A stretch of DNA of 45,909 bases from assembly GCA_903820745.1 (NCBI GenBank), contig CAIJIT010000183.1:1-45909 (forward strand), read 5' to 3'. The position numbers and the translations under genes are program-made. The notes beneath the pieces are model-generated. The model saw only the letters and a list, made by a program, of their open reading frames with translations, had not been told where the DNA came from and ran no database searches. Of this stretch, positions 1 to 45,909 are shown piece after piece. Each line of letters opens with the position of its first letter. The first letter of the stretch is position 1. The stretch is from an uncultured Burkholderiales bacterium. Lineage in GTDB: Bacteria > Pseudomonadota > Gammaproteobacteria > Burkholderiales > Burkholderiaceae_C.

Positions 1-1
1 C

Positions 2-532
2 ACACCCTCCGACACCATGTACGACAGCCCGATGGTCCCGGACTTGGGCTTTGTCGTCTCCACGCGCGGCGCGCAGAGCCGGCTGGAGCCGGATCATCCC
101 GCGGTGGTGGCGCCAGGCAAGCGCCCGCGCCTGACGCCCACACCGGCGATGGCGCTCGACGGCGGCAAGTTGCGTATGGCCTGGGGTACCCCCGGTGGGG
201 ACGTGCAGTGCCAGGCGATGCTCCAGGTGTTTCTCAACATCGCCGTCTTCGGCATGGCGGTGCAACCGGCCATCGAGGCGCCGCGCATCGGGACCTTCAA
301 CTTCCCGGGCTCGTTTGCACCACATCCGTATCACCCGGGCCGACTGTACATGGAGGATCGCATTGCAAAGAGTACGCGCGAAGCGCTTGCGGCCATGGGC
401 CACAACGTCCAGACCTGGTCGTCGATTTCGTGGAGCGCAGGCGCCGTCTGCGCGATCTGGCGCGACCCTGCTACGGGCCAATTGCATGCCGGCGCGGATC
501 CCAGGCGTTCGGCCTATGCAATGGCCTGGTAG
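2..532 (+). CDS. Gamma-glutamyltransferase family protein, C-terminal part (5' end outside window)
   Basis: The reading frame is already open at base 2 and runs to a TAG at 532, giving the last 176 residues of a gamma-glutamyltranspeptidase (Ntn hydrolase). The visible part begins TPSDTMYDSPM, a stretch typical of the small subunit, followed by TPAMAL and a GGDVQCQAMLQVFLNI segment conserved in bacterial GGT-family proteins. The nucleophilic Thr that marks autocleavage lies upstream of the window, so activity cannot be judged. Family members transfer or hydrolyse gamma-glutamyl groups in the periplasm; some are cephalosporin acylase-like. It converges on the LysR gene with a 9-base gap. The family call is fairly sure, the substrate unknown. 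Confidence 0.85.
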   Translation, partial: TPSDTMYDSPMVPDLGFVVSTRGAQSRLEPDHPAVVAPGKRPRLTPTPAMALDGGKLRMAWGTPGGDVQCQAMLQVFLNIAVFGMAVQPAIEAPRIGTFNFPGSFAPHPYHPGRLYMEDRIAKSTREALAAMGHNVQTWSSISWSAGAVCAIWRDPATGQLHAGADPRRSAYAMAW

Positions 533-541
533 CCGCGCGGC

Positions 542-1531
542 TCAGACAGCCTTTTCGCTGACACGAAGATGGCCCTTGGCCCAAGGCGTGATGGCCAGGA
601 GCTCGGTCACCACGGTATCGCGCAACTGCTGGGCACAAATATTGAGCACCAGGCGCGCCAAAGCATCGCTTTCACCCTTGCGCGTCAGCACGTAGATCTC
701 GCGCGACTGCAAGGGCGCAGGCGCAGGCAGGATGGCCAGGCGCGGCAGCATGTCCGCGCATTGCAGCAGGCACAGCGGCGTTGTGACGGCCCAGCCCAGG
801 CCGCTGGCCACCAGCGAAAACAGCACCCGGCTGGTATCCACCTCGAACTTGAGCGGCAGGTTCAGGCCCACCCGCTGGAACAAGGCCTCGATGGTTTTTC
901 CTGACGAAGACTGAGCGGAGTAGCGGACGACCGGCCTGCCGCAGTACTGCAACTCCTCCCAGGTCCAGCGCTGCCTTTGCACCGCCATTTCCAAAGGCAG
1001 CACCAGCACATGCGGCTCTTCGAACAGGAAGTAGCGATTCAGTCCGTCGATCTCGTGGTACGGATTGCTGGAGATGACCAGATCCACATCCTGCTGCAGG
1101 AGTTCGGCCACGATGACGTCGGAGGTGCCGGTCAGGATGGAGATGTGGGTCGAGCGGGCGGCAAGGCTTTGCACCAGCGCAGGCGCAATATTGGGCGAGA
1201 GCGACTCCACCACAGCTGCGCGAATGGCGGGTTTTAGGCTGTTGTCCTGGCGCGCGCGCAGCAAGGTGTCGGAGATCTCCGCGGCATGCCTCTCGAGCTG
1301 GGCCTTGAGCGCCAGCGCCTCCGGGGTCAGCCCCACAGGTCGCATGCTGCGCACGAACAGGTTGAAACCCAGCATGTCTTCCAGCGCCTGGATGTTCTGC
1401 GAAACGGCCGATTGCGAAAGTCCAAGCACGGCCGCGGCCTTGGTAAAGCTGCGGTGCTGGCAGACCACAAAAAAGGTTTCCATGGCCTTGCTGTAGACCA
1501 CGGAGAAAGTTCCCGGTTGCTGGTTGCTCAT
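542..1531 (-). CDS. LysR-family transcriptional regulator
   Basis: This is a 329-residue LysR-type regulator. The N-terminal winged helix-turn-helix is clear (SFTKAAAVLGLSQSAVSQNI, then QALED) and is followed by an effector-binding domain of normal length. The open frame extends 40 codons upstream, but those codons are not family-like. The ATG at 1531, preceded by AGG about 8 bases upstream, gives the expected length. It is divergent from the aspartase-like gene at 1650 across 118 bases, the standard arrangement for a LysR regulator of the neighbouring operon. I infer that it controls the lyase-MmgE/PrpD pair; the effector is unknown. Confidence 0.9.
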   Translation of the reverse strand: MSNQQPGTFSVVYSKAMETFFVVCQHRSFTKAAAVLGLSQSAVSQNIQALEDMLGFNLFVRSMRPVGLTPEALALKAQLERHAAEISDTLLRARQDNSLKPAIRAAVVESLSPNIAPALVQSLAARSTHISILTGTSDVIVAELLQQDVDLVISSNPYHEIDGLNRYFLFEEPHVLVLPLEMAVQRQRWTWEELQYCGRPVVRYSAQSSSGKTIEALFQRVGLNLPLKFEVDTSRVLFSLVASGLGWAVTTPLCLLQCADMLPRLAILPAPAPLQSREIYVLTRKGESDALARLVLNICAQQLRDTVVTELLAITPWAKGHLRVSEKAV

Positions 1532-1649
1532 GCTGGACCTGTCGCGGCACAAATCAACCGCCTTGATGGGCAGCATCGCTCCAGGTGATGCTGGTTTACC
1601 GGGAGGGCCGGCATTTCTATTATCAGTCCATATTTTTTGGGGGATAAGC
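1532..1649. promoter_or_regulatory. Divergent intergenic region, likely LysR-controlled promoters
   Basis: These 118 bases separate the lysR start from the aspartase-like gene. The right half is clearly AT-richer than the surroundings. It contains TAT (1618-1620) and ATA (1630-1632) separated by nine bases, loosely compatible with the T-N11-A pattern of LysR sites, followed by a T6 run and a good GGGGGA ribosome binding site just before the ATG at 1650. I see no convincing -35/-10 pair. The regulatory role is inferred mainly from gene orientation. Confidence 0.35.
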
Positions 1650-3044
1650 ATGAGCAGGCTGGATCGCGACTCGCTCGGCGAGATGGAATTGCCGGATGAC
1701 CTTCCCTATGGCATCCAGACTGCCCGGGCCGTTACCAACTTTTCCATCTCCGGCCAGACGGTTGGTGAGATTCCCGGGTTCATTGCCGCCATTGTGGAAA
1801 TCAAGAAGGCGGCGGCCATCGCGAACGGCCGCATCAATGGACTGCCTCAGGGAATGGTCAAGGCGATCGTGCGGGCGGCCGATGCGACGCTGGGCAACTA
1901 CAGCGCCAAGGAATTTCCGGTGGATGTCTACCATGGCGGCGGCGGCACCGCCGCCAACATGAATGTCAACGAGGTGCTAGCGCGGCGAGCGAGTGGCGAG
2001 GGCCTGGATGTGCATCCGAATACGCACGTCAATATGGGGCAATCGACCAACGACGTGGTGCCGGCGGCCATGAAGATCACCGTCTATCGGCTGCTCCTGG
2101 GTCTAGAAGCCGCAACGCGCGATCTGACCCGAGCGCTGGCGCGCAAGGAAAGGGAGTTCGCCTCCATCGTCAAACTGGCCCGCACTTGCCTGCAGGACGC
2201 GCTGCCCGTCACGCTGGGCCAGCAATTCAGCGGCTATCGCGCAGCCGTGGAGCGGCAGGCCGACGAACTTGCACGCGTTCGCAACGCGTGCCTGCATCTG
2301 CCACTGGGCGCGACGGCAGTGGGCACGGAATTTGGCGCCTTTCCCGGCTACAAATCCGCGGTCTACGAGGAGCTTGTGCGCGTCACCGGCATCGCCTTCG
2401 TGCCCGAAGAGAATTTTTTCGATGGCCTGCAGAACGCGGACATCTGGATGGCCGTGTCAGCCGTGCTGAAGGCGTTGGCCATGACGCTGTCGAAGATTGC
2501 CGCTGACCTGCGGCTGATGTCTTCCGGACCCCGTGGCGGACTGTCCGAAGTGGAGTTGCCGGCGGTGCAGCCGGGTTCGTCCATCATGCCTGGCAAGGTC
2601 AATCCAGTGATCCCGGAGATGGTCATGCAGGTCCATTTCCGGGTTCTGGGCAATGACCTGTCCATCAGCCGCGCGTGCGAGGGCGAACTGGACCTGAACG
2701 TCTGGGAGTCACTGATCCTGCATTGCGTTGCCGAGTCAGCGGTGCTTCTGCGCGAGGTCATGCCGCTATTTGGCGCGCTGTGCATTGATGGCATCAAGGC
2801 CCACGAAGCGCGCTGCCGCTTCGATGCGCGCATGTCCCTCGCGCTATCGACCACGGTGGCCACCCTGTTCGACTATGAAATGGCATCGGGTATCGCCAAG
2901 GAGGCTGCCCGCGATGAGTGTTCGATAGAAGAGGTGGTCGTGCGGCGCGGGCTGCTGTCCCCGAACGAGGCGGCACGGCTGCTGGACCCGTTCGTGCTGA
3001 CGCAGCCGGCTCTTTTCGGCGCCCTGTTTTCAGGCAAGCGCTGA
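1650..3044 (+). CDS. Aspartate ammonia-lyase / fumarase superfamily lyase
   Basis: This 464-residue protein belongs to the fumarase/aspartase superfamily, whose tetramers form the active site from three subunits. Visible motifs include LPYGIQTARAVTNF near the N-terminus, QSTNDVVP around residue 130, and the superfamily signature GSSIMPGKVNP at 309-319. The overall pattern (YGIQT, FPVDVYHGGGGT, GLLSPNEAARLLDP) resembles aspartase more than fumarase C. Aspartase reversibly splits aspartate into fumarate and ammonia, but relatives act on other amino or carboxy substrates. The ATG at 1650 has a GGGGGA ribosome binding site; an upstream in-frame extension to 1524 overlaps lysR and is unlikely. Its stop overlaps the start of the next gene (TGATG), so the two are translationally coupled. 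Confidence 0.85.
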   Translation: MSRLDRDSLGEMELPDDLPYGIQTARAVTNFSISGQTVGEIPGFIAAIVEIKKAAAIANGRINGLPQGMVKAIVRAADATLGNYSAKEFPVDVYHGGGGTAANMNVNEVLARRASGEGLDVHPNTHVNMGQSTNDVVPAAMKITVYRLLLGLEAATRDLTRALARKEREFASIVKLARTCLQDALPVTLGQQFSGYRAAVERQADELARVRNACLHLPLGATAVGTEFGAFPGYKSAVYEELVRVTGIAFVPEENFFDGLQNADIWMAVSAVLKALAMTLSKIAADLRLMSSGPRGGLSEVELPAVQPGSSIMPGKVNPVIPEMVMQVHFRVLGNDLSISRACEGELDLNVWESLILHCVAESAVLLREVMPLFGALCIDGIKAHEARCRFDARMSLALSTTVATLFDYEMASGIAKEAARDECSIEEVVVRRGLLSPNEAARLLDPFVLTQPALFGALFSGKR

Positions 3045-4393
3045 TGGCGGCCGACCGCATCGCTGCCATGGCGCAGTGGGTGGCTGATTTCGAGCTGGCA
3101 GGCTGCGACATGCGGGCGGTGGCGGTGGCTCGGGACTGCATCACTGACGGCCTGGGCGTGGCCTTGGCCGGAACGCGGACGGACATCTGGCACGCATGCG
3201 CCAGGCTGACCGCGGCCGATGAGGGCCTTTGTTCGGTATGGAGCAAGCCGCGGCGCGTGCAGGCGCAGGCCGCGGCGTTTCTCAACGGCGCCGCCCTCCA
3301 TGCCCTGGACTTTGATGACACCTGCTATGCGGGGATCGTGCACGGCACGGCCGCGGTGCTGCCCGCCGCATGGGCGGCCTGCGAATCGCGCGGCGGTGAT
3401 GGCGCAAGCCTGCTGGCGGCTTTCATCTGCGGCGTAGAGATCGAATATGCGTTGGGTCTGGCGCTCACCGATGCGGTGTATCACCGCGGTTACTGGAGCA
3501 CGGCAACCTTGGGCATCGTCGGCGCTGCGGCTGGCGCGGCAAAGGCGCTGGGACTTTCGCCGGCGCAGATTGGCAATGCCCTGTCGCTCGCACTGGCCAT
3601 GCCGATGGGCCTTCGGTCGGTGCACGGCGCCAACGCGAAGCCCTACTTGGTCGGCATGGTGGCCCGCCTGGGTCTCGAGGCGGCGCTTGCCGCGCGCGAG
3701 GGCATTGCGTGTCCGCCGGGCGCCCTCTCCCATCGCTTCGGCTTCCAGAATGTGGTGGGCACCGGCGCATTCGATGACGACGTGATCGTGCAACTCGGAA
3801 AACGCTATTCCCTCGTGGATCCCGGCGTTGCATTCAAGCTCTATCCACTGTGTTCGGCCACGCAGGCCGCGATCGAGGCGACCCTGGGCCTGCGCGAGCG
3901 GCACGGCATTGATCCTTCAAAGGTCGCCCACATCGAGTGCATCTCTACGCGCCTGGGCTTTGATTCGCTGCCGTACCTCGCGCCCCGGACGGCGTCGGAG
4001 GCGCAATTCAGCATGTCCTTTGCGATCAGCTGTGCGCTGCTGCGCGGCCGTGTCGGCGTGGCGGACCTGGACTCGGGCCTGCGCGATCCTGCCATGCTTG
4101 GGTTGATGCCTCGGCTGCAGTTCTCCACTGGCTTTCAGGACCAACCCGCAGCCGGCCCGGAGTCGGCTTGCGTGACGCTGATCATGGTCGACGGCGCGCG
4201 CCATCAATGCACCATCATGCATGCCCAGGGAATGCCGCAGCAGCCCCTGGCGCCCGGGCGGTTGGCTGCCAAGTTTCGGGATTGCACAAGGGACACCCTG
4301 ACCCCGGAGCAGGCCGCCAACTTTCTGGACCGCTTGTCGGGGCTGGAGCGATGTTCCGACCTGCGCAACCTGCTGCCGACCGGGTATCTTTGA
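3044..4393 (+). CDS. MmgE/PrpD family protein
   Basis: This 449-residue protein matches the MmgE/PrpD fold: an N-terminal helical region with DCITDGLGVALAG near residue 35, the AAAFLNGAALHALDFDD segment around 80-95, and YHRGYWSTATLGIVGAAAGAAKALGLS around 150-175, all typical. Family members include 2-methylcitrate dehydratase, cis-aconitate decarboxylase and epimerases, so the exact reaction is open. The ATG overlaps the stop of the aspartase-like gene by one base, so the two proteins are probably made together and may act on the same C4-C6 di- or tricarboxylate. An in-frame extension to 2918 lies wholly inside the upstream gene and was rejected. Confidence 0.8.
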   Translation: MAADRIAAMAQWVADFELAGCDMRAVAVARDCITDGLGVALAGTRTDIWHACARLTAADEGLCSVWSKPRRVQAQAAAFLNGAALHALDFDDTCYAGIVHGTAAVLPAAWAACESRGGDGASLLAAFICGVEIEYALGLALTDAVYHRGYWSTATLGIVGAAAGAAKALGLSPAQIGNALSLALAMPMGLRSVHGANAKPYLVGMVARLGLEAALAAREGIACPPGALSHRFGFQNVVGTGAFDDDVIVQLGKRYSLVDPGVAFKLYPLCSATQAAIEATLGLRERHGIDPSKVAHIECISTRLGFDSLPYLAPRTASEAQFSMSFAISCALLRGRVGVADLDSGLRDPAMLGLMPRLQFSTGFQDQPAAGPESACVTLIMVDGARHQCTIMHAQGMPQQPLAPGRLAAKFRDCTRDTLTPEQAANFLDRLSGLERCSDLRNLLPTGYL

Positions 4394-4484
4394 CCCCTTT
4401 TGTGAAGTCGCGACTTTCCCTGCGAAGATCGACGTCAGGGCAAAACCTAGCGGCTCACCAGCGACCAGATACCAACACCCAGGG

Positions 4485-4511
4485 TTTTCTGCGTACATTG
4501 AACGCAGAAAA
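4485..4511. repeat. Perfect 10-bp inverted repeat in the amidase leader
   Basis: TTTTCTGCGT (4485-4494) and ACGCAGAAAA (4502-4511) form perfect arms around a 7-base loop, ending 29 bases before the amidase ATG. No T-run follows the stem on either strand, so it does not look like an intrinsic terminator. It could be an operator for a dimeric regulator or an mRNA leader hairpin. The rest of the 147-base gap between the MmgE/PrpD gene and the amidase shows nothing else recognisable. Confidence 0.6.
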
Positions 4512-4540
4512 GGCCCCGATCAATCTAAACAGGCAAACCC

Positions 4541-6148
4541 ATGGATCGACGTGATTTTATGGAACTGATGCTCTTGACTGGAGGCTCGGCAATGACGGCA
4601 GGCGCAACAACAGCAAGGTTTGATGTCAGTGAAAAGACGGTCGCCGAGTTGCAGGCGGCCATGCAGTCAGGCAAGACCACCGCGCAACAACTGGTGCGTT
4701 TGTACCTGGAGCGAATTGCCGCCATTGACAAAGCCGGGCCGCGGCTGAACTCCGTGATTGAACTCAACCCCGATGCGATGAGCATTGCGGCTGCGCTGGA
4801 TACCGAGCGCAAGACCAAGGGCCCACGGGGTCCGCTACACGGCATTCCCGTACTGCTCAAAGACAACATTGCAACGGCAGACAAGATGCAGACCACGGCA
4901 GGGTCGCTGGCGCTGGTGGGCGTCAAACCACCGCGAGATGCATTTCTGGTGGACCGTCTGCGCCAGGCGGGTGCGGTGATTCTGGGTAAGACCAACCTCT
5001 CGGAATGGGCCAACATGCGCTCCACGCGCTCCACCAGCGGCTGGAGCGCACGCGGCGGTCTCACGCTCAACCCCTACGCCCTGGACCGCAACACCAGCGG
5101 TTCGAGCTCCGGCTCGGGCTCCAGCATGGCAGCCAGCCTGGCGGCAGTGGCGGTTGGCACCGAAACCGATGGCTCCATCACCTCACCGGCAGCAGTGGCC
5201 AGTTTGGTTGGCATCAAACCGACCGTGGGATTGGTCAGCCGATCCGGCATCGTGCCGATCGCCCATTCGCAAGACACCGCCGGCCCCATGGCACGCAGCG
5301 TGGCCGATGCGGCCGTATTGCTCACGGCCATGGCGGGCAGCGACGCACACGATCCCGCTAGCGACATGGCCGACCTGAACAAGACGGACTACACCCGGTT
5401 TCTGGACCGAAACGGATTGAAGGGTAAGCGCATTGGCGTGGTGCGCGGTCAGCTGACATCCTCCAGCGATCTGGTGGCTGCGCTGATCGAATCGCAATTG
5501 CTTGTGCTGCAGGCGCAAGGCGCCATATTGGTCGATGTGCCAGAGGTGCCCAACACGTACAAGTACGCCGACAGCGAACTCACCGTTCTTTTGTACGAAC
5601 TCAAAGCCGACATCTCCGCCTATCTGGCCGACTACGGCCCTGCCGCAGCTGTCAAATCCCTGGCCGATGTGATCGCCTTTAACGAGCAGCACCGCGTGCA
5701 GGAGATGCCGTTTTTTGGACAAGAACACTTCACAAGTGCACAGGCCAAGGGCGGACTTGAGCAAAAGGAATACCGGGATGCACTCGCCAACAACCAGCGT
5801 TACTCTCGCGAAGAAGGCATCGACCAGGTTCTGAAGGAACACCAGCTCGACGCGCTGGTCGCACCCACCTGCGGGCCGGCTTGGTTGACGGACTTGATCA
5901 ACGGCGACGCGTCGGGCGGCAGCTTCACATCCCCGGCCGCCGTGGCGGGCTACCCGCACATCACGGTTCCGTGCGGATTTGTGCATGGCCTGCCCTGTGG
6001 AATGTCGTTTGTGGCTGGCGCCTGGACCGAGGGCAAGTTGATTGCAATGGCCTATGCCTATGAGCAGGCCAGCAAGAAGCGCCAGCCGCCGACCTATGCC
6101 AAGTCAGTCAACCTGAATGCGCTGCAAAGTCAACGCGGCAAGATCTAA
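4541..6148 (+). CDS. Amidase signature family enzyme with twin-arginine-like N-terminus
   Basis: This 535-residue amidase-signature hydrolase carries the Ser-cisSer-Lys triad. Lys107 lies in LLKDN, the cis-Ser is Ser188 in the GSSSGSGSS loop, and nucleophile Ser212 is in TDGSITSP; the 24-residue Ser-Ser spacing is as expected. Such enzymes hydrolyse amides or aryl-acyl-amides; the substrate is not visible. The N-terminus MDRRDF followed by a hydrophobic stretch to about residue 24 resembles a Tat signal, suggesting export, although the hydrophobic part is short. The ATG at 4541 has only a weak CAGG upstream. It lies alone between an intergenic inverted repeat and a gene remnant. Confidence 0.87.
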   Translation: MDRRDFMELMLLTGGSAMTAGATTARFDVSEKTVAELQAAMQSGKTTAQQLVRLYLERIAAIDKAGPRLNSVIELNPDAMSIAAALDTERKTKGPRGPLHGIPVLLKDNIATADKMQTTAGSLALVGVKPPRDAFLVDRLRQAGAVILGKTNLSEWANMRSTRSTSGWSARGGLTLNPYALDRNTSGSSSGSGSSMAASLAAVAVGTETDGSITSPAAVASLVGIKPTVGLVSRSGIVPIAHSQDTAGPMARSVADAAVLLTAMAGSDAHDPASDMADLNKTDYTRFLDRNGLKGKRIGVVRGQLTSSSDLVAALIESQLLVLQAQGAILVDVPEVPNTYKYADSELTVLLYELKADISAYLADYGPAAAVKSLADVIAFNEQHRVQEMPFFGQEHFTSAQAKGGLEQKEYRDALANNQRYSREEGIDQVLKEHQLDALVAPTCGPAWLTDLINGDASGGSFTSPAAVAGYPHITVPCGFVHGLPCGMSFVAGAWTEGKLIAMAYAYEQASKKRQPPTYAKSVNLNALQSQRGKI

Positions 6149-6217
6149 GGATCTGACGGCAGCGTCAGCCATTCCTGCAAAGGCCGGTTTTCTCGAAAAG
6201 GCCAGCAGCTTGCCAAC

Positions 6218-6394
6218 TCAATCCAGGCAGCGCACCGTGTCGCCGCTGCGGATGATGCCGGCCTTCAAAACCTCGGCGTACACCCCCGCGCAAGGCAGGG
6301 TTCCAAAGTCCCCGAGGTCGCACATATTGTGCTCAGCGATGGTTCGCAAGATGCGTGGGTCGCGCGGCAAATCGGGATCAAGTCTAAATTCTGT
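6218..6394 (-). pseudogene. Remnant of a MOSC-domain protein (C-terminal end only)
   Basis: Reading the minus strand, 58 codons are open between two in-frame stops, with no usable start at the upstream end. The translation contains RDPRILRTIAEHN and GVYAEVLKAGIIRSGDTV, which match the C-terminal end of MOSC domains (molybdenum-cofactor sulfurase C-terminal-like proteins). The rest of the domain, including its Cys, is missing because the next recognisable sequence upstream is the end of the Liv ATPase gene. I read this as the tail of a gene cut off when the neighbouring block was joined. The remainder of the 305-base gap (6149-6453) holds no other gene. Confidence 0.6.
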
Positions 6395-6453
6395 GCATCA
6401 GCTCGATGATCTTGGGTGAATATCGGTGAGCATCCTGGCTCATGGGGTCAGTA

Positions 6454-8007
6454 TCAATCGGCGCCACCGATATATAGCTGCTTCAGCGACGGGTTGCGCC
6501 ACACGTCATCGGCAGTACCGGACAAGGCAATGCGCCCATGCTCCATCACATGGACTTGATCGGCCAGTTCGAGCGCGCGTTCGACATCCTGTTCGACGAT
6601 CAGCATCGTCAGGCCTGCGGCGCGCAGTTCGGCCAGGGCGAGATACAAGCGATCCATCATCACTGGCGCCAGGCCAAGGCTGATTTCGTCGAACAGCACC
6701 AGCCGGGGTCGCGACATCAAGGCCCGCCCGATCGCCAGCATTTGCTGCTGCCCGCCCGACATCAAGGTGCCGCCGCTGGCACGACGCTGCTTCAGATCGG
6801 GGAACAGCGAATAGACATGCGACAGGCGATCAGCGCGCTCTGCGGCGCTGACGCCGCGCGCGGCGATCAGCAGATTCTCTTCAACGCTCAAGGTCGCAAA
6901 AATCCGCCGCCCCTCCATGCATTGCGCCAGCCCCAATCGTGCGATCTGATGCGCCGGCGATTGGCTGTGATCGATGCCATCGATGCGAAGCATGCCCGCA
7001 GTCGGCTGAATCGCGCCGCCGATGACCTTGGCCAAGGTGGTCTTGCCGGCCCCGTTGCTGCCCAGAATCGCCACCACCTCGCCGGCGCGCATCCTCAGAT
7101 TGACGCCCTTGAGCACAATCGCCTGGCCATAGCCGGCATGGATGTCGCACAACTCCAGCACGGGCGGCGCCGGCTCGCTCGCCCGACTTGGTTTTGCCAG
7201 CAGCGCGGCCAGACCGAGGCCCGGACCGCAGTCTTTGCCTGGCAGGGGCAGCTTGCGATCATGCGCCGTGCCCAGATAGACCGCCGCCACTTCATCACTG
7301 GCCAGCACCTCGGACGTCGGTCCCGCCGCGAGGCTGCGACCGAAATTGATGACCAGCAGCCGGTCGCAGCATTCGCGTACGACGCGCAGCACATGTTCGA
7401 CGACGATGATGCCTTCGACCTCGGTGCGGATCGCCTGGATCAACTCGATCAACTCGCCGACCTCGGCATCCACCAACCCGGCGCCGACCTCGTCGAGCAG
7501 CAGGAGCTTGGGCGACAAGGCCAAGGCCCGCGCCACCTCGAGTCGCTTGCGGCGCATCAGCGGCAGCTCGCGCGCGCTCAGCTGGGCTGCGTCGGCCAGG
7601 CCAGTGCGTTCGAGGATGCGGTCGCAGGCAGCGTGAGCTTTTGCACTGGGTTCGAAGGCATGGAGTGAATAGCGGGCCGCCAACAGGTTTTCATGCACCG
7701 TCATGTCGAGAAACGGCCGCGGAATCTGCCAGGTGCGGCCGATGCCGCGCCGCGCAAGCTCGGCGGCCGGCCAGGCGCTGACATCCAGTCCATCGAACTC
7801 GATCCGTCCTTCGTCGGCCTTCAGCGCGCCACCGAGCAAGCCGATCAGCGTCGATTTGCCGGCCCCGTTGGGCCCGATGATGCCCAGCACTTCGCCACGC
7901 GCCAGGGTCAATGAGACCTGCTCGATCGCCACCACCCCGGCATAACGCTTGACCAGGCCACAGGCCCGCAACAGCGGCGCGGTCGAAGCCATGGCTCGAT
8001 CGTTCAT
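6454..8007 (-). CDS. Fused LivG-LivF ABC transporter ATPase (two nucleotide-binding domains)
   Basis: One 517-residue polypeptide holds both ATPases of a branched-chain-amino-acid-type (HAAT) importer, which are normally separate LivG and LivF proteins. Domain 1 has Walker A GPNGAGKST (45-53) and Walker B LLLLDEV. Domain 2 has Walker A GSNGAGKTT (about 316-324), the signature MSGGQQQ near 418 and LVLFDEIS. In domain 1 the LSGGQ signature is degenerate (ELPLMRRKRLEVARAL), a variant known among LivG-like ATPases. A linker of roughly 30 residues rich in Pro, Ala and Gly joins the halves. The ATG at 8007 overlaps the LivM stop (ATGA); the frame upstream of it lies inside livM. It is the last gene of unit A. 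Confidence 0.9.
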   Translation of the reverse strand: MNDRAMASTAPLLRACGLVKRYAGVVAIEQVSLTLARGEVLGIIGPNGAGKSTLIGLLGGALKADEGRIEFDGLDVSAWPAAELARRGIGRTWQIPRPFLDMTVHENLLAARYSLHAFEPSAKAHAACDRILERTGLADAAQLSARELPLMRRKRLEVARALALSPKLLLLDEVGAGLVDAEVGELIELIQAIRTEVEGIIVVEHVLRVVRECCDRLLVINFGRSLAAGPTSEVLASDEVAAVYLGTAHDRKLPLPGKDCGPGLGLAALLAKPSRASEPAPPVLELCDIHAGYGQAIVLKGVNLRMRAGEVVAILGSNGAGKTTLAKVIGGAIQPTAGMLRIDGIDHSQSPAHQIARLGLAQCMEGRRIFATLSVEENLLIAARGVSAAERADRLSHVYSLFPDLKQRRASGGTLMSGGQQQMLAIGRALMSRPRLVLFDEISLGLAPVMMDRLYLALAELRAAGLTMLIVEQDVERALELADQVHVMEHGRIALSGTADDVWRNPSLKQLYIGGAD

Positions 8008-8942
8008 TCCTGCCGCCCTCGATCCAGCAGGCGCCGACCCAGCCCGACCAGACCCTGTGGCGCGAAACGGATCACCACGATCAGGATCAAGCCCGTCAGG
8101 GCCAGATGCAAGGCCGGATAGTCCGCCAGCAACTCGCCAATTGCGACGACGAAAATAGCGCCGACGATGGGCCCGGCCCGTAGGCCCTGGCCACCGATGA
8201 TGACGATCGCCAGCACATTGACTGTCCATTGCAGTCCGAACATGCCATAAGGTTCGATCGCGCCGAGTTTGAGCCCCTGCAAGGCCCCGGCCATGCCCAT
8301 CAGGAAACTCGCCACCACAAACACGATCAACTTGATGCGAAAAGTCCGCACACCGATCTGGGCGGCTGCATCCTCGTCATCACGCACCGCGCGCAGGAGA
8401 ATCGAAAAGCGCGAACGCGTCAGCAGCGTCATCAAGGCGGTGGTCAGGCCCAGCAAGGCCAACGCGATCAGGTAGAGCTCGAACAATCCGGGCGGGTCCT
8501 GCACCAGGAAAAGCCCGGTGGCGCCGCCCAAGCCGTTGTAGTTGATCATGAACATCCGCATCGCCTCGGCCAGCGCCAATGTGCCAACCGTGAAATACAG
8601 ACCCCGCATGCGGAACATTGCGCGCGACACCAAGGCCGCCAGCAAGGCCGCACCGAGTCCCGCCAGAGGCATAGCCAGCCCGATCGGCAGGCCGGCGAAG
8701 TTCATCAGGACGGTGAACCCATAAGCGCCGATGCCGAAGAAACAGGCCGTCCCGAGCGAGACCAGCCCGCCGTAGCCGGCCAAGAGATTCCAGGTTTCTG
8801 CCAGCGTGATGAGCAGCAGGATTCGAAAGCCGATCTCGAGCGGGTAGTCAGACAGCACCGGGGCAACAGCGGCCAGCAAGCCAAAGCCCAGCAGCAACAG
8901 CAAGACATGGGCCCGCAGGGATGACAGGGCTGGCGCTGCCAT
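8004..8942 (-). CDS. livM: LivM-like ABC transporter permease
   Basis: This 312-residue, strongly hydrophobic protein is the LivM-type inner-membrane permease of a HAAT importer. It shows the family's early motif AETWNLLAGYGGLVSLG (about 48-64), FRMRGLYFTVGTLALAEAMR around 110-130, and a late VVIIGGQG-like stretch (AIVIIGGQGLRAGPIVGA). About eight to ten membrane segments can be drawn. Its ATG overlaps the stop of the LivH gene, and its own stop overlaps the ATPase start, so the transporter genes are translationally coupled. HAAT systems carry amino acids but also aromatic acids, amides and urea; the gene's place in a catabolic cluster favours an acid substrate (inference). Confidence 0.9.
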   Translation of the reverse strand: MAAPALSSLRAHVLLLLLGFGLLAAVAPVLSDYPLEIGFRILLLITLAETWNLLAGYGGLVSLGTACFFGIGAYGFTVLMNFAGLPIGLAMPLAGLGAALLAALVSRAMFRMRGLYFTVGTLALAEAMRMFMINYNGLGGATGLFLVQDPPGLFELYLIALALLGLTTALMTLLTRSRFSILLRAVRDDEDAAAQIGVRTFRIKLIVFVVASFLMGMAGALQGLKLGAIEPYGMFGLQWTVNVLAIVIIGGQGLRAGPIVGAIFVVAIGELLADYPALHLALTGLILIVVIRFAPQGLVGLGRRLLDRGRQE

Positions 8943-9817
8943 CAGCGAACAGCCCTGCCGATGATGCCCTGCGGGCGCAAGGCCAGCGCGAGCAGGAACA
9001 GCAGCAGACCGATCAAGTCGCGGTAGCCATCGCCAAGGAACACCGCACCCAGGCTCTGCAGCAGACCCAGTGAAATTCCGGCGAGCAAGGTCCCGAAAAT
9101 ATTGCCGACGCCACCCAGAACCACCACCGCAAAACTGATCAACAAATAGCTCGAACCCGAGCTTGGTGTGAAAGAAAAAGCCGTGCCGAGCAGCACCCCG
9201 CCTACCGCGGCGCAGGCAGCGCCGAGCGCAAAGGTCAGGGCGTGCACACGCTTGACATCAACGCCCATGGCCGCTGCGGCTTCGGCATCGCTGGCACTGG
9301 CGCGCAGGTCGCGCCCGAAGGCTGTGCGCGAGATCAGCCAATGAACCAGCAGGACCAGCAACACAGAAACCGCGAAGCCGATCAGGTAGATCTCGGCTAC
9401 CGTAATCGGCCCCAAGCTGACAGCCCGCGAGGCATAGGGCGTATCGATGGCCCGGGTGTCGGCATGAAAAGCCAGCAAATATAGATTCTGCAGAATCACC
9501 GAGACGCCAAACATCGTGATCATCGGCGCATCCAAACCCTTGCCTGCCAAGGGCGCGATCAGCAAGGCCTGAAACGGCAGGGCGATCAGCGCGACGATCA
9601 AGGCCACCAAGGGCAGGCCCAGGATCGGATCAATCCCCGCTTGCTGCAGCAGGAAATAGCCGAGATAGGCGCCGCCGACCAGCAGCTCACCATGCGCCAG
9701 GTTCACCAACCGCATCACGCCCAGCGCGATCGACAGGCCCAGAGCCGTCAATGCAAACATGCCGCCGAGCAAAAAGCCCGCCGCCAGGCTGCTCGCTGCG
9801 CCATCCCAATTCGGCAT
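8942..9817 (-). CDS. livH: LivH-like ABC transporter permease
   Basis: This 291-residue LivH-type permease partners LivM. Family motifs are clear: GGMFALTALGLSIALGVMRLVNLAHGELL near residues 18-46, FGRDLRASASDAEAAAAMGVD around 165-185, and VVVLGGVGNIFGTLLAG late in the protein. The several hydrophobic segments are consistent with an inner-membrane channel. It begins 16 bases after the binding-protein gene and its stop shares one base with the livM start (TGATG). Confidence 0.9.
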   Translation of the reverse strand: MPNWDGAASSLAAGFLLGGMFALTALGLSIALGVMRLVNLAHGELLVGGAYLGYFLLQQAGIDPILGLPLVALIVALIALPFQALLIAPLAGKGLDAPMITMFGVSVILQNLYLLAFHADTRAIDTPYASRAVSLGPITVAEIYLIGFAVSVLLVLLVHWLISRTAFGRDLRASASDAEAAAAMGVDVKRVHALTFALGAACAAVGGVLLGTAFSFTPSSGSSYLLISFAVVVLGGVGNIFGTLLAGISLGLLQSLGAVFLGDGYRDLIGLLLFLLALALRPQGIIGRAVR

Positions 9818-9833
9818 CGCGGCAGTCGCTGCG

Positions 9834-11024
9834 TCAGTTGGCTGAAGGCAAGGGGAAGATCAACTTGCCGTTGGCATGGTTCTTCGGCCAGACCACCACC
9901 GATTTCCCGCCCTGCCATTGCATCAAGGTGATCGGGATGCGCGAGCTGTTGCTGGCGTCGAATTTAACCGGACCGACTACGTAGCTCTTGTCGGTCCTGC
10001 CTATCGCTGCATTGATCTTTTCACGGTCGAGGCTGGCAGCCGCCGCAATCGCGTCGAGCAGCACCTGGGCCGCGGCGTTGGAGTCGGCGATATGCTGGCT
10101 CTGCGACTGTTTGGTCTCGCTTTCGAAACGCTTGGCCAGGTCAGCAGCGCCGGGGTAGCGGAAGGTTGGATCCCAGTAGCCGCCGACCAGCACGCCATCG
10201 GCGAGCTTGCCCAGAGCCTGAGCGAACATTTCAGGTTCGGCGCCTTTTTCCATCACCAGCAATTTGGGTGTGAAGCCCGCAGAAGCCAGTTGCTTGCGGA
10301 TGGCGATCGCTTGCGGCGGAATCGCATCGACCAGCACGATGTCGGCAGCAGCAGTCTTGGCCTGCCCGATCATCGAGGTGAATTGCTGTATGTCGACCGG
10401 AAAGGAGCTCTGATGAACCACCTCGAAGCCGCCAGCCTTGGCTGCCGCCGGCCAGAGCTGGCCGCCCACCACCTGTCCGTCCGGGCCGTTGTCAGCCAGG
10501 ATGGCGATCTTCTTGTTGGTGTTCAAGCCCAGGTCGCTCATCATCCGAAAGCCTGCTGTCGCCAGGTCGCTTTCGTCAAAAAATATCGCCCAGGCATAAC
10601 GCCATTTGCGCACCGATTTGAACGCCATCAGCGGATCGCATCCGGCCACGATGGGCACTTTGCGCCGCTCGGCGACCAGGGCGCCCGCATTCACCAGGGC
10701 CGGCGTGCATGAGCCAAGCATCGCCACCACCTTGTCACGCGACAGCAGGGTCTCGGTATTGCTGGCCGTGACATTCGGATCGGTCTTGTCATCGCGAATG
10801 ATCAGCCGGACGGGCAATTTCTTGCCGTCGATGGCGATCCCGCCCGCCGCGTTGACATCCTTGACGGCGGTCTCATAGCCCCACTTCTGGTACATGCCGA
10901 AACCCGCCAGCGGCCCCGACAGCGGCAGCGACGCGCCAATGACAATTTCTCCGGCAGCTGCAGCCGGCCCGAAGCTCAGTGCGGCGGCAAGGAAGGCCAG
11001 CGCCAGATGTGATTTGATCTTCAT
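9834..11024 (-). CDS. Liv-type periplasmic substrate-binding protein
   Basis: This 396-residue type I periplasmic binding protein (Peripla_BP_6/LivJ class) has a signal peptide ending near Ala-Ala-Ala-Gly at 21-25. Mature-protein motifs include IVIGASLPLSGPLAGFG, NAAGGIAIDGKKLPVRL and the GSCTPALVNAG ligand-loop region. The ATG at 11024 is preceded by GGAG, a good ribosome binding site; a longer frame to 11066 is unlikely. It captures the ligand for the LivH/LivM/LivGF complex encoded immediately downstream. The ligand is unknown, and the unit-A context suggests an organic or aromatic acid rather than leucine. Confidence 0.88.
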   Translation of the reverse strand: MKIKSHLALAFLAAALSFGPAAAAGEIVIGASLPLSGPLAGFGMYQKWGYETAVKDVNAAGGIAIDGKKLPVRLIIRDDKTDPNVTASNTETLLSRDKVVAMLGSCTPALVNAGALVAERRKVPIVAGCDPLMAFKSVRKWRYAWAIFFDESDLATAGFRMMSDLGLNTNKKIAILADNGPDGQVVGGQLWPAAAKAGGFEVVHQSSFPVDIQQFTSMIGQAKTAAADIVLVDAIPPQAIAIRKQLASAGFTPKLLVMEKGAEPEMFAQALGKLADGVLVGGYWDPTFRYPGAADLAKRFESETKQSQSQHIADSNAAAQVLLDAIAAAASLDREKINAAIGRTDKSYVVGPVKFDASNSSRIPITLMQWQGGKSVVVWPKNHANGKLIFPLPSAN

Positions 11025-11062
11025 GACAGTCTCCACTCGCAATCGTTGATCGGGGCAGCAAA

Positions 11063-12067
11063 TCACGCCAGCTTGAAAATCCGTTCGGCGTTGCCGGAAT
11101 AGATCTTGGCCCGCTGGACTTCGCTGATCTCCACCGTGTCGAGGAATCTCACGCCCTCCTCGACGCTCTCATAGGGATAGTCGGCGGCGAACATGATGCG
11201 GTCCTCACCCAGCACCTCCAGGCTCAGCCGCAACGCCGGCCCCGACATCACGCCGGCCGTGGTGATAGCGAAGTTGTCAAGAAAGTACTCGCTCGGCAAT
11301 TTCTTCATCTTCTTGACCGCGCCGATCTTCACCTGCAGCAAGTAGCGGTTGTCGATGCGCTGCAACCAGAACGGCAGGCCTTCGCCCATATGGCCGAGCA
11401 CGATCTTCAGTCGCGGGAATTCGTCGAACAGGCCGCACATGATCAAGCGCATCGCGTGCAGACTGGTCTCGACAGCGAAGCCGAAACCGGCGAAATAAAG
11501 GCCGTAATCGAGGAACGGCGAGACCATGCCCGGCGAGGGCTCGCGCGGATGCAGATAGAGCGGCAGATCGAGCGCCTGCGCGGCCTCGAAGATCGGCCAG
11601 TATTTGCGATCGTCGAGGTATTCGCCCATCGTGTGCGAGTTGATCAAAAAGCCCTTCATCCCCAGGCCGCTGGCTCGGTGAAGTTCCAGTGCAGCACCCG
11701 CCGGGTATTGCGGCGCCACAGCAGCCAGGGCGGCGAAGCGGGTCGGATGCGCCAGCACGGCAGCAGCGAGTTGATCATTGGCATCCTTGGCCAAGCGGGT
11801 CGCAGTCACCGCGTCGAAAGCCTGCACCCCTGGCGAGGTGATCGAGAGCACGGCCATGTCGATCCCGTCGGCATCCATCTGCGCGATGCGGCCGGCGCCG
11901 ATGTCGACCAACCTCGAATGCACCAGTCTGGCACCCGGATCATCGCCGAGGATGGTCTGCCCCATCATGCGGAAGCCCGGCTCGACGAACTTGCTCGCCA
12001 ACACCTTCTTCCATTCCTGGGCAATCTCTTCGGTAACGAAGGCCTCTTCAACTGCAATTCGTTTCAT
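11063..12067 (-). CDS. LigW-like amidohydrolase-superfamily decarboxylase
   Basis: This 334-residue protein of the ACMSD/gamma-resorcylate decarboxylase branch of the amidohydrolase superfamily most resembles, from memory, 5-carboxyvanillate decarboxylase (LigW). Shared features include RIAVEEAF at the N-terminus, IAQMDADGIDMAVLSITSPG near 61-80, INSHTMGEYLD at 142-152 and GHMGEGLPFWL at 225-235. Likely metal ligands are Glu7/Glu8, His173, His226 and Asp296 (AADYPYE). LigW-type enzymes use a divalent metal to remove a carboxyl group from a phenolic ring without redox. It sits between the sulfatase-like gene and the Liv importer genes. Substrate assignment is inference. Confidence 0.82.
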   Translation of the reverse strand: MKRIAVEEAFVTEEIAQEWKKVLASKFVEPGFRMMGQTILGDDPGARLVHSRLVDIGAGRIAQMDADGIDMAVLSITSPGVQAFDAVTATRLAKDANDQLAAAVLAHPTRFAALAAVAPQYPAGAALELHRASGLGMKGFLINSHTMGEYLDDRKYWPIFEAAQALDLPLYLHPREPSPGMVSPFLDYGLYFAGFGFAVETSLHAMRLIMCGLFDEFPRLKIVLGHMGEGLPFWLQRIDNRYLLQVKIGAVKKMKKLPSEYFLDNFAITTAGVMSGPALRLSLEVLGEDRIMFAADYPYESVEEGVRFLDTVEISEVQRAKIYSGNAERIFKLA

Positions 12068-12109
12068 TTCTGATCCTCTTCCTGGTTTGAAAATGACATT
12101 GGCCTGGCA

Positions 12110-13726
12110 TCACCAGACGCCGATCTCAACGCCACCGGGTTCGGTCCGGTGCCGGGTCCAATCTTCGACTTGGGCATCCGCCATGGTTGTCCGTTGGCGT
12201 CTACCGGTATGCCAGGCTGTCAGGCGCTCCAGCAGTTCGGCCCGGACCGATGCATGGGCCGACGCAAGCCCCAGGTCGACCAGCTCTTGCGGGTCGTCCT
12301 GCAGATCGAAAAGCTGCGGCGCGAAGCCGGCGTAACGGATCAATTTCCATCGCTCGGTGCAGACCATCTCGGCCCGCGCCTGGTTGACGCCAAGCCCGAG
12401 GGCCGCGCGTGCGCCATAGAAGGCGTAGTCCAGCTCGGAAAACGCCGCCTCGCGCAGGCCCGATGCCTGCCCGCGCAAATGGGGCAAGAGCGACTTGCCT
12501 TCCAGCCACTGCGCATCAGCCGGCGCACCGACCGCTTCGACAAAGGTCGGCAGCAGATCGATCGCTTCGACCAGATCGTCCACCACCTGGCCGCGCCGCT
12601 GCGCCGCGGGGTCGACGATGATCAGCGGCACGCCTGCGCTGGGCTCGTAGAACATTTCCTTTTCGCCCAGCCAATGGTCGCCGAGCAGGTCGCCATGGTC
12701 GCTGGTGAAAACGATCAGCGTGTCGTCGAGCCGGCCCGCCGCTTTCAAGGATTCGATCAAGCGGCCCAGATTGTCATCCAGCTGCTTGACCAGTCCCATA
12801 TAGCTGGGGATGACCGCCAGCCTGACTTCATCACGCGAAAACGCCTGGCTCTCCGCGTGGTTGCGAAAGGCCCGGTAGACCGGGTGCTTGTCGTCGCGTT
12901 CGGCCAGGCTGCGCTTGGCAGGCAGGATGTCGTCGCCGCCATAGGCCTGGTGGTAAGGCGCTGGAGCGATATATGGCCAATGCGGCTTGATGTAGGAAAG
13001 GTGCAAACACCAGGGCGCTTCGCCTTGCGCGCGGATGAAGTCGATGGCGGTATCGGTCGCCCAGGCGGTTTCCGAATGCCGCTCCTTGACCCGCGCAGCC
13101 AGACCTGAATTGCGCAGCTTCCAGCCGCTTTGCAACTGGCCCGCCGCGTCGACGCCGGAATTGGCAAACTCATGCCAGGCGTTGACCGCCTGATAGCCAC
13201 TGCGGCGCAAATAGTCGTTGTAGACATAGCTGCGCTGCTTCAGTCCGGCATCGAGCACCACGCCGTCATGACGCGCATAGGGCTCGAACCCCCCTTGAGA
13301 CAGCAGCAGGCCCGGCGGGCTGAGCGGGTCGATGCCCAGCCGGTTCATGCCGGCGCTGTCGCCGACGACATGGGTCTTGCCGATGACTGCCGTTCGCAGC
13401 CCGGCCTTGCGCATGTAATCGCCCATGGTCGGAATCTGCACCGACAGCGGGACGAAATTCCAGGTCGACCCATGGCTCGCCACATAGCGCCCGGTGTAGG
13501 TGGACATGCGCGAAGGGCCGCAGACCGTCCCCTGCACATAGCAGCGATTGAAGCGAGTACCGCTTGCGGCCAAGGCATCGATATGCGGAGTCTTCAGCGT
13601 CGGATGCCCGTAGCAGCCGAGATAGTCGCGACGCAGCTGATCGCACATGATGAAGAGAATATTGCGCGCTCGCCGCGGCCCGGTCTGGGGCGGCTCGCTG
13701 GCTGCAGATCGGCTCGCCGTCATCAC
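12110..13726 (-). CDS. Sulfatase / phosphonate monoester hydrolase-like enzyme
   Basis: This 538-residue member of the alkaline phosphatase superfamily carries the sulfatase signature CGPSR with Cys69 expected to become formylglycine, followed by TGR. The N-terminal metal site reads MCDQLRRD (Asp29-Gln30) rather than the Asp-Asp of classical arylsulfatases; Asp-Gln is typical, from memory, of phosphonate monoester hydrolases and some choline sulfatases. A later SDHGDLLGDH block gives the other metal ligands. There is no signal peptide, so it is probably cytoplasmic. The start is GTG at 13726 (AGGA eight bases upstream) or ATG at 13723. It follows the Bug gene without a gap. No formylglycine-generating enzyme is in the window. 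Confidence 0.83.
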   Translation of the reverse strand: MMTASRSAASEPPQTGPRRARNILFIMCDQLRRDYLGCYGHPTLKTPHIDALAASGTRFNRCYVQGTVCGPSRMSTYTGRYVASHGSTWNFVPLSVQIPTMGDYMRKAGLRTAVIGKTHVVGDSAGMNRLGIDPLSPPGLLLSQGGFEPYARHDGVVLDAGLKQRSYVYNDYLRRSGYQAVNAWHEFANSGVDAAGQLQSGWKLRNSGLAARVKERHSETAWATDTAIDFIRAQGEAPWCLHLSYIKPHWPYIAPAPYHQAYGGDDILPAKRSLAERDDKHPVYRAFRNHAESQAFSRDEVRLAVIPSYMGLVKQLDDNLGRLIESLKAAGRLDDTLIVFTSDHGDLLGDHWLGEKEMFYEPSAGVPLIIVDPAAQRRGQVVDDLVEAIDLLPTFVEAVGAPADAQWLEGKSLLPHLRGQASGLREAAFSELDYAFYGARAALGLGVNQARAEMVCTERWKLIRYAGFAPQLFDLQDDPQELVDLGLASAHASVRAELLERLTAWHTGRRQRTTMADAQVEDWTRHRTEPGGVEIGVW

Positions 13727-14734
13727 TCAATCGATCCTGATTTTTGCTGCCCTGGCCACCTCGGCCCAGCGGATCAATTCGCTGTGGATCAAGGCTGAAA
13801 ACTCGGCGGAACTTCCCGGCGCAGCCTCGGCGCCGAGCTTGACCATCGTCTCCTTGACCTGCTCGTTGGCCAGCGCCCTGGACAAGGCAATATTCAAGCG
13901 CGCGATGACCTCGCCCGGGGTGCCGTTCTTGACCAGGATGCCTTGCCAGTCCCGCACAGCCAGACCAGGGAAGCCCTGCTCAGCCACCGTCGGCACATCG
14001 GGCAAGGTTGGCAGGCGTCGCTCGGAGGCTACCGCCAGCGCTTTCAGCTTGCCGCCCTGAATGCCGGGAATGGCCGATGGCACAGCCAGGAACATATAGA
14101 CATGCAGCCCGGCCATCAAATTGACGACGGGCGGGCTCGCGGGATAAGGCACATGGATCGCATCGGTCTGGGTCTGAGCCGCGAACAATGCCGCGATCAA
14201 ATGGGCCGGCGTGCCATTGCCCCCGGTGGCATAGGACAGCTCGCCGGGTTTGCTCTTCAACAGTGCCACCAGGTCCTTGGTCGAAGTCAGATTGAGCGCA
14301 GCCGGGACGACCAGGGCGTTGTAGGACCAGGCGGTCTGACCGATCGCGGTGAAGTCCTTTTTCAAATCGTAGGGCACCTTGGCATAGATGGCCGGCGCTA
14401 CCGTCATCGGCATGAACATCGTCATCAGCGTGTAGCCGTCGGCTGGTGCTTGCAGCACCGCCAATGCGCCCACAGTGCCGGTGGCACCGGGTTTGTTTTC
14501 GACGAAAACCGTCTGCTTCAGGTCCTCGCCCATCTTGCTGGCCACCAGGCGCGAGATGATGTCGATCGGCGTACCGACCGGCGTCGGCACCAGCAGCTTG
14601 ATCGGCTTGCTGGGGAAGGTCTGAGCCCAAGCTCCCGAAGCGCAAACAAGCAGTCCGGCGGCGAGCATGGCCAGCCGCTTCAGAACCCAGCCATCAAGCG
14701 GCCGATTGCCATGCTGGACTAATTTCTTCTGCAT
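13727..14734 (-). CDS. Bug/TctC-family periplasmic solute-binding protein (unit A, second copy)
   Basis: This 335-residue Bug-family protein has a signal peptide cleaved near Ala37 (GAWA|QTFPSKP). The mature start FPSKPIKLLVP, followed by ENKPGATGTVGALAV and the DGYTLM motif, is diagnostic. Bug proteins bind carboxylates such as tricarboxylates, nicotinate or terephthalate and are often not linked to TctAB membrane partners; none is seen here. The ATG at 14734 has AGAGG upstream; an extension to 14821 adds a sequence unlike any signal peptide. The stop is adjacent to the sulfatase start. Confidence 0.88.
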   Translation of the reverse strand: MQKKLVQHGNRPLDGWVLKRLAMLAAGLLVCASGAWAQTFPSKPIKLLVPTPVGTPIDIISRLVASKMGEDLKQTVFVENKPGATGTVGALAVLQAPADGYTLMTMFMPMTVAPAIYAKVPYDLKKDFTAIGQTAWSYNALVVPAALNLTSTKDLVALLKSKPGELSYATGGNGTPAHLIAALFAAQTQTDAIHVPYPASPPVVNLMAGLHVYMFLAVPSAIPGIQGGKLKALAVASERRLPTLPDVPTVAEQGFPGLAVRDWQGILVKNGTPGEVIARLNIALSRALANEQVKETMVKLGAEAAPGSSAEFSALIHSELIRWAEVARAAKIRID

Positions 14735-14817
14735 TGTTGACCTCTTCACGGTTGGTTGATCAGTAAACAAGACCTGCGCGGTATTGCTTGCCTGGGGGCT
14801 TGCTTGGGGGAATGACT

Positions 14818-15453
14818 TCATCGCAATGAAGCAATGACTTCGGCTTCATAGGCCAGGGCCTTGTGCACGCTGGCGCGCTGCTGCATCCTGGCAAAATGCG
14901 CGCTGCAATGCTTGAAGCCCGACAGATCCAGATTGAACTGGATGCCGCGCCGGAAGCACCAGAAGAAATAGGCATCTGCCGCGCTGAACTTGTCGAAGAA
15001 CCAGTCCCGGCCCGCGAGCATGTCGTCGGCAATCTGGTAGTTTTCAAACAGCTTCTTGCGGGCACAACGGCGCACGCTTTCTTCCGAACCCGGCAGATCG
15101 CAAAACTGCTCCGGGCGCGCGTTTGGCGTCAGCGCCGGGTGGATCCCGCTGGCACACCAGGCCATGAATGAAATCGCCTTGATTTCTTCCAGCGGGTCGG
15201 CGGGCAGCAGTCCGGCCTGGGGGAAAGCTCTCGCCACCCAGATCTGGATCGCAACGTTCTCGGTCAAGGCAAAGCCATCGATCAACAGCACCGGCACCCT
15301 GTGCTTCGGATTGATCTTCAGGTACGCCGGTTCCAGCTGCTGGCCCTTGCCCAGATTGACATCGATGACCTCAAAGCCTGCGCCCGCCTCGGTCAGCGTC
15401 AGGTAGGGCACCAACGAACAGGTTCCCGGTGCGTAGTAAAGGGCAAGATCCAA
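14818..15453 (-). CDS. Glutathione S-transferase family protein (TTG start)
   Basis: This 211-residue GST has a thioredoxin-like N-terminal domain with YYAPGTCSLVPYLTL (Cys12 in the position used by bacterial beta-class GSTs), KHRVPVLLIDG before the cis-Pro, and LTENVAIQIWVA, followed by an all-helical C-terminal domain. The start codon is TTG, supported by a strong GAGGAG six bases upstream. Its place among CoA-pathway genes suggests a catabolic role such as thiol-dependent ether cleavage, isomerisation or detoxification of a reactive intermediate; this is inference. It lies between a crotonase gene and a Bug gene. Confidence 0.85.
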   Translation of the reverse strand: MDLALYYAPGTCSLVPYLTLTEAGAGFEVIDVNLGKGQQLEPAYLKINPKHRVPVLLIDGFALTENVAIQIWVARAFPQAGLLPADPLEEIKAISFMAWCASGIHPALTPNARPEQFCDLPGSEESVRRCARKKLFENYQIADDMLAGRDWFFDKFSAADAYFFWCFRRGIQFNLDLSGFKHCSAHFARMQQRASVHKALAYEAEVIASLR

Positions 15454-15503
15454 ATGTGTCTCCTCGGATTTGTTCTCGGTAACTTGGCTCTGATGGCTTT
15501 TAG

Positions 15504-16277
15504 CTAAGCGCGAGGATACACAGGAGCACGCTTCTCGAGCCTTGCCTGAATACCCTCGGTTTTGTCGGCGCTTGCAAACAAGAGCTGGAAGGATTTGCGC
15601 TCGAACTGCAGGCCCTGCTCAAGCGGCAGGTTCATGCCCGCCAGCACCGCTTCCTTGATGAACTGCAACGCCTGTTGCGGCCCCTGCGCCATCTGCAAAG
15701 CCAATTCGAGCGCGCGGGCTTCGACCTGCTCGTCGGGCACGACTTCGCTGAGCAGGCCCATGGCCAGCGCCTCGCCGGCCTTGATCGGCGCGCCGATCAG
15801 CATCAACTTCATCGCGCGGAACTTGCCCACCGCAAGCGTCAGCCGCTGGGTTGCGCCGCCGCCTGGCATCAAACCGATCAGGACTTCGGGCTGGCCAAAA
15901 CGGGCCGACTCACCCGCGATGATCAGGTCCGCATGCATCGCCAGTTCGCAGCCGCCTCCCAGCGCATGGCCACGCACTGCAGCAATCACCGGCTTGCGGC
16001 ATTGGCTGATCGCGGACCAGAGCCGGTCCATCCTGCGCTCGATGATTTCGGGCGGCGTCGCGTCGACATATTCATTCAGGTCAGCGCCGGCACAAAAAGC
16101 CCGCTCACCGCCGGCCAGGATGATGCAGCGCACTGAAGCATCGGCTTCCAGACGGGCGAAGGCTTGGGCCAACTCCTGGCGCAAAGCCAGGTTCAGTGCA
16201 TTCAGTACCGCCGGCCGATCTAGGCGCAACAAGGCGACGCCATCAGCGGGTCTTGTTTCGTTCAGGCAAGAAGCCAT
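15504..16277 (-). CDS. Enoyl-CoA hydratase/isomerase (crotonase) family protein, canonical Glu pair
   Basis: This 257-residue crotonase has AFCAGADLNEY for the first oxyanion-hole region, GGGCELAMHADL containing the first catalytic Glu, and FGQPEVLIGLMPGGGATQRL with the second Glu. Both acid-base residues of enoyl-CoA hydratase are therefore present, so hydration of an enoyl-CoA is the most likely reaction. The ATG at 16277 overlaps the stop of the next crotonase gene upstream (ATGA), giving coupled translation. It resembles PaaF-type hydratases. It is expected to work with the adjacent thiolase and SDR in a beta-oxidation-like chain. Confidence 0.88.
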   Translation of the reverse strand: MASCLNETRPADGVALLRLDRPAVLNALNLALRQELAQAFARLEADASVRCIILAGGERAFCAGADLNEYVDATPPEIIERRMDRLWSAISQCRKPVIAAVRGHALGGGCELAMHADLIIAGESARFGQPEVLIGLMPGGGATQRLTLAVGKFRAMKLMLIGAPIKAGEALAMGLLSEVVPDEQVEARALELALQMAQGPQQALQFIKEAVLAGMNLPLEQGLQFERKSFQLLFASADKTEGIQARLEKRAPVYPRA

Positions 16278-17086
16278 CAACGGCCTGCCCCGAAGACGGC
16301 GGGACGCTTTTCAAAAAACGCTGCGATCGCTTCACTGTGGTCAGGCAGATGGTGGGCCAGCCCCTGGAAGCGACCGGCAGCGTCCAGGGCCTCGTCCAAG
16401 GTCCCGGTACGCGCTTGCTGCAACAACTGCTTGGTCCAGCGCAGCACTTGCGGCGGGTTGGCTGCAATCCTTGCGGCCAGCGCCAGCGCGGTATCGATCA
16501 AGGCCTCGGGCGCTACGACGCGCGACACCAGACCGATGCGCAAGGCTTCGGCCGCATCGATGGCGTCGCCGGTCAGCGCCATCTCAGCCGCCATCGAAGC
16601 CCCGATCGTGCGCGGCAACAGCCAGCAGCCGCCGTCTCCCGGCACGATACCGACCTTGACGAAACTCTCGGCAAACTTTGCGTTGCTGGCCGCGATGCGA
16701 ATGTCGCACATCGTCGCCAGGTCATTGCCGGCACCGATGGCCGCGCCATTGATCGCCGCGATGATAGGCAGTTGCAACTTGGCAAAGGCGCGCGGGATGC
16801 GCTGTATGCCTTGCCGGTAGCGCAAGGTGATCTCCTCGGCGCTGCCGGCAAACATGCCGCTGCGGTCGCGCATCTCGGCGATATTGCCGCCGGCGCAGAA
16901 CGATTTGCCGCTGCCCGTCAGCACCGCAACGCGCAGGCTCAGGTCTTCATTCAAGCGCTCGAACAGGGTCTCGAAAGCGCTGAACATGTCCTCGCCGGAG
17001 AGCGCGTTGTGGACGCTCGCGCGGTTCAGCGTCAGCAGCGCGATCGGACCGCGCTGCTCGAACAGGATCGGATCATCTGGGTTCAT
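16277..17086 (-). CDS. Crotonase family protein with altered acid residues
   Basis: This 269-residue crotonase-fold protein has FCAGGNIAEMRD and GAAIGAGNDLATMCD in the oxyanion-hole regions. Compared with enoyl-CoA hydratase, the first catalytic Glu is replaced (GNDLA instead of GCELA) and the second position reads FAESFVKVGIVPGDGG, without Glu at the usual place but with Asp in PGDGG. This pattern occurs in crotonases that isomerise, or act on other acyl-CoA thioesters. The ATG at 17086 has a perfect GAGGAG; the frame to 17173 lies inside the thiolase gene. It is probably a second, non-redundant step of the same pathway. Confidence 0.85.
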   Translation of the reverse strand: MNPDDPILFEQRGPIALLTLNRASVHNALSGEDMFSAFETLFERLNEDLSLRVAVLTGSGKSFCAGGNIAEMRDRSGMFAGSAEEITLRYRQGIQRIPRAFAKLQLPIIAAINGAAIGAGNDLATMCDIRIAASNAKFAESFVKVGIVPGDGGCWLLPRTIGASMAAEMALTGDAIDAAEALRIGLVSRVVAPEALIDTALALAARIAANPPQVLRWTKQLLQQARTGTLDEALDAAGRFQGLAHHLPDHSEAIAAFFEKRPAVFGAGR

Positions 17087-17096
17087 GGCCGGCTCC

Positions 17097-18302
17097 TCAA
17101 ACCCGCTCAAGCGCGACTGCAATGCCCTGGCCAACGCCGATGCACATCGTGCACAAGGCGCGCCTGGCACCAAGGCGCTGCATCTGCCGCACCGCTGTCA
17201 GCAGCAAACGCACCCCCGACGCGCCGAGCGGATGGCCCAGCGCGATCGCCCCGCCATACCGGTTCACATGTTCGCCATCGTCAGGCAAACCCAGGCCGCG
17301 CAACACCGCCAGCCCCTGCGCTGCAAAGGCTTCGTTGAGTTCGATGACGTCGAAGTCGGCAATCGACAGACCGGTATGCGCCAGCAGTCGTTGGGTTGCC
17401 GGCAGCGGACCTATGCCCATCACGCGCGGCGCCACGCCTGCGCTGGCGATGCCGATCACGCGCGCCAGCGGCGTCAAGCCCTGGCTGGCCGCGACGGTTT
17501 CGCTGGCCACCAGCAAGGCCGCAGCGCCATCATTCACGCCCGACGAATTACCCGCAGTCACCGTACCACCGTTGCGGAAACTGGGCTTCAACCCAGCCAG
17601 CGTTTCCAGCGAAGTCAGGCGCGGATGCTCGTCGGTATCAAAGGCTGAAGTCTCGCCCTTCTTCCGTCCCGGCACCTGCACTGCGACGATCTCGTCCTTG
17701 AAGATACCATCGGCAATTGCCTGTGCAGCGCGCTGCTGGCTGCGCCAGGCGAAAGCGTCCTGATCGACACGCGAAATGCCATGGTCGGTCGCCACATTTT
17801 CGGCCGTCTCGCCCATCGCATCAACGCCATGCAGGCGCTTCATCTCGGGGTTGACGAAGCGCCAGCCTATCGTCGTGTCGTGGATTTCGGCATGACGCGA
17901 AAAGGCCGAGGTCGCCTTGGGCATCACGAAAGGCGCCCGGCTCATGCTCTCGACCCCGCCGGCGATTGCCAACCCGATCTGTCCGCAATGGATCGCGCGC
18001 GCCGCGCTCGCCAAGGCTTCAAGGCCCGAGCCGCAGAGTCGGTTGACCGTCGCAGCGCCGGCCGTGACCGGCAAGCCGGCCAGCAGCGAAGCCATCCGCG
18101 CGACATTGCGGTTGTCTTCGCCGGCCTGGTTGACGCAGCCGTAATAGACCTCTTCGAGCAAACCCCAGTCAAGCGTCGGATGGCGATCGATCAAGGCCTT
18201 CAAAGGCAAGGCGCCGAGGTCGTCGGTCCGCACACCCGAAAGCGCACCGCCGAAGCGTCCGATCGGCGTGCGGATGCCGTCGCAGATGAAAGCCTGTTCC
18301 AT
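17097..18302 (-). CDS. pcaF: Thiolase, 3-oxoadipyl-CoA thiolase-like
   Basis: This 401-residue thiolase has nucleophile Cys90 (NRLCGSG), the general-base His357 (GHPLGASG) and second Cys387 (CIGVGQG). The N-terminal [17 protein letters not shown] and the stretch [14 protein letters not shown] closely match PcaF/PaaJ, which split 3-oxoadipyl-CoA into succinyl-CoA and acetyl-CoA. The ATG at 18302 shares one base with the stop of the upstream amidohydrolase; the long upstream frame was rejected. In this cluster it would be the terminal thiolytic step. That the substrate is 3-oxoadipyl-CoA, rather than another 3-oxoacyl-CoA, is likely but not proven. Confidence 0.88.
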
Positions 18303-19144
18303 CAAAGCCCCAGCACTCGCTCGGCATTGCCGTGCATGATTTTTTCCATCACTTCGTCCTTGTAGCCGAGCTCGCTCCACTCGCGCAGGATGCGTTCGTA
18401 AGGCAGGCTCGGATAGTCGCTGCCGAACATGATCTTGTCCTGCAGACGGCCGCGGATGTCGACCTTCAGATTGCCCGGGAAATGCTTCGGCGCCCAGCCC
18501 GACATCTCCCAATAGACATTGCCCTTGTGCAGCGCGACTGCGGTGCTTTCATCGACCCAGGGCCAGCCCGGATGCGCCATCAGGATGGTCAGATTCGGGA
18601 AATCGGCAGCCAGGTCGTCGATATGCGAAGGATGGGCATGGCGCACCCTGGCGCCGTTGCCGCCCGGCATACCCGCGCCCATGCCGGTAGTGCCGACATC
18701 GATCATCACCGCAGCGCCGAGTGCATTGATCTCCTCGAACAGCGGGTAATGGCGCCGATCGTTGACCGCGAAATGCTGCATGATCGGATGGAAGTGAAAG
18801 CCGATGAAGCCCAGCTCATTGACGGCCTTCTTGACCTGGCGAATCGCGATTTCGCCCTTGGCGGGTTCGACCGCACCCCAGCATTGAATGACCCGCTCGG
18901 GATGACGTTGCCACATGCCATGCACATATTCGTTGGTGCAAGGGGGTGTGGCCACCGTGGTCTCGAGGTCGAGCGCAACCAGGCAGGCTTCGACGCCCGC
19001 GCTGGTGAATTCAGCGATGACTTCTTCTTCGCTTTTGGCAACCCAGTCGCGTTTCCAATAGGTGGCCAGGGCCTCGGGATATGGCCCTTGGGAATCGATC
19101 CAGGTCTGGGTGCCTGGATAGCAGTGCAGGTCGATGATGCGCAT
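18302..19144 (-). CDS. Amidohydrolase-2 family protein with HxY in place of HxH
   Basis: This 280-residue TIM-barrel protein belongs to the amidohydrolase-2 family, which includes metal-dependent decarboxylases and hydrolases. The first-strand motif reads DLHCYPG, so the usual second His of HxH is Tyr9. Other expected metal residues are present: His in GFHFHP, His in LMAHPGWPW and Asp in FGSDYPS. The ATG at 19144 is followed by [11 protein letters not shown], as in relatives. It is third in a chain of overlapping or closely spaced genes between the ligase and the thiolase. The reaction cannot be assigned. Confidence 0.8.
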
Positions 19145-19171
19145 GGAAATCTTTCTTGTCAGGGAATTGGT

Positions 19172-20818
19172 TCAGGAATTTTCTGCGGCCAGCTGTGCCG
19201 TGATGCGTTCGCCCAGGGCTTTCTTCGAGACCTTGCCGAAGGTCGAAACCGGGAATTCACTCACGGTCTCGAGCCTCTCGGGCAGCTTGAATTTGGCGAT
19301 CTCCTTGGTCAGCATGAAGTCGACCAATTGTTTCAGCGTCAAGGTCTGCCCTTGCCTGAGGACCACATAAGCGCAGGTCTTCTCACCCATGGCGGCATCG
19401 GGCATCGGCACACAGGCCACGTCCTGCACCGAGGGGTGCATCAGGATCAGGTTCTCGATCTCTTCGGCGCTGATTTTTTCACCGCCTCGGTTGATCAGAT
19501 CCTTCTTGCGGCCGGCAACCACATAGTTGCCGGAGGGGTGCTGCATCATCAGGTCGCCAGAGCGGTAAAAGCCGTCGGCAGTGAACTGGCGTGCGTTGTA
19601 CTCAGGCACGCCGAAATAGCCACGCAGCGTGTAAGGGCCACGGCAGGTCAGCTCGCCAACTTCGCCGAACGCGACTTCGCGGCCCTCTTCATCGACCAGC
19701 CTGACTTCGTCATCCTCGCAAACCGGGCGCCCGCAGGTTTCGAGCTTCACGTCTTCGGGATCGTCAGCCCGGACAAACATCAGCAGGCCTTCCGACATGC
19801 CGAAGTTCTCCTGCACGAAGGCGCTCGGTATCAGCTGGCGGGTCAGCAATCTGGCTTCGGGTTGCATGCGCTGGCCGCCGCTCTGAATCAGCTTCAGCGA
19901 GGACAAGTCGTAATTGCCGATGGCCGGGTCATTGATCAGACGAATCAGCAGCGCCGGCACCACTTTCAAATGGGTCACCCGGTGCTTCTGGATCAGGGTA
20001 AACATCTCCTCGGGGCGGGTATTGCCATGCACGACGACCTTGGCGCCCTTGAACATGAAACCCTGGATGCCAGGGCAGGCCAGCGGCAGGTTATGGGCGA
20101 TCGGCAAGACCAGCAGCAGCACCGACTCGGCATCGACCTGCACCACATCGGCGGCCACCTTGGAGTTGTACGCGTAGTCATTGCCGGTGCGCGGAATCAG
20201 CTTCGGAATCCCTGTCGTTCCGCCCGAGAGCTGGAAGATGCAGGGGTCGGCAGGATCGATGACGATGTCGCTCAAGGCCGAGCGCGGCAGGCTGGCGGGC
20301 CGGTCAATCAATTCGCGCAGCGAATGCTCGCCTTGCTGCGGCTGGCCCAGCACGATACGCACGGTCAGTGAGGCGTTTTCGGCCTGGACCCGCTCGATCA
20401 TCGGCGCAAAACTGAAGTCGCCCTGCTTTTGCACATAGACGCAAGTGCTGGCACCCGACAGCTGCACGAACTGGCTGATCTCGGCAAAACGGTGCGTGAC
20501 CAGGGCGGCGATCGGAATCGCGCCGATCTTCACCAGCGCAAAGTAGAGGATCACGAACTCACCGCAATTGGGCAGCGTCGGCACCACGCGGTCGAGCGGC
20601 TTGATGCCGACTTCCAGCAGGTTCAGCGCCAGGTTGTCGGTGACGCGATCGAGTTCGGCATAGCTGTACTGTTGATCGCCATCGATCAACGCGATGCGGT
20701 CGGCGAAACGCTCGAACACATGCGCGAATTCCTGTGCCAGCGACTGGTCACGCCAATAGCCCTTGGCCCGGTAGCGCGCCGCATAGTCAGCGGGGAAAGG
20801 GACAAATCCTTGCAACAT
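19172..20818 (-). CDS. Aryl-acid adenylating ligase (DhbE/EntE-like AMP-binding protein)
   Basis: This 548-residue ANL-superfamily ligase has the AMP-binding loop LSGGTTGIPKLIPR (197-210), the Tyr-rich motif NFGMSEG, the YRSGDLM motif and a C-terminal NRGGEKISAEEIE hinge followed by a catalytic Lys near FPVSTFGKVSKK. The GGTTGIPKLIPRT form and AHNLPLACPG (Asn243) are typical of 2,3-dihydroxybenzoate/salicylate-AMP ligases, where the equivalent Asn (EntE Asn235, DhbE Asn239, from memory) contacts the 2-hydroxyl group. No carrier-protein genes are nearby, so CoA is the likely acceptor. The ATG at 20818 has GGAG seven bases upstream. Confidence 0.87.
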   Translation of the reverse strand: MLQGFVPFPADYAARYRAKGYWRDQSLAQEFAHVFERFADRIALIDGDQQYSYAELDRVTDNLALNLLEVGIKPLDRVVPTLPNCGEFVILYFALVKIGAIPIAALVTHRFAEISQFVQLSGASTCVYVQKQGDFSFAPMIERVQAENASLTVRIVLGQPQQGEHSLRELIDRPASLPRSALSDIVIDPADPCIFQLSGGTTGIPKLIPRTGNDYAYNSKVAADVVQVDAESVLLLVLPIAHNLPLACPGIQGFMFKGAKVVVHGNTRPEEMFTLIQKHRVTHLKVVPALLIRLINDPAIGNYDLSSLKLIQSGGQRMQPEARLLTRQLIPSAFVQENFGMSEGLLMFVRADDPEDVKLETCGRPVCEDDEVRLVDEEGREVAFGEVGELTCRGPYTLRGYFGVPEYNARQFTADGFYRSGDLMMQHPSGNYVVAGRKKDLINRGGEKISAEEIENLILMHPSVQDVACVPMPDAAMGEKTCAYVVLRQGQTLTLKQLVDFMLTKEIAKFKLPERLETVSEFPVSTFGKVSKKALGERITAQLAAENS

Positions 20819-20845
20819 ATCTTGTCTCCGAATAAGGGATTGGGT

Positions 20846-21607
20846 TCAGGTCGAGCTGGTGAAGCCACCGTCGATGACGATGATTTCGCCGGTGACGAAA
20901 CGGTTCGACTGGATCAGGTTGAGCATGGTTTCGGCCACATCGTCGGCGGTTACGCAGCGCTTGAGCGGCGTGGCGCGAGCGCGTTTGCCCATCAGGTCGT
21001 CGTACTTGTCGCCCAGCATCCGCTCCATCCAATCGCCTTCCATCCATCCCGGCGCGACCGCATTGACACGGATTTCAGGACCGAGGTTCCAAGCCAGCGT
21101 CTTGGTCATGTTGACGACTGCGGCCTTGCTGGCGGCATAAGGCAGCGGCTGGGGGCCGGGGCGCAGGCCGACGATGCTGGCGGTATTGATGACGCTCGGG
21201 TTCGAACCCTTCTTCAACAAGGGCACCGCCGCGCGGGTGACCTGGAACAAGCCGCGGACATTGACGGCAAACGTGCGGTCCCATTCGGCCAGATCGAGGC
21301 TCTCGAGGTCCTTGACCTTCCACTTCGCAGTCGTGCCGGCGTTGTTCACCAGCACATCGAGATGGCCGAATTCGGTTTCGACGGTCTTCATCATCGCGCG
21401 CACTGCGGTCTCGTCGCTGACATCGCATTGCAGGGTCAGCGCCTTGGCGCCCAGCGCCTCGGCCTCGGCCGCGGTGGTCTTGGCCCCGGCAGCGCTCGAC
21501 GCATAGTTGATGGCAACGTCATAGCCGGCCCGCGCCAACGCCAGCACGGCGCTGCGGCCGATGCCGGTGGCTCCGCCGGTTACCAATGCCTTTTTTCTTT
21601 CTGTCAT
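20846..21607 (-). CDS. Short-chain dehydrogenase/reductase (unit A)
   Basis: This 253-residue classical SDR has the cofactor-binding TGGATGIG motif (10-17), NNAG, a catalytic Ser in INTASIVG, Tyr/Lys in PYAASKAAVVN, and a C-terminal VTGEIIVIDGGF. These signatures indicate an NAD(P)-dependent oxidoreductase for alcohols or 3-hydroxyacyl groups. GAGGA lies seven bases before the ATG at 21607. It falls between the first Bug gene and the ligase. In the proposed pathway it would oxidise a 3-hydroxyacyl-CoA before the thiolase, but any alcohol is possible. Confidence 0.88.
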   Translation of the reverse strand: MTERKKALVTGGATGIGRSAVLALARAGYDVAINYASSAAGAKTTAAEAEALGAKALTLQCDVSDETAVRAMMKTVETEFGHLDVLVNNAGTTAKWKVKDLESLDLAEWDRTFAVNVRGLFQVTRAAVPLLKKGSNPSVINTASIVGLRPGPQPLPYAASKAAVVNMTKTLAWNLGPEIRVNAVAPGWMEGDWMERMLGDKYDDLMGKRARATPLKRCVTADDVAETMLNLIQSNRFVTGEIIVIDGGFTSST

Positions 21608-21646
21608 GTCAAGTCCTCGAGGTGGGGTAAGTTCTGGTGATGGTTT

Positions 21647-22666
21647 TCATTGCGGCTGCAGACCGAGGTCCTGCACCACTTTTTTCCAGGCATTGCGCTG
21701 GCTTTGCAGGAATTCGTCAAAGGCCTTGATCGATCCGGCTTTGGGGTAGACACCCAACTCGGCGAATCTTGCGATCAATGCCGGTTGTTGCAGCACCTTG
21801 TTCAGGTCCTGGTTGACCTGCTCAATCACGGCGGCCGGCACGCCCTTGGGCGCGAAGATGCCGAACCAGCCGATCGACTCGAAACCGGCGACCGTCTCGG
21901 CCGCAGTCGGCACCGATTCGAAGCCCGGCAGCCGCTCGCGCGAGGTCACGGCCAGAGCGCGCAATTTGCCAGCTTTCACATATTGGGTCAGCGCCGGCAG
22001 ACCGTCGATGGTCAGCGCCGATTCGCCGGCCAGCAAGGCGGTCGTCGACTGTGCCGAGCCGCTATAGGGCACCGAATAGAACGTCGTTCCGGTTGCTCGG
22101 GCCAGCATTTCACCGGTCAGATGCGGCAGCGAATTCGTCTGCGGCGCGGCAAAGTTGAGCTGACCAGGCCGGCTTCTGGCTGTGCTGATCAGCTCGGCAA
22201 GGTTGGTGATGCCCGAGGCCTGCGGCACGACGATCATCATCGGGCTGGTGCCGACCGCTCCGACCGGTGACAGCTGCAGGTCCAGATTGAACTGCGGGTT
22301 CTTGAACAGATGCGGTGTCAAGGTCGCCACCGCAGCCGGCACGAAGCCCAGCGTGTAACCGTCAGCGCTCGACTGGACCAGCGCCGACATGCCGGTAATG
22401 CCGCCCGCGCCGGGTTTGTTGTCGACGATCACCGTCTGCGACCATTGCGCGGTCAAGCGCTCGGCCAGCAGGCGGGCGATCACATCGGGCGCCGCACCGG
22501 CCGGAAACGGCACGACCAGCCGCACCGGTTTGCTTGGCCAGGCGGCTTGCTGCGCCTGCACGCAGGGGCCGGCGAGCGCTACGGCTACAGTGCAAACAGC
22601 CAAAAGCAAATGGCGCCAGCCTGCCAAGGCGCTGGGACTTGCAAGTCTCGAGGAAGCCTGTTTCAT
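21647..22666 (-). CDS. Bug/TctC-family periplasmic solute-binding protein (first gene of unit A)
   Basis: This 339-residue Bug protein has a signal peptide ending about residue 39 (CVQAQQA), then AWPSKPVRLVVPFPAG, VDNKPGAGGITG and DGYTLGF, the family hallmarks. I chose the ATG at 22666 because CGGAGAC lies upstream; a start at 22696 would add ten residues before the signal peptide. It is the first gene after the divergent promoter region at 22667-22790, so its promoter probably drives all 15 genes of unit A. It likely captures the carboxylate metabolised by the unit, or acts as a sensor, as shown for some Bug proteins. Confidence 0.88.
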   Translation of the reverse strand: MKQASSRLASPSALAGWRHLLLAVCTVAVALAGPCVQAQQAAWPSKPVRLVVPFPAGAAPDVIARLLAERLTAQWSQTVIVDNKPGAGGITGMSALVQSSADGYTLGFVPAAVATLTPHLFKNPQFNLDLQLSPVGAVGTSPMMIVVPQASGITNLAELISTARSRPGQLNFAAPQTNSLPHLTGEMLARATGTTFYSVPYSGSAQSTTALLAGESALTIDGLPALTQYVKAGKLRALAVTSRERLPGFESVPTAAETVAGFESIGWFGIFAPKGVPAAVIEQVNQDLNKVLQQPALIARFAELGVYPKAGSIKAFDEFLQSQRNAWKKVVQDLGLQPQ

Positions 22667-22790
22667 CGCTTGTCTCCGGTTGAATTGCAGCGGCATTTTT
22701 GCTCTCTGCGGACATTAATGTAAGCAGGAAGCCTGAGTCAAATAAGATGGCAACTGCATCAGCTTGATGCGTTTTTGTTGCCCCCGTCCA
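22667..22790. promoter_or_regulatory. Divergent promoter/operator region between unit A and lysR
   Basis: These 124 bases separate the first unit-A gene from the divergent lysR. Two palindromes are visible. ACATTAATGT (22712-22721) is perfect. GCATCA (22756-22761) and TGATGC (22765-22770) flank GCT, ending 20 bases before the lysR ATG. The middle part (about 22710-22755) is AT-rich. Palindromes near a divergent lysR usually mark binding sites of the LysR protein itself. The promoters' exact positions are not clear. Confidence 0.5.
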
Positions 22791-23762
22791 ATGAAGCTCA
22801 ACCAACTCGAATTCATGGTCGCCATCGTCGAACATGGCAGCCTGCGAGCGGCGGCCAGAGAGCTCGGCATGGCCCAGTCAGCTTTGACGCGCGGCGTGCG
22901 CAGCCTCGAGCGCGAACTTGAAGCCCCGCTGTTCGTTCGCGATGTGCAGGGCATGGTGTTGACCGAGGCCGGCAAGATCTTCCACCTGCGCGCCAGTGCA
23001 GCAGTCAACGACCTGCGGCGCGCCAAGGAAGAAGTTCAACAAAGTCTGGGGCAGACCGGCGGCCAGGTCGTCGTGGGACTGTCGATCATGCCCCATGTCG
23101 GCATGCTGCCTCAGGCGCTGCCGCAGTTCCGGCGCCGCTACCCCGATGTGCAGCTGCGGATCATCGAGGGCCTTTACCCCGCGATCGAAGGCGGCTTGCG
23201 CGACGGCAGCATCGATTTCTACCTCGGCGCCATGCCGACCCATGAAACCTTGGCTCAGGGGCTGGTCGCCGAGCAACTGTTCGAGAACACCCGCACCGTG
23301 GTCGGCCGCAATGGCCACCCCCTGGCAGCGGCGACTTCGATCAAGGAACTCGGCGCCGCCGAATGGGCCACCACCTCGATCGACTACAACGCCAGCACGG
23401 ATCTGGAATCGCTATTCGCCCAATACAAGATGGGGTCGCCCAAGCTGAGGCTGCAAGCGAGTTCGGCACTCTCGGTCATCGTTGCGCTGGCAAGCAGTGA
23501 CCTGCTGGCCTTGCTGCCGGTGCAATGGAACGATTTCCCGATGCTGCGCGGCGCCTTGACGGTCTTCAACATCCGGGAACAGCTACCGGCGCCAAGCATT
23601 GCCTGCATCCGCCGGCCCGACCTGCCGCTGACGCCAGCGTCCGAATTTCTCTGCGATCTGCTGCGCCGTTATACGGTCAGCAAGGATCAGCCCGCCGCAT
23701 GCTCGTCGGTCGACCCGATTTCGGCCAGGTCCAAGGCACCTTCGGCCACCAGGTCTTCGTAG
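22791..23762 (+). CDS. LysR-family transcriptional regulator (unit A candidate activator)
   Basis: This 323-residue LysR regulator has the helix-turn-helix in SLRAAARELGMAQSALTRGV, followed by RSLERELEAPLF, and a substrate-binding domain with GGQVVVGLSIMPHVGMLP. The ATG at 22791 begins MKLNQLEF, the usual LysR start; there is no clear ribosome binding site. It is divergent from unit A across a palindrome-bearing gap, the classic arrangement for its regulator. The last 76 bases overlap the 3' end of the convergent lysR gene, adding a C-terminal tail (SKDQPAACSSVD and onward) that family members usually lack. Confidence 0.9.
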   Translation: MKLNQLEFMVAIVEHGSLRAAARELGMAQSALTRGVRSLERELEAPLFVRDVQGMVLTEAGKIFHLRASAAVNDLRRAKEEVQQSLGQTGGQVVVGLSIMPHVGMLPQALPQFRRRYPDVQLRIIEGLYPAIEGGLRDGSIDFYLGAMPTHETLAQGLVAEQLFENTRTVVGRNGHPLAAATSIKELGAAEWATTSIDYNASTDLESLFAQYKMGSPKLRLQASSALSVIVALASSDLLALLPVQWNDFPMLRGALTVFNIREQLPAPSIACIRRPDLPLTPASEFLCDLLRRYTVSKDQPAACSSVDPISARSKAPSATRSS

Positions 23763-24637
23763 ATGCGCCGCATCAGGGCCGTCACCTCGCGGCAGGCCAA
23801 TGTCGATGGATGGGCCGAAGTCGTACTCAGCACAATCGTGCGATTGATACGCGGCTTGACGATGCGACTGGCCTGCAGAATGCCAGCCTGGATTTCAGAC
23901 CGCACCGCATGGCGCGCCAAAATGGCGTAGGCCTCGCCCGAGGCCGCGATATTCTTCTGGATCGGCAATGAATCGGCTTCCATGATTACCGACAGCGTGA
24001 CATGCTTTTGCTGTGCGATGCGGGCGATCGCCACACGCAGGCCGTTCGGGATGTTGGGCAGGATCAGCGGCACCCGGTCCAGCTTGGAAAACTCGACCTC
24101 GGGCAAGCGCGTCAGCAAATTGCCGGGCATGCCGACCAGATAGGTGTCAACCACCGCCAGCACCTCTTCGCCGGGCGACGCAGAGTTGCCGTAGCGAAAC
24201 AGCACACCGAAATCAACCCGGCCGGAACTCAGCCATTCGTCGAGCTGACCACTAGAACCCTCGACGATCTGCAGATGCACGCCGGGCAGCCTGGACCGCA
24301 CATTGCGCAACAAGGTCCCCAAGGCGGGGTGCGTCAGCGAGGGCAAGAAGCCGATCCTGACCGTACCCGCTGGAACACCAGCGCTGGATTTCAGATCGTC
24401 CGACAACTGCTGGGCGTCGTCGATCAAGGCCTTGATGCGCGGCAGCACGCGCTGGCCGAATTCGGTCAGGGTCACGCCGCGCCCGGTGCGATGAAACAGC
24501 CTGCCGCTGCAGTCCTGTTCCAGCCCGGTGATCTTGCGGCTGATGGCAGATTGAGGCACGCCGGTGACGCTGGCGGCTTTGCTCAGGCTGCCGAGTTCGG
24601 CCACCTGAACGAAGATTTTCAACCGGTCGAGATCCAT
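23687..24637 (-). CDS. LysR-family transcriptional regulator (convergent)
   Basis: This 316-residue LysR regulator opens with MDLDRLKIFVQVAELGSLSK and continues AASVTGVPQSAISRKITGLE for the helix-turn-helix. The effector domain begins at GTVRIGFLPSLTHPALG. The ATG at 24637 lies near position -136 relative to the divergent carboxymuconolactone-decarboxylase-family gene, which it may control. Its 3' end overlaps the other lysR gene by 76 bases. It resembles the Nac/CynR-like branch more than its neighbour does, so the pair is not a recent tandem duplication. Confidence 0.9.
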   Translation of the reverse strand: MDLDRLKIFVQVAELGSLSKAASVTGVPQSAISRKITGLEQDCSGRLFHRTGRGVTLTEFGQRVLPRIKALIDDAQQLSDDLKSSAGVPAGTVRIGFLPSLTHPALGTLLRNVRSRLPGVHLQIVEGSSGQLDEWLSSGRVDFGVLFRYGNSASPGEEVLAVVDTYLVGMPGNLLTRLPEVEFSKLDRVPLILPNIPNGLRVAIARIAQQKHVTLSVIMEADSLPIQKNIAASGEAYAILARHAVRSEIQAGILQASRIVKPRINRTIVLSTTSAHPSTLACREVTALMRRIYEDLVAEGALDLAEIGSTDEHAAG

Positions 24638-24772
24638 GCTATGCCCTGAAAAATCCGGACTTTAGCATTTGGATCAATCAGACCGCCGGGGAATAACAGC
24701 CTTGCCATGCCTGACATCGATCCAGCCCTGGCAGTCGATAAGATCAGGACACATAGCTTCAGGCCGCTCACC
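24638..24772. promoter_or_regulatory. Divergent intergenic region between lysR and the CMD-family gene
   Basis: These 135 bases separate the minus-strand lysR from the plus-strand carboxymuconolactone-decarboxylase-family gene. The part next to lysR (about 24640-24680) is AT-rich and likely contains the promoters. No clear palindrome or -35/-10 pair stands out. An in-frame ATG at 24707 would extend the downstream protein by 22 residues, so the true leader may be shorter. Confidence 0.3.
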
Positions 24773-25342
24773 ATGCCCAGAATTCCACTGCTGACTCCGG
24801 AACAGATGAACGCCGATCAACTCCGCGTTCACGACAAGATCATCTCGGGCCGGCGCGGCCAGATCCAGGGGCCTTTGCGCGCTGCGCTGTACAACGCCGA
24901 ACTGGCGGACCGCTGGCAGGCTCTGGGCGAGTTGCTGCGTTACAGCACCTCGCTGACGCCGCGCCAATCAGAGCTGGCCATCCTCGTCACCGGCCGGTCC
25001 TGCCGCTCGCCCTTCGAATGGCATGCCCACCGCCTCGAAGCCGACAAGGCGGGCATCGAAGTGGCAATCATCGAGGCCATCCTGGCCGAAACCAGGCCGA
25101 CCGGCCTGTCGCCCGACGACCAGTTGATCTATCAATTCGCGATCGAATTGAACCAGCAGCGCTCGGTCTCGGACGCCACCTACGCCAAAGCGTTGGCAGC
25201 GTTCGGAGCGCTCGTCCTGGTCGAGCTGACCGCCTTGATCGGCTATTACACGATGGTCGCGATGACGCTCAATGCGCATGAAATCCCGCTGGCCGAAGGT
25301 GTCCAGCCGGCTTTTGCCTTGCCCCAGGCAACGATGCGCTGA
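24773..25342 (+). CDS. Carboxymuconolactone decarboxylase (AhpD-like) family protein
   Basis: This 189-residue, mostly helical protein has the family segment RQSELAILVTGRSCRSPFEW followed by HAHRLEADKAGI. The Glu, Cys, Glu-Trp and His positions match the large gamma-carboxymuconolactone-decarboxylase-like subfamily that lacks the CxxC of AhpD. Members include decarboxylases of ring-cleavage lactones and peroxidase-like proteins. I chose ATG 24773 because homologues start MPRIPLL; ATG 24707 is also possible. It is divergent from a lysR gene and near two aromatic-type catabolic units, favouring a catabolic role (inference). Confidence 0.8.
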   Translation: MPRIPLLTPEQMNADQLRVHDKIISGRRGQIQGPLRAALYNAELADRWQALGELLRYSTSLTPRQSELAILVTGRSCRSPFEWHAHRLEADKAGIEVAIIEAILAETRPTGLSPDDQLIYQFAIELNQQRSVSDATYAKALAAFGALVLVELTALIGYYTMVAMTLNAHEIPLAEGVQPAFALPQATMR

Positions 25343-25407
25343 AGCTGATTGGCGCGACGCTTTCCCCTCGTTGCCAGCACTGGAGGATGGAAACCATCGC
25401 TTCCATT

Positions 25408-25428
25408 TAGTAGGCCAATGAACTACTA
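25408..25428. promoter_or_regulatory. Inverted repeat, candidate operator of the toxin-antitoxin pair
   Basis: TAGTAG (25408-25413) and CTACTA (25423-25428) are perfect 6-bp arms around nine bases, ending six bases before the toxin ATG. Toxin-antitoxin operons of this type are normally autorepressed by the antitoxin at such palindromes. The position would block both transcription and ribosome access. The 92-base gap 25343-25434 holds nothing else recognisable. Confidence 0.5.
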
Positions 25429-25434
25429 TTGCGT

Positions 25435-25716
25435 ATGGAATTCGAATGGGATCCAGCCAAGAGCGATCTATGTTTTGCGGGTCGAGGGTTTGATTTCACC
25501 TATGTCATCCATGCCTTTCTCGATCCCGATCGATTGATCAGACGAGACTCGCGCTGGGACTACGGTGAGGATCGGTACTTGCTGCTGGGACGGATCGACA
25601 GTCGGGTATTCGTTGTGGTCTACACCACGCGTGACTTGCTCATTCGGATCATCTCCGCCAGGAAAGCGAATCAACGAGAGCTGAATGAATATGAAAACTG
25701 TCCGCGCAAGACTTGA
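25435..25716 (+). CDS. brnT: BrnT-like toxin
   Basis: This 93-residue protein matches the BrnT family of type II toxins, which are RelE-fold ribonucleases that inhibit translation. Diagnostic segments are MEFEWDPAKS at the start, a region around YGEDRYLLLGRI, and VVVYTTRDLLIRIISARKAN with the conserved RIISARKA near the C-terminus. The start is ATG 25435. It overlaps the downstream HTH gene by 32 bases, so the two are translationally coupled. Brucella BrnT is paired with the ribbon-helix-helix protein BrnA, whereas here the partner is an XRE-type protein. Confidence 0.82.
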   Translation: MEFEWDPAKSDLCFAGRGFDFTYVIHAFLDPDRLIRRDSRWDYGEDRYLLLGRIDSRVFVVVYTTRDLLIRIISARKANQRELNEYENCPRKT

Positions 25717-26026
25717 GGCTCAAAATCCTGGCGAGGCATCCAGGGGCAGAGTTGACTTCGGGGTGCTCGATGCCACCACTGATGCCGATATTGCCCTCCA
25801 GCAAAGCGCAGACGACGCCATTGCGATGCAGGACGCCGCCAGGTTTTCCCGCCGGGTCCGCCAGCGCCTGGGTCTGACCCAGATGGAGTTCTCGCAGCGG
25901 ATCGACGTCCCGATCGAAACGATCCGGAATTGGGAACAAGGTAAACGTTGCCCGACCGGCGCCGCCAAGGCCCTGCTCAAGGTGCTTGACAAGGCACCGG
26001 AGGCCGCGCTGCTGGCATTGAGCTAG
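25685..26026 (+). CDS. XRE-type helix-turn-helix antitoxin
   Basis: This 113-residue protein has a C-terminal XRE/Cro helix-turn-helix: RVRQRLGLTQMEFSQRIDVP, then IETIRNWEQGKRCP, at about residues 58-92. The N-terminal half is acidic and rich in small residues, as expected for a toxin-binding, flexible region. The ATG at 25685 has GAGAG seven bases upstream, inside the toxin gene. It is the presumed antitoxin of the BrnT-like toxin and probably the repressor binding the palindrome at 25408-25428. Its stop lies 16 bases from the convergent end of unit B. Confidence 0.82.
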   Translation: MNMKTVRARLEAQNPGEASRGRVDFGVLDATTDADIALQQSADDAIAMQDAARFSRRVRQRLGLTQMEFSQRIDVPIETIRNWEQGKRCPTGAAKALLKVLDKAPEAALLALS

Positions 26027-26042
26027 GCCCGTCTGACTCGCT

Positions 26043-27011
26043 TCAGTCGACCGATGCGCCGACTGCCTTGGCAATACCGCCCAGCCTGATTACTTCGAGG
26101 CGGATGAAGCTGGCGAATTCTGCGGCGCTGCCGCCCACTGCTTCGACCCCCTGCGCCTGCAGATAGGCCTGGATCTCGGCATGCTGCAAAGCCTTGTTCA
26201 TTGCTGCATTGAGCCGCATGAGCAGGTCAGGCGGCGTCTTGGCCGGCGCCAGCAGCCCGTACCAGGTGCTCGAGACGACTTCCTTGAGCCCATATTCAGC
26301 GGTCGTCGGCAAGTTCGGCAGAATCGGCGAGCGCTTGGGCCAGGTGATGGCGAGCGGCTTCAAGCGGCCCGCCTTGATGAAGGACATCACGGCCGGCAGA
26401 TCGGCGAGCATCAGTTCCGGCGAGCCGGCGATCAGGTCGGTGATCGCCGGCGCTGCGCCGCGATAGGGAATATGCGTCATCGCAATGCCGGCATCGCGCT
26501 TGAGCATTTCGATTCCGAGTTGGGTCGTCGTGCCACTGCCTGCCGAGGCGAAGTTCAGCTGCCCGGGCCGCGCCCTGGCTTCGCGGATCAAGTCATCGAG
26601 CGAGTTGAAGCGACTCTGGGCCGCAGTGACGATGACCATTGGCGTCACCACCGCCTGGCCCACCGCGATCAGGTCGCGTTCCGGGTCATAGGGCAGATTG
26701 CTGCTGATGGCCGGAAAGATCACCAGCGCTCCGGTCGAAGAAAAAAGCCAGGTGTAGCCATCAGGCTTGGCGCGCGCCACCTCGGCAGCACCGAGCGTGC
26801 CGCCGGCACCCGCGCGGTTGTCGATGATGATCTGCTGGCCAAGGTCTTGCGCCATCTTCGCGCCGAGCATGCGCGCCAGACTGTCAGCCGGGCCGCCAGC
26901 AGCGAAGGGCACAACCCAATGGATCGGCTTGGCCGGCCAGACCGCTTGGGCACTGGCTGGCAGGCCCAATAGCAGCATGGAGACCAGCAGGAAGCGCAGA
27001 CGGTTCAGCAA
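26043..27011 (-). CDS. Bug/TctC-family periplasmic solute-binding protein (last gene of unit B)
   Basis: This Bug protein is diagnosed by VWPAKPIHWVVPFAAGG, IDNRAGAGGTLGAAEVA and DGYTWLF. The start is awkward. No ATG lies at the expected position in frame; TTG at 27011, with GGAG eight bases upstream, gives 322 residues and a complete signal peptide (LLNRLRFLLVSMLLLGLPASAQA). An ATG at 27025, overlapping the preceding gene's stop by one base, would serve if the seven-T run at 27010-27016 had one more base. It ends unit B, convergent with the antitoxin gene. Confidence 0.85.
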   Translation of the reverse strand: MLNRLRFLLVSMLLLGLPASAQAVWPAKPIHWVVPFAAGGPADSLARMLGAKMAQDLGQQIIIDNRAGAGGTLGAAEVARAKPDGYTWLFSSTGALVIFPAISSNLPYDPERDLIAVGQAVVTPMVIVTAAQSRFNSLDDLIREARARPGQLNFASAGSGTTTQLGIEMLKRDAGIAMTHIPYRGAAPAITDLIAGSPELMLADLPAVMSFIKAGRLKPLAITWPKRSPILPNLPTTAEYGLKEVVSSTWYGLLAPAKTPPDLLMRLNAAMNKALQHAEIQAYLQAQGVEAVGGSAAEFASFIRLEVIRLGGIAKAVGASVD

Positions 27012-27024
27012 AAAAACAACTCCA

Positions 27025-27837
27025 TCATTGTTTGAACGCTGCGCCGCCCAGGAAGGCCCGCAGATGCTCGGCAAACAAGGCCGGCGTCTGCACCGGCATG
27101 TAATGTCCCGAATCGGCTTGTTCATACACAGCACCTGGAATCAGCGCCGCCAGTTCTGCGCTTCGCGCTGCGGGCCGGACCGCATCGAGACTGCAGCCGA
27201 TGACCAGGCAAGGGCAGGCAAGTTCAGGCAAACGGGGCAGCAGATCGAAACTGCCCGGCAGAAAATTGAAGGCGATGAAGGACTCTGGATCATTGACTAG
27301 CCATTGCTGGCGGTAGCGTTCAAAGCGCTGCTGGTCCAGGCGCAAGGCCGCTGGATAAGTCACCGCCAGCATGATATCGGTAACGGCGCGCAGACCACCC
27401 TGCCGCACCAACTCCATCCGCGCTTGCGTCGCCTGCATGGCAGCGGCCGGCATGCCGCCGGTGGCGGGGCTGGACAAGACCAGCGCCTTGACAAGATCCG
27501 GATGCCGCAAGGCAAATGCCATGCAAAGTGCCGCACCCAGCGCTGCCCCGGCCAGGAAAACCGGCGTTTTGATTTGCAAGGCTTCGAGCAGTGCGGCGAG
27601 GTCATCGACCATCTGCTCCATCGACAGCTGGGTCGATTTTTCAGATCGGCCGAAGCCGCGCTGGTCATAACGCAAGACCTGGAAGCCTTCGCCGAGCGCC
27701 TCAACCACCTCGTCCCAGCTCTCGATGCTGCCGCCCATTTCATGCACCAGCACCAGCGTCGCAGGCCCTGTGCCGCTGACCGCCCAGTGCAGGCTGGCGC
27801 CTCCGACTTCGATCCAGTCGCTACGCCGCATCGCCAT
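27025..27837 (-). CDS. Alpha/beta-hydrolase-fold protein lacking the nucleophilic Ser (copy 1)
   Basis: This 270-residue alpha/beta-hydrolase-fold protein has VHEMGGSIESWDE, LRYDQRGFGRSE and strand-5 motif VFLAGAALGAAL. The nucleophile elbow reads G-A-A-L-G, with Ala99 where Ser is expected; the acid Asp218 (CSLDAVRP) and His245 (DSGHYMP) remain. It cannot therefore be an ordinary serine hydrolase. E. coli RutD, with GHALG, is a precedent (from memory). A start at ATG 27837 is chosen because the frame further upstream lies within the LigI-like gene. It resembles the protein at 28704-29504 in length and motifs. Confidence 0.85.
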   Translation of the reverse strand: MAMRRSDWIEVGGASLHWAVSGTGPATLVLVHEMGGSIESWDEVVEALGEGFQVLRYDQRGFGRSEKSTQLSMEQMVDDLAALLEALQIKTPVFLAGAALGAALCMAFALRHPDLVKALVLSSPATGGMPAAAMQATQARMELVRQGGLRAVTDIMLAVTYPAALRLDQQRFERYRQQWLVNDPESFIAFNFLPGSFDLLPRLPELACPCLVIGCSLDAVRPAARSAELAALIPGAVYEQADSGHYMPVQTPALFAEHLRAFLGGAAFKQ

Positions 27838-28717
27838 AGAGCTGCTGCGGGTTGGTGACGAAGACTTTTTGTCGCAAGACCGCGTCGCCGGTCCAGCGAT
27901 CGAACAAGTCGATCTGACGGCCGACATCGGGCAGATCCTTGCCCATGGCGATATAGGGCCAGTCACTGCCCCAGAGCATCCGGTCTGGGGCTTTTTCGAG
28001 CAAGGCGTCATGAAAACTTCGGACATCACCGGCGTCAAGCCAACGCCGCTGCGTGACCCGGATCGGCACCAGCTTGACCCAGGTTGAACCGCTTTCAAGC
28101 AGCCCCAGCAAGGACTGGAAGCTTGGGTGTTCGACCCCTTGCGTCACGTCGAAAGCGCCCATATGGTCGATCACCAAGGGCACGCCGCATTGCTCCAACC
28201 AGGGCCTTGATTCGGCCAGATACCGGCATTTGGCCCAGATCTGTGCATGCCAGCCCAGCTCGCGCAAGCGCGGTGCGAAGCGTTGCAAGGCATCCAGCCC
28301 GAGCATGCCGGACGACTTCGGCGCACCGAGTTGCTCACCGTTTTCGGTAAAGCGCAGACCGCGTACACCGGCCGCATGCAGGCGCTGCAATTCGGCATCG
28401 CTGACATCTTCAGGCACCACCGCAACCGCCAGCACCTTGCCGGCATGGTGCTGCACCGCAGCGAGCGTGGTGCTGTTGTCAAAACCATTGGCCGAGGCAT
28501 GGACCAGCACCGCCCTTGAAAACCCGGCCGCGTCGAGCATCGCGCGGTGGTCCTGCCAGGGTGCCAGCGGCGGTTGGTAGCGGCAGTCAGCAGCCAGAGG
28601 AAATTGGTCGAAAGGACCAAACACATGGGCATGGCTGTCCCAGGCGCCGGCCGGCAAGGGCCGGGTCGGCGCGGTGAAGTGACGCTCGGTCACCGGTTCT
28701 GTATCAAGGTCTGCCAT
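27821..28717 (-). CDS. LigI-like amidohydrolase (2-pyrone-4,6-dicarboxylate hydrolase-like)
   Basis: This 298-residue TIM-barrel hydrolase strongly recalls LigI, which opens 2-pyrone-4,6-dicarboxylate in the protocatechuate 4,5-cleavage pathway. It has WDSHAHVFGPF near the N-terminus (HxH at 29 and 31), VPEDVSDAELQRLHAAGVRGLRF in the middle, VIDHMGAFDV and WGSDWPY with the catalytic Asp, and the late VTNPQQLYG. ATG 28717 has GGAGAC upstream. It overlaps both flanking alpha/beta-hydrolase-fold genes by 14-17 bases, so the three are made together. A related lactone or cyclic ester is the likely substrate; identity with LigI is not assured. Confidence 0.85.
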   Translation of the reverse strand: MADLDTEPVTERHFTAPTRPLPAGAWDSHAHVFGPFDQFPLAADCRYQPPLAPWQDHRAMLDAAGFSRAVLVHASANGFDNSTTLAAVQHHAGKVLAVAVVPEDVSDAELQRLHAAGVRGLRFTENGEQLGAPKSSGMLGLDALQRFAPRLRELGWHAQIWAKCRYLAESRPWLEQCGVPLVIDHMGAFDVTQGVEHPSFQSLLGLLESGSTWVKLVPIRVTQRRWLDAGDVRSFHDALLEKAPDRMLWGSDWPYIAMGKDLPDVGRQIDLFDRWTGDAVLRQKVFVTNPQQLYGDAA

Positions 28718-29504
28718 CAAGGGTCTCCATGAATGAATCGAGCAAATTGGCCAGCAGTTGCGGCGCCTGCAGGCTGATGAAATGACCCGACTCAGCCAAG
28801 GCGTAACGGCCGTCAGCGATCAAGTCAGCTGCCGCCGCGCATTCATGCGGCGGTTTGATCTGGTCCGCGCTGCAGCCAACGATCAGCACCGGGCAGGCAA
28901 TCTTTTCGTAGCATCCGCACAGGTCCAGCGTCGTGAAGACCCTTGTCAGCGCAGCGAAGGCCAGCGGGTCGTTGGCAATAAAGCGCGCCCGATATTGGTC
29001 GAAGCGGTCGGCGTCCTGACGCAAGGCTGGCGGGTAGGAGCGCAGCAGGCTGCTGTCGGCGACTGCGCGCATGCCCTTCTCTTCAAGCAGCAAGGCGCGC
29101 TGCTCGAGCAGGCTCTTGGCCGCCTCGGGAATGCCACCGGTGACCGGGCTGGTTGCCAGCACCGAGGCGACCCGGCCCGGATCAGATGCGGCCAGACTCA
29201 GCGCCAGCGTCGCACCGATCGCCGTGCCGACCAGATGGCAGGGAGCGACCAGGCCCAGCGCATCAAGCAGATCGAGCAGATCCTGCGCCATGCTGGCAAT
29301 CGAGATCGTCTTGCTGCGCTCGGACATGCCAAAACCGAGCTGGTCATAGCGCAGGATGCGGCAAGCAGCCGGCAACAGCGGCATCAATTCGTCCCAGCTC
29401 TGGAGCGAACCGCCGGCTTCGTGGATCAGCACGATCACCCTGGCACCACTACCGCTCAACTGGTAGCGAAAGACTTTCGAATTGGCTTCAATCCAGCGCA
29501 TCAT
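28704..29504 (-). CDS. Alpha/beta-hydrolase-fold protein lacking the nucleophilic Ser (copy 2)
   Basis: This 266-residue protein is a likely paralogue of the one at 27025-27837. It has IHEAGGSLQSWDEL, LRYDQLGFGMSE and CHLVGTAIGATL, so the elbow is G-T-A-I-G with Ala95 at the nucleophile position. Asp214 (CSADQIKPP) and His241 (ESGHFIS) are retained. Keeping the acid and His while both copies have Ala suggests selection for a non-classical reaction rather than decay. The gene overlaps the LigI-like gene by 14 bases and the S15/CocE-type gene by 17 bases. The start is ATG 29504 (or 29501). Confidence 0.85.
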   Translation of the reverse strand: MMRWIEANSKVFRYQLSGSGARVIVLIHEAGGSLQSWDELMPLLPAACRILRYDQLGFGMSERSKTISIASMAQDLLDLLDALGLVAPCHLVGTAIGATLALSLAASDPGRVASVLATSPVTGGIPEAAKSLLEQRALLLEEKGMRAVADSSLLRSYPPALRQDADRFDQYRARFIANDPLAFAALTRVFTTLDLCGCYEKIACPVLIVGCSADQIKPPHECAAAADLIADGRYALAESGHFISLQAPQLLANLLDSFMETLDGRP

Positions 29505-31302
29505 GATCCATCCGGTTCATCGGAACGACAGGCAGCAGCAGATGCGAGGGATGCTCGGCACAGCGGTGGATCTTGTGCAACGTCGTCTTGTTGCTGCAGA
29601 CATGGAAGGGGATGTACTCGACATTGGTATTGCCGCCAACCCCGGTCGGGAAGTCCATGCTGGTTATTTCAAGGCAGACGCGATGCCCTTGCCGGAATAA
29701 GTTGGCCGTTGCCATCATCTCGATCTGATATTCGTTGACCTCGCCCGGCTTGATCTCTTGCCTGGCTTCGCGCGTCATCGGATGCCAGGGCTTCCAGGGT
29801 CTGGAGCGCTCGGCATCGAGCGCCAGATGCGAAGCTTTCAACCAGCCGCGGCTGACTTCGCGCTCGGGAAGATCGGCCGGCACCGCCACTTCGCCCGGCC
29901 TGGCGCTTTGCATCGACGGGTCAGGCCCGAGGTCTTTCAGGATAGCGATCCAGTTGCCATCGGGCTGGTCGATTTCAGCGTACAGCGTCAATGCAATCGG
30001 CCCGATCACCAGCAGGTCTTCTGCCAGCGGCTCGGTCATATAGCGCAGCTTCTGGATCGTCCGGGTTAGCGTCGGTGGCATCTGCACAAAGGCGTCGGGC
30101 GTCACCGAACCATCGCGGCTTTGCGGCGTGAACGGCTCGCTGCGCAGGCGTTCCCAACTGTCAAGGTAGAGCTTGGTCCATTGCGTCTCGGGCAGCGGCC
30201 AGTCATTGGCATAGCGCCAGCGGTTCGCGCCCATCACGAAAATCTTCACCGGGGGTTCGTTCAGAAAGCCGCTGTCCACGCCCTTCAGCCAATGGTCGTA
30301 CCAGCGCAGGATTTCCTGGTGGAAGGCCCGGAAAGGCCGGTCCAGGTGCGCCATGCCGGTGAACATCAACTTTTTCGGTGACTGCAGACCGGCATACCAG
30401 TTCTGCGCGCCCTGGAAATGCGATTTGTAGGTCTGCGCATACCAGCCTGTGCCCAGATAGGCCGGAATCTTGATGCGGCCGAACATCTCTTCGGCCTTGC
30501 GCACCGCCTCGGCGCTGTCATAGGGATTGAGCAGCGTGTTGTAGAAAATATTGGCCTTCTGGCCCTTCACCGACAGGATGTTGTAGAGCTGGTGGTGCTG
30601 CACGATGTCGGGGTTGGACATCGCTTCTTCCCACAACTTCTGCTGCGCTGGGGACAAGGTCGGCGGCTGCGTCTGGGTGCCGTGCGACACCGACCCGGAA
30701 TCAATCGTCAGCGGAAATGAATGCAGCATGCCGCCCGGATTGCGGTCGCGGAATTCCCGGTAAGCCGGGCCCGGGTCATAGGGAAAAATCGCCAGCAGAT
30801 GCGGCGGCTGCTGGGCTGCGGCCTGCAACTGGGCCGCGCCATAAGCCGAGATGCCGATCATCCCGACCTTGCCATTGCACCAGGGCTGCTCGGCGATCCA
30901 TTCGATCAGGTCGTAATAGTCCCAGGTCGGCGCGCCGCCACCTTCGGACTTGCCCGAGGCTCGGGTCGTACCGATGACATGGACATAGCCGCGCGCATTG
31001 AGGAAATCGGTGTCGCCCGCCTCGATCGCACCGGCCCAGAGCGTTGACCAGGCCGGCTGCGGCGGCACCGCGGCGGCGTATTCGGGACCGAGCAACTCCT
31101 TGTTGTAAGGCGCGATCGCCAGCAGCGCCGGCAATCTGTCATCGGTCTGGGGGCGAAAGATGTCAATGCAAAGCCGCACCCCGTCGCGCATCGGCACCAT
31201 CACATCGCGCATCGCGATGCTGCCGCTGTGGCTGGGCGGCGGGCAATAGTCGGCGGGTGGCTCGCTGGCCCGGCCCTTGCGCCATGGCGATGTTGAATTC
31301 AT
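29488..31302 (-). CDS. CocE/NonD (S15-type) family hydrolase, copy 1
   Basis: This 604-residue hydrolase of the X-Pro dipeptidyl-peptidase/CocE class has the family opening MVPMRDGVRLCIDIFRP, GYVHVIGTTRASGKSEGG and the nucleophile motif GISAYGAAQ with Ser152. His319 is kept in FTGMAHLDRPF, but where CocE-type enzymes have GWYD with the catalytic Asp this protein reads GWYAQ (Ala289). The C-terminal half is the jelly-roll PepX-like domain. The ATG at 31302 has a perfect AAGGAGG; the longer frame to 31446 was rejected. Family members cleave esters or amides. There is no signal peptide. Confidence 0.87.
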   Translation of the reverse strand: MNSTSPWRKGRASEPPADYCPPPSHSGSIAMRDVMVPMRDGVRLCIDIFRPQTDDRLPALLAIAPYNKELLGPEYAAAVPPQPAWSTLWAGAIEAGDTDFLNARGYVHVIGTTRASGKSEGGGAPTWDYYDLIEWIAEQPWCNGKVGMIGISAYGAAQLQAAAQQPPHLLAIFPYDPGPAYREFRDRNPGGMLHSFPLTIDSGSVSHGTQTQPPTLSPAQQKLWEEAMSNPDIVQHHQLYNILSVKGQKANIFYNTLLNPYDSAEAVRKAEEMFGRIKIPAYLGTGWYAQTYKSHFQGAQNWYAGLQSPKKLMFTGMAHLDRPFRAFHQEILRWYDHWLKGVDSGFLNEPPVKIFVMGANRWRYANDWPLPETQWTKLYLDSWERLRSEPFTPQSRDGSVTPDAFVQMPPTLTRTIQKLRYMTEPLAEDLLVIGPIALTLYAEIDQPDGNWIAILKDLGPDPSMQSARPGEVAVPADLPEREVSRGWLKASHLALDAERSRPWKPWHPMTREARQEIKPGEVNEYQIEMMATANLFRQGHRVCLEITSMDFPTGVGGNTNVEYIPFHVCSNKTTLHKIHRCAEHPSHLLLPVVPMNRMDHDALD

Positions 31303-31313
31303 GGTGGCCTCCT

Positions 31314-31952
31314 TCAGCCGTCGACCGGCGCGGTCGCGGCAAATGATGGTCGCTGGCTCAAGGTTTCGAACCAGCTCGCCAGTCGCGGCGCCAGCAAGCG
31401 CCAACCGAACGCGTCGAAACGGTAATCGAGGTAGCCCAGCGTGCAAGCAATGGTCAGATGACCGATCGAAAACTCTGCCTCACCCAAGGCCTGGGCTTCG
31501 GTATCCAGCAAGTCCAGGCTGGCGCGGGTCTTCTTTTCGAAGGCCTTCAGCAGCGCCGGCAGCGGCTGCTCGCGCTCGCGTTCGTTGCGCCAAAGGATCA
31601 AGGCGTCGAGCGCACCGTCGCCGAGCGCATGCCAGCGCAAGGCGCGCCATTTGGCCAGACCTTGTGACGGGAAAAGCGGCCCGCCCGCCAGCTCATTCAG
31701 GTACTCGCAGATGACGATCGAATCAAACAGCACGGTGCCATCGGCCAGCACCAGCGTCGGGATCTTGGACAGCGGGTTGTCCTGCATCAGCACATCATTG
31801 GGCTGGAGCATCGCCGCCACCGTGCGCACCAGCTCGAGCCGGTCAAGCAATTGCAACTCATGAGCGCAGATCATCACCTTGCGCACATAAGGCGACTTCG
31901 GTGACCAATGCAGTTTCATCAAGGCTGGCGTCGCAGCAGCGGTTTGATTCAT
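31314..31952 (-). CDS. Glutathione S-transferase family protein (unit B)
   Basis: This 212-residue GST has an N-terminal thioredoxin fold with MKLHWSPKSPYVRKVMICAHEL, NPLSKIPTLVLADGTVLFDS and ICEYLNEL, followed by a helical domain. The Ser/Tyr-containing SPYVRK motif replaces the Cys of beta-class enzymes. The first ATG (31952) lies two bases after the upstream crotonase stop; an internal ATG at 31919 begins at the conserved fold and could be the true start. It is unlike the unit-A GST. In this context thiol addition, dehalogenation or ether cleavage is possible, but the reaction is unknown. Confidence 0.85.
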   Translation of the reverse strand: MNQTAAATPALMKLHWSPKSPYVRKVMICAHELQLLDRLELVRTVAAMLQPNDVLMQDNPLSKIPTLVLADGTVLFDSIVICEYLNELAGGPLFPSQGLAKWRALRWHALGDGALDALILWRNEREREQPLPALLKAFEKKTRASLDLLDTEAQALGEAEFSIGHLTIACTLGYLDYRFDAFGWRLLAPRLASWFETLSQRPSFAATAPVDG

Positions 31953-31954
31953 GC

Positions 31955-32731
31955 TCAGCGGCCCTTGAACACAGCCGGGCGCTTTTCCTTGAAAGCCAAC
32001 TGTGCTTCCTTGGCATCGTCGGTCTTGCCGATGATTGCGGTCATGTCCTGCTCGTAGCGATAACCATCGCGCAAGCTCATGTCTTCGATCAAGTTCAATG
32101 TGTGCTTGCCCATGCGGGTCGACACCGGGCTCTTGGCAGCGATGGTCGCGGCCATCTCGCGCGCCATCGGCATCAACTCCTCCGGACTGGTGCAGGCCTC
32201 GATGATGCCCAGGCGATAGAGCTCCGCAGCGCCAACGCGGTAGCCGGTCAAGGCCATGCGCCGCAGCCTTGAATGACCGAACAGCCGCATCGCATGGCGG
32301 CAACCGCCGAGCAAGCCGACATCGACCTCGGGCAGGCCGAGCGAGGCTTTCTCCGAGGCAATCAGGATGTCTGCCGAAGCCACCATCGCCAGGCCCGAGC
32401 CTAGCGCTGCGCCATTGATGGCCACGATCACCGGCTTGGCGCATTCGCGGATCGCGTGGAAGCATTCACGGGTGCGGCGTGCATGGGCCGGCAGGTCGCC
32501 GGGCCCCTTGATGTTCTCGGCACGGCCCTTCAGGTCGGCACCGGCGCAGAACACCTTGCCTGCCCCGGTAAGAATCACTGCACGGATTTCGTCCAGCTCC
32601 GAAATGCGGTCCAGCGCCAATGTCAACTCGTCGTTGAGTGTTCGCGTCAGCGCGTTCACCGGTGGGCTGTCCATCGTCAGCGTGGCCACATGGCCGTCGA
32701 TTTCAACGCGGAGCTGGGTCAGGTCATGCAT
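31955..32731 (-). CDS. Crotonase family protein missing the first catalytic Glu
   Basis: This 258-residue crotonase has VFCAGADLKGR for the first oxyanion-hole segment. In the second, GAALGSGLAMVASADI replaces the usual GGGCELAM, so the first catalytic Glu is absent, while LGLPEVDVGLLGG keeps the second Glu. This points to an isomerase, hydrolase or lyase rather than a standard hydratase. It heads a subgroup of close or overlapping genes (GST, CocE-type, hydrolase-fold, LigI-like). The 107 bases upstream contain a hairpin and a GCATAACTG motif. Confidence 0.85.
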   Translation of the reverse strand: MHDLTQLRVEIDGHVATLTMDSPPVNALTRTLNDELTLALDRISELDEIRAVILTGAGKVFCAGADLKGRAENIKGPGDLPAHARRTRECFHAIRECAKPVIVAINGAALGSGLAMVASADILIASEKASLGLPEVDVGLLGGCRHAMRLFGHSRLRRMALTGYRVGAAELYRLGIIEACTSPEELMPMAREMAATIAAKSPVSTRMGKHTLNLIEDMSLRDGYRYEQDMTAIIGKTDDAKEAQLAFKEKRPAVFKGR

Positions 32732-32809
32732 GCAAGGTCCAATCTGTGAAGCTGGAGTCTAGGCCCGGCGAAGGCGCGCCGCCAGTCGCTGTCAGCGCAG
32801 ATCAGTTAT

Positions 32810-32833
32810 GCCGGGACGACATGGCCGCCCGGC
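32810..32833 (-). terminator. GC-rich hairpin just after the FAD oxidoreductase stop
   Basis: GCCGGG (32810-32815) and CCCGGC (32828-32833) can pair around a 12-base loop, beginning five bases after the stop codon of the minus-strand FAD oxidoreductase gene. The minus strand continues with ATAACTG and not a T-run, so it is not a textbook intrinsic terminator. It may be a weak terminator or an RNA-processing/stability element within unit B. Confidence 0.35.
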
Positions 32834-32838
32834 GGTCC

Positions 32839-34767
32839 TCAGCGCTTGAACAGCAACTTGATCAGGAACGGGATCAGGCCCCAGCTGAGCAGCCCGAGGC
32901 TGCGCCGCAGATCGGCCGGCTTCAAGGTCGCCCGCAAAGGCACGGTGCCGTAGATGCGGCCATTGATCAGCAGACCGGCTTCGCCAGCTTCCAGCGAGCT
33001 GATCGAAATCATCGGCTCGCCGTCGCCGCCATAGAGCACCACATCATGCTCGGCCGCGGCAGCCTGCGCCGTCTGGACGGCGGCTGCGGCGACTGGCGCT
33101 GCGCTCACTTCAGGCGGAGCAGCTTCGACCGGCGGCGCCTTCTTTTCAAAACCGGTGGTGCGGGTCAGCTTGACCCGGTCCTGGTCGACCACCTTCTGGA
33201 AGTCCAGGCCCAGGTCCTGGAACATCTTGATCGCAGTGGCGCGGCCGCCGCCGAAAACCCCGCCCGACGGATGCATGAAAGGGCCGCATAGATACAGGCC
33301 GGAAACTCCAGGCACCGTGTAGTTCGACAGTTCGGGAATCGGCCGGTTGCTGCCACCCTGGAAGAAATAGGTTCCCAGGCCATGCTCGTCGCCATCGACA
33401 AAGCTGTTCGGTGAATGGCGCTCATGGTCAAGCGGGCTGTCGACCGTGCGGGCAATGATGTTCTCGGCGGTGAAATTGCTGATGAAAGGCCGCATGCCGT
33501 CGAGGATCATGTCGGCGACTTCTTCCTTATAGTCGTCCCAGCGCTGCGGCCCGCCATCCTTGAGGAAATAGGGCACGAAGGCCTGGGTCAGCATCACACC
33601 CTTGCCCGGAGGTGCGCGCGACGGGTCATGGTGTGATTGATCGGCACCCGAGAACATCAATTTTTCGCGGATCACTTCGCCGCGGCGCAGCGGCTCGAAC
33701 TGGTCGACGAATTCCTTGAAATTCATCGTCGTGGCGTATTCGGTCGCCGAGGCCTTGGTAACCACATCACCGGCGAAAAATTTGGCCTTTTCGTTGATCG
33801 CGTAATGCGCGGTGAGGATGTTGAACGGCGACGACTTGACGCGGTTCGCGCGTCGCAGCAGGTCCTCGTCGAGGCCGTCGATGAAGCGGTCGAGCCGCTT
33901 CGGATGGATCGCCGCCAGCACCGCGTCCTTGGCGGTATGCAATTGCCCATCCTGGGTCCGCAGGCCGACCGCCCGGCCATGCTTGGTGACGACCTTGTCG
34001 ACCTGGCTTTCCATCACCACTTCGCCGCCGTAATGCTCGAAGCAGCGGATCAGCGCATCGGTCAGGCGACCGCTGCCACCCACCGGCTTGGGGATGCCAT
34101 AGGTATGCATCAAGCCCGGAATCATCAGCATGCACAGCCCGGTACCCATGTCGTCCGGCATCTGCAGCAATTGGGCCACCGGCTTCATGAAATGGATCTT
34201 GACCTTGTCGCTCTCGTACATGTAGTTGAGGATGTCGAGCGGGCTGCGCGTCATCATCTGGAACAGGTCGCGGCCTTCCTGCGACTGGTCGAGCATCGAC
34301 AGAAAAGCCCCCATCGGTGCCGGTGGCGAATACATGCCCTGCAGGAACATCGGCACCACCTTCTTGCCGAAGGTCGCATGCTTGCGGTAGGTTTCGGCGT
34401 CGCGCTGCGAGAACTGCGCGATCGATTCGCAGGTCTTGTCGACATCCTTGTAAAGACAAAGATGCGTGCCATCCGGGAACAGCGTGATCGACGGGATGTC
34501 GAGGAAGTTGTAATTCAGGTCGAACTTGCCGAGCAGGCCCAGTTCGTCGTCGGTCATCATCGGGTTCGCTGCCAGACAGACATGCGAAATCGAATGCTGG
34601 TCATGGCGGAAACCCGGCACCGTCAGCTCCTGCGTCACGACACCGCCGCCGGCCCATTTATTGCGCTCGACGACCAGCACTTTCTTGCCGGCCTTGGCCA
34701 GGTAACAGGCTGCGACCAGGCCGTTGTGGCCGGCGCCCATCACCACGATGTCGTATTGCTTGCTCAA
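32839..34767 (-). CDS. CrtI/phytoene-desaturase-like FAD-dependent oxidoreductase with C-terminal extension
   Basis: This 642-residue flavoprotein begins with the dinucleotide-binding motif VVMGAGHNGLVAACYLAKAG and ends its catalytic region with LCGPFMHPSGGVFGGGRATA, a form of the conserved C-terminal flavin motif of the phytoene desaturase/NAD(P)-FAD oxidoreductase family. Family members introduce or isomerise C=C bonds. After residue 541 comes an unusual tail: an Ala/Pro/Val-rich linker (about 542-572), a small domain (GDGEPMISISSLEAGEAGLL) and a hydrophobic basic end, WGLIPFLIKLLFKR. The start codon is TTG at 34767, with AAGGGG upstream. It follows the SDR gene by 36 bases. Confidence 0.87.
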   Translation of the reverse strand: MSKQYDIVVMGAGHNGLVAACYLAKAGKKVLVVERNKWAGGGVVTQELTVPGFRHDQHSISHVCLAANPMMTDDELGLLGKFDLNYNFLDIPSITLFPDGTHLCLYKDVDKTCESIAQFSQRDAETYRKHATFGKKVVPMFLQGMYSPPAPMGAFLSMLDQSQEGRDLFQMMTRSPLDILNYMYESDKVKIHFMKPVAQLLQMPDDMGTGLCMLMIPGLMHTYGIPKPVGGSGRLTDALIRCFEHYGGEVVMESQVDKVVTKHGRAVGLRTQDGQLHTAKDAVLAAIHPKRLDRFIDGLDEDLLRRANRVKSSPFNILTAHYAINEKAKFFAGDVVTKASATEYATTMNFKEFVDQFEPLRRGEVIREKLMFSGADQSHHDPSRAPPGKGVMLTQAFVPYFLKDGGPQRWDDYKEEVADMILDGMRPFISNFTAENIIARTVDSPLDHERHSPNSFVDGDEHGLGTYFFQGGSNRPIPELSNYTVPGVSGLYLCGPFMHPSGGVFGGGRATAIKMFQDLGLDFQKVVDQDRVKLTRTTGFEKKAPPVEAAPPEVSAAPVAAAAVQTAQAAAAEHDVVLYGGDGEPMISISSLEAGEAGLLINGRIYGTVPLRATLKPADLRRSLGLLSWGLIPFLIKLLFKR

Positions 34768-34803
34768 TCTATTCCCCTTGTGATTTTCCGGATTTTTTCG
34801 CGC

Positions 34804-35598
34804 TTATTGGAAGGCCGACAGCGGATCAAGCCGGTTCTGCGCAAACAGCTCCAGCGAGGCTTCCCAGTCCTCATGCGAGCAGATCAGCGCGTCCTCGCGC
34901 CGCATGCCGTCGAGCAATATGCTGGCGGCCGAAGCCGATGTTGCAGGTTCGACCAGCTTGGCGCTCAAACCTTCCATGAAACCCAGCGCCTTGACCTTGG
35001 TGATGCCAGTGCCGCTGGTATCGGTCAGGCCCGGGCAGAACACCGATGAGACGATGCCGCGCGAACGCAGGGCATGGCTCAGTCCGTAAGACAGCCCGAG
35101 GGCAGCGCCCTTGCTGGTGATGTAGGGCAGCATATGGCGCGTCGCTGCATTGGGCAGGATCGCCAGCGACGATGAAGTCGTCACCACATAGCCGCTGCCA
35201 CGCGCCAGCATCGCCGGCAGAAATGCCTTCAGCATGCGCACATAACCCAGCACATTGATGTCCAGCGCGCGGCTCCAGCGATCAAGGTCGATGTCGTCGA
35301 CATTGCCCGGCGCCAGCAGATGAGCCACCGCGTTGTTGATCAGGATGTCGGCGTCACCAAAGGCCTGCTGCACCGCCAGCCCGACCGCTGCGACCTGGCT
35401 GTCGCTGGAGACATCACAGGCCAGCGCCAGCGCCTCACCACCGGACTGCCGGATCGCCTCAGCCGCCTGTTCGGCAGCTTCGGCATTGATGTCAACGATC
35501 ACGACCTTGCAGCCTTCCGCCACCAAGGCCTGGCAGACGGCCAGTCCGATACCGCGCGCTGCGCCGGTGACGACGGCGATCTTGTGCTTGAATTCCAT
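34804..35598 (-). CDS. Short-chain dehydrogenase/reductase (unit B)
   Basis: This 264-residue SDR has VTGAARGIG (10-18), a DINAEA segment that favours NAD(H), the variant NNAV for NNAG, a catalytic Ser in VVTTSSSLA and Tyr/Lys in YITSKGAALG. An alcohol or hydroxyacid dehydrogenase role is expected. The ATG at 35598 begins MEFKHKIAVVTG. It is the first gene after a 175-base gap that contains an inverted motif, so it may have its own promoter and be co-transcribed with the CrtI-like gene, whose oxidation product it may process (inference). Confidence 0.87.
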   Translation of the reverse strand: MEFKHKIAVVTGAARGIGLAVCQALVAEGCKVVIVDINAEAAEQAAEAIRQSGGEALALACDVSSDSQVAAVGLAVQQAFGDADILINNAVAHLLAPGNVDDIDLDRWSRALDINVLGYVRMLKAFLPAMLARGSGYVVTTSSSLAILPNAATRHMLPYITSKGAALGLSYGLSHALRSRGIVSSVFCPGLTDTSGTGITKVKALGFMEGLSAKLVEPATSASAASILLDGMRREDALICSHEDWEASLELFAQNRLDPLSAFQ

Positions 35599-35773
35599 GG
35601 CTGATTGCCCTCAGCGCATGAATCAACGCTGGATGTCGATGAAACCGGGCCGCTGAGCAGCGGGCGGGGCTTGCCAAAAGCATAACTTCAGACCTCGCTG
35701 CTGCCCGCCGCCCTGGGTGGAATCCAGTTATGCGCCAGTCACTGCAGAGTCGCCGGAAAAAACATCAACCAAG
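35599..35773. promoter_or_regulatory. Intergenic region with GCATAACT inverted motif
   Basis: This is the longest gap inside unit B. GCATAACT (35680-35687) is repeated as AGTTATGC (35726-35733), an 8-bp inverted repeat spaced by 38 bases. GC-rich complementary stretches lie between and beside them. On the minus strand the sequence GCATAACTG also occurs at 32811-32803, about 70 bases upstream of the crotonase gene. It may be a regulator site or a promoter element for the SDR gene. No gene is seen here. Confidence 0.4.
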
Positions 35774-36400
35774 TCATTGCGGCGTTGCGGTCCGCGCAGC
35801 ATTCAAGCCACGCATGATTTCGGGCAGGCGGTCCGCCGCTGCGGTCTGCAGACCGTCGTAGAGGCTGTGGCCATGGGCGTCAATCGCCACCGTGCCGGGG
35901 CCGAGGCCTTCGACCCGCAGCTTGACCAGGCGGTAATGAACGATCAAGTCCTTCCAGGCCACCGAAACGACTTCGCGGATCGCGTTGGTGAACAGCGTGC
36001 AGCCGCCGCCCGGGAAAGACAGGTAAACGCAACCGGTTTCCTGCATCGCTGCGGCCGAGGCCGCATCGAGCCCGCCTTTGCCGCCGACGATGCGCAGCCC
36101 AAAGCCGCGGATGAGCGTCGGCATATAGGGGTTGAAGCGGCTGCTGGTGGTCGGATTCAGGTAAAGCAGCTTGACCTGGCCATCTTCTTCGATGTTGTAG
36201 CCGCCGAAATGCAGCACTGCGGCATTGCGCATCTCGATCGGCAGAACCTCGCCGCTGGCCAGGAATTCCAGCAAACGCTCATGCGTCGGCATACCGCCGA
36301 TCAGCACCAGATCGCCGCTGAGCTCGACCATCTCGCCCACCTTCAGCGAGCGCACCGTCGCTTCGTCGACCGGCAAATGCAGAGTACGGATCTCGCTCAT
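35774..36400 (-). CDS. Fumarase/L-tartrate dehydratase-type hydratase, beta subunit
   Basis: This 208-residue protein is the C-terminal (beta) half of a class I-type Fe-S hydratase, as in tartrate dehydratase TtdB or two-subunit fumarase. It has LKVGEMVELSGDLVLIGG, the swivelling-domain block AVLHFGGYNIE, YLNPTTSSRFNPYMP and GKGGLDAASAAAMQETGCVYLSFPGG. ATG 36400 gives the family length, whereas the frame beyond it lies in the alpha gene. It starts only four bases after the alpha-subunit stop. It is expected to form a heterotetramer with the alpha subunit and add water to a C=C bond of a dicarboxylate. Confidence 0.88.
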   Translation of the reverse strand: MSEIRTLHLPVDEATVRSLKVGEMVELSGDLVLIGGMPTHERLLEFLASGEVLPIEMRNAAVLHFGGYNIEEDGQVKLLYLNPTTSSRFNPYMPTLIRGFGLRIVGGKGGLDAASAAAMQETGCVYLSFPGGGCTLFTNAIREVVSVAWKDLIVHYRLVKLRVEGLGPGTVAIDAHGHSLYDGLQTAAADRLPEIMRGLNAARTATPQ

Positions 36401-36404
36401 CGAT

Positions 36405-37274
36405 TCACTCCGAAAAGACGACTTCGCCCGAGTTGTAGATGCGCGCCCGCGCCCTGCGGTTGATCCAGCAATTGAACTCGACCGCCACCGGTATGAAGCC
36501 ATGACCCGAGGCATAGTTGACATGCACGGCCATGGCCGTACTGTCGCCGCCGGTGCCCATCGGGCCGAAACCGGTCGCATTGACCGCCTTCAACAGCCTC
36601 GCTTCCATCGCCGCCACCATCGGCTCGGGGTTGGGCTGGCCGAATGACCGCAGCACCGCGTCCTTGGCCAGCTTGGCGCAGTAGTCAAAAGTGCCGCCGA
36701 TGCCGACGCCGATCACCACCGGCGGGCAATGTTGGGAGCCCGCCTTCAGCACCACGCTCATGATGAACTGCTCGATCACCTCAAGGCTGGGGAAGCTGAA
36801 AATTTCCAGCGCCGACCAGCGCCCCGAACCCAGCGCCTTGGGCGAGCAGGTGATCTCGACATAGTCGGCGCCGTCGACCAAATCGAAGGTCGTGATCGGC
36901 ATGTCCTTGCCCTTGTGTCCGCGCTCCAGCGTCAGCGGGTTGGTCACATGGGTGAGCAGCGGCGGCGAAATTTCACGCACCAGTTCGGCAAAGCCGTCGG
37001 TGACCGCACGCTTGAAATCGCCGTCGAAGCGCGCCTGCGTGCCGACCTTGACGCTGTAGACCGGAATGCCGGCGTCGGAGCAGACGAAGAAGTTCTGCCG
37101 CTCGGCGGCCTCGGCGCTTTTCATCATCACGCGCAGGGTCTTGCGCGCGGTGTCGTTGCTGTCTCTGGCCTCGGCATCCGCCAGGGCCAGTTTGGTGTCT
37201 TCGGGGATTTTTTTCAGCGACGACTCGTAGAGCCTTTTGGTCACCGATTTCACCAACTCGTAGGAGATCGCCAT
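36405..37274 (-). CDS. Fumarase/L-tartrate dehydratase-type hydratase, alpha subunit (4Fe-4S)
   Basis: This 289-residue alpha subunit carries the three Cys expected to hold the 4Fe-4S cluster: Cys65 (FFVCSDAGIPVY), Cys183 (QHCPPVVIGVGIGGT) and Cys269 (EFNCWINRRA). It also contains VTNPLTLERGHKGKD and the DSTAMAVHVNYASGHGF segment. Known relatives hydrate fumarate, mesaconate or dehydrate tartrate. The gene lies two bases after the D-2-hydroxyacid dehydrogenase gene, so a pathway in which a 2-hydroxyacid is made or consumed is plausible. The exact dicarboxylate is unknown. Confidence 0.88.
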   Translation of the reverse strand: MAISYELVKSVTKRLYESSLKKIPEDTKLALADAEARDSNDTARKTLRVMMKSAEAAERQNFFVCSDAGIPVYSVKVGTQARFDGDFKRAVTDGFAELVREISPPLLTHVTNPLTLERGHKGKDMPITTFDLVDGADYVEITCSPKALGSGRWSALEIFSFPSLEVIEQFIMSVVLKAGSQHCPPVVIGVGIGGTFDYCAKLAKDAVLRSFGQPNPEPMVAAMEARLLKAVNATGFGPMGTGGDSTAMAVHVNYASGHGFIPVAVEFNCWINRRARARIYNSGEVVFSE

Positions 37275-37276
37275 GC

Positions 37277-38257
37277 TCAGCCCTTGCCCGCATAAATTTC
37301 GGGGTTGACGACAAACTGCGGACGCTCGCTTCGCAAAGCCGCCACGATGGCCCGGACAGTGGCCATCGCCACCCGTTCGACCGCCTCATGCGAGAAGGTC
37401 GCCATATGTGGCGTGACCAGGATGCCGGGTACGGCGATCAGCGGGCTGGGGCTGTTCGCACCCTGTTGGCACAACACATCAACCGCAGCGCCAGCCAGAT
37501 GCTTGCTGATGACGGCATGCGCCAAGGCCGCCTCGTCGATCAAGCCGCCACGCGCCGTATTGATCAGGAAAGAACCCTTTTTCATCATCGCCAGCCGGTC
37601 GGCGTTGATCAGGTTCTGCGTTGCCGCTGTCAATGGCGCGTTCAAGGAGACGAAGTCGCCTTCACGCAGCCCTGTCTCGAGGTCAACATACTCGATGCCA
37701 TGAGCGGCAGCGAAGGCTTCGTCGCGGCTGTTGCTGACCGCCAGCACGCGCATGTCGAAGCCGCGCGCGCGCTTTGCAAGTCCTCGTCCGATGCGGCCGA
37801 GGCCGATGATGGTCAGGGTCTTGTTCCAGACCTCGGTGCCCGAAAAACGCTCCCAGCCATGCTGTTGAACGCCCTGCACCGCTGGCACGATATTGCGCGC
37901 CGCCGCCAGCAGCAGCCCCATCGCGAAATCCGACACGCTCTGGTCGTTGACCGGGGAAATGGTGACGGCGATGCCGCGCCTGGTGCAGGCCGCAAGGTCG
38001 ACGGTGTCATAGCCAACGCCGGGTCTGGCGATCACCTTCAAACGGCTGGCAGCGTCGATCAAACAGCTGCTGACCGGTTCCATGGCAAAAGACAGCGCAT
38101 CGACATCCCGGGCCTGTTCGATCAGCCAGGCCTCGTCGAGCGGCAAGGGCGTGTTCTTGACTTCAACAACACAGCCTGCATCGCGCAGGAACTGCAAGCT
38201 GGCTTGCGATGCGCTGACCGACTTGGCGGTGATGAGGACTTTGCCGAGCATGGTCAT
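37277..38257 (-). CDS. D-2-hydroxyacid dehydrogenase (D-3-phosphoglycerate dehydrogenase-like)
   Basis: This 326-residue dehydrogenase has the NAD-binding GLGRIGRGLAKRA motif (152 onward), catalytic Arg in NTARGGLIDE, an acidic partner near DVLCQQG, and His in TPHMATFSHEA. It would interconvert a D-2-hydroxyacid and a 2-oxoacid. ATG 38257 overlaps the stop of the CocE-type gene (ATGA). Placement directly before the hydratase subunits suggests that it acts on the hydratase product or substrate. Substrate-specific residues cannot be read from sequence. Confidence 0.87.
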   Translation of the reverse strand: MTMLGKVLITAKSVSASQASLQFLRDAGCVVEVKNTPLPLDEAWLIEQARDVDALSFAMEPVSSCLIDAASRLKVIARPGVGYDTVDLAACTRRGIAVTISPVNDQSVSDFAMGLLLAAARNIVPAVQGVQQHGWERFSGTEVWNKTLTIIGLGRIGRGLAKRARGFDMRVLAVSNSRDEAFAAAHGIEYVDLETGLREGDFVSLNAPLTAATQNLINADRLAMMKKGSFLINTARGGLIDEAALAHAVISKHLAGAAVDVLCQQGANSPSPLIAVPGILVTPHMATFSHEAVERVAMATVRAIVAALRSERPQFVVNPEIYAGKG

Positions 38258-40068
38258 TCGCCCGTGGGGTCACGCGGGATGATGGGCAGCAACAAATGCG
38301 AGGGATAGGTTTCGTTGTGGTGGATCTTGTGCACGACGGTCTTGCTGCTGCACAGATGGTAGGGCACATATTCGGTGTTGTTGCCGAAGCCGGTGCCGCT
38401 GGGCAGATCCATCGCGGTGATTTCGAGACAGATCCTGTGGCCTTTGGCGAACAAATTGGCCGTGGCCAGAACCTCGACCTGATACTCGTTGATCTCGCCC
38501 GGCACCACCGGCTGATGGGCTTCACGGGTCAGCTTGTGCCAGGGCTTCCAGGGCTTGCTGCGCTTTTCGTCGAGGGCGCGCTGCGAAGCTTTCAGCCAGC
38601 CGCGGGTCAGTTCGCGTTCGGGCAGGTCGGCAGGCACCTCGAATTCGCCCTGGCGGCCGGTGCGCACCGAGACATCGGGCCCGACATCCTTGAGGACGAT
38701 GATCCAGTTGGTGTCATCCTGATCGAGTTCAGCGAAGAAGGTCAGCGAAATCGGCCCGATCACCAGCGTTTCTTCTGCCAGCGGCTCGGTCATGAAGCGC
38801 AGCTTCTCGATCTTGCGCGTCTGCGTTGGCGGCATCTGCACAAAGGTATCGGGCGCCTTGTAACCATCGCGCCCGCCTTCGACAAAGGGCTCGGCGCGCA
38901 AGCGCTCCCAGCTATGCAGATAGAGCTTGGTCCACTGTGTTTCGGGCAAGGGCCAGGCGGCGCCGGTGCGCCAGCGGTTCGCGCCCTGCACCCAGAGCTT
39001 GACCGGCGGCTCGTCCATGATGCCGTTGTCCTTGCCCTTGAGCCAATGGTCGTACCAGCGCACGATTTCCTCATGCATCGAATGGAAGGGCCGCTCCATA
39101 TGGGTGATGCCGGTGAACAACAGCTTCTTCGGCACATCGACCCCGGCATACCAGTTCTGCGCGCCCTGCAGATGCATCTTGTAGGTGTAGGCATGCCAAC
39201 CCGCGCCGGTATAGGCCGGGATCTTGATCTTGGCAAAGCCTGCTTCGCTCTCCTCGTAAGCGCCTTCTTTTTCGAAGAAGTCGATCAGCTGGTTGAACAA
39301 GCGGCTGTGGATCTGACCTTTTTGCGACAGCAGGTTGTAGACCCAGCTGTACATCCGATAGTCCGGGTTCTTCATCGCCACCTGCCACAGCGCTTCCTCG
39401 CGCTCCGACAAAGGCCCGGGCCGGCCATGGCCGCCATGGTGAACCGATTGCCCGTCGAGCAGATACAGCATCACATGCATGACACCGCCGGGGCAGCGAT
39501 CATGGAAGGCGCCATAGGCCGGCATCGCGTCAAACGGGAAAATCGCTTTCAAGGCCGGCGGCGCCTGCATCGCGGCATGCCATTGCGACAAGGCGTAGGC
39601 CGACAAGCCGACCATGCCGACATTGCCGTCGCACCAGGGTTGGGCGGCAACCCATTCGATCAGGTCGTAGAGGTCCCATTGCGGCGAGCCGCCATCTTCT
39701 GACTTGCCAAAGCCGCGTGGGTTGCCGATCACATGGACATAGCCACGCGAGGTGAAGAAATCACTGTCGCCGCATTCCGCACCGCCCTGCCACATCGTTG
39801 ACCAGGCCGGCTGCGGCGGCAGCGCTTCGGCCACCTCGGGATTCTGCAATTCCTTGTTGTGGCCGGCGATCGCCAGCAGTGCCGGAAAGCGGCCCGCTGC
39901 TGGTGGGCGGTAGACATCGACGCAAAGCCGCACGCCATCGCGCATCGGCGCCATCAGGTCGCGGTCCCAGATCAAGGGACCATGTTCAGGCCTGGATGGT
40001 TCACCCGCATGTGGCGGCAGATGCTGGGTGCCACCGACCAGCCATTGGCTTTTTTTCTTTTCAATCAT
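38254..40068 (-). CDS. CocE/NonD (S15-type) family hydrolase, copy 2
   Basis: This 604-residue protein has exactly the same length as the one at 29488-31302 and is its clear paralogue: MAPMRDGVRLCVDVYRP, GYVHVIGNPRGFGKSEDGG, GLSAYALSQ with Ser156, and FTGITHMERPF with the His. Like copy 1 it has Ala (GWHAYTYK) where the usual GWYD would supply the acid. There is no signal peptide. It lies between the CoA-transferase and dehydrogenase genes. The two copies may open different esters or lactones, or form a heteromer (inference). Confidence 0.87.
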   Translation of the reverse strand: MIEKKKSQWLVGGTQHLPPHAGEPSRPEHGPLIWDRDLMAPMRDGVRLCVDVYRPPAAGRFPALLAIAGHNKELQNPEVAEALPPQPAWSTMWQGGAECGDSDFFTSRGYVHVIGNPRGFGKSEDGGSPQWDLYDLIEWVAAQPWCDGNVGMVGLSAYALSQWHAAMQAPPALKAIFPFDAMPAYGAFHDRCPGGVMHVMLYLLDGQSVHHGGHGRPGPLSEREEALWQVAMKNPDYRMYSWVYNLLSQKGQIHSRLFNQLIDFFEKEGAYEESEAGFAKIKIPAYTGAGWHAYTYKMHLQGAQNWYAGVDVPKKLLFTGITHMERPFHSMHEEIVRWYDHWLKGKDNGIMDEPPVKLWVQGANRWRTGAAWPLPETQWTKLYLHSWERLRAEPFVEGGRDGYKAPDTFVQMPPTQTRKIEKLRFMTEPLAEETLVIGPISLTFFAELDQDDTNWIIVLKDVGPDVSVRTGRQGEFEVPADLPERELTRGWLKASQRALDEKRSKPWKPWHKLTREAHQPVVPGEINEYQVEVLATANLFAKGHRICLEITAMDLPSGTGFGNNTEYVPYHLCSSKTVVHKIHHNETYPSHLLLPIIPRDPTGE

Positions 40069-40135
40069 GTTGCATCGCTTTCAAATGCTCTGCCTGCAAG
40101 TTGCAAAGGCAGTAGATCGGGCCACAGCCGAAACT

Positions 40136-41356
40136 TCAGACCACGCCGGCTTGGCGCAATTGGGCGATTCTCGCGTCATCGAGGCCGATCGCGTGCAGGA
40201 TCTGGTCAGAATGTTCACCCAGCAGCGGCGGCGCAATCTTGTGCTCGAGCGGCGCTTGCATGAAGCGCATCGGGCTGGCCACCGAGGGCACAGTGCCTGA
40301 CAGCGGATGCTCGATCTGCACCAGCATGCCCCGGTGCTTGACCTGCGGATCCGCAAAGACTTCGCTGATCTTGTTGATCGGGCCGGCCGGCACACCCGCA
40401 GCATCAAGAGCCGCCACCCAATGCTGGCGGTCGTTCTGCTTCAAACGCTCGGCGATCAAGGGCTGCAGCAGGCCCAGGTTGCGCACCCTGGCCGAGTTCT
40501 TCCTGAAGCGCTCATCCTGGGCCAGGTCGTCCAGACCCAGCGCCGCACAGAATTTGACGAACTGGCTGTCATTGCCGACTGCCAGCACCATGTCGCCGTC
40601 GCGGCAGGCATAGACATTCTGCGGCTGGATGTTCGGATGCGAGGTGCCCATGCGCTGCGGCTCCTTGCCCGAAACGAGGAAATTCATCGCCTGGTTGGAC
40701 AGCGTTGCCACTTGCACATCGAGCATGCCGATGTCAATGCATTCGCCTTCGCCGGTGACATCGCGGCGCGCCACGGCAGCCAGCACCGCGATCGCCGCAT
40801 ACATGCCGGTCATCAGATCGACGATCGGCACGCCGACTTTTTGCGGCCCGGCACCGGGCCGCCCATCGCGCTCGCCGGTGATGCTCATCAGACCGCCGAG
40901 GCCCTGGATCATGAAGTCGTATGCGGCTTGTTCGGCGCGCGGGCCGGTCTGACCGAAGCCGGTGACCGAGCAGAAGATCAGCTTCGGATTGATCTTTTTC
41001 AGGTCTTCATAAGCCAGGCCATAACGCGCCAACGTGCCGACCTTGTAGTTCTCGAGCACGATGTCGAAATCCTTGACCAGCTCGCGCACGATGGCCTGGC
41101 CCTCGGGCTTGTCGATGCCGACCGTGACCGAGCGTTTGCCGCGATTCACCGACAGGTAATAGCCTGCCTCCTTGGTGTCAAGACCAGCGCTGTCTTTCAG
41201 GTAGGGCGGCCCCCAGCTGCGGGTGTCGTCACCCGCCCCCGGGCGCTCGACCTTGATCACATCGGCGCCAAGATCGGCAAGAATTTGCCCCGCCCAAGGG
41301 CCGGCAAGGATTCGGCTCAAGTCGAGCACGCGGATATGCGATAAGGGTCCGGACAT
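40136..41356 (-). CDS. CaiB/BaiF family (class III) CoA-transferase
   Basis: This 406-residue class III CoA-transferase has the N-terminal VLDLSRILAGPWAGQILADLGADVIKVE motif, GTLARYGLAYEDL, SVTGFGQTGP and the catalytic Asp180 in VPIVDLMTGM. Such enzymes move CoA between carboxylic acids, often succinate or oxalate and the pathway acid. ATG 41356 has AGGA nine bases upstream. It is the first gene of unit B, divergent from the TonB-dependent receptor. It gives a second activation route besides the ligase of unit A. The 67-base gap to the CocE-type gene holds nothing recognisable. Confidence 0.88.
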   Translation of the reverse strand: MSGPLSHIRVLDLSRILAGPWAGQILADLGADVIKVERPGAGDDTRSWGPPYLKDSAGLDTKEAGYYLSVNRGKRSVTVGIDKPEGQAIVRELVKDFDIVLENYKVGTLARYGLAYEDLKKINPKLIFCSVTGFGQTGPRAEQAAYDFMIQGLGGLMSITGERDGRPGAGPQKVGVPIVDLMTGMYAAIAVLAAVARRDVTGEGECIDIGMLDVQVATLSNQAMNFLVSGKEPQRMGTSHPNIQPQNVYACRDGDMVLAVGNDSQFVKFCAALGLDDLAQDERFRKNSARVRNLGLLQPLIAERLKQNDRQHWVAALDAAGVPAGPINKISEVFADPQVKHRGMLVQIEHPLSGTVPSVASPMRFMQAPLEHKIAPPLLGEHSDQILHAIGLDDARIAQLRQAGVV

Positions 41357-41727
41357 ATGTTTTCCTGTTTGACCGGCAGTCTAGGATCTGCCCGGCTCGC
41401 AACCCAGACGCCAGACCTCAAAGCAGCTATGCAACAGGCAAGGGAGCGCGTTCCAAGGAATGCTTTTTCACTGAGCTTTCTAAGTATTTTCCCGGATGGA
41501 AGTGTCACCAAAAGCACATCAGCTATGCACCGTTTGGGGCTTCTGCCAAACCACTTCCTCGGCAAAACTACGCTCCGACTCATGCCACGAGGCGGAGGAC
41601 CAGGAGTCAGCTTCTCGCAACCGAATGGCGCGGGCGGCAGATCCCGGGTTCGGATTGCGGAGTCGGCCTGCTTGGTTAGCACAGGCCGGAGCCGCAATCA
41701 CTCATCATCACAACATCGGAGACTGAA
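41357..41727. promoter_or_regulatory. Divergent intergenic region between units B and C
   Basis: These 371 bases lie between the CoA-transferase gene and the TonB-dependent receptor. An AT-richer stretch (about 41460-41500) is the best place for promoters, though no clear -35/-10 pair was found. A strong hairpin (41653-41699) lies in the receptor leader, followed by CGGAGAC as ribosome binding site. Open frames on both strands are of low complexity and match no family I recognise, so I do not call a gene. Confidence 0.45.
41653..41699 (+). promoter_or_regulatory. Leader hairpin upstream of the TonB-dependent receptor
   Basis: GATTGCGG (41653-41660) pairs with CCGCAATC (41692-41699), and GGCCTG (41665-41670) with CAGGCC (41682-41687). 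Between them C-G, a T-G wobble and two G-A mismatches can be accommodated, so the whole forms one long stem with an 11-base loop. It ends 28 bases before the receptor ATG. No T-run follows. The shape suggests a regulatory or stabilising mRNA element or an operator; it matches no riboswitch I recognise. Confidence 0.5.
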
Positions 41728-44055
41728 ATGAACTTTCGCATGACATCCATCGCCGTCGCTGTCGGCCTGTGCGCAGCAACTGCCGCCATGGCTCAGCAGG
41801 CTGAACCGGCTCAGCCCACCACGGCCGATGCCAAAGGCCAGTTGCCCCCGGTCCTGGTGACCGCTCAGTTCCGCAAGGAAAGCCTGCAGAACTCTGCTGT
41901 TGCCATCAGCGTGATCGGCGGCGATGACCTCGGCGAGCGCGGCATCTCCAGCGCCAAGGACCTGATCAATGCCGTGCCCGGCATCGCGATCACTTCGTCG
42001 ACACCGAATTCGAACTTGAGCTTGCGCGGCGTCGGCAGCGGCGGTGGCAATGCCTATGCCGACCCGACGGTGGCCTTCAACCTGGGCGGCGTCAACGTGG
42101 CGCGCCAGTTCACTACCGTTTCGAGCTTGTACGACCTGGCACGCGTTGAAGTGCTGAAGGGCCCGCAGGGCACTCTGTACGGCCGCAACGCCACCGTCGG
42201 CGCGATGAACGTCATCCCGAACCAGCCGAACTTCAAGTCCGAATCCAACATGGGCGTGGACATCGGCAGCTACAACACCTTCAACACCACCGGCATGCTC
42301 AACACTGCCTTGAGCGACAACCTGGCAGTGCGTTTTGCCTTCAAGACCGACAAGCACAACGGCTACTTGAGCAATGGCCAGAACGATGCCGACAACCAGG
42401 CCGCGCGCTTAAGCGTTCTGGCCAAACCGAGCGGCGATCTGACGGTGCTGTTCTCGATGGACTATTTCCATATGGGCGGCAAGGGCCCGGGCAGCGTTTT
42501 CCAATACGCCGATGGCGTCAATCAGTGGCAGGTCGCTGGCAACCCCTGGTTTTCCTATTCACCTGCGGGCTGCGCCAATGCCTTGCTCTGCCCGACCGTG
42601 GGTAACTCGGTCACCAACACAGGTCAGATGTTGCCTACTGTCGCCTCTCAGTCAGTGGTCGGATCCGATGCCTATGTGAACAACCGGCAGCTCGTGACCA
42701 AGCTCGAAGTCACCAAGGATCTCGGTTTTGCTACGCTGACGGTGCTGCCGGCGATGGTGAAAAGCAAGATCGATTTCAATGCCTATGGCCAGGGTTTCAG
42801 GCAAGTGGTGCTGAGCGATGTGGACCAATATTCAATTGAAGCCAGGCTGGCGTCGAACAGCAATAAACCGCTGAAATGGCTGATCGGTGCGTTTGCATTC
42901 AGCGAAAGCCAGAACAGCAGCGGCAAGTTCCTCGAAGCCAAGGGTTATCAGGAAATCGCCAGTCCACATCTGGACGACAAGAGCAGCTCGTTGTTCGGCC
43001 AGGCGACTTATTCGGTCAGCGACAAGCTGCGCGCCACTGGCGGCCTGCGCTACACCAATGAAACCAAGAGCCAGGACGGCTTTACCATTCTTGACGGCTT
43101 TGCCTGCGATGCTGCTGCATTGGCCGGTGGTGGCAAGGTTGTAGCGCCCAATCCCGAGCAGCCAGCTGGCGGCTGCTCGGTGCCCAATGGCGGCAACACC
43201 ACCTTCAACAGCACCGACTACAAGATCGGACTTGAGTACGACGTCAGCCCGCAATCGCTGATCTACGGCGATGTATCGAGTGGCTTCAAGGCGGGTGGTT
43301 TCTGGGCCGGACTGGCACCCAATTCGTACAAGCCAGAGCACATGACCGCCTACTCGGTCGGTTCGAAGAACCGTTTCCTCAACAACCGCCTGCAGTTGAA
43401 CCTCGAGGCCTTCTACTGGAAGTACAAGGACCAGCAGATCAGCGTCTTCACCGGCATCTTCCCTGCCGGCCAGACCGCCAGGCCGTTCAACAGTGACGGC
43501 CATATCAGCGGTGCTGAAATCGGCGTCAAGTATCTGGTGACACCGGACGACAAGGTCTCGCTCGACTTGCTGACCGCCTCGGGTACTTACGACGCCTTCC
43601 CGCTCGGGACCAACGTGTTGACGCAGACCGTCAACAACTATGCTGCCAACATGCCTCGGCTGAACACGCCCAAGGTATCGTTCACAGCCGGCTTTGAGCA
43701 TAGCTGGAGCACCCAGGCCGGCGCTGACCTGACGCTCGGACTGCGCACTCACTACGAGTCAAGCACCACGCTGTCGGCCCTGGGTACGGCAACGGTGGGC
43801 CAGGTGCTGACCCTGCCAGGCGCTGTGCGGCCTGCCTACCATGTGTCGAGCGTGAACTTGACTTATGTGGCGCCGCAAGGCAAATGGCAGGTCACCGGCT
43901 ATATCGACAATATCGAGAACGAGGCCGTGGTCTACACCGGCACGGCGGGAACGGTCTCGCGCGGCATCCTGTACCGTCCAGCCAACACGAACTCGATCTA
44001 CGCGGCGCTCGGCGCACCGCGCACGATGGGTATCCGCCTGCAATCGAAGTTCTGA
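41728..44055 (+). CDS. TonB-dependent outer-membrane receptor
   Basis: This 775-residue receptor has a signal peptide cleaved near Ala22 (AAMA|QQAEP), a TonB-box-like PPVLVTAQFRK, a plug domain with DLINAVPGIAI, SLRGVGSGGGNAYADPTVAF and RVEVLKGPQGTLYGRNATVGAMNV, and a long beta-barrel ending in a Phe residue (GIRLQSKF). It resembles the catabolic receptors abundant in sphingomonads rather than siderophore receptors. It would bring the cluster's substrate across the outer membrane using TonB energy. ATG 41728 has CGGAGAC upstream. Its stop overlaps the next gene start (TGATG). Confidence 0.92.
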   Translation: MNFRMTSIAVAVGLCAATAAMAQQAEPAQPTTADAKGQLPPVLVTAQFRKESLQNSAVAISVIGGDDLGERGISSAKDLINAVPGIAITSSTPNSNLSLRGVGSGGGNAYADPTVAFNLGGVNVARQFTTVSSLYDLARVEVLKGPQGTLYGRNATVGAMNVIPNQPNFKSESNMGVDIGSYNTFNTTGMLNTALSDNLAVRFAFKTDKHNGYLSNGQNDADNQAARLSVLAKPSGDLTVLFSMDYFHMGGKGPGSVFQYADGVNQWQVAGNPWFSYSPAGCANALLCPTVGNSVTNTGQMLPTVASQSVVGSDAYVNNRQLVTKLEVTKDLGFATLTVLPAMVKSKIDFNAYGQGFRQVVLSDVDQYSIEARLASNSNKPLKWLIGAFAFSESQNSSGKFLEAKGYQEIASPHLDDKSSSLFGQATYSVSDKLRATGGLRYTNETKSQDGFTILDGFACDAAALAGGGKVVAPNPEQPAGGCSVPNGGNTTFNSTDYKIGLEYDVSPQSLIYGDVSSGFKAGGFWAGLAPNSYKPEHMTAYSVGSKNRFLNNRLQLNLEAFYWKYKDQQISVFTGIFPAGQTARPFNSDGHISGAEIGVKYLVTPDDKVSLDLLTASGTYDAFPLGTNVLTQTVNNYAANMPRLNTPKVSFTAGFEHSWSTQAGADLTLGLRTHYESSTTLSALGTATVGQVLTLPGAVRPAYHVSSVNLTYVAPQGKWQVTGYIDNIENEAVVYTGTAGTVSRGILYRPANTNSIYAALGAPRTMGIRLQSKF

Positions 44056-44963
44056 TGCAAGCCGCTCACCGCTTTTCCTTCTCGAAGCGGCGGGCGCTGC
44101 AAATTGCCTGCCTCGCCGCAACGCTTTTTTCCGGTCAGGCAGGCTTTGCTTTGCCTGGGCCGGAACCAGTTTCGGCGCTGGTAGCAAATGGCAAGGATCA
44201 AGTCGAGGTCTGGTCTCAAGGGACCGGCCGCTTGCTGGTGATGCTGCCTTCTGCGGCGCGGGGGGCGGATGATTACGATGCGGCCGCTGTTGTGCTGGCG
44301 GCACAGGGCTTTCGGGTCCTGCGCCCCGAACCGCGTGGCAGTGGCAGGACCACAGGCCCGCATATCGGCGTTTCACTGCAAGACCTGGCCAGCGATGTCG
44401 CTGCGGTCATCCGCAGCGAAAACAGCGGGCCAGCCATCCTGGTCGGCCATGCGGCGGGTAGTTTCGTCGCCCGCATGACCGCCGTCGAATATCCGGGCCT
44501 GGTCAGCGGCGTCGTGCTGGCTGCAGCCGGTGCGCGCAACTATCCGATCGAACTGAATGGGGTGGTGCAAAAAGTCGGCCTGCCGGGTCTGCCGGACGAA
44601 GAGCGGAGCCGCTATCTGAAGCAAGGATTTTTCGCTCCCGGCAACGACGTCACGCCCTGGCTGACCGGCTGGCGCAAGCTGATCAAGTTCGGCACCGGTG
44701 GCGGCCCGCCAAGCGTGGCTGAACGCGAGCTGTGGTGGGGTGCGGGCAACAAGCCGGTGCTCGAAATCCAGGGACTGAGCGATCCGTTCAAACCGCCCCC
44801 TACTTTGGGCGAATACAAAACCGAATATGGTGAACGGGTCACTGTCGTGCAGATCCGCAATGCCAGCCATGCGCTGTTCCCCGAACAGCTGCAAGCCGTG
44901 ACATCGGCCATTGCACAATGGTCAAAATCGATTTTCACGAAAGAGTCCAAAGGCGACCGATGA
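44055..44963 (+). CDS. Exported alpha/beta-hydrolase-fold protein lacking the nucleophilic Ser (copy 3)
   Basis: This 302-residue protein has an N-terminal signal sequence (KRRALQIACLAATLFSGQAGFA) and an alpha/beta-hydrolase fold. The elbow reads ILVGHAAGSFVAR, so Ala133 occupies the Ser position; RGSGRT, Asp in GLSDPFKPP and His in NASHALFP are conserved. It is therefore an exported counterpart of the two cytoplasmic Ser-lacking proteins of unit B, though more distant in sequence. The ATG overlaps the receptor stop by one base and the gene overlaps the next one (ATGA), so receptor, hydrolase-fold protein and transporter are coupled. Confidence 0.85.
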   Translation: MQAAHRFSFSKRRALQIACLAATLFSGQAGFALPGPEPVSALVANGKDQVEVWSQGTGRLLVMLPSAARGADDYDAAAVVLAAQGFRVLRPEPRGSGRTTGPHIGVSLQDLASDVAAVIRSENSGPAILVGHAAGSFVARMTAVEYPGLVSGVVLAAAGARNYPIELNGVVQKVGLPGLPDEERSRYLKQGFFAPGNDVTPWLTGWRKLIKFGTGGGPPSVAERELWWGAGNKPVLEIQGLSDPFKPPPTLGEYKTEYGERVTVVQIRNASHALFPEQLQAVTSAIAQWSKSIFTKESKGDR

Positions 44964-45909
44964 GCAGCAATGCAGCCGGCCCCAGTAAAATTTTTTATGG
45001 CTGGCTGATTGCGCTGGTTGCCGGACTCGGGACGGCAAGTTCGGTCGGGATCTTCATCCCGGCGACGATCGGCTTGCTGATCGCCCCCTTGGCTGCCGAG
45101 TTTCACTGGACGGCCAAGGAAATTTTCCTGGCACCCGCCTTCGCGACGACTTCGACGATCCTGGTCGCGCCGTTCATGGGGGCGATCATTGACAAGTTCG
45201 GCCCTCGGCGGGTGATCACGGTCTCGTTCCTGATCGAAGCCTTGATCATGGCCTCGTTCAGCTACCTCGATGATTCGCTCTGGTTGTTCTACGCCCGCTA
45301 CCTGGCTTTCGCCCTGCTCGCCACCGGCACGACCCATGTCGCATTCACCACCCTGGTGTCGCGCTGGTTTGACCGGCGGCGCGGCTTGGCGCTGGGCATC
45401 GCATTGGCCGGATTCGGTGTCGGCGGTGTGTTCTGGTCGCTGGTCGCCAACGCCTTGTTCAAGCAGGTCGGCTGGCGCGACGCGTTTCCAGTCATGGCGC
45501 TGATCATCCTGCTGGTGACCTTGCCGATCATGTACCTGATCGCGCGTGACTCACCCCAGGCAATGGGGCTGAATGTCGACGGTGATGCGCCCAAAGTCGA
45601 TGCGTCAGGCAAGGTCGAAATGCGCGCCGAATTGACCGGCATGAGCTTGCGCGAAGCCGCAACGACGCGGCAATATTGGATGATGATCGTGATCTTCTGC
45701 CTGATCGGTCTGAGCGTGCAGAGCGTGATGCTGCATATGGTGCCTTACCTGACAGCGCGCGGTGAATCGCGCGAAACCGCAGTGATGATCCAGGCCTCGC
45801 TCTGGGCCGTGCTGGTCGTCGGACGCATCTCCACCGGCTGGTTGATGGACCGCTTCTTCGCCCCGCGAGTGGGTCTGGCTTTTCTGCTGCTGCCGATCGT
45901 CGGCATCGG
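44960..45909 (+). CDS. MFS transporter, 3' end outside window
   Basis: Translation from ATG 44960 stays open to the window end, giving 316 residues. It shows FYGWLIALVAGLG at the start, IIDKFGPRRVITVS in the loop after the second membrane segment (the MFS GxxxDRxGRR-like motif), RWFDRRRGLALGIALAGFG, and a later GWLMDRFF repeat of the motif. At least eight hydrophobic segments are visible. It belongs to the organic-acid/oxalate-formate-antiporter-like branch of the major facilitator superfamily. The ATG overlaps the preceding stop (ATGA). It likely imports the compound admitted by the TonB-dependent receptor, or a product of it. Confidence 0.85.
   Translation, partial: MSSNAAGPSKIFYGWLIALVAGLGTASSVGIFIPATIGLLIAPLAAEFHWTAKEIFLAPAFATTSTILVAPFMGAIIDKFGPRRVITVSFLIEALIMASFSYLDDSLWLFYARYLAFALLATGTTHVAFTTLVSRWFDRRRGLALGIALAGFGVGGVFWSLVANALFKQVGWRDAFPVMALIILLVTLPIMYLIARDSPQAMGLNVDGDAPKVDASGKVEMRAELTGMSLREAATTRQYWMMIVIFCLIGLSVQSVMLHMVPYLTARGESRETAVMIQASLWAVLVVGRISTGWLMDRFFAPRVGLAFLLLPIVGI

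Follow-up and report, generated by a model that had tools for sequence, protein, structure and literature searches.

Gene content and layout of the window

The window (the whole stretch of DNA analysed here, 45,909 nucleotides) is an entire contig, and it carries two runs of minus-strand genes, units A and B, and a plus-strand unit C that is truncated at the contig end. Unit A has 15 genes at 6454-22666 with intergenic gaps of -4 to 83 bp, as closely packed as an earlier note on this DNA had described, and unit B, at 26043-41356 with gaps of -17 to 175 bp, has 14 genes on recount rather than the 13 given there. A second MAG contig (CANFIC010000014.1) carries the stretch from part of A15 through C2 with unchanged gene order and 98.7-99.1% DNA identity, and because the gene order is repeated there, a chimeric assembly of juxtaposed units is unlikely.

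Profile scans took in 40 window proteins (a 171-aa ORF at 17-532 was left out). At one end of unit A lie the genes of a Liv-type ABC system, namely a fused LivG-LivF-type ATPase with two ABC_tran stretches (A1, 6454..8007), LivM- and LivH-type permeases (A2, 8004..8942; A3, 8942..9817; both PF02653) and a LivK-type binding protein (A4, 9834..11024; PF13458). They are followed by the LigW-like amidohydrolase A5 (11063..12067), which matched 5-carboxyvanillate decarboxylase (4icm, E 2e-92), a sulfatase-family hydrolase (A6, 12110..13723; PF00884 and a CGPSR motif), a TctC receptor (A7, 13727..14734; PF03401) and a GST (A8, 14818..15453; PF02798). A5 carries the motifs EEAF, LHPR, GHMGE and DYP, whose Glu, His, His and Asp we take to be LigW-type active-site residues, and it may be an ortho-hydroxyaryl decarboxylase. 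The rest of unit A, which we call the module A core, consists of two crotonases (A9, 15504..16277; A10, 16277..17086, with a PGDGG motif), a PcaF-type thiolase (A11, 17097..18302), a PF04909 amidohydrolase (A12, 18302..19144), an EntE/salicylate-type AMP ligase (A13, 19172..20818), an SDR (A14, 20846..21607) and a TctC receptor (A15, 21647..22666). Divergent from A15 on the plus strand is the LysR gene R2 (22764..23762), the probable regulator of module A; the minus-strand LysR gene R3 (23687..24637), the probable regulator of module B, and the plus-strand gene X (24707..25342; PF02627) for a carboxymuconolactone-decarboxylase (CMD)-family protein come next.

Unit B begins with a TctC receptor (B1, 26043..27014; PF03401) and two PcaD-like alpha/beta hydrolases that are 41% identical to each other (B2, 27025..27837; B4, 28704..29504), between which lies the LigI-like amidohydrolase B3 (27821..28717), with a match to the PDC hydrolase 4d8l (E 1.6e-44). 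Then follow a CocE-type hydrolase (B5, 29488..31302; TIGR00976), a GST (B6, 31314..31952), a crotonase (B7, 31955..32731), a CrtI/CrtO-like FAD protein (B8, 32839..34767), an SDR (B9, 34804..35598), the C- and N-terminal halves of a class I fumarase-type enzyme (B10, 35774..36400, PF05683; B11, 36405..37274, PF05681, with relatives at 61-65%), a D-2-hydroxyacid dehydrogenase (B12, 37277..38257), a second CocE-type hydrolase 60-61% identical to B5 (B13, 38254..40068) and a class III (CaiB) CoA-transferase (B14, 40136..41356; NF052585, 492 bits against a cut-off of 750). Unit C holds, in keeping with its earlier description as a receptor/transporter unit, a TonB-dependent receptor (C1, 41728..44055), an alpha/beta hydrolase (C2, 44058..44963) and the truncated MFS transporter gene (C3, 44918..45909). 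The uptake parts thus amount to one Liv ABC system, three TctC receptors, the TonB receptor and the MFS transporter, and no TctA/TctB partners for the TctC receptors were found among the scanned proteins.

The families named in the earlier note are real: Pfam and NCBIfam recovered the ligase, the CaiB transferase, three crotonases, two SDRs, the PcaF thiolase, the fumarase-type halves, two GSTs and two CocE proteins, and the PDB comparison recovered the LigW- and LigI-like enzymes. Its inventory had missed A12, A6, B12 and X. That the gene set is catabolic and CoA-based agrees with our annotation, and it also holds for the 40 scanned proteins that no ring-cleaving dioxygenase or acyl-CoA dehydrogenase is present. 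The Rfam search of the window gave zero matches, and at 22000-26500 the promoter scan found 0 sites and 5 terminator-like sites were counted against 3.8 expected.

Recurrence and separate occurrence of the two modules

Plasmids of Sphaerotilus sulfidivorans and of Acidovorax sp. DW039, whose record names Lemna minor as its source, carry the module A core in the same order, LysR-TctC-SDR-ligase-amidohydrolase-[carboxylesterase]-PcaF-ECH-ECH, with 50-88% identity per protein, and the adjoining LysR is 58-59% identical to R2. No unit-B orthologues were found at these two loci, and none of the unit-A loci that recur elsewhere yielded an A5. The core is not flanked by further aromatic genes, except for a dienelactone hydrolase in Sphaerotilus. 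Among genomes of the order other than the source genome, the SDR and A12 adjoin the ligase in all five places where the ligase is 60-77% identical, and A12 was seen in none of 11 20-kb regions around more distant ligases (40-47%). In one of these order genomes, G058, an SDR, a ligase, two crotonases, an amidohydrolase and a thiolase again occur, matching the core in all six functions, with the crotonases and thiolase just 36-41% identical. In three others (G010, G097 and G143) the SDR-ligase-A12 trio stands without an adjacent crotonase or thiolase, which counts against our reading of the stretch. Near the trio we also observed weak family-level echoes of unit B in G010 (a D-2-hydroxyacid dehydrogenase at 33% and a CocE protein at 30%) and of unit C in G058 (an MFS protein at 34%). 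At E <= 1e-100, A12 had no match in 397 other genomes of a phylum sample, so its clade appears to be rare. These searches scored just 3 to 6 candidates in each genome, so that misses are possible, and part of the neighbour ORF calls come from a rough GC3 script. Among the open-licence PMC papers listed, judged by title and abstract start, none dealt with the R2 and A15-A9 operon, which is weak evidence of absence.

Module B recurs as well. In eight of the 13 module-B loci read, CaiB (60-68%) is accompanied by two or more of GST, CMD and the crotonase B7, and no matches to A12, A13 or A14 were listed in the 13. A LysR 40-48% identical to R3 adjoins CMD, LigI-like and CaiB genes in relatives, relatives of C2 (44-45%) lie within two Variovorax module-B loci, and near module B of Paracoccus there is a PcaF 64% identical to A11. 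In the order genome G097, the trio lies on one contig and part of module B on another. For the parts that could be placed, then, a unit-A core and a unit-B core occur apart in relatives, with R2 and R3 each recurring beside its own unit. Separate occurrence in relatives is an outcome that the earlier note had named as telling against its single pathway, and that pathway is not supported.

The same note proposed, as a check, to look for conserved synteny between the CrtI-like gene and the two CocE genes; none emerged. B8 matched in 5 of 398 other order genomes at E <= 1e-60, and no CocE gene was found near the CrtI-like gene in four of these five loci (20-38 kb; G271 left out) or in a Herpetosiphonaceae locus (14 kb). 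B13 had no match in the 398 genomes at E <= 1e-130, and its three plasmid relatives (50-57%; Bradyrhizobium, Cupriavidus and Paracoccus methylovorus) had no B5 or B8 partner; other window proteins were matched at these three loci at family level only, at 42% or less.

Enzyme families of the module A core

The ligase A13 belongs to the EntE/salicylate-ligase family and not to the hydroxycinnamoyl-CoA or feruloyl-CoA-synthase type. It matched the salicylate ligase structure 5wm2 (E 8e-143) and is 40-43% identical to annotated DHB-AMP ligases on plasmids. A13 shares the HN and ACPG motifs with the salicylate- and DHB-AMP ligases 5wm2, PchD and DhbE but differs from them in its pocket motifs and catabolic context; all eight members of its clade have HNL, QSGG and QEN where 5wm2 has HNF, QVGG and QQV. 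The ortho-hydroxylated substrate suggested earlier draws weak support from the likeness of A13 to salicylate ligases and of A5 to LigW; the pocket motifs of A13 differ, and no A5 came to light at the recurring unit-A loci.

A12 is 35-37% identical over 284 aligned positions to amidohydrolases encoded beside a feruloyl-CoA synthase, an SDR and a crotonase in Phaeobacter and Peteryoungia. All eight members of the A12 clade have HCY and MIDVG, that is, Tyr and Asp where the six aligned outside relatives all have His at both positions; the HxH and third His positions of the relatives are presumably metal ligands. An AlphaFold model of A12 from the single sequence had a mean pLDDT of 43.5 and was set aside.

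The thiolase A11 passed the PcaF equivalog TIGR02430 (651.8 against a cut-off of 597), as expected of the lower end of the beta-ketoadipate pathway; in contrast, the PcaIJ, PcaGH and CatA of that pathway are absent from the 40 scanned proteins. In an eight-sequence tree the module PcaFs separated from the genome's own second PcaF (68%, on contig C296) and the Paracoccus PcaF with a support of 0.958, and the Sphaerotilus PcaF is equally near ordinary PcaFs (69-70%) and that of order genome G180 (70%). Read by eye, A9 keeps both of what we take to be the catalytic Glu positions, and A10 does not keep the second. Outside the window, the source genome does carry genes of ring-cleavage dioxygenase families, one like protocatechuate 4,5-dioxygenase and one of the intradiol family; NCBIfam at E <= 1e-60 gave nothing for the intradiol-family ORF on contig C238 or the LigB-family ORF on contig C193, and another LigB-family ORF lies on contig C141.

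Proposed catabolic roles of the modules

Gene content, recurrence, separate occurrence and family relations, from which the reactions, step order, regulation and substrates are predicted, lead us to read the stretch as a tandem of two or more catabolic modules, each probably under its own regulation, in which module A would carry out a CouO-type, oxygen-free shortening of CoA esters (a probability of roughly 0.55). Module A resembles an atypical form of a route already described, by which the side chains of plant phenolics are shortened. The core (R2, A15-A9) would take up an acid and shorten it without oxygen: A13 would form the CoA ester, A9 would hydrate the alpha,beta double bond, A14 would oxidise the beta-hydroxyl, and A12 would hydrolyse the beta-ketoacyl-CoA in the manner of CouO to a smaller, probably aromatic, acid and acetyl-CoA. 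A10 and A11 may process a further dicarboxylyl-CoA fragment, or 3-oxoadipyl-CoA from ring cleavage elsewhere. The core resembles CouO-type beta-oxidative deacetylation because relatives of A12 adjoin a feruloyl-CoA synthase, an SDR and a crotonase. The earlier note had held that known aromatic routes do not explain the gene set, but the missing acyl-CoA dehydrogenase does not exclude them, since the breakdown of an alpha,beta-unsaturated acid such as a cinnamate-like one does not call for this enzyme.

The Cou system has a CoA ligase, a crotonase, an SDR and a PF04909-type amidohydrolase and needs neither an acyl-CoA dehydrogenase nor an oxygenase, like module A, where these four are encoded together. 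Module A differs in its EntE-family ligase, its added PcaF and second crotonase, its LysR regulator in place of the MarR-type CouR, and the two changed active-site positions of A12, whose likeness to CouO is one of context and family. CouO acts in the beta-oxidative deacetylation of p-hydroxycinnamates in Rhodococcus jostii RHA1 (PMC4737184). A12 may not perform the CouO reaction, because two His positions are Tyr and Asp in its clade, and the PcaF and second crotonase are superfluous to a simple deacetylation. The ferulate pathway of Agrobacterium fabrum (SpG8-1b) runs through feruloyl-CoA synthase, enoyl-CoA hydratase, dehydrogenase and beta-keto cleavage, a step order like that proposed for module A, but with a different ligase family and regulator and a last enzyme named beta-keto-thiolase (PMC7797058). 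PipU, V, W and X of Rhodococcus ruber shorten piperic acid by a beta-oxidation-like CoA path that likewise turns a cinnamate-like side chain into an aromatic acid (PMC12753220).

Alternatively, module A may open a ring and not trim a side chain. A13 would then activate a ring acid, either ortho-hydroxylated or alicyclic and unsaturated, a crotonase and the SDR would yield a cyclic beta-ketoacyl-CoA, A12 would open the ring hydrolytically, and A9/A10 and PcaF would finish via 3-oxoadipyl-CoA. We hold this possible but tentative. EntE-type ligases activate ortho-hydroxy ring acids, the core lacks an oxygenase and, but for the Sphaerotilus dienelactone hydrolase, aromatic neighbours, and the module PcaFs form their own group in the tree; however, a cyclic substrate has no direct evidence, A12 relatives with informative context accompany feruloyl-CoA synthase, BadH was not among the best 25 families listed for A14, and by identity the Sphaerotilus PcaF sides with neither group. 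Hydrolytic ring opening by BadI uses a fold other than that of A12. Unlikely, in our view, is the wider version in which module A is an undescribed oxygenase-free path: from a plant acid that is alicyclic or ortho-hydroxylated, the EntE-type ligase and an amidohydrolase whose metal site has been remodelled would open the ring, or cut the beta-ketoacyl-CoA, and lead on to 3-oxoadipyl-CoA.

A single pathway that spans all three units and degrades a complex acid, either an ortho-hydroxylated aryl acid or a lignin-like one, seems quite improbable. The modules are adjacent in two near-identical MAGs, which counts against the two-module reading, although one near-identical MAG contig is the sole linkage seen; their CoA chemistries are complementary, G097 holds parts of both (though on different contigs), and there are the weak echoes near the trio and the PcaF near Paracoccus module B. 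Against this, the modules recur apart, each with its own LysR. A role of A13 and A14 in an aryl-capped siderophore route, as an EntE and an EntA-like SDR, is very improbable and was rejected: A13 matches the EntE family TIGR02275 at 515 bits, but this is below the cut-off of 723.55, an NRPS domain is absent from the 40 scanned window proteins, and A13 and A14 are conserved with a thiolase, crotonases and a TctC receptor in a catabolic synteny.

With the tandem of modules as the preferred reading, a vague 40-kb supercluster gives way to a compact eight-gene operon (R2, A15-A9), present also on two plasmids and open to expression and testing, and module A points to a catabolic use both of a ligase from the EntE family and of an amidohydrolase subgroup that is CouO-like. 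In the core of module B (R3, X, B14, B6, B7 and, variably, B3 and B10-B12), the CaiB CoA-transferase would activate a different acid, with hydration and hydrolysis to follow. B3 shares the family of LigI and 4-sulfomuconolactone hydrolase but scores far under its cut-off (187.8 against 500 bits), and is 35% identical to a LigI-like protein on contig C182 of the source genome. Near module B of Variovorax SPNA7 lies a set of Liv ABC genes with identities of 28-42%.

Gene content and modular organization

The stretch carries a real catabolic gene set, but a modular one. ORF calling with Pfam and NCBIfam scans of 40 window proteins upheld the gene inventory of the earlier note: 15 genes in unit A (6454–22666, minus strand), unit C on the plus strand, and a pair of LysR genes separating units A and B. 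The gene row of unit B (26043–41356, minus strand) was likewise confirmed, although its size was not, as we counted 14 genes rather than 13. Four genes were added to it: amidohydrolase A12, the third of its kind; A6, a sulfatase that carries a CGPSR motif; the D-2-hydroxyacid dehydrogenase B12; and X, of the carboxymuconolactone decarboxylase (CMD) family. As had been claimed, none of the 40 proteins was a ring-cleaving dioxygenase or an acyl-CoA dehydrogenase. The window spans its contig entirely (45,909 bp; assembly of 5.1 Mb in 357 contigs), and a near-identical contig of Burkholderiales bacterium Jr-11may16-4 shares 98.7–99.1% identity across the common stretch. To the left, at 542–6148, lies a further gene set (LysR, fumarase/aspartase-type lyase, MmgE/PrpD protein, amidase).

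The proposal of one pathway across units A to C was not supported, since the unit-A core recurs on plasmids without unit-B orthologues, and for the trio of SDR A14, ligase A13 and A12 no match was listed in any of 13 module-B loci. Family-level echoes, a weaker thiolase grouping and partial module-B loci were weighed as counter-evidence.

The unit-A core

The unit-A core is predicted to shorten side chains in a CoA-dependent manner, as a variant route whose ligase and amidohydrolase are unusual. Searching 250 genomes of the order with A13 (E <= 1e-120) gave 17 places in 16 genomes, own included. At the five non-own places with the ligase at 60–77% identity, A12 (68–85%) and A14 (58–82%) were always present, adjoining the ligase except in G058, where they lie within one six-gene set; one of the five (G180) also had a relative of thiolase A11 (76%). 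At the remaining 11 places, with the ligase at 40–47%, no A12 was found in the 20 kb examined. In G058 the same six functions (SDR, ligase, two crotonases, amidohydrolase, thiolase) are present even though the crotonases and thiolase are only 36–41% identical, which argues for a functional team. Genomes G010, G097 and G143 had the trio without an adjacent crotonase or thiolase; in G010 a thiolase (40%) lies ~30 kb away, and a hydroxyacid dehydrogenase (33%) and a CocE hydrolase (30%) are near the trio.

Two plasmids, one from Acidovorax sp. DW039 and one from Sphaerotilus sulfidivorans, carry the genes in the order LysR, TctC receptor, SDR, ligase, amidohydrolase, carboxylesterase, PcaF, crotonase, crotonase; the carboxylesterase (PF00135) is missing from unit A of the window. 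With unit-B queries, the 36.8-kb Acidovorax region gave family-level matches alone (TctC 38%, PcaD 27%, LysR 31%), and no match was listed for the 36.8-kb Sphaerotilus region. At 1844–27212 of the Acidovorax plasmid, module A is flanked by ben/cat genes, separated from it by an IS5 transposase gene, and on the other side by a gallate dioxygenase gene.

The nearest solved structure to A12 is the uncharacterised BB4693 (E 4e-24). Among 153 plasmid records matching A12, we examined eight neighbourhoods: two held the full operon; in two (Peteryoungia, Phaeobacter) the match adjoins feruloyl-CoA synthase, SDR and crotonase; single cases adjoin SDR, CoA ligase, MaoC and acyl-CoA dehydrogenase, or crotonase and paa genes, or follow acetoacetate-CoA ligase; and one had no neighbour of these kinds. 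Rhodococcus CouO is described as the amidohydrolase of the final step of p-hydroxycinnamate deacetylation (PMC4737184), and the piperine route resembles p-hydroxycinnamate shortening (PMC12753220). At two positions all eight A12-clade proteins have Tyr (HCY) and Asp (MIDVG), whereas His occupies both in each of the six outside relatives aligned (Rhizobium, Peteryoungia, Phaeobacter, Haloferax, Streptomycetaceae, Thermomicrobium). A12 is therefore placed in a CouO-like gene context, though without one feature of the CouO-like group.

The nearest relatives of A13 are salicylate- and DHB-AMP ligases, its score being under the DHB-ligase cut-off; HNLPLACPG, QSGGQ and VQENFG are conserved in 8/8 clade members. 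A11 is PcaF by cut-off, and a second PcaF of the own genome (68% identical to it) lies on contig C296. In a tree of eight thiolases, the four module PcaFs stood apart from the C296 and Paracoccus PcaFs (support 0.958). The Sphaerotilus module PcaF, however, is 69–70% identical to ordinary PcaFs versus 70% to that of G180, which weakens the reading, so that A11 is only likely a dedicated paralogue.

Elsewhere in the genome we found one intradiol-family match (C238) and three LigB-family matches; of the latter, that on C182 is a class III extradiol dioxygenase beta subunit, of protocatechuate 4,5-dioxygenase type (574.9 bits versus 317), adjoined by a LigI-like gene. With such genes available, an aromatic acid from module A could be finished outside the window.

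Module B and the intervening region

From its genes, module B would activate an acid through a CoA-transferase, hydrate it and hydrolyse a lactone or ester. The 13 loci were found via CaiB and FumA plasmid matches and matches to crotonase B7, the last coming from three of the 398 other genomes of the order. Eight combine CaiB (60–68%) with two or more of GST, CMD and B7. Variovorax 2u118, SPNA7 and SRS16 carry LysR, CMD, LigI-like, GST, CaiB, TctC and B7 (83–84%); two Roseomonas and Paracoccus marcusii carry FumAB, a hydroxyacid dehydrogenase-like gene, GST, CaiB, CMD and a crotonase (41–47%); G138 has CaiB, B7, LysR, LigI-like, CMD and GST, and G097 has LysR, CMD, CaiB and B7. Five loci are partial: Comamonas (CaiB, GST), Azospirillum (CaiB), G137 (B7), and Martelella and Parasedimentitalea (FumAB). 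In the Paracoccus locus, pcaG and the protocatechuate 3,4-dioxygenase beta gene lie near a PcaF that is 64% identical to A11. No match to the CocE hydrolases B5 and B13, CrtI/CrtO-like B8 or SDR B9 was listed in any of the 13, and B13 had none in the 398 genomes at E <= 1e-130. B5 (29488–31302) and B13 (38254–40068) are paralogues, 60–61% identical, in one gene row.

The LysR genes R2 and R3 (22764–24637) point towards each other with a 76-bp overlap, though each recurs with a different module. A 674-bp stretch at 25361–26034, missing from the near-identical contig, codes for a toxin of the BrnT type (PF04365) and a protein resembling an HTH antitoxin, and is present as a single copy in the own genome.
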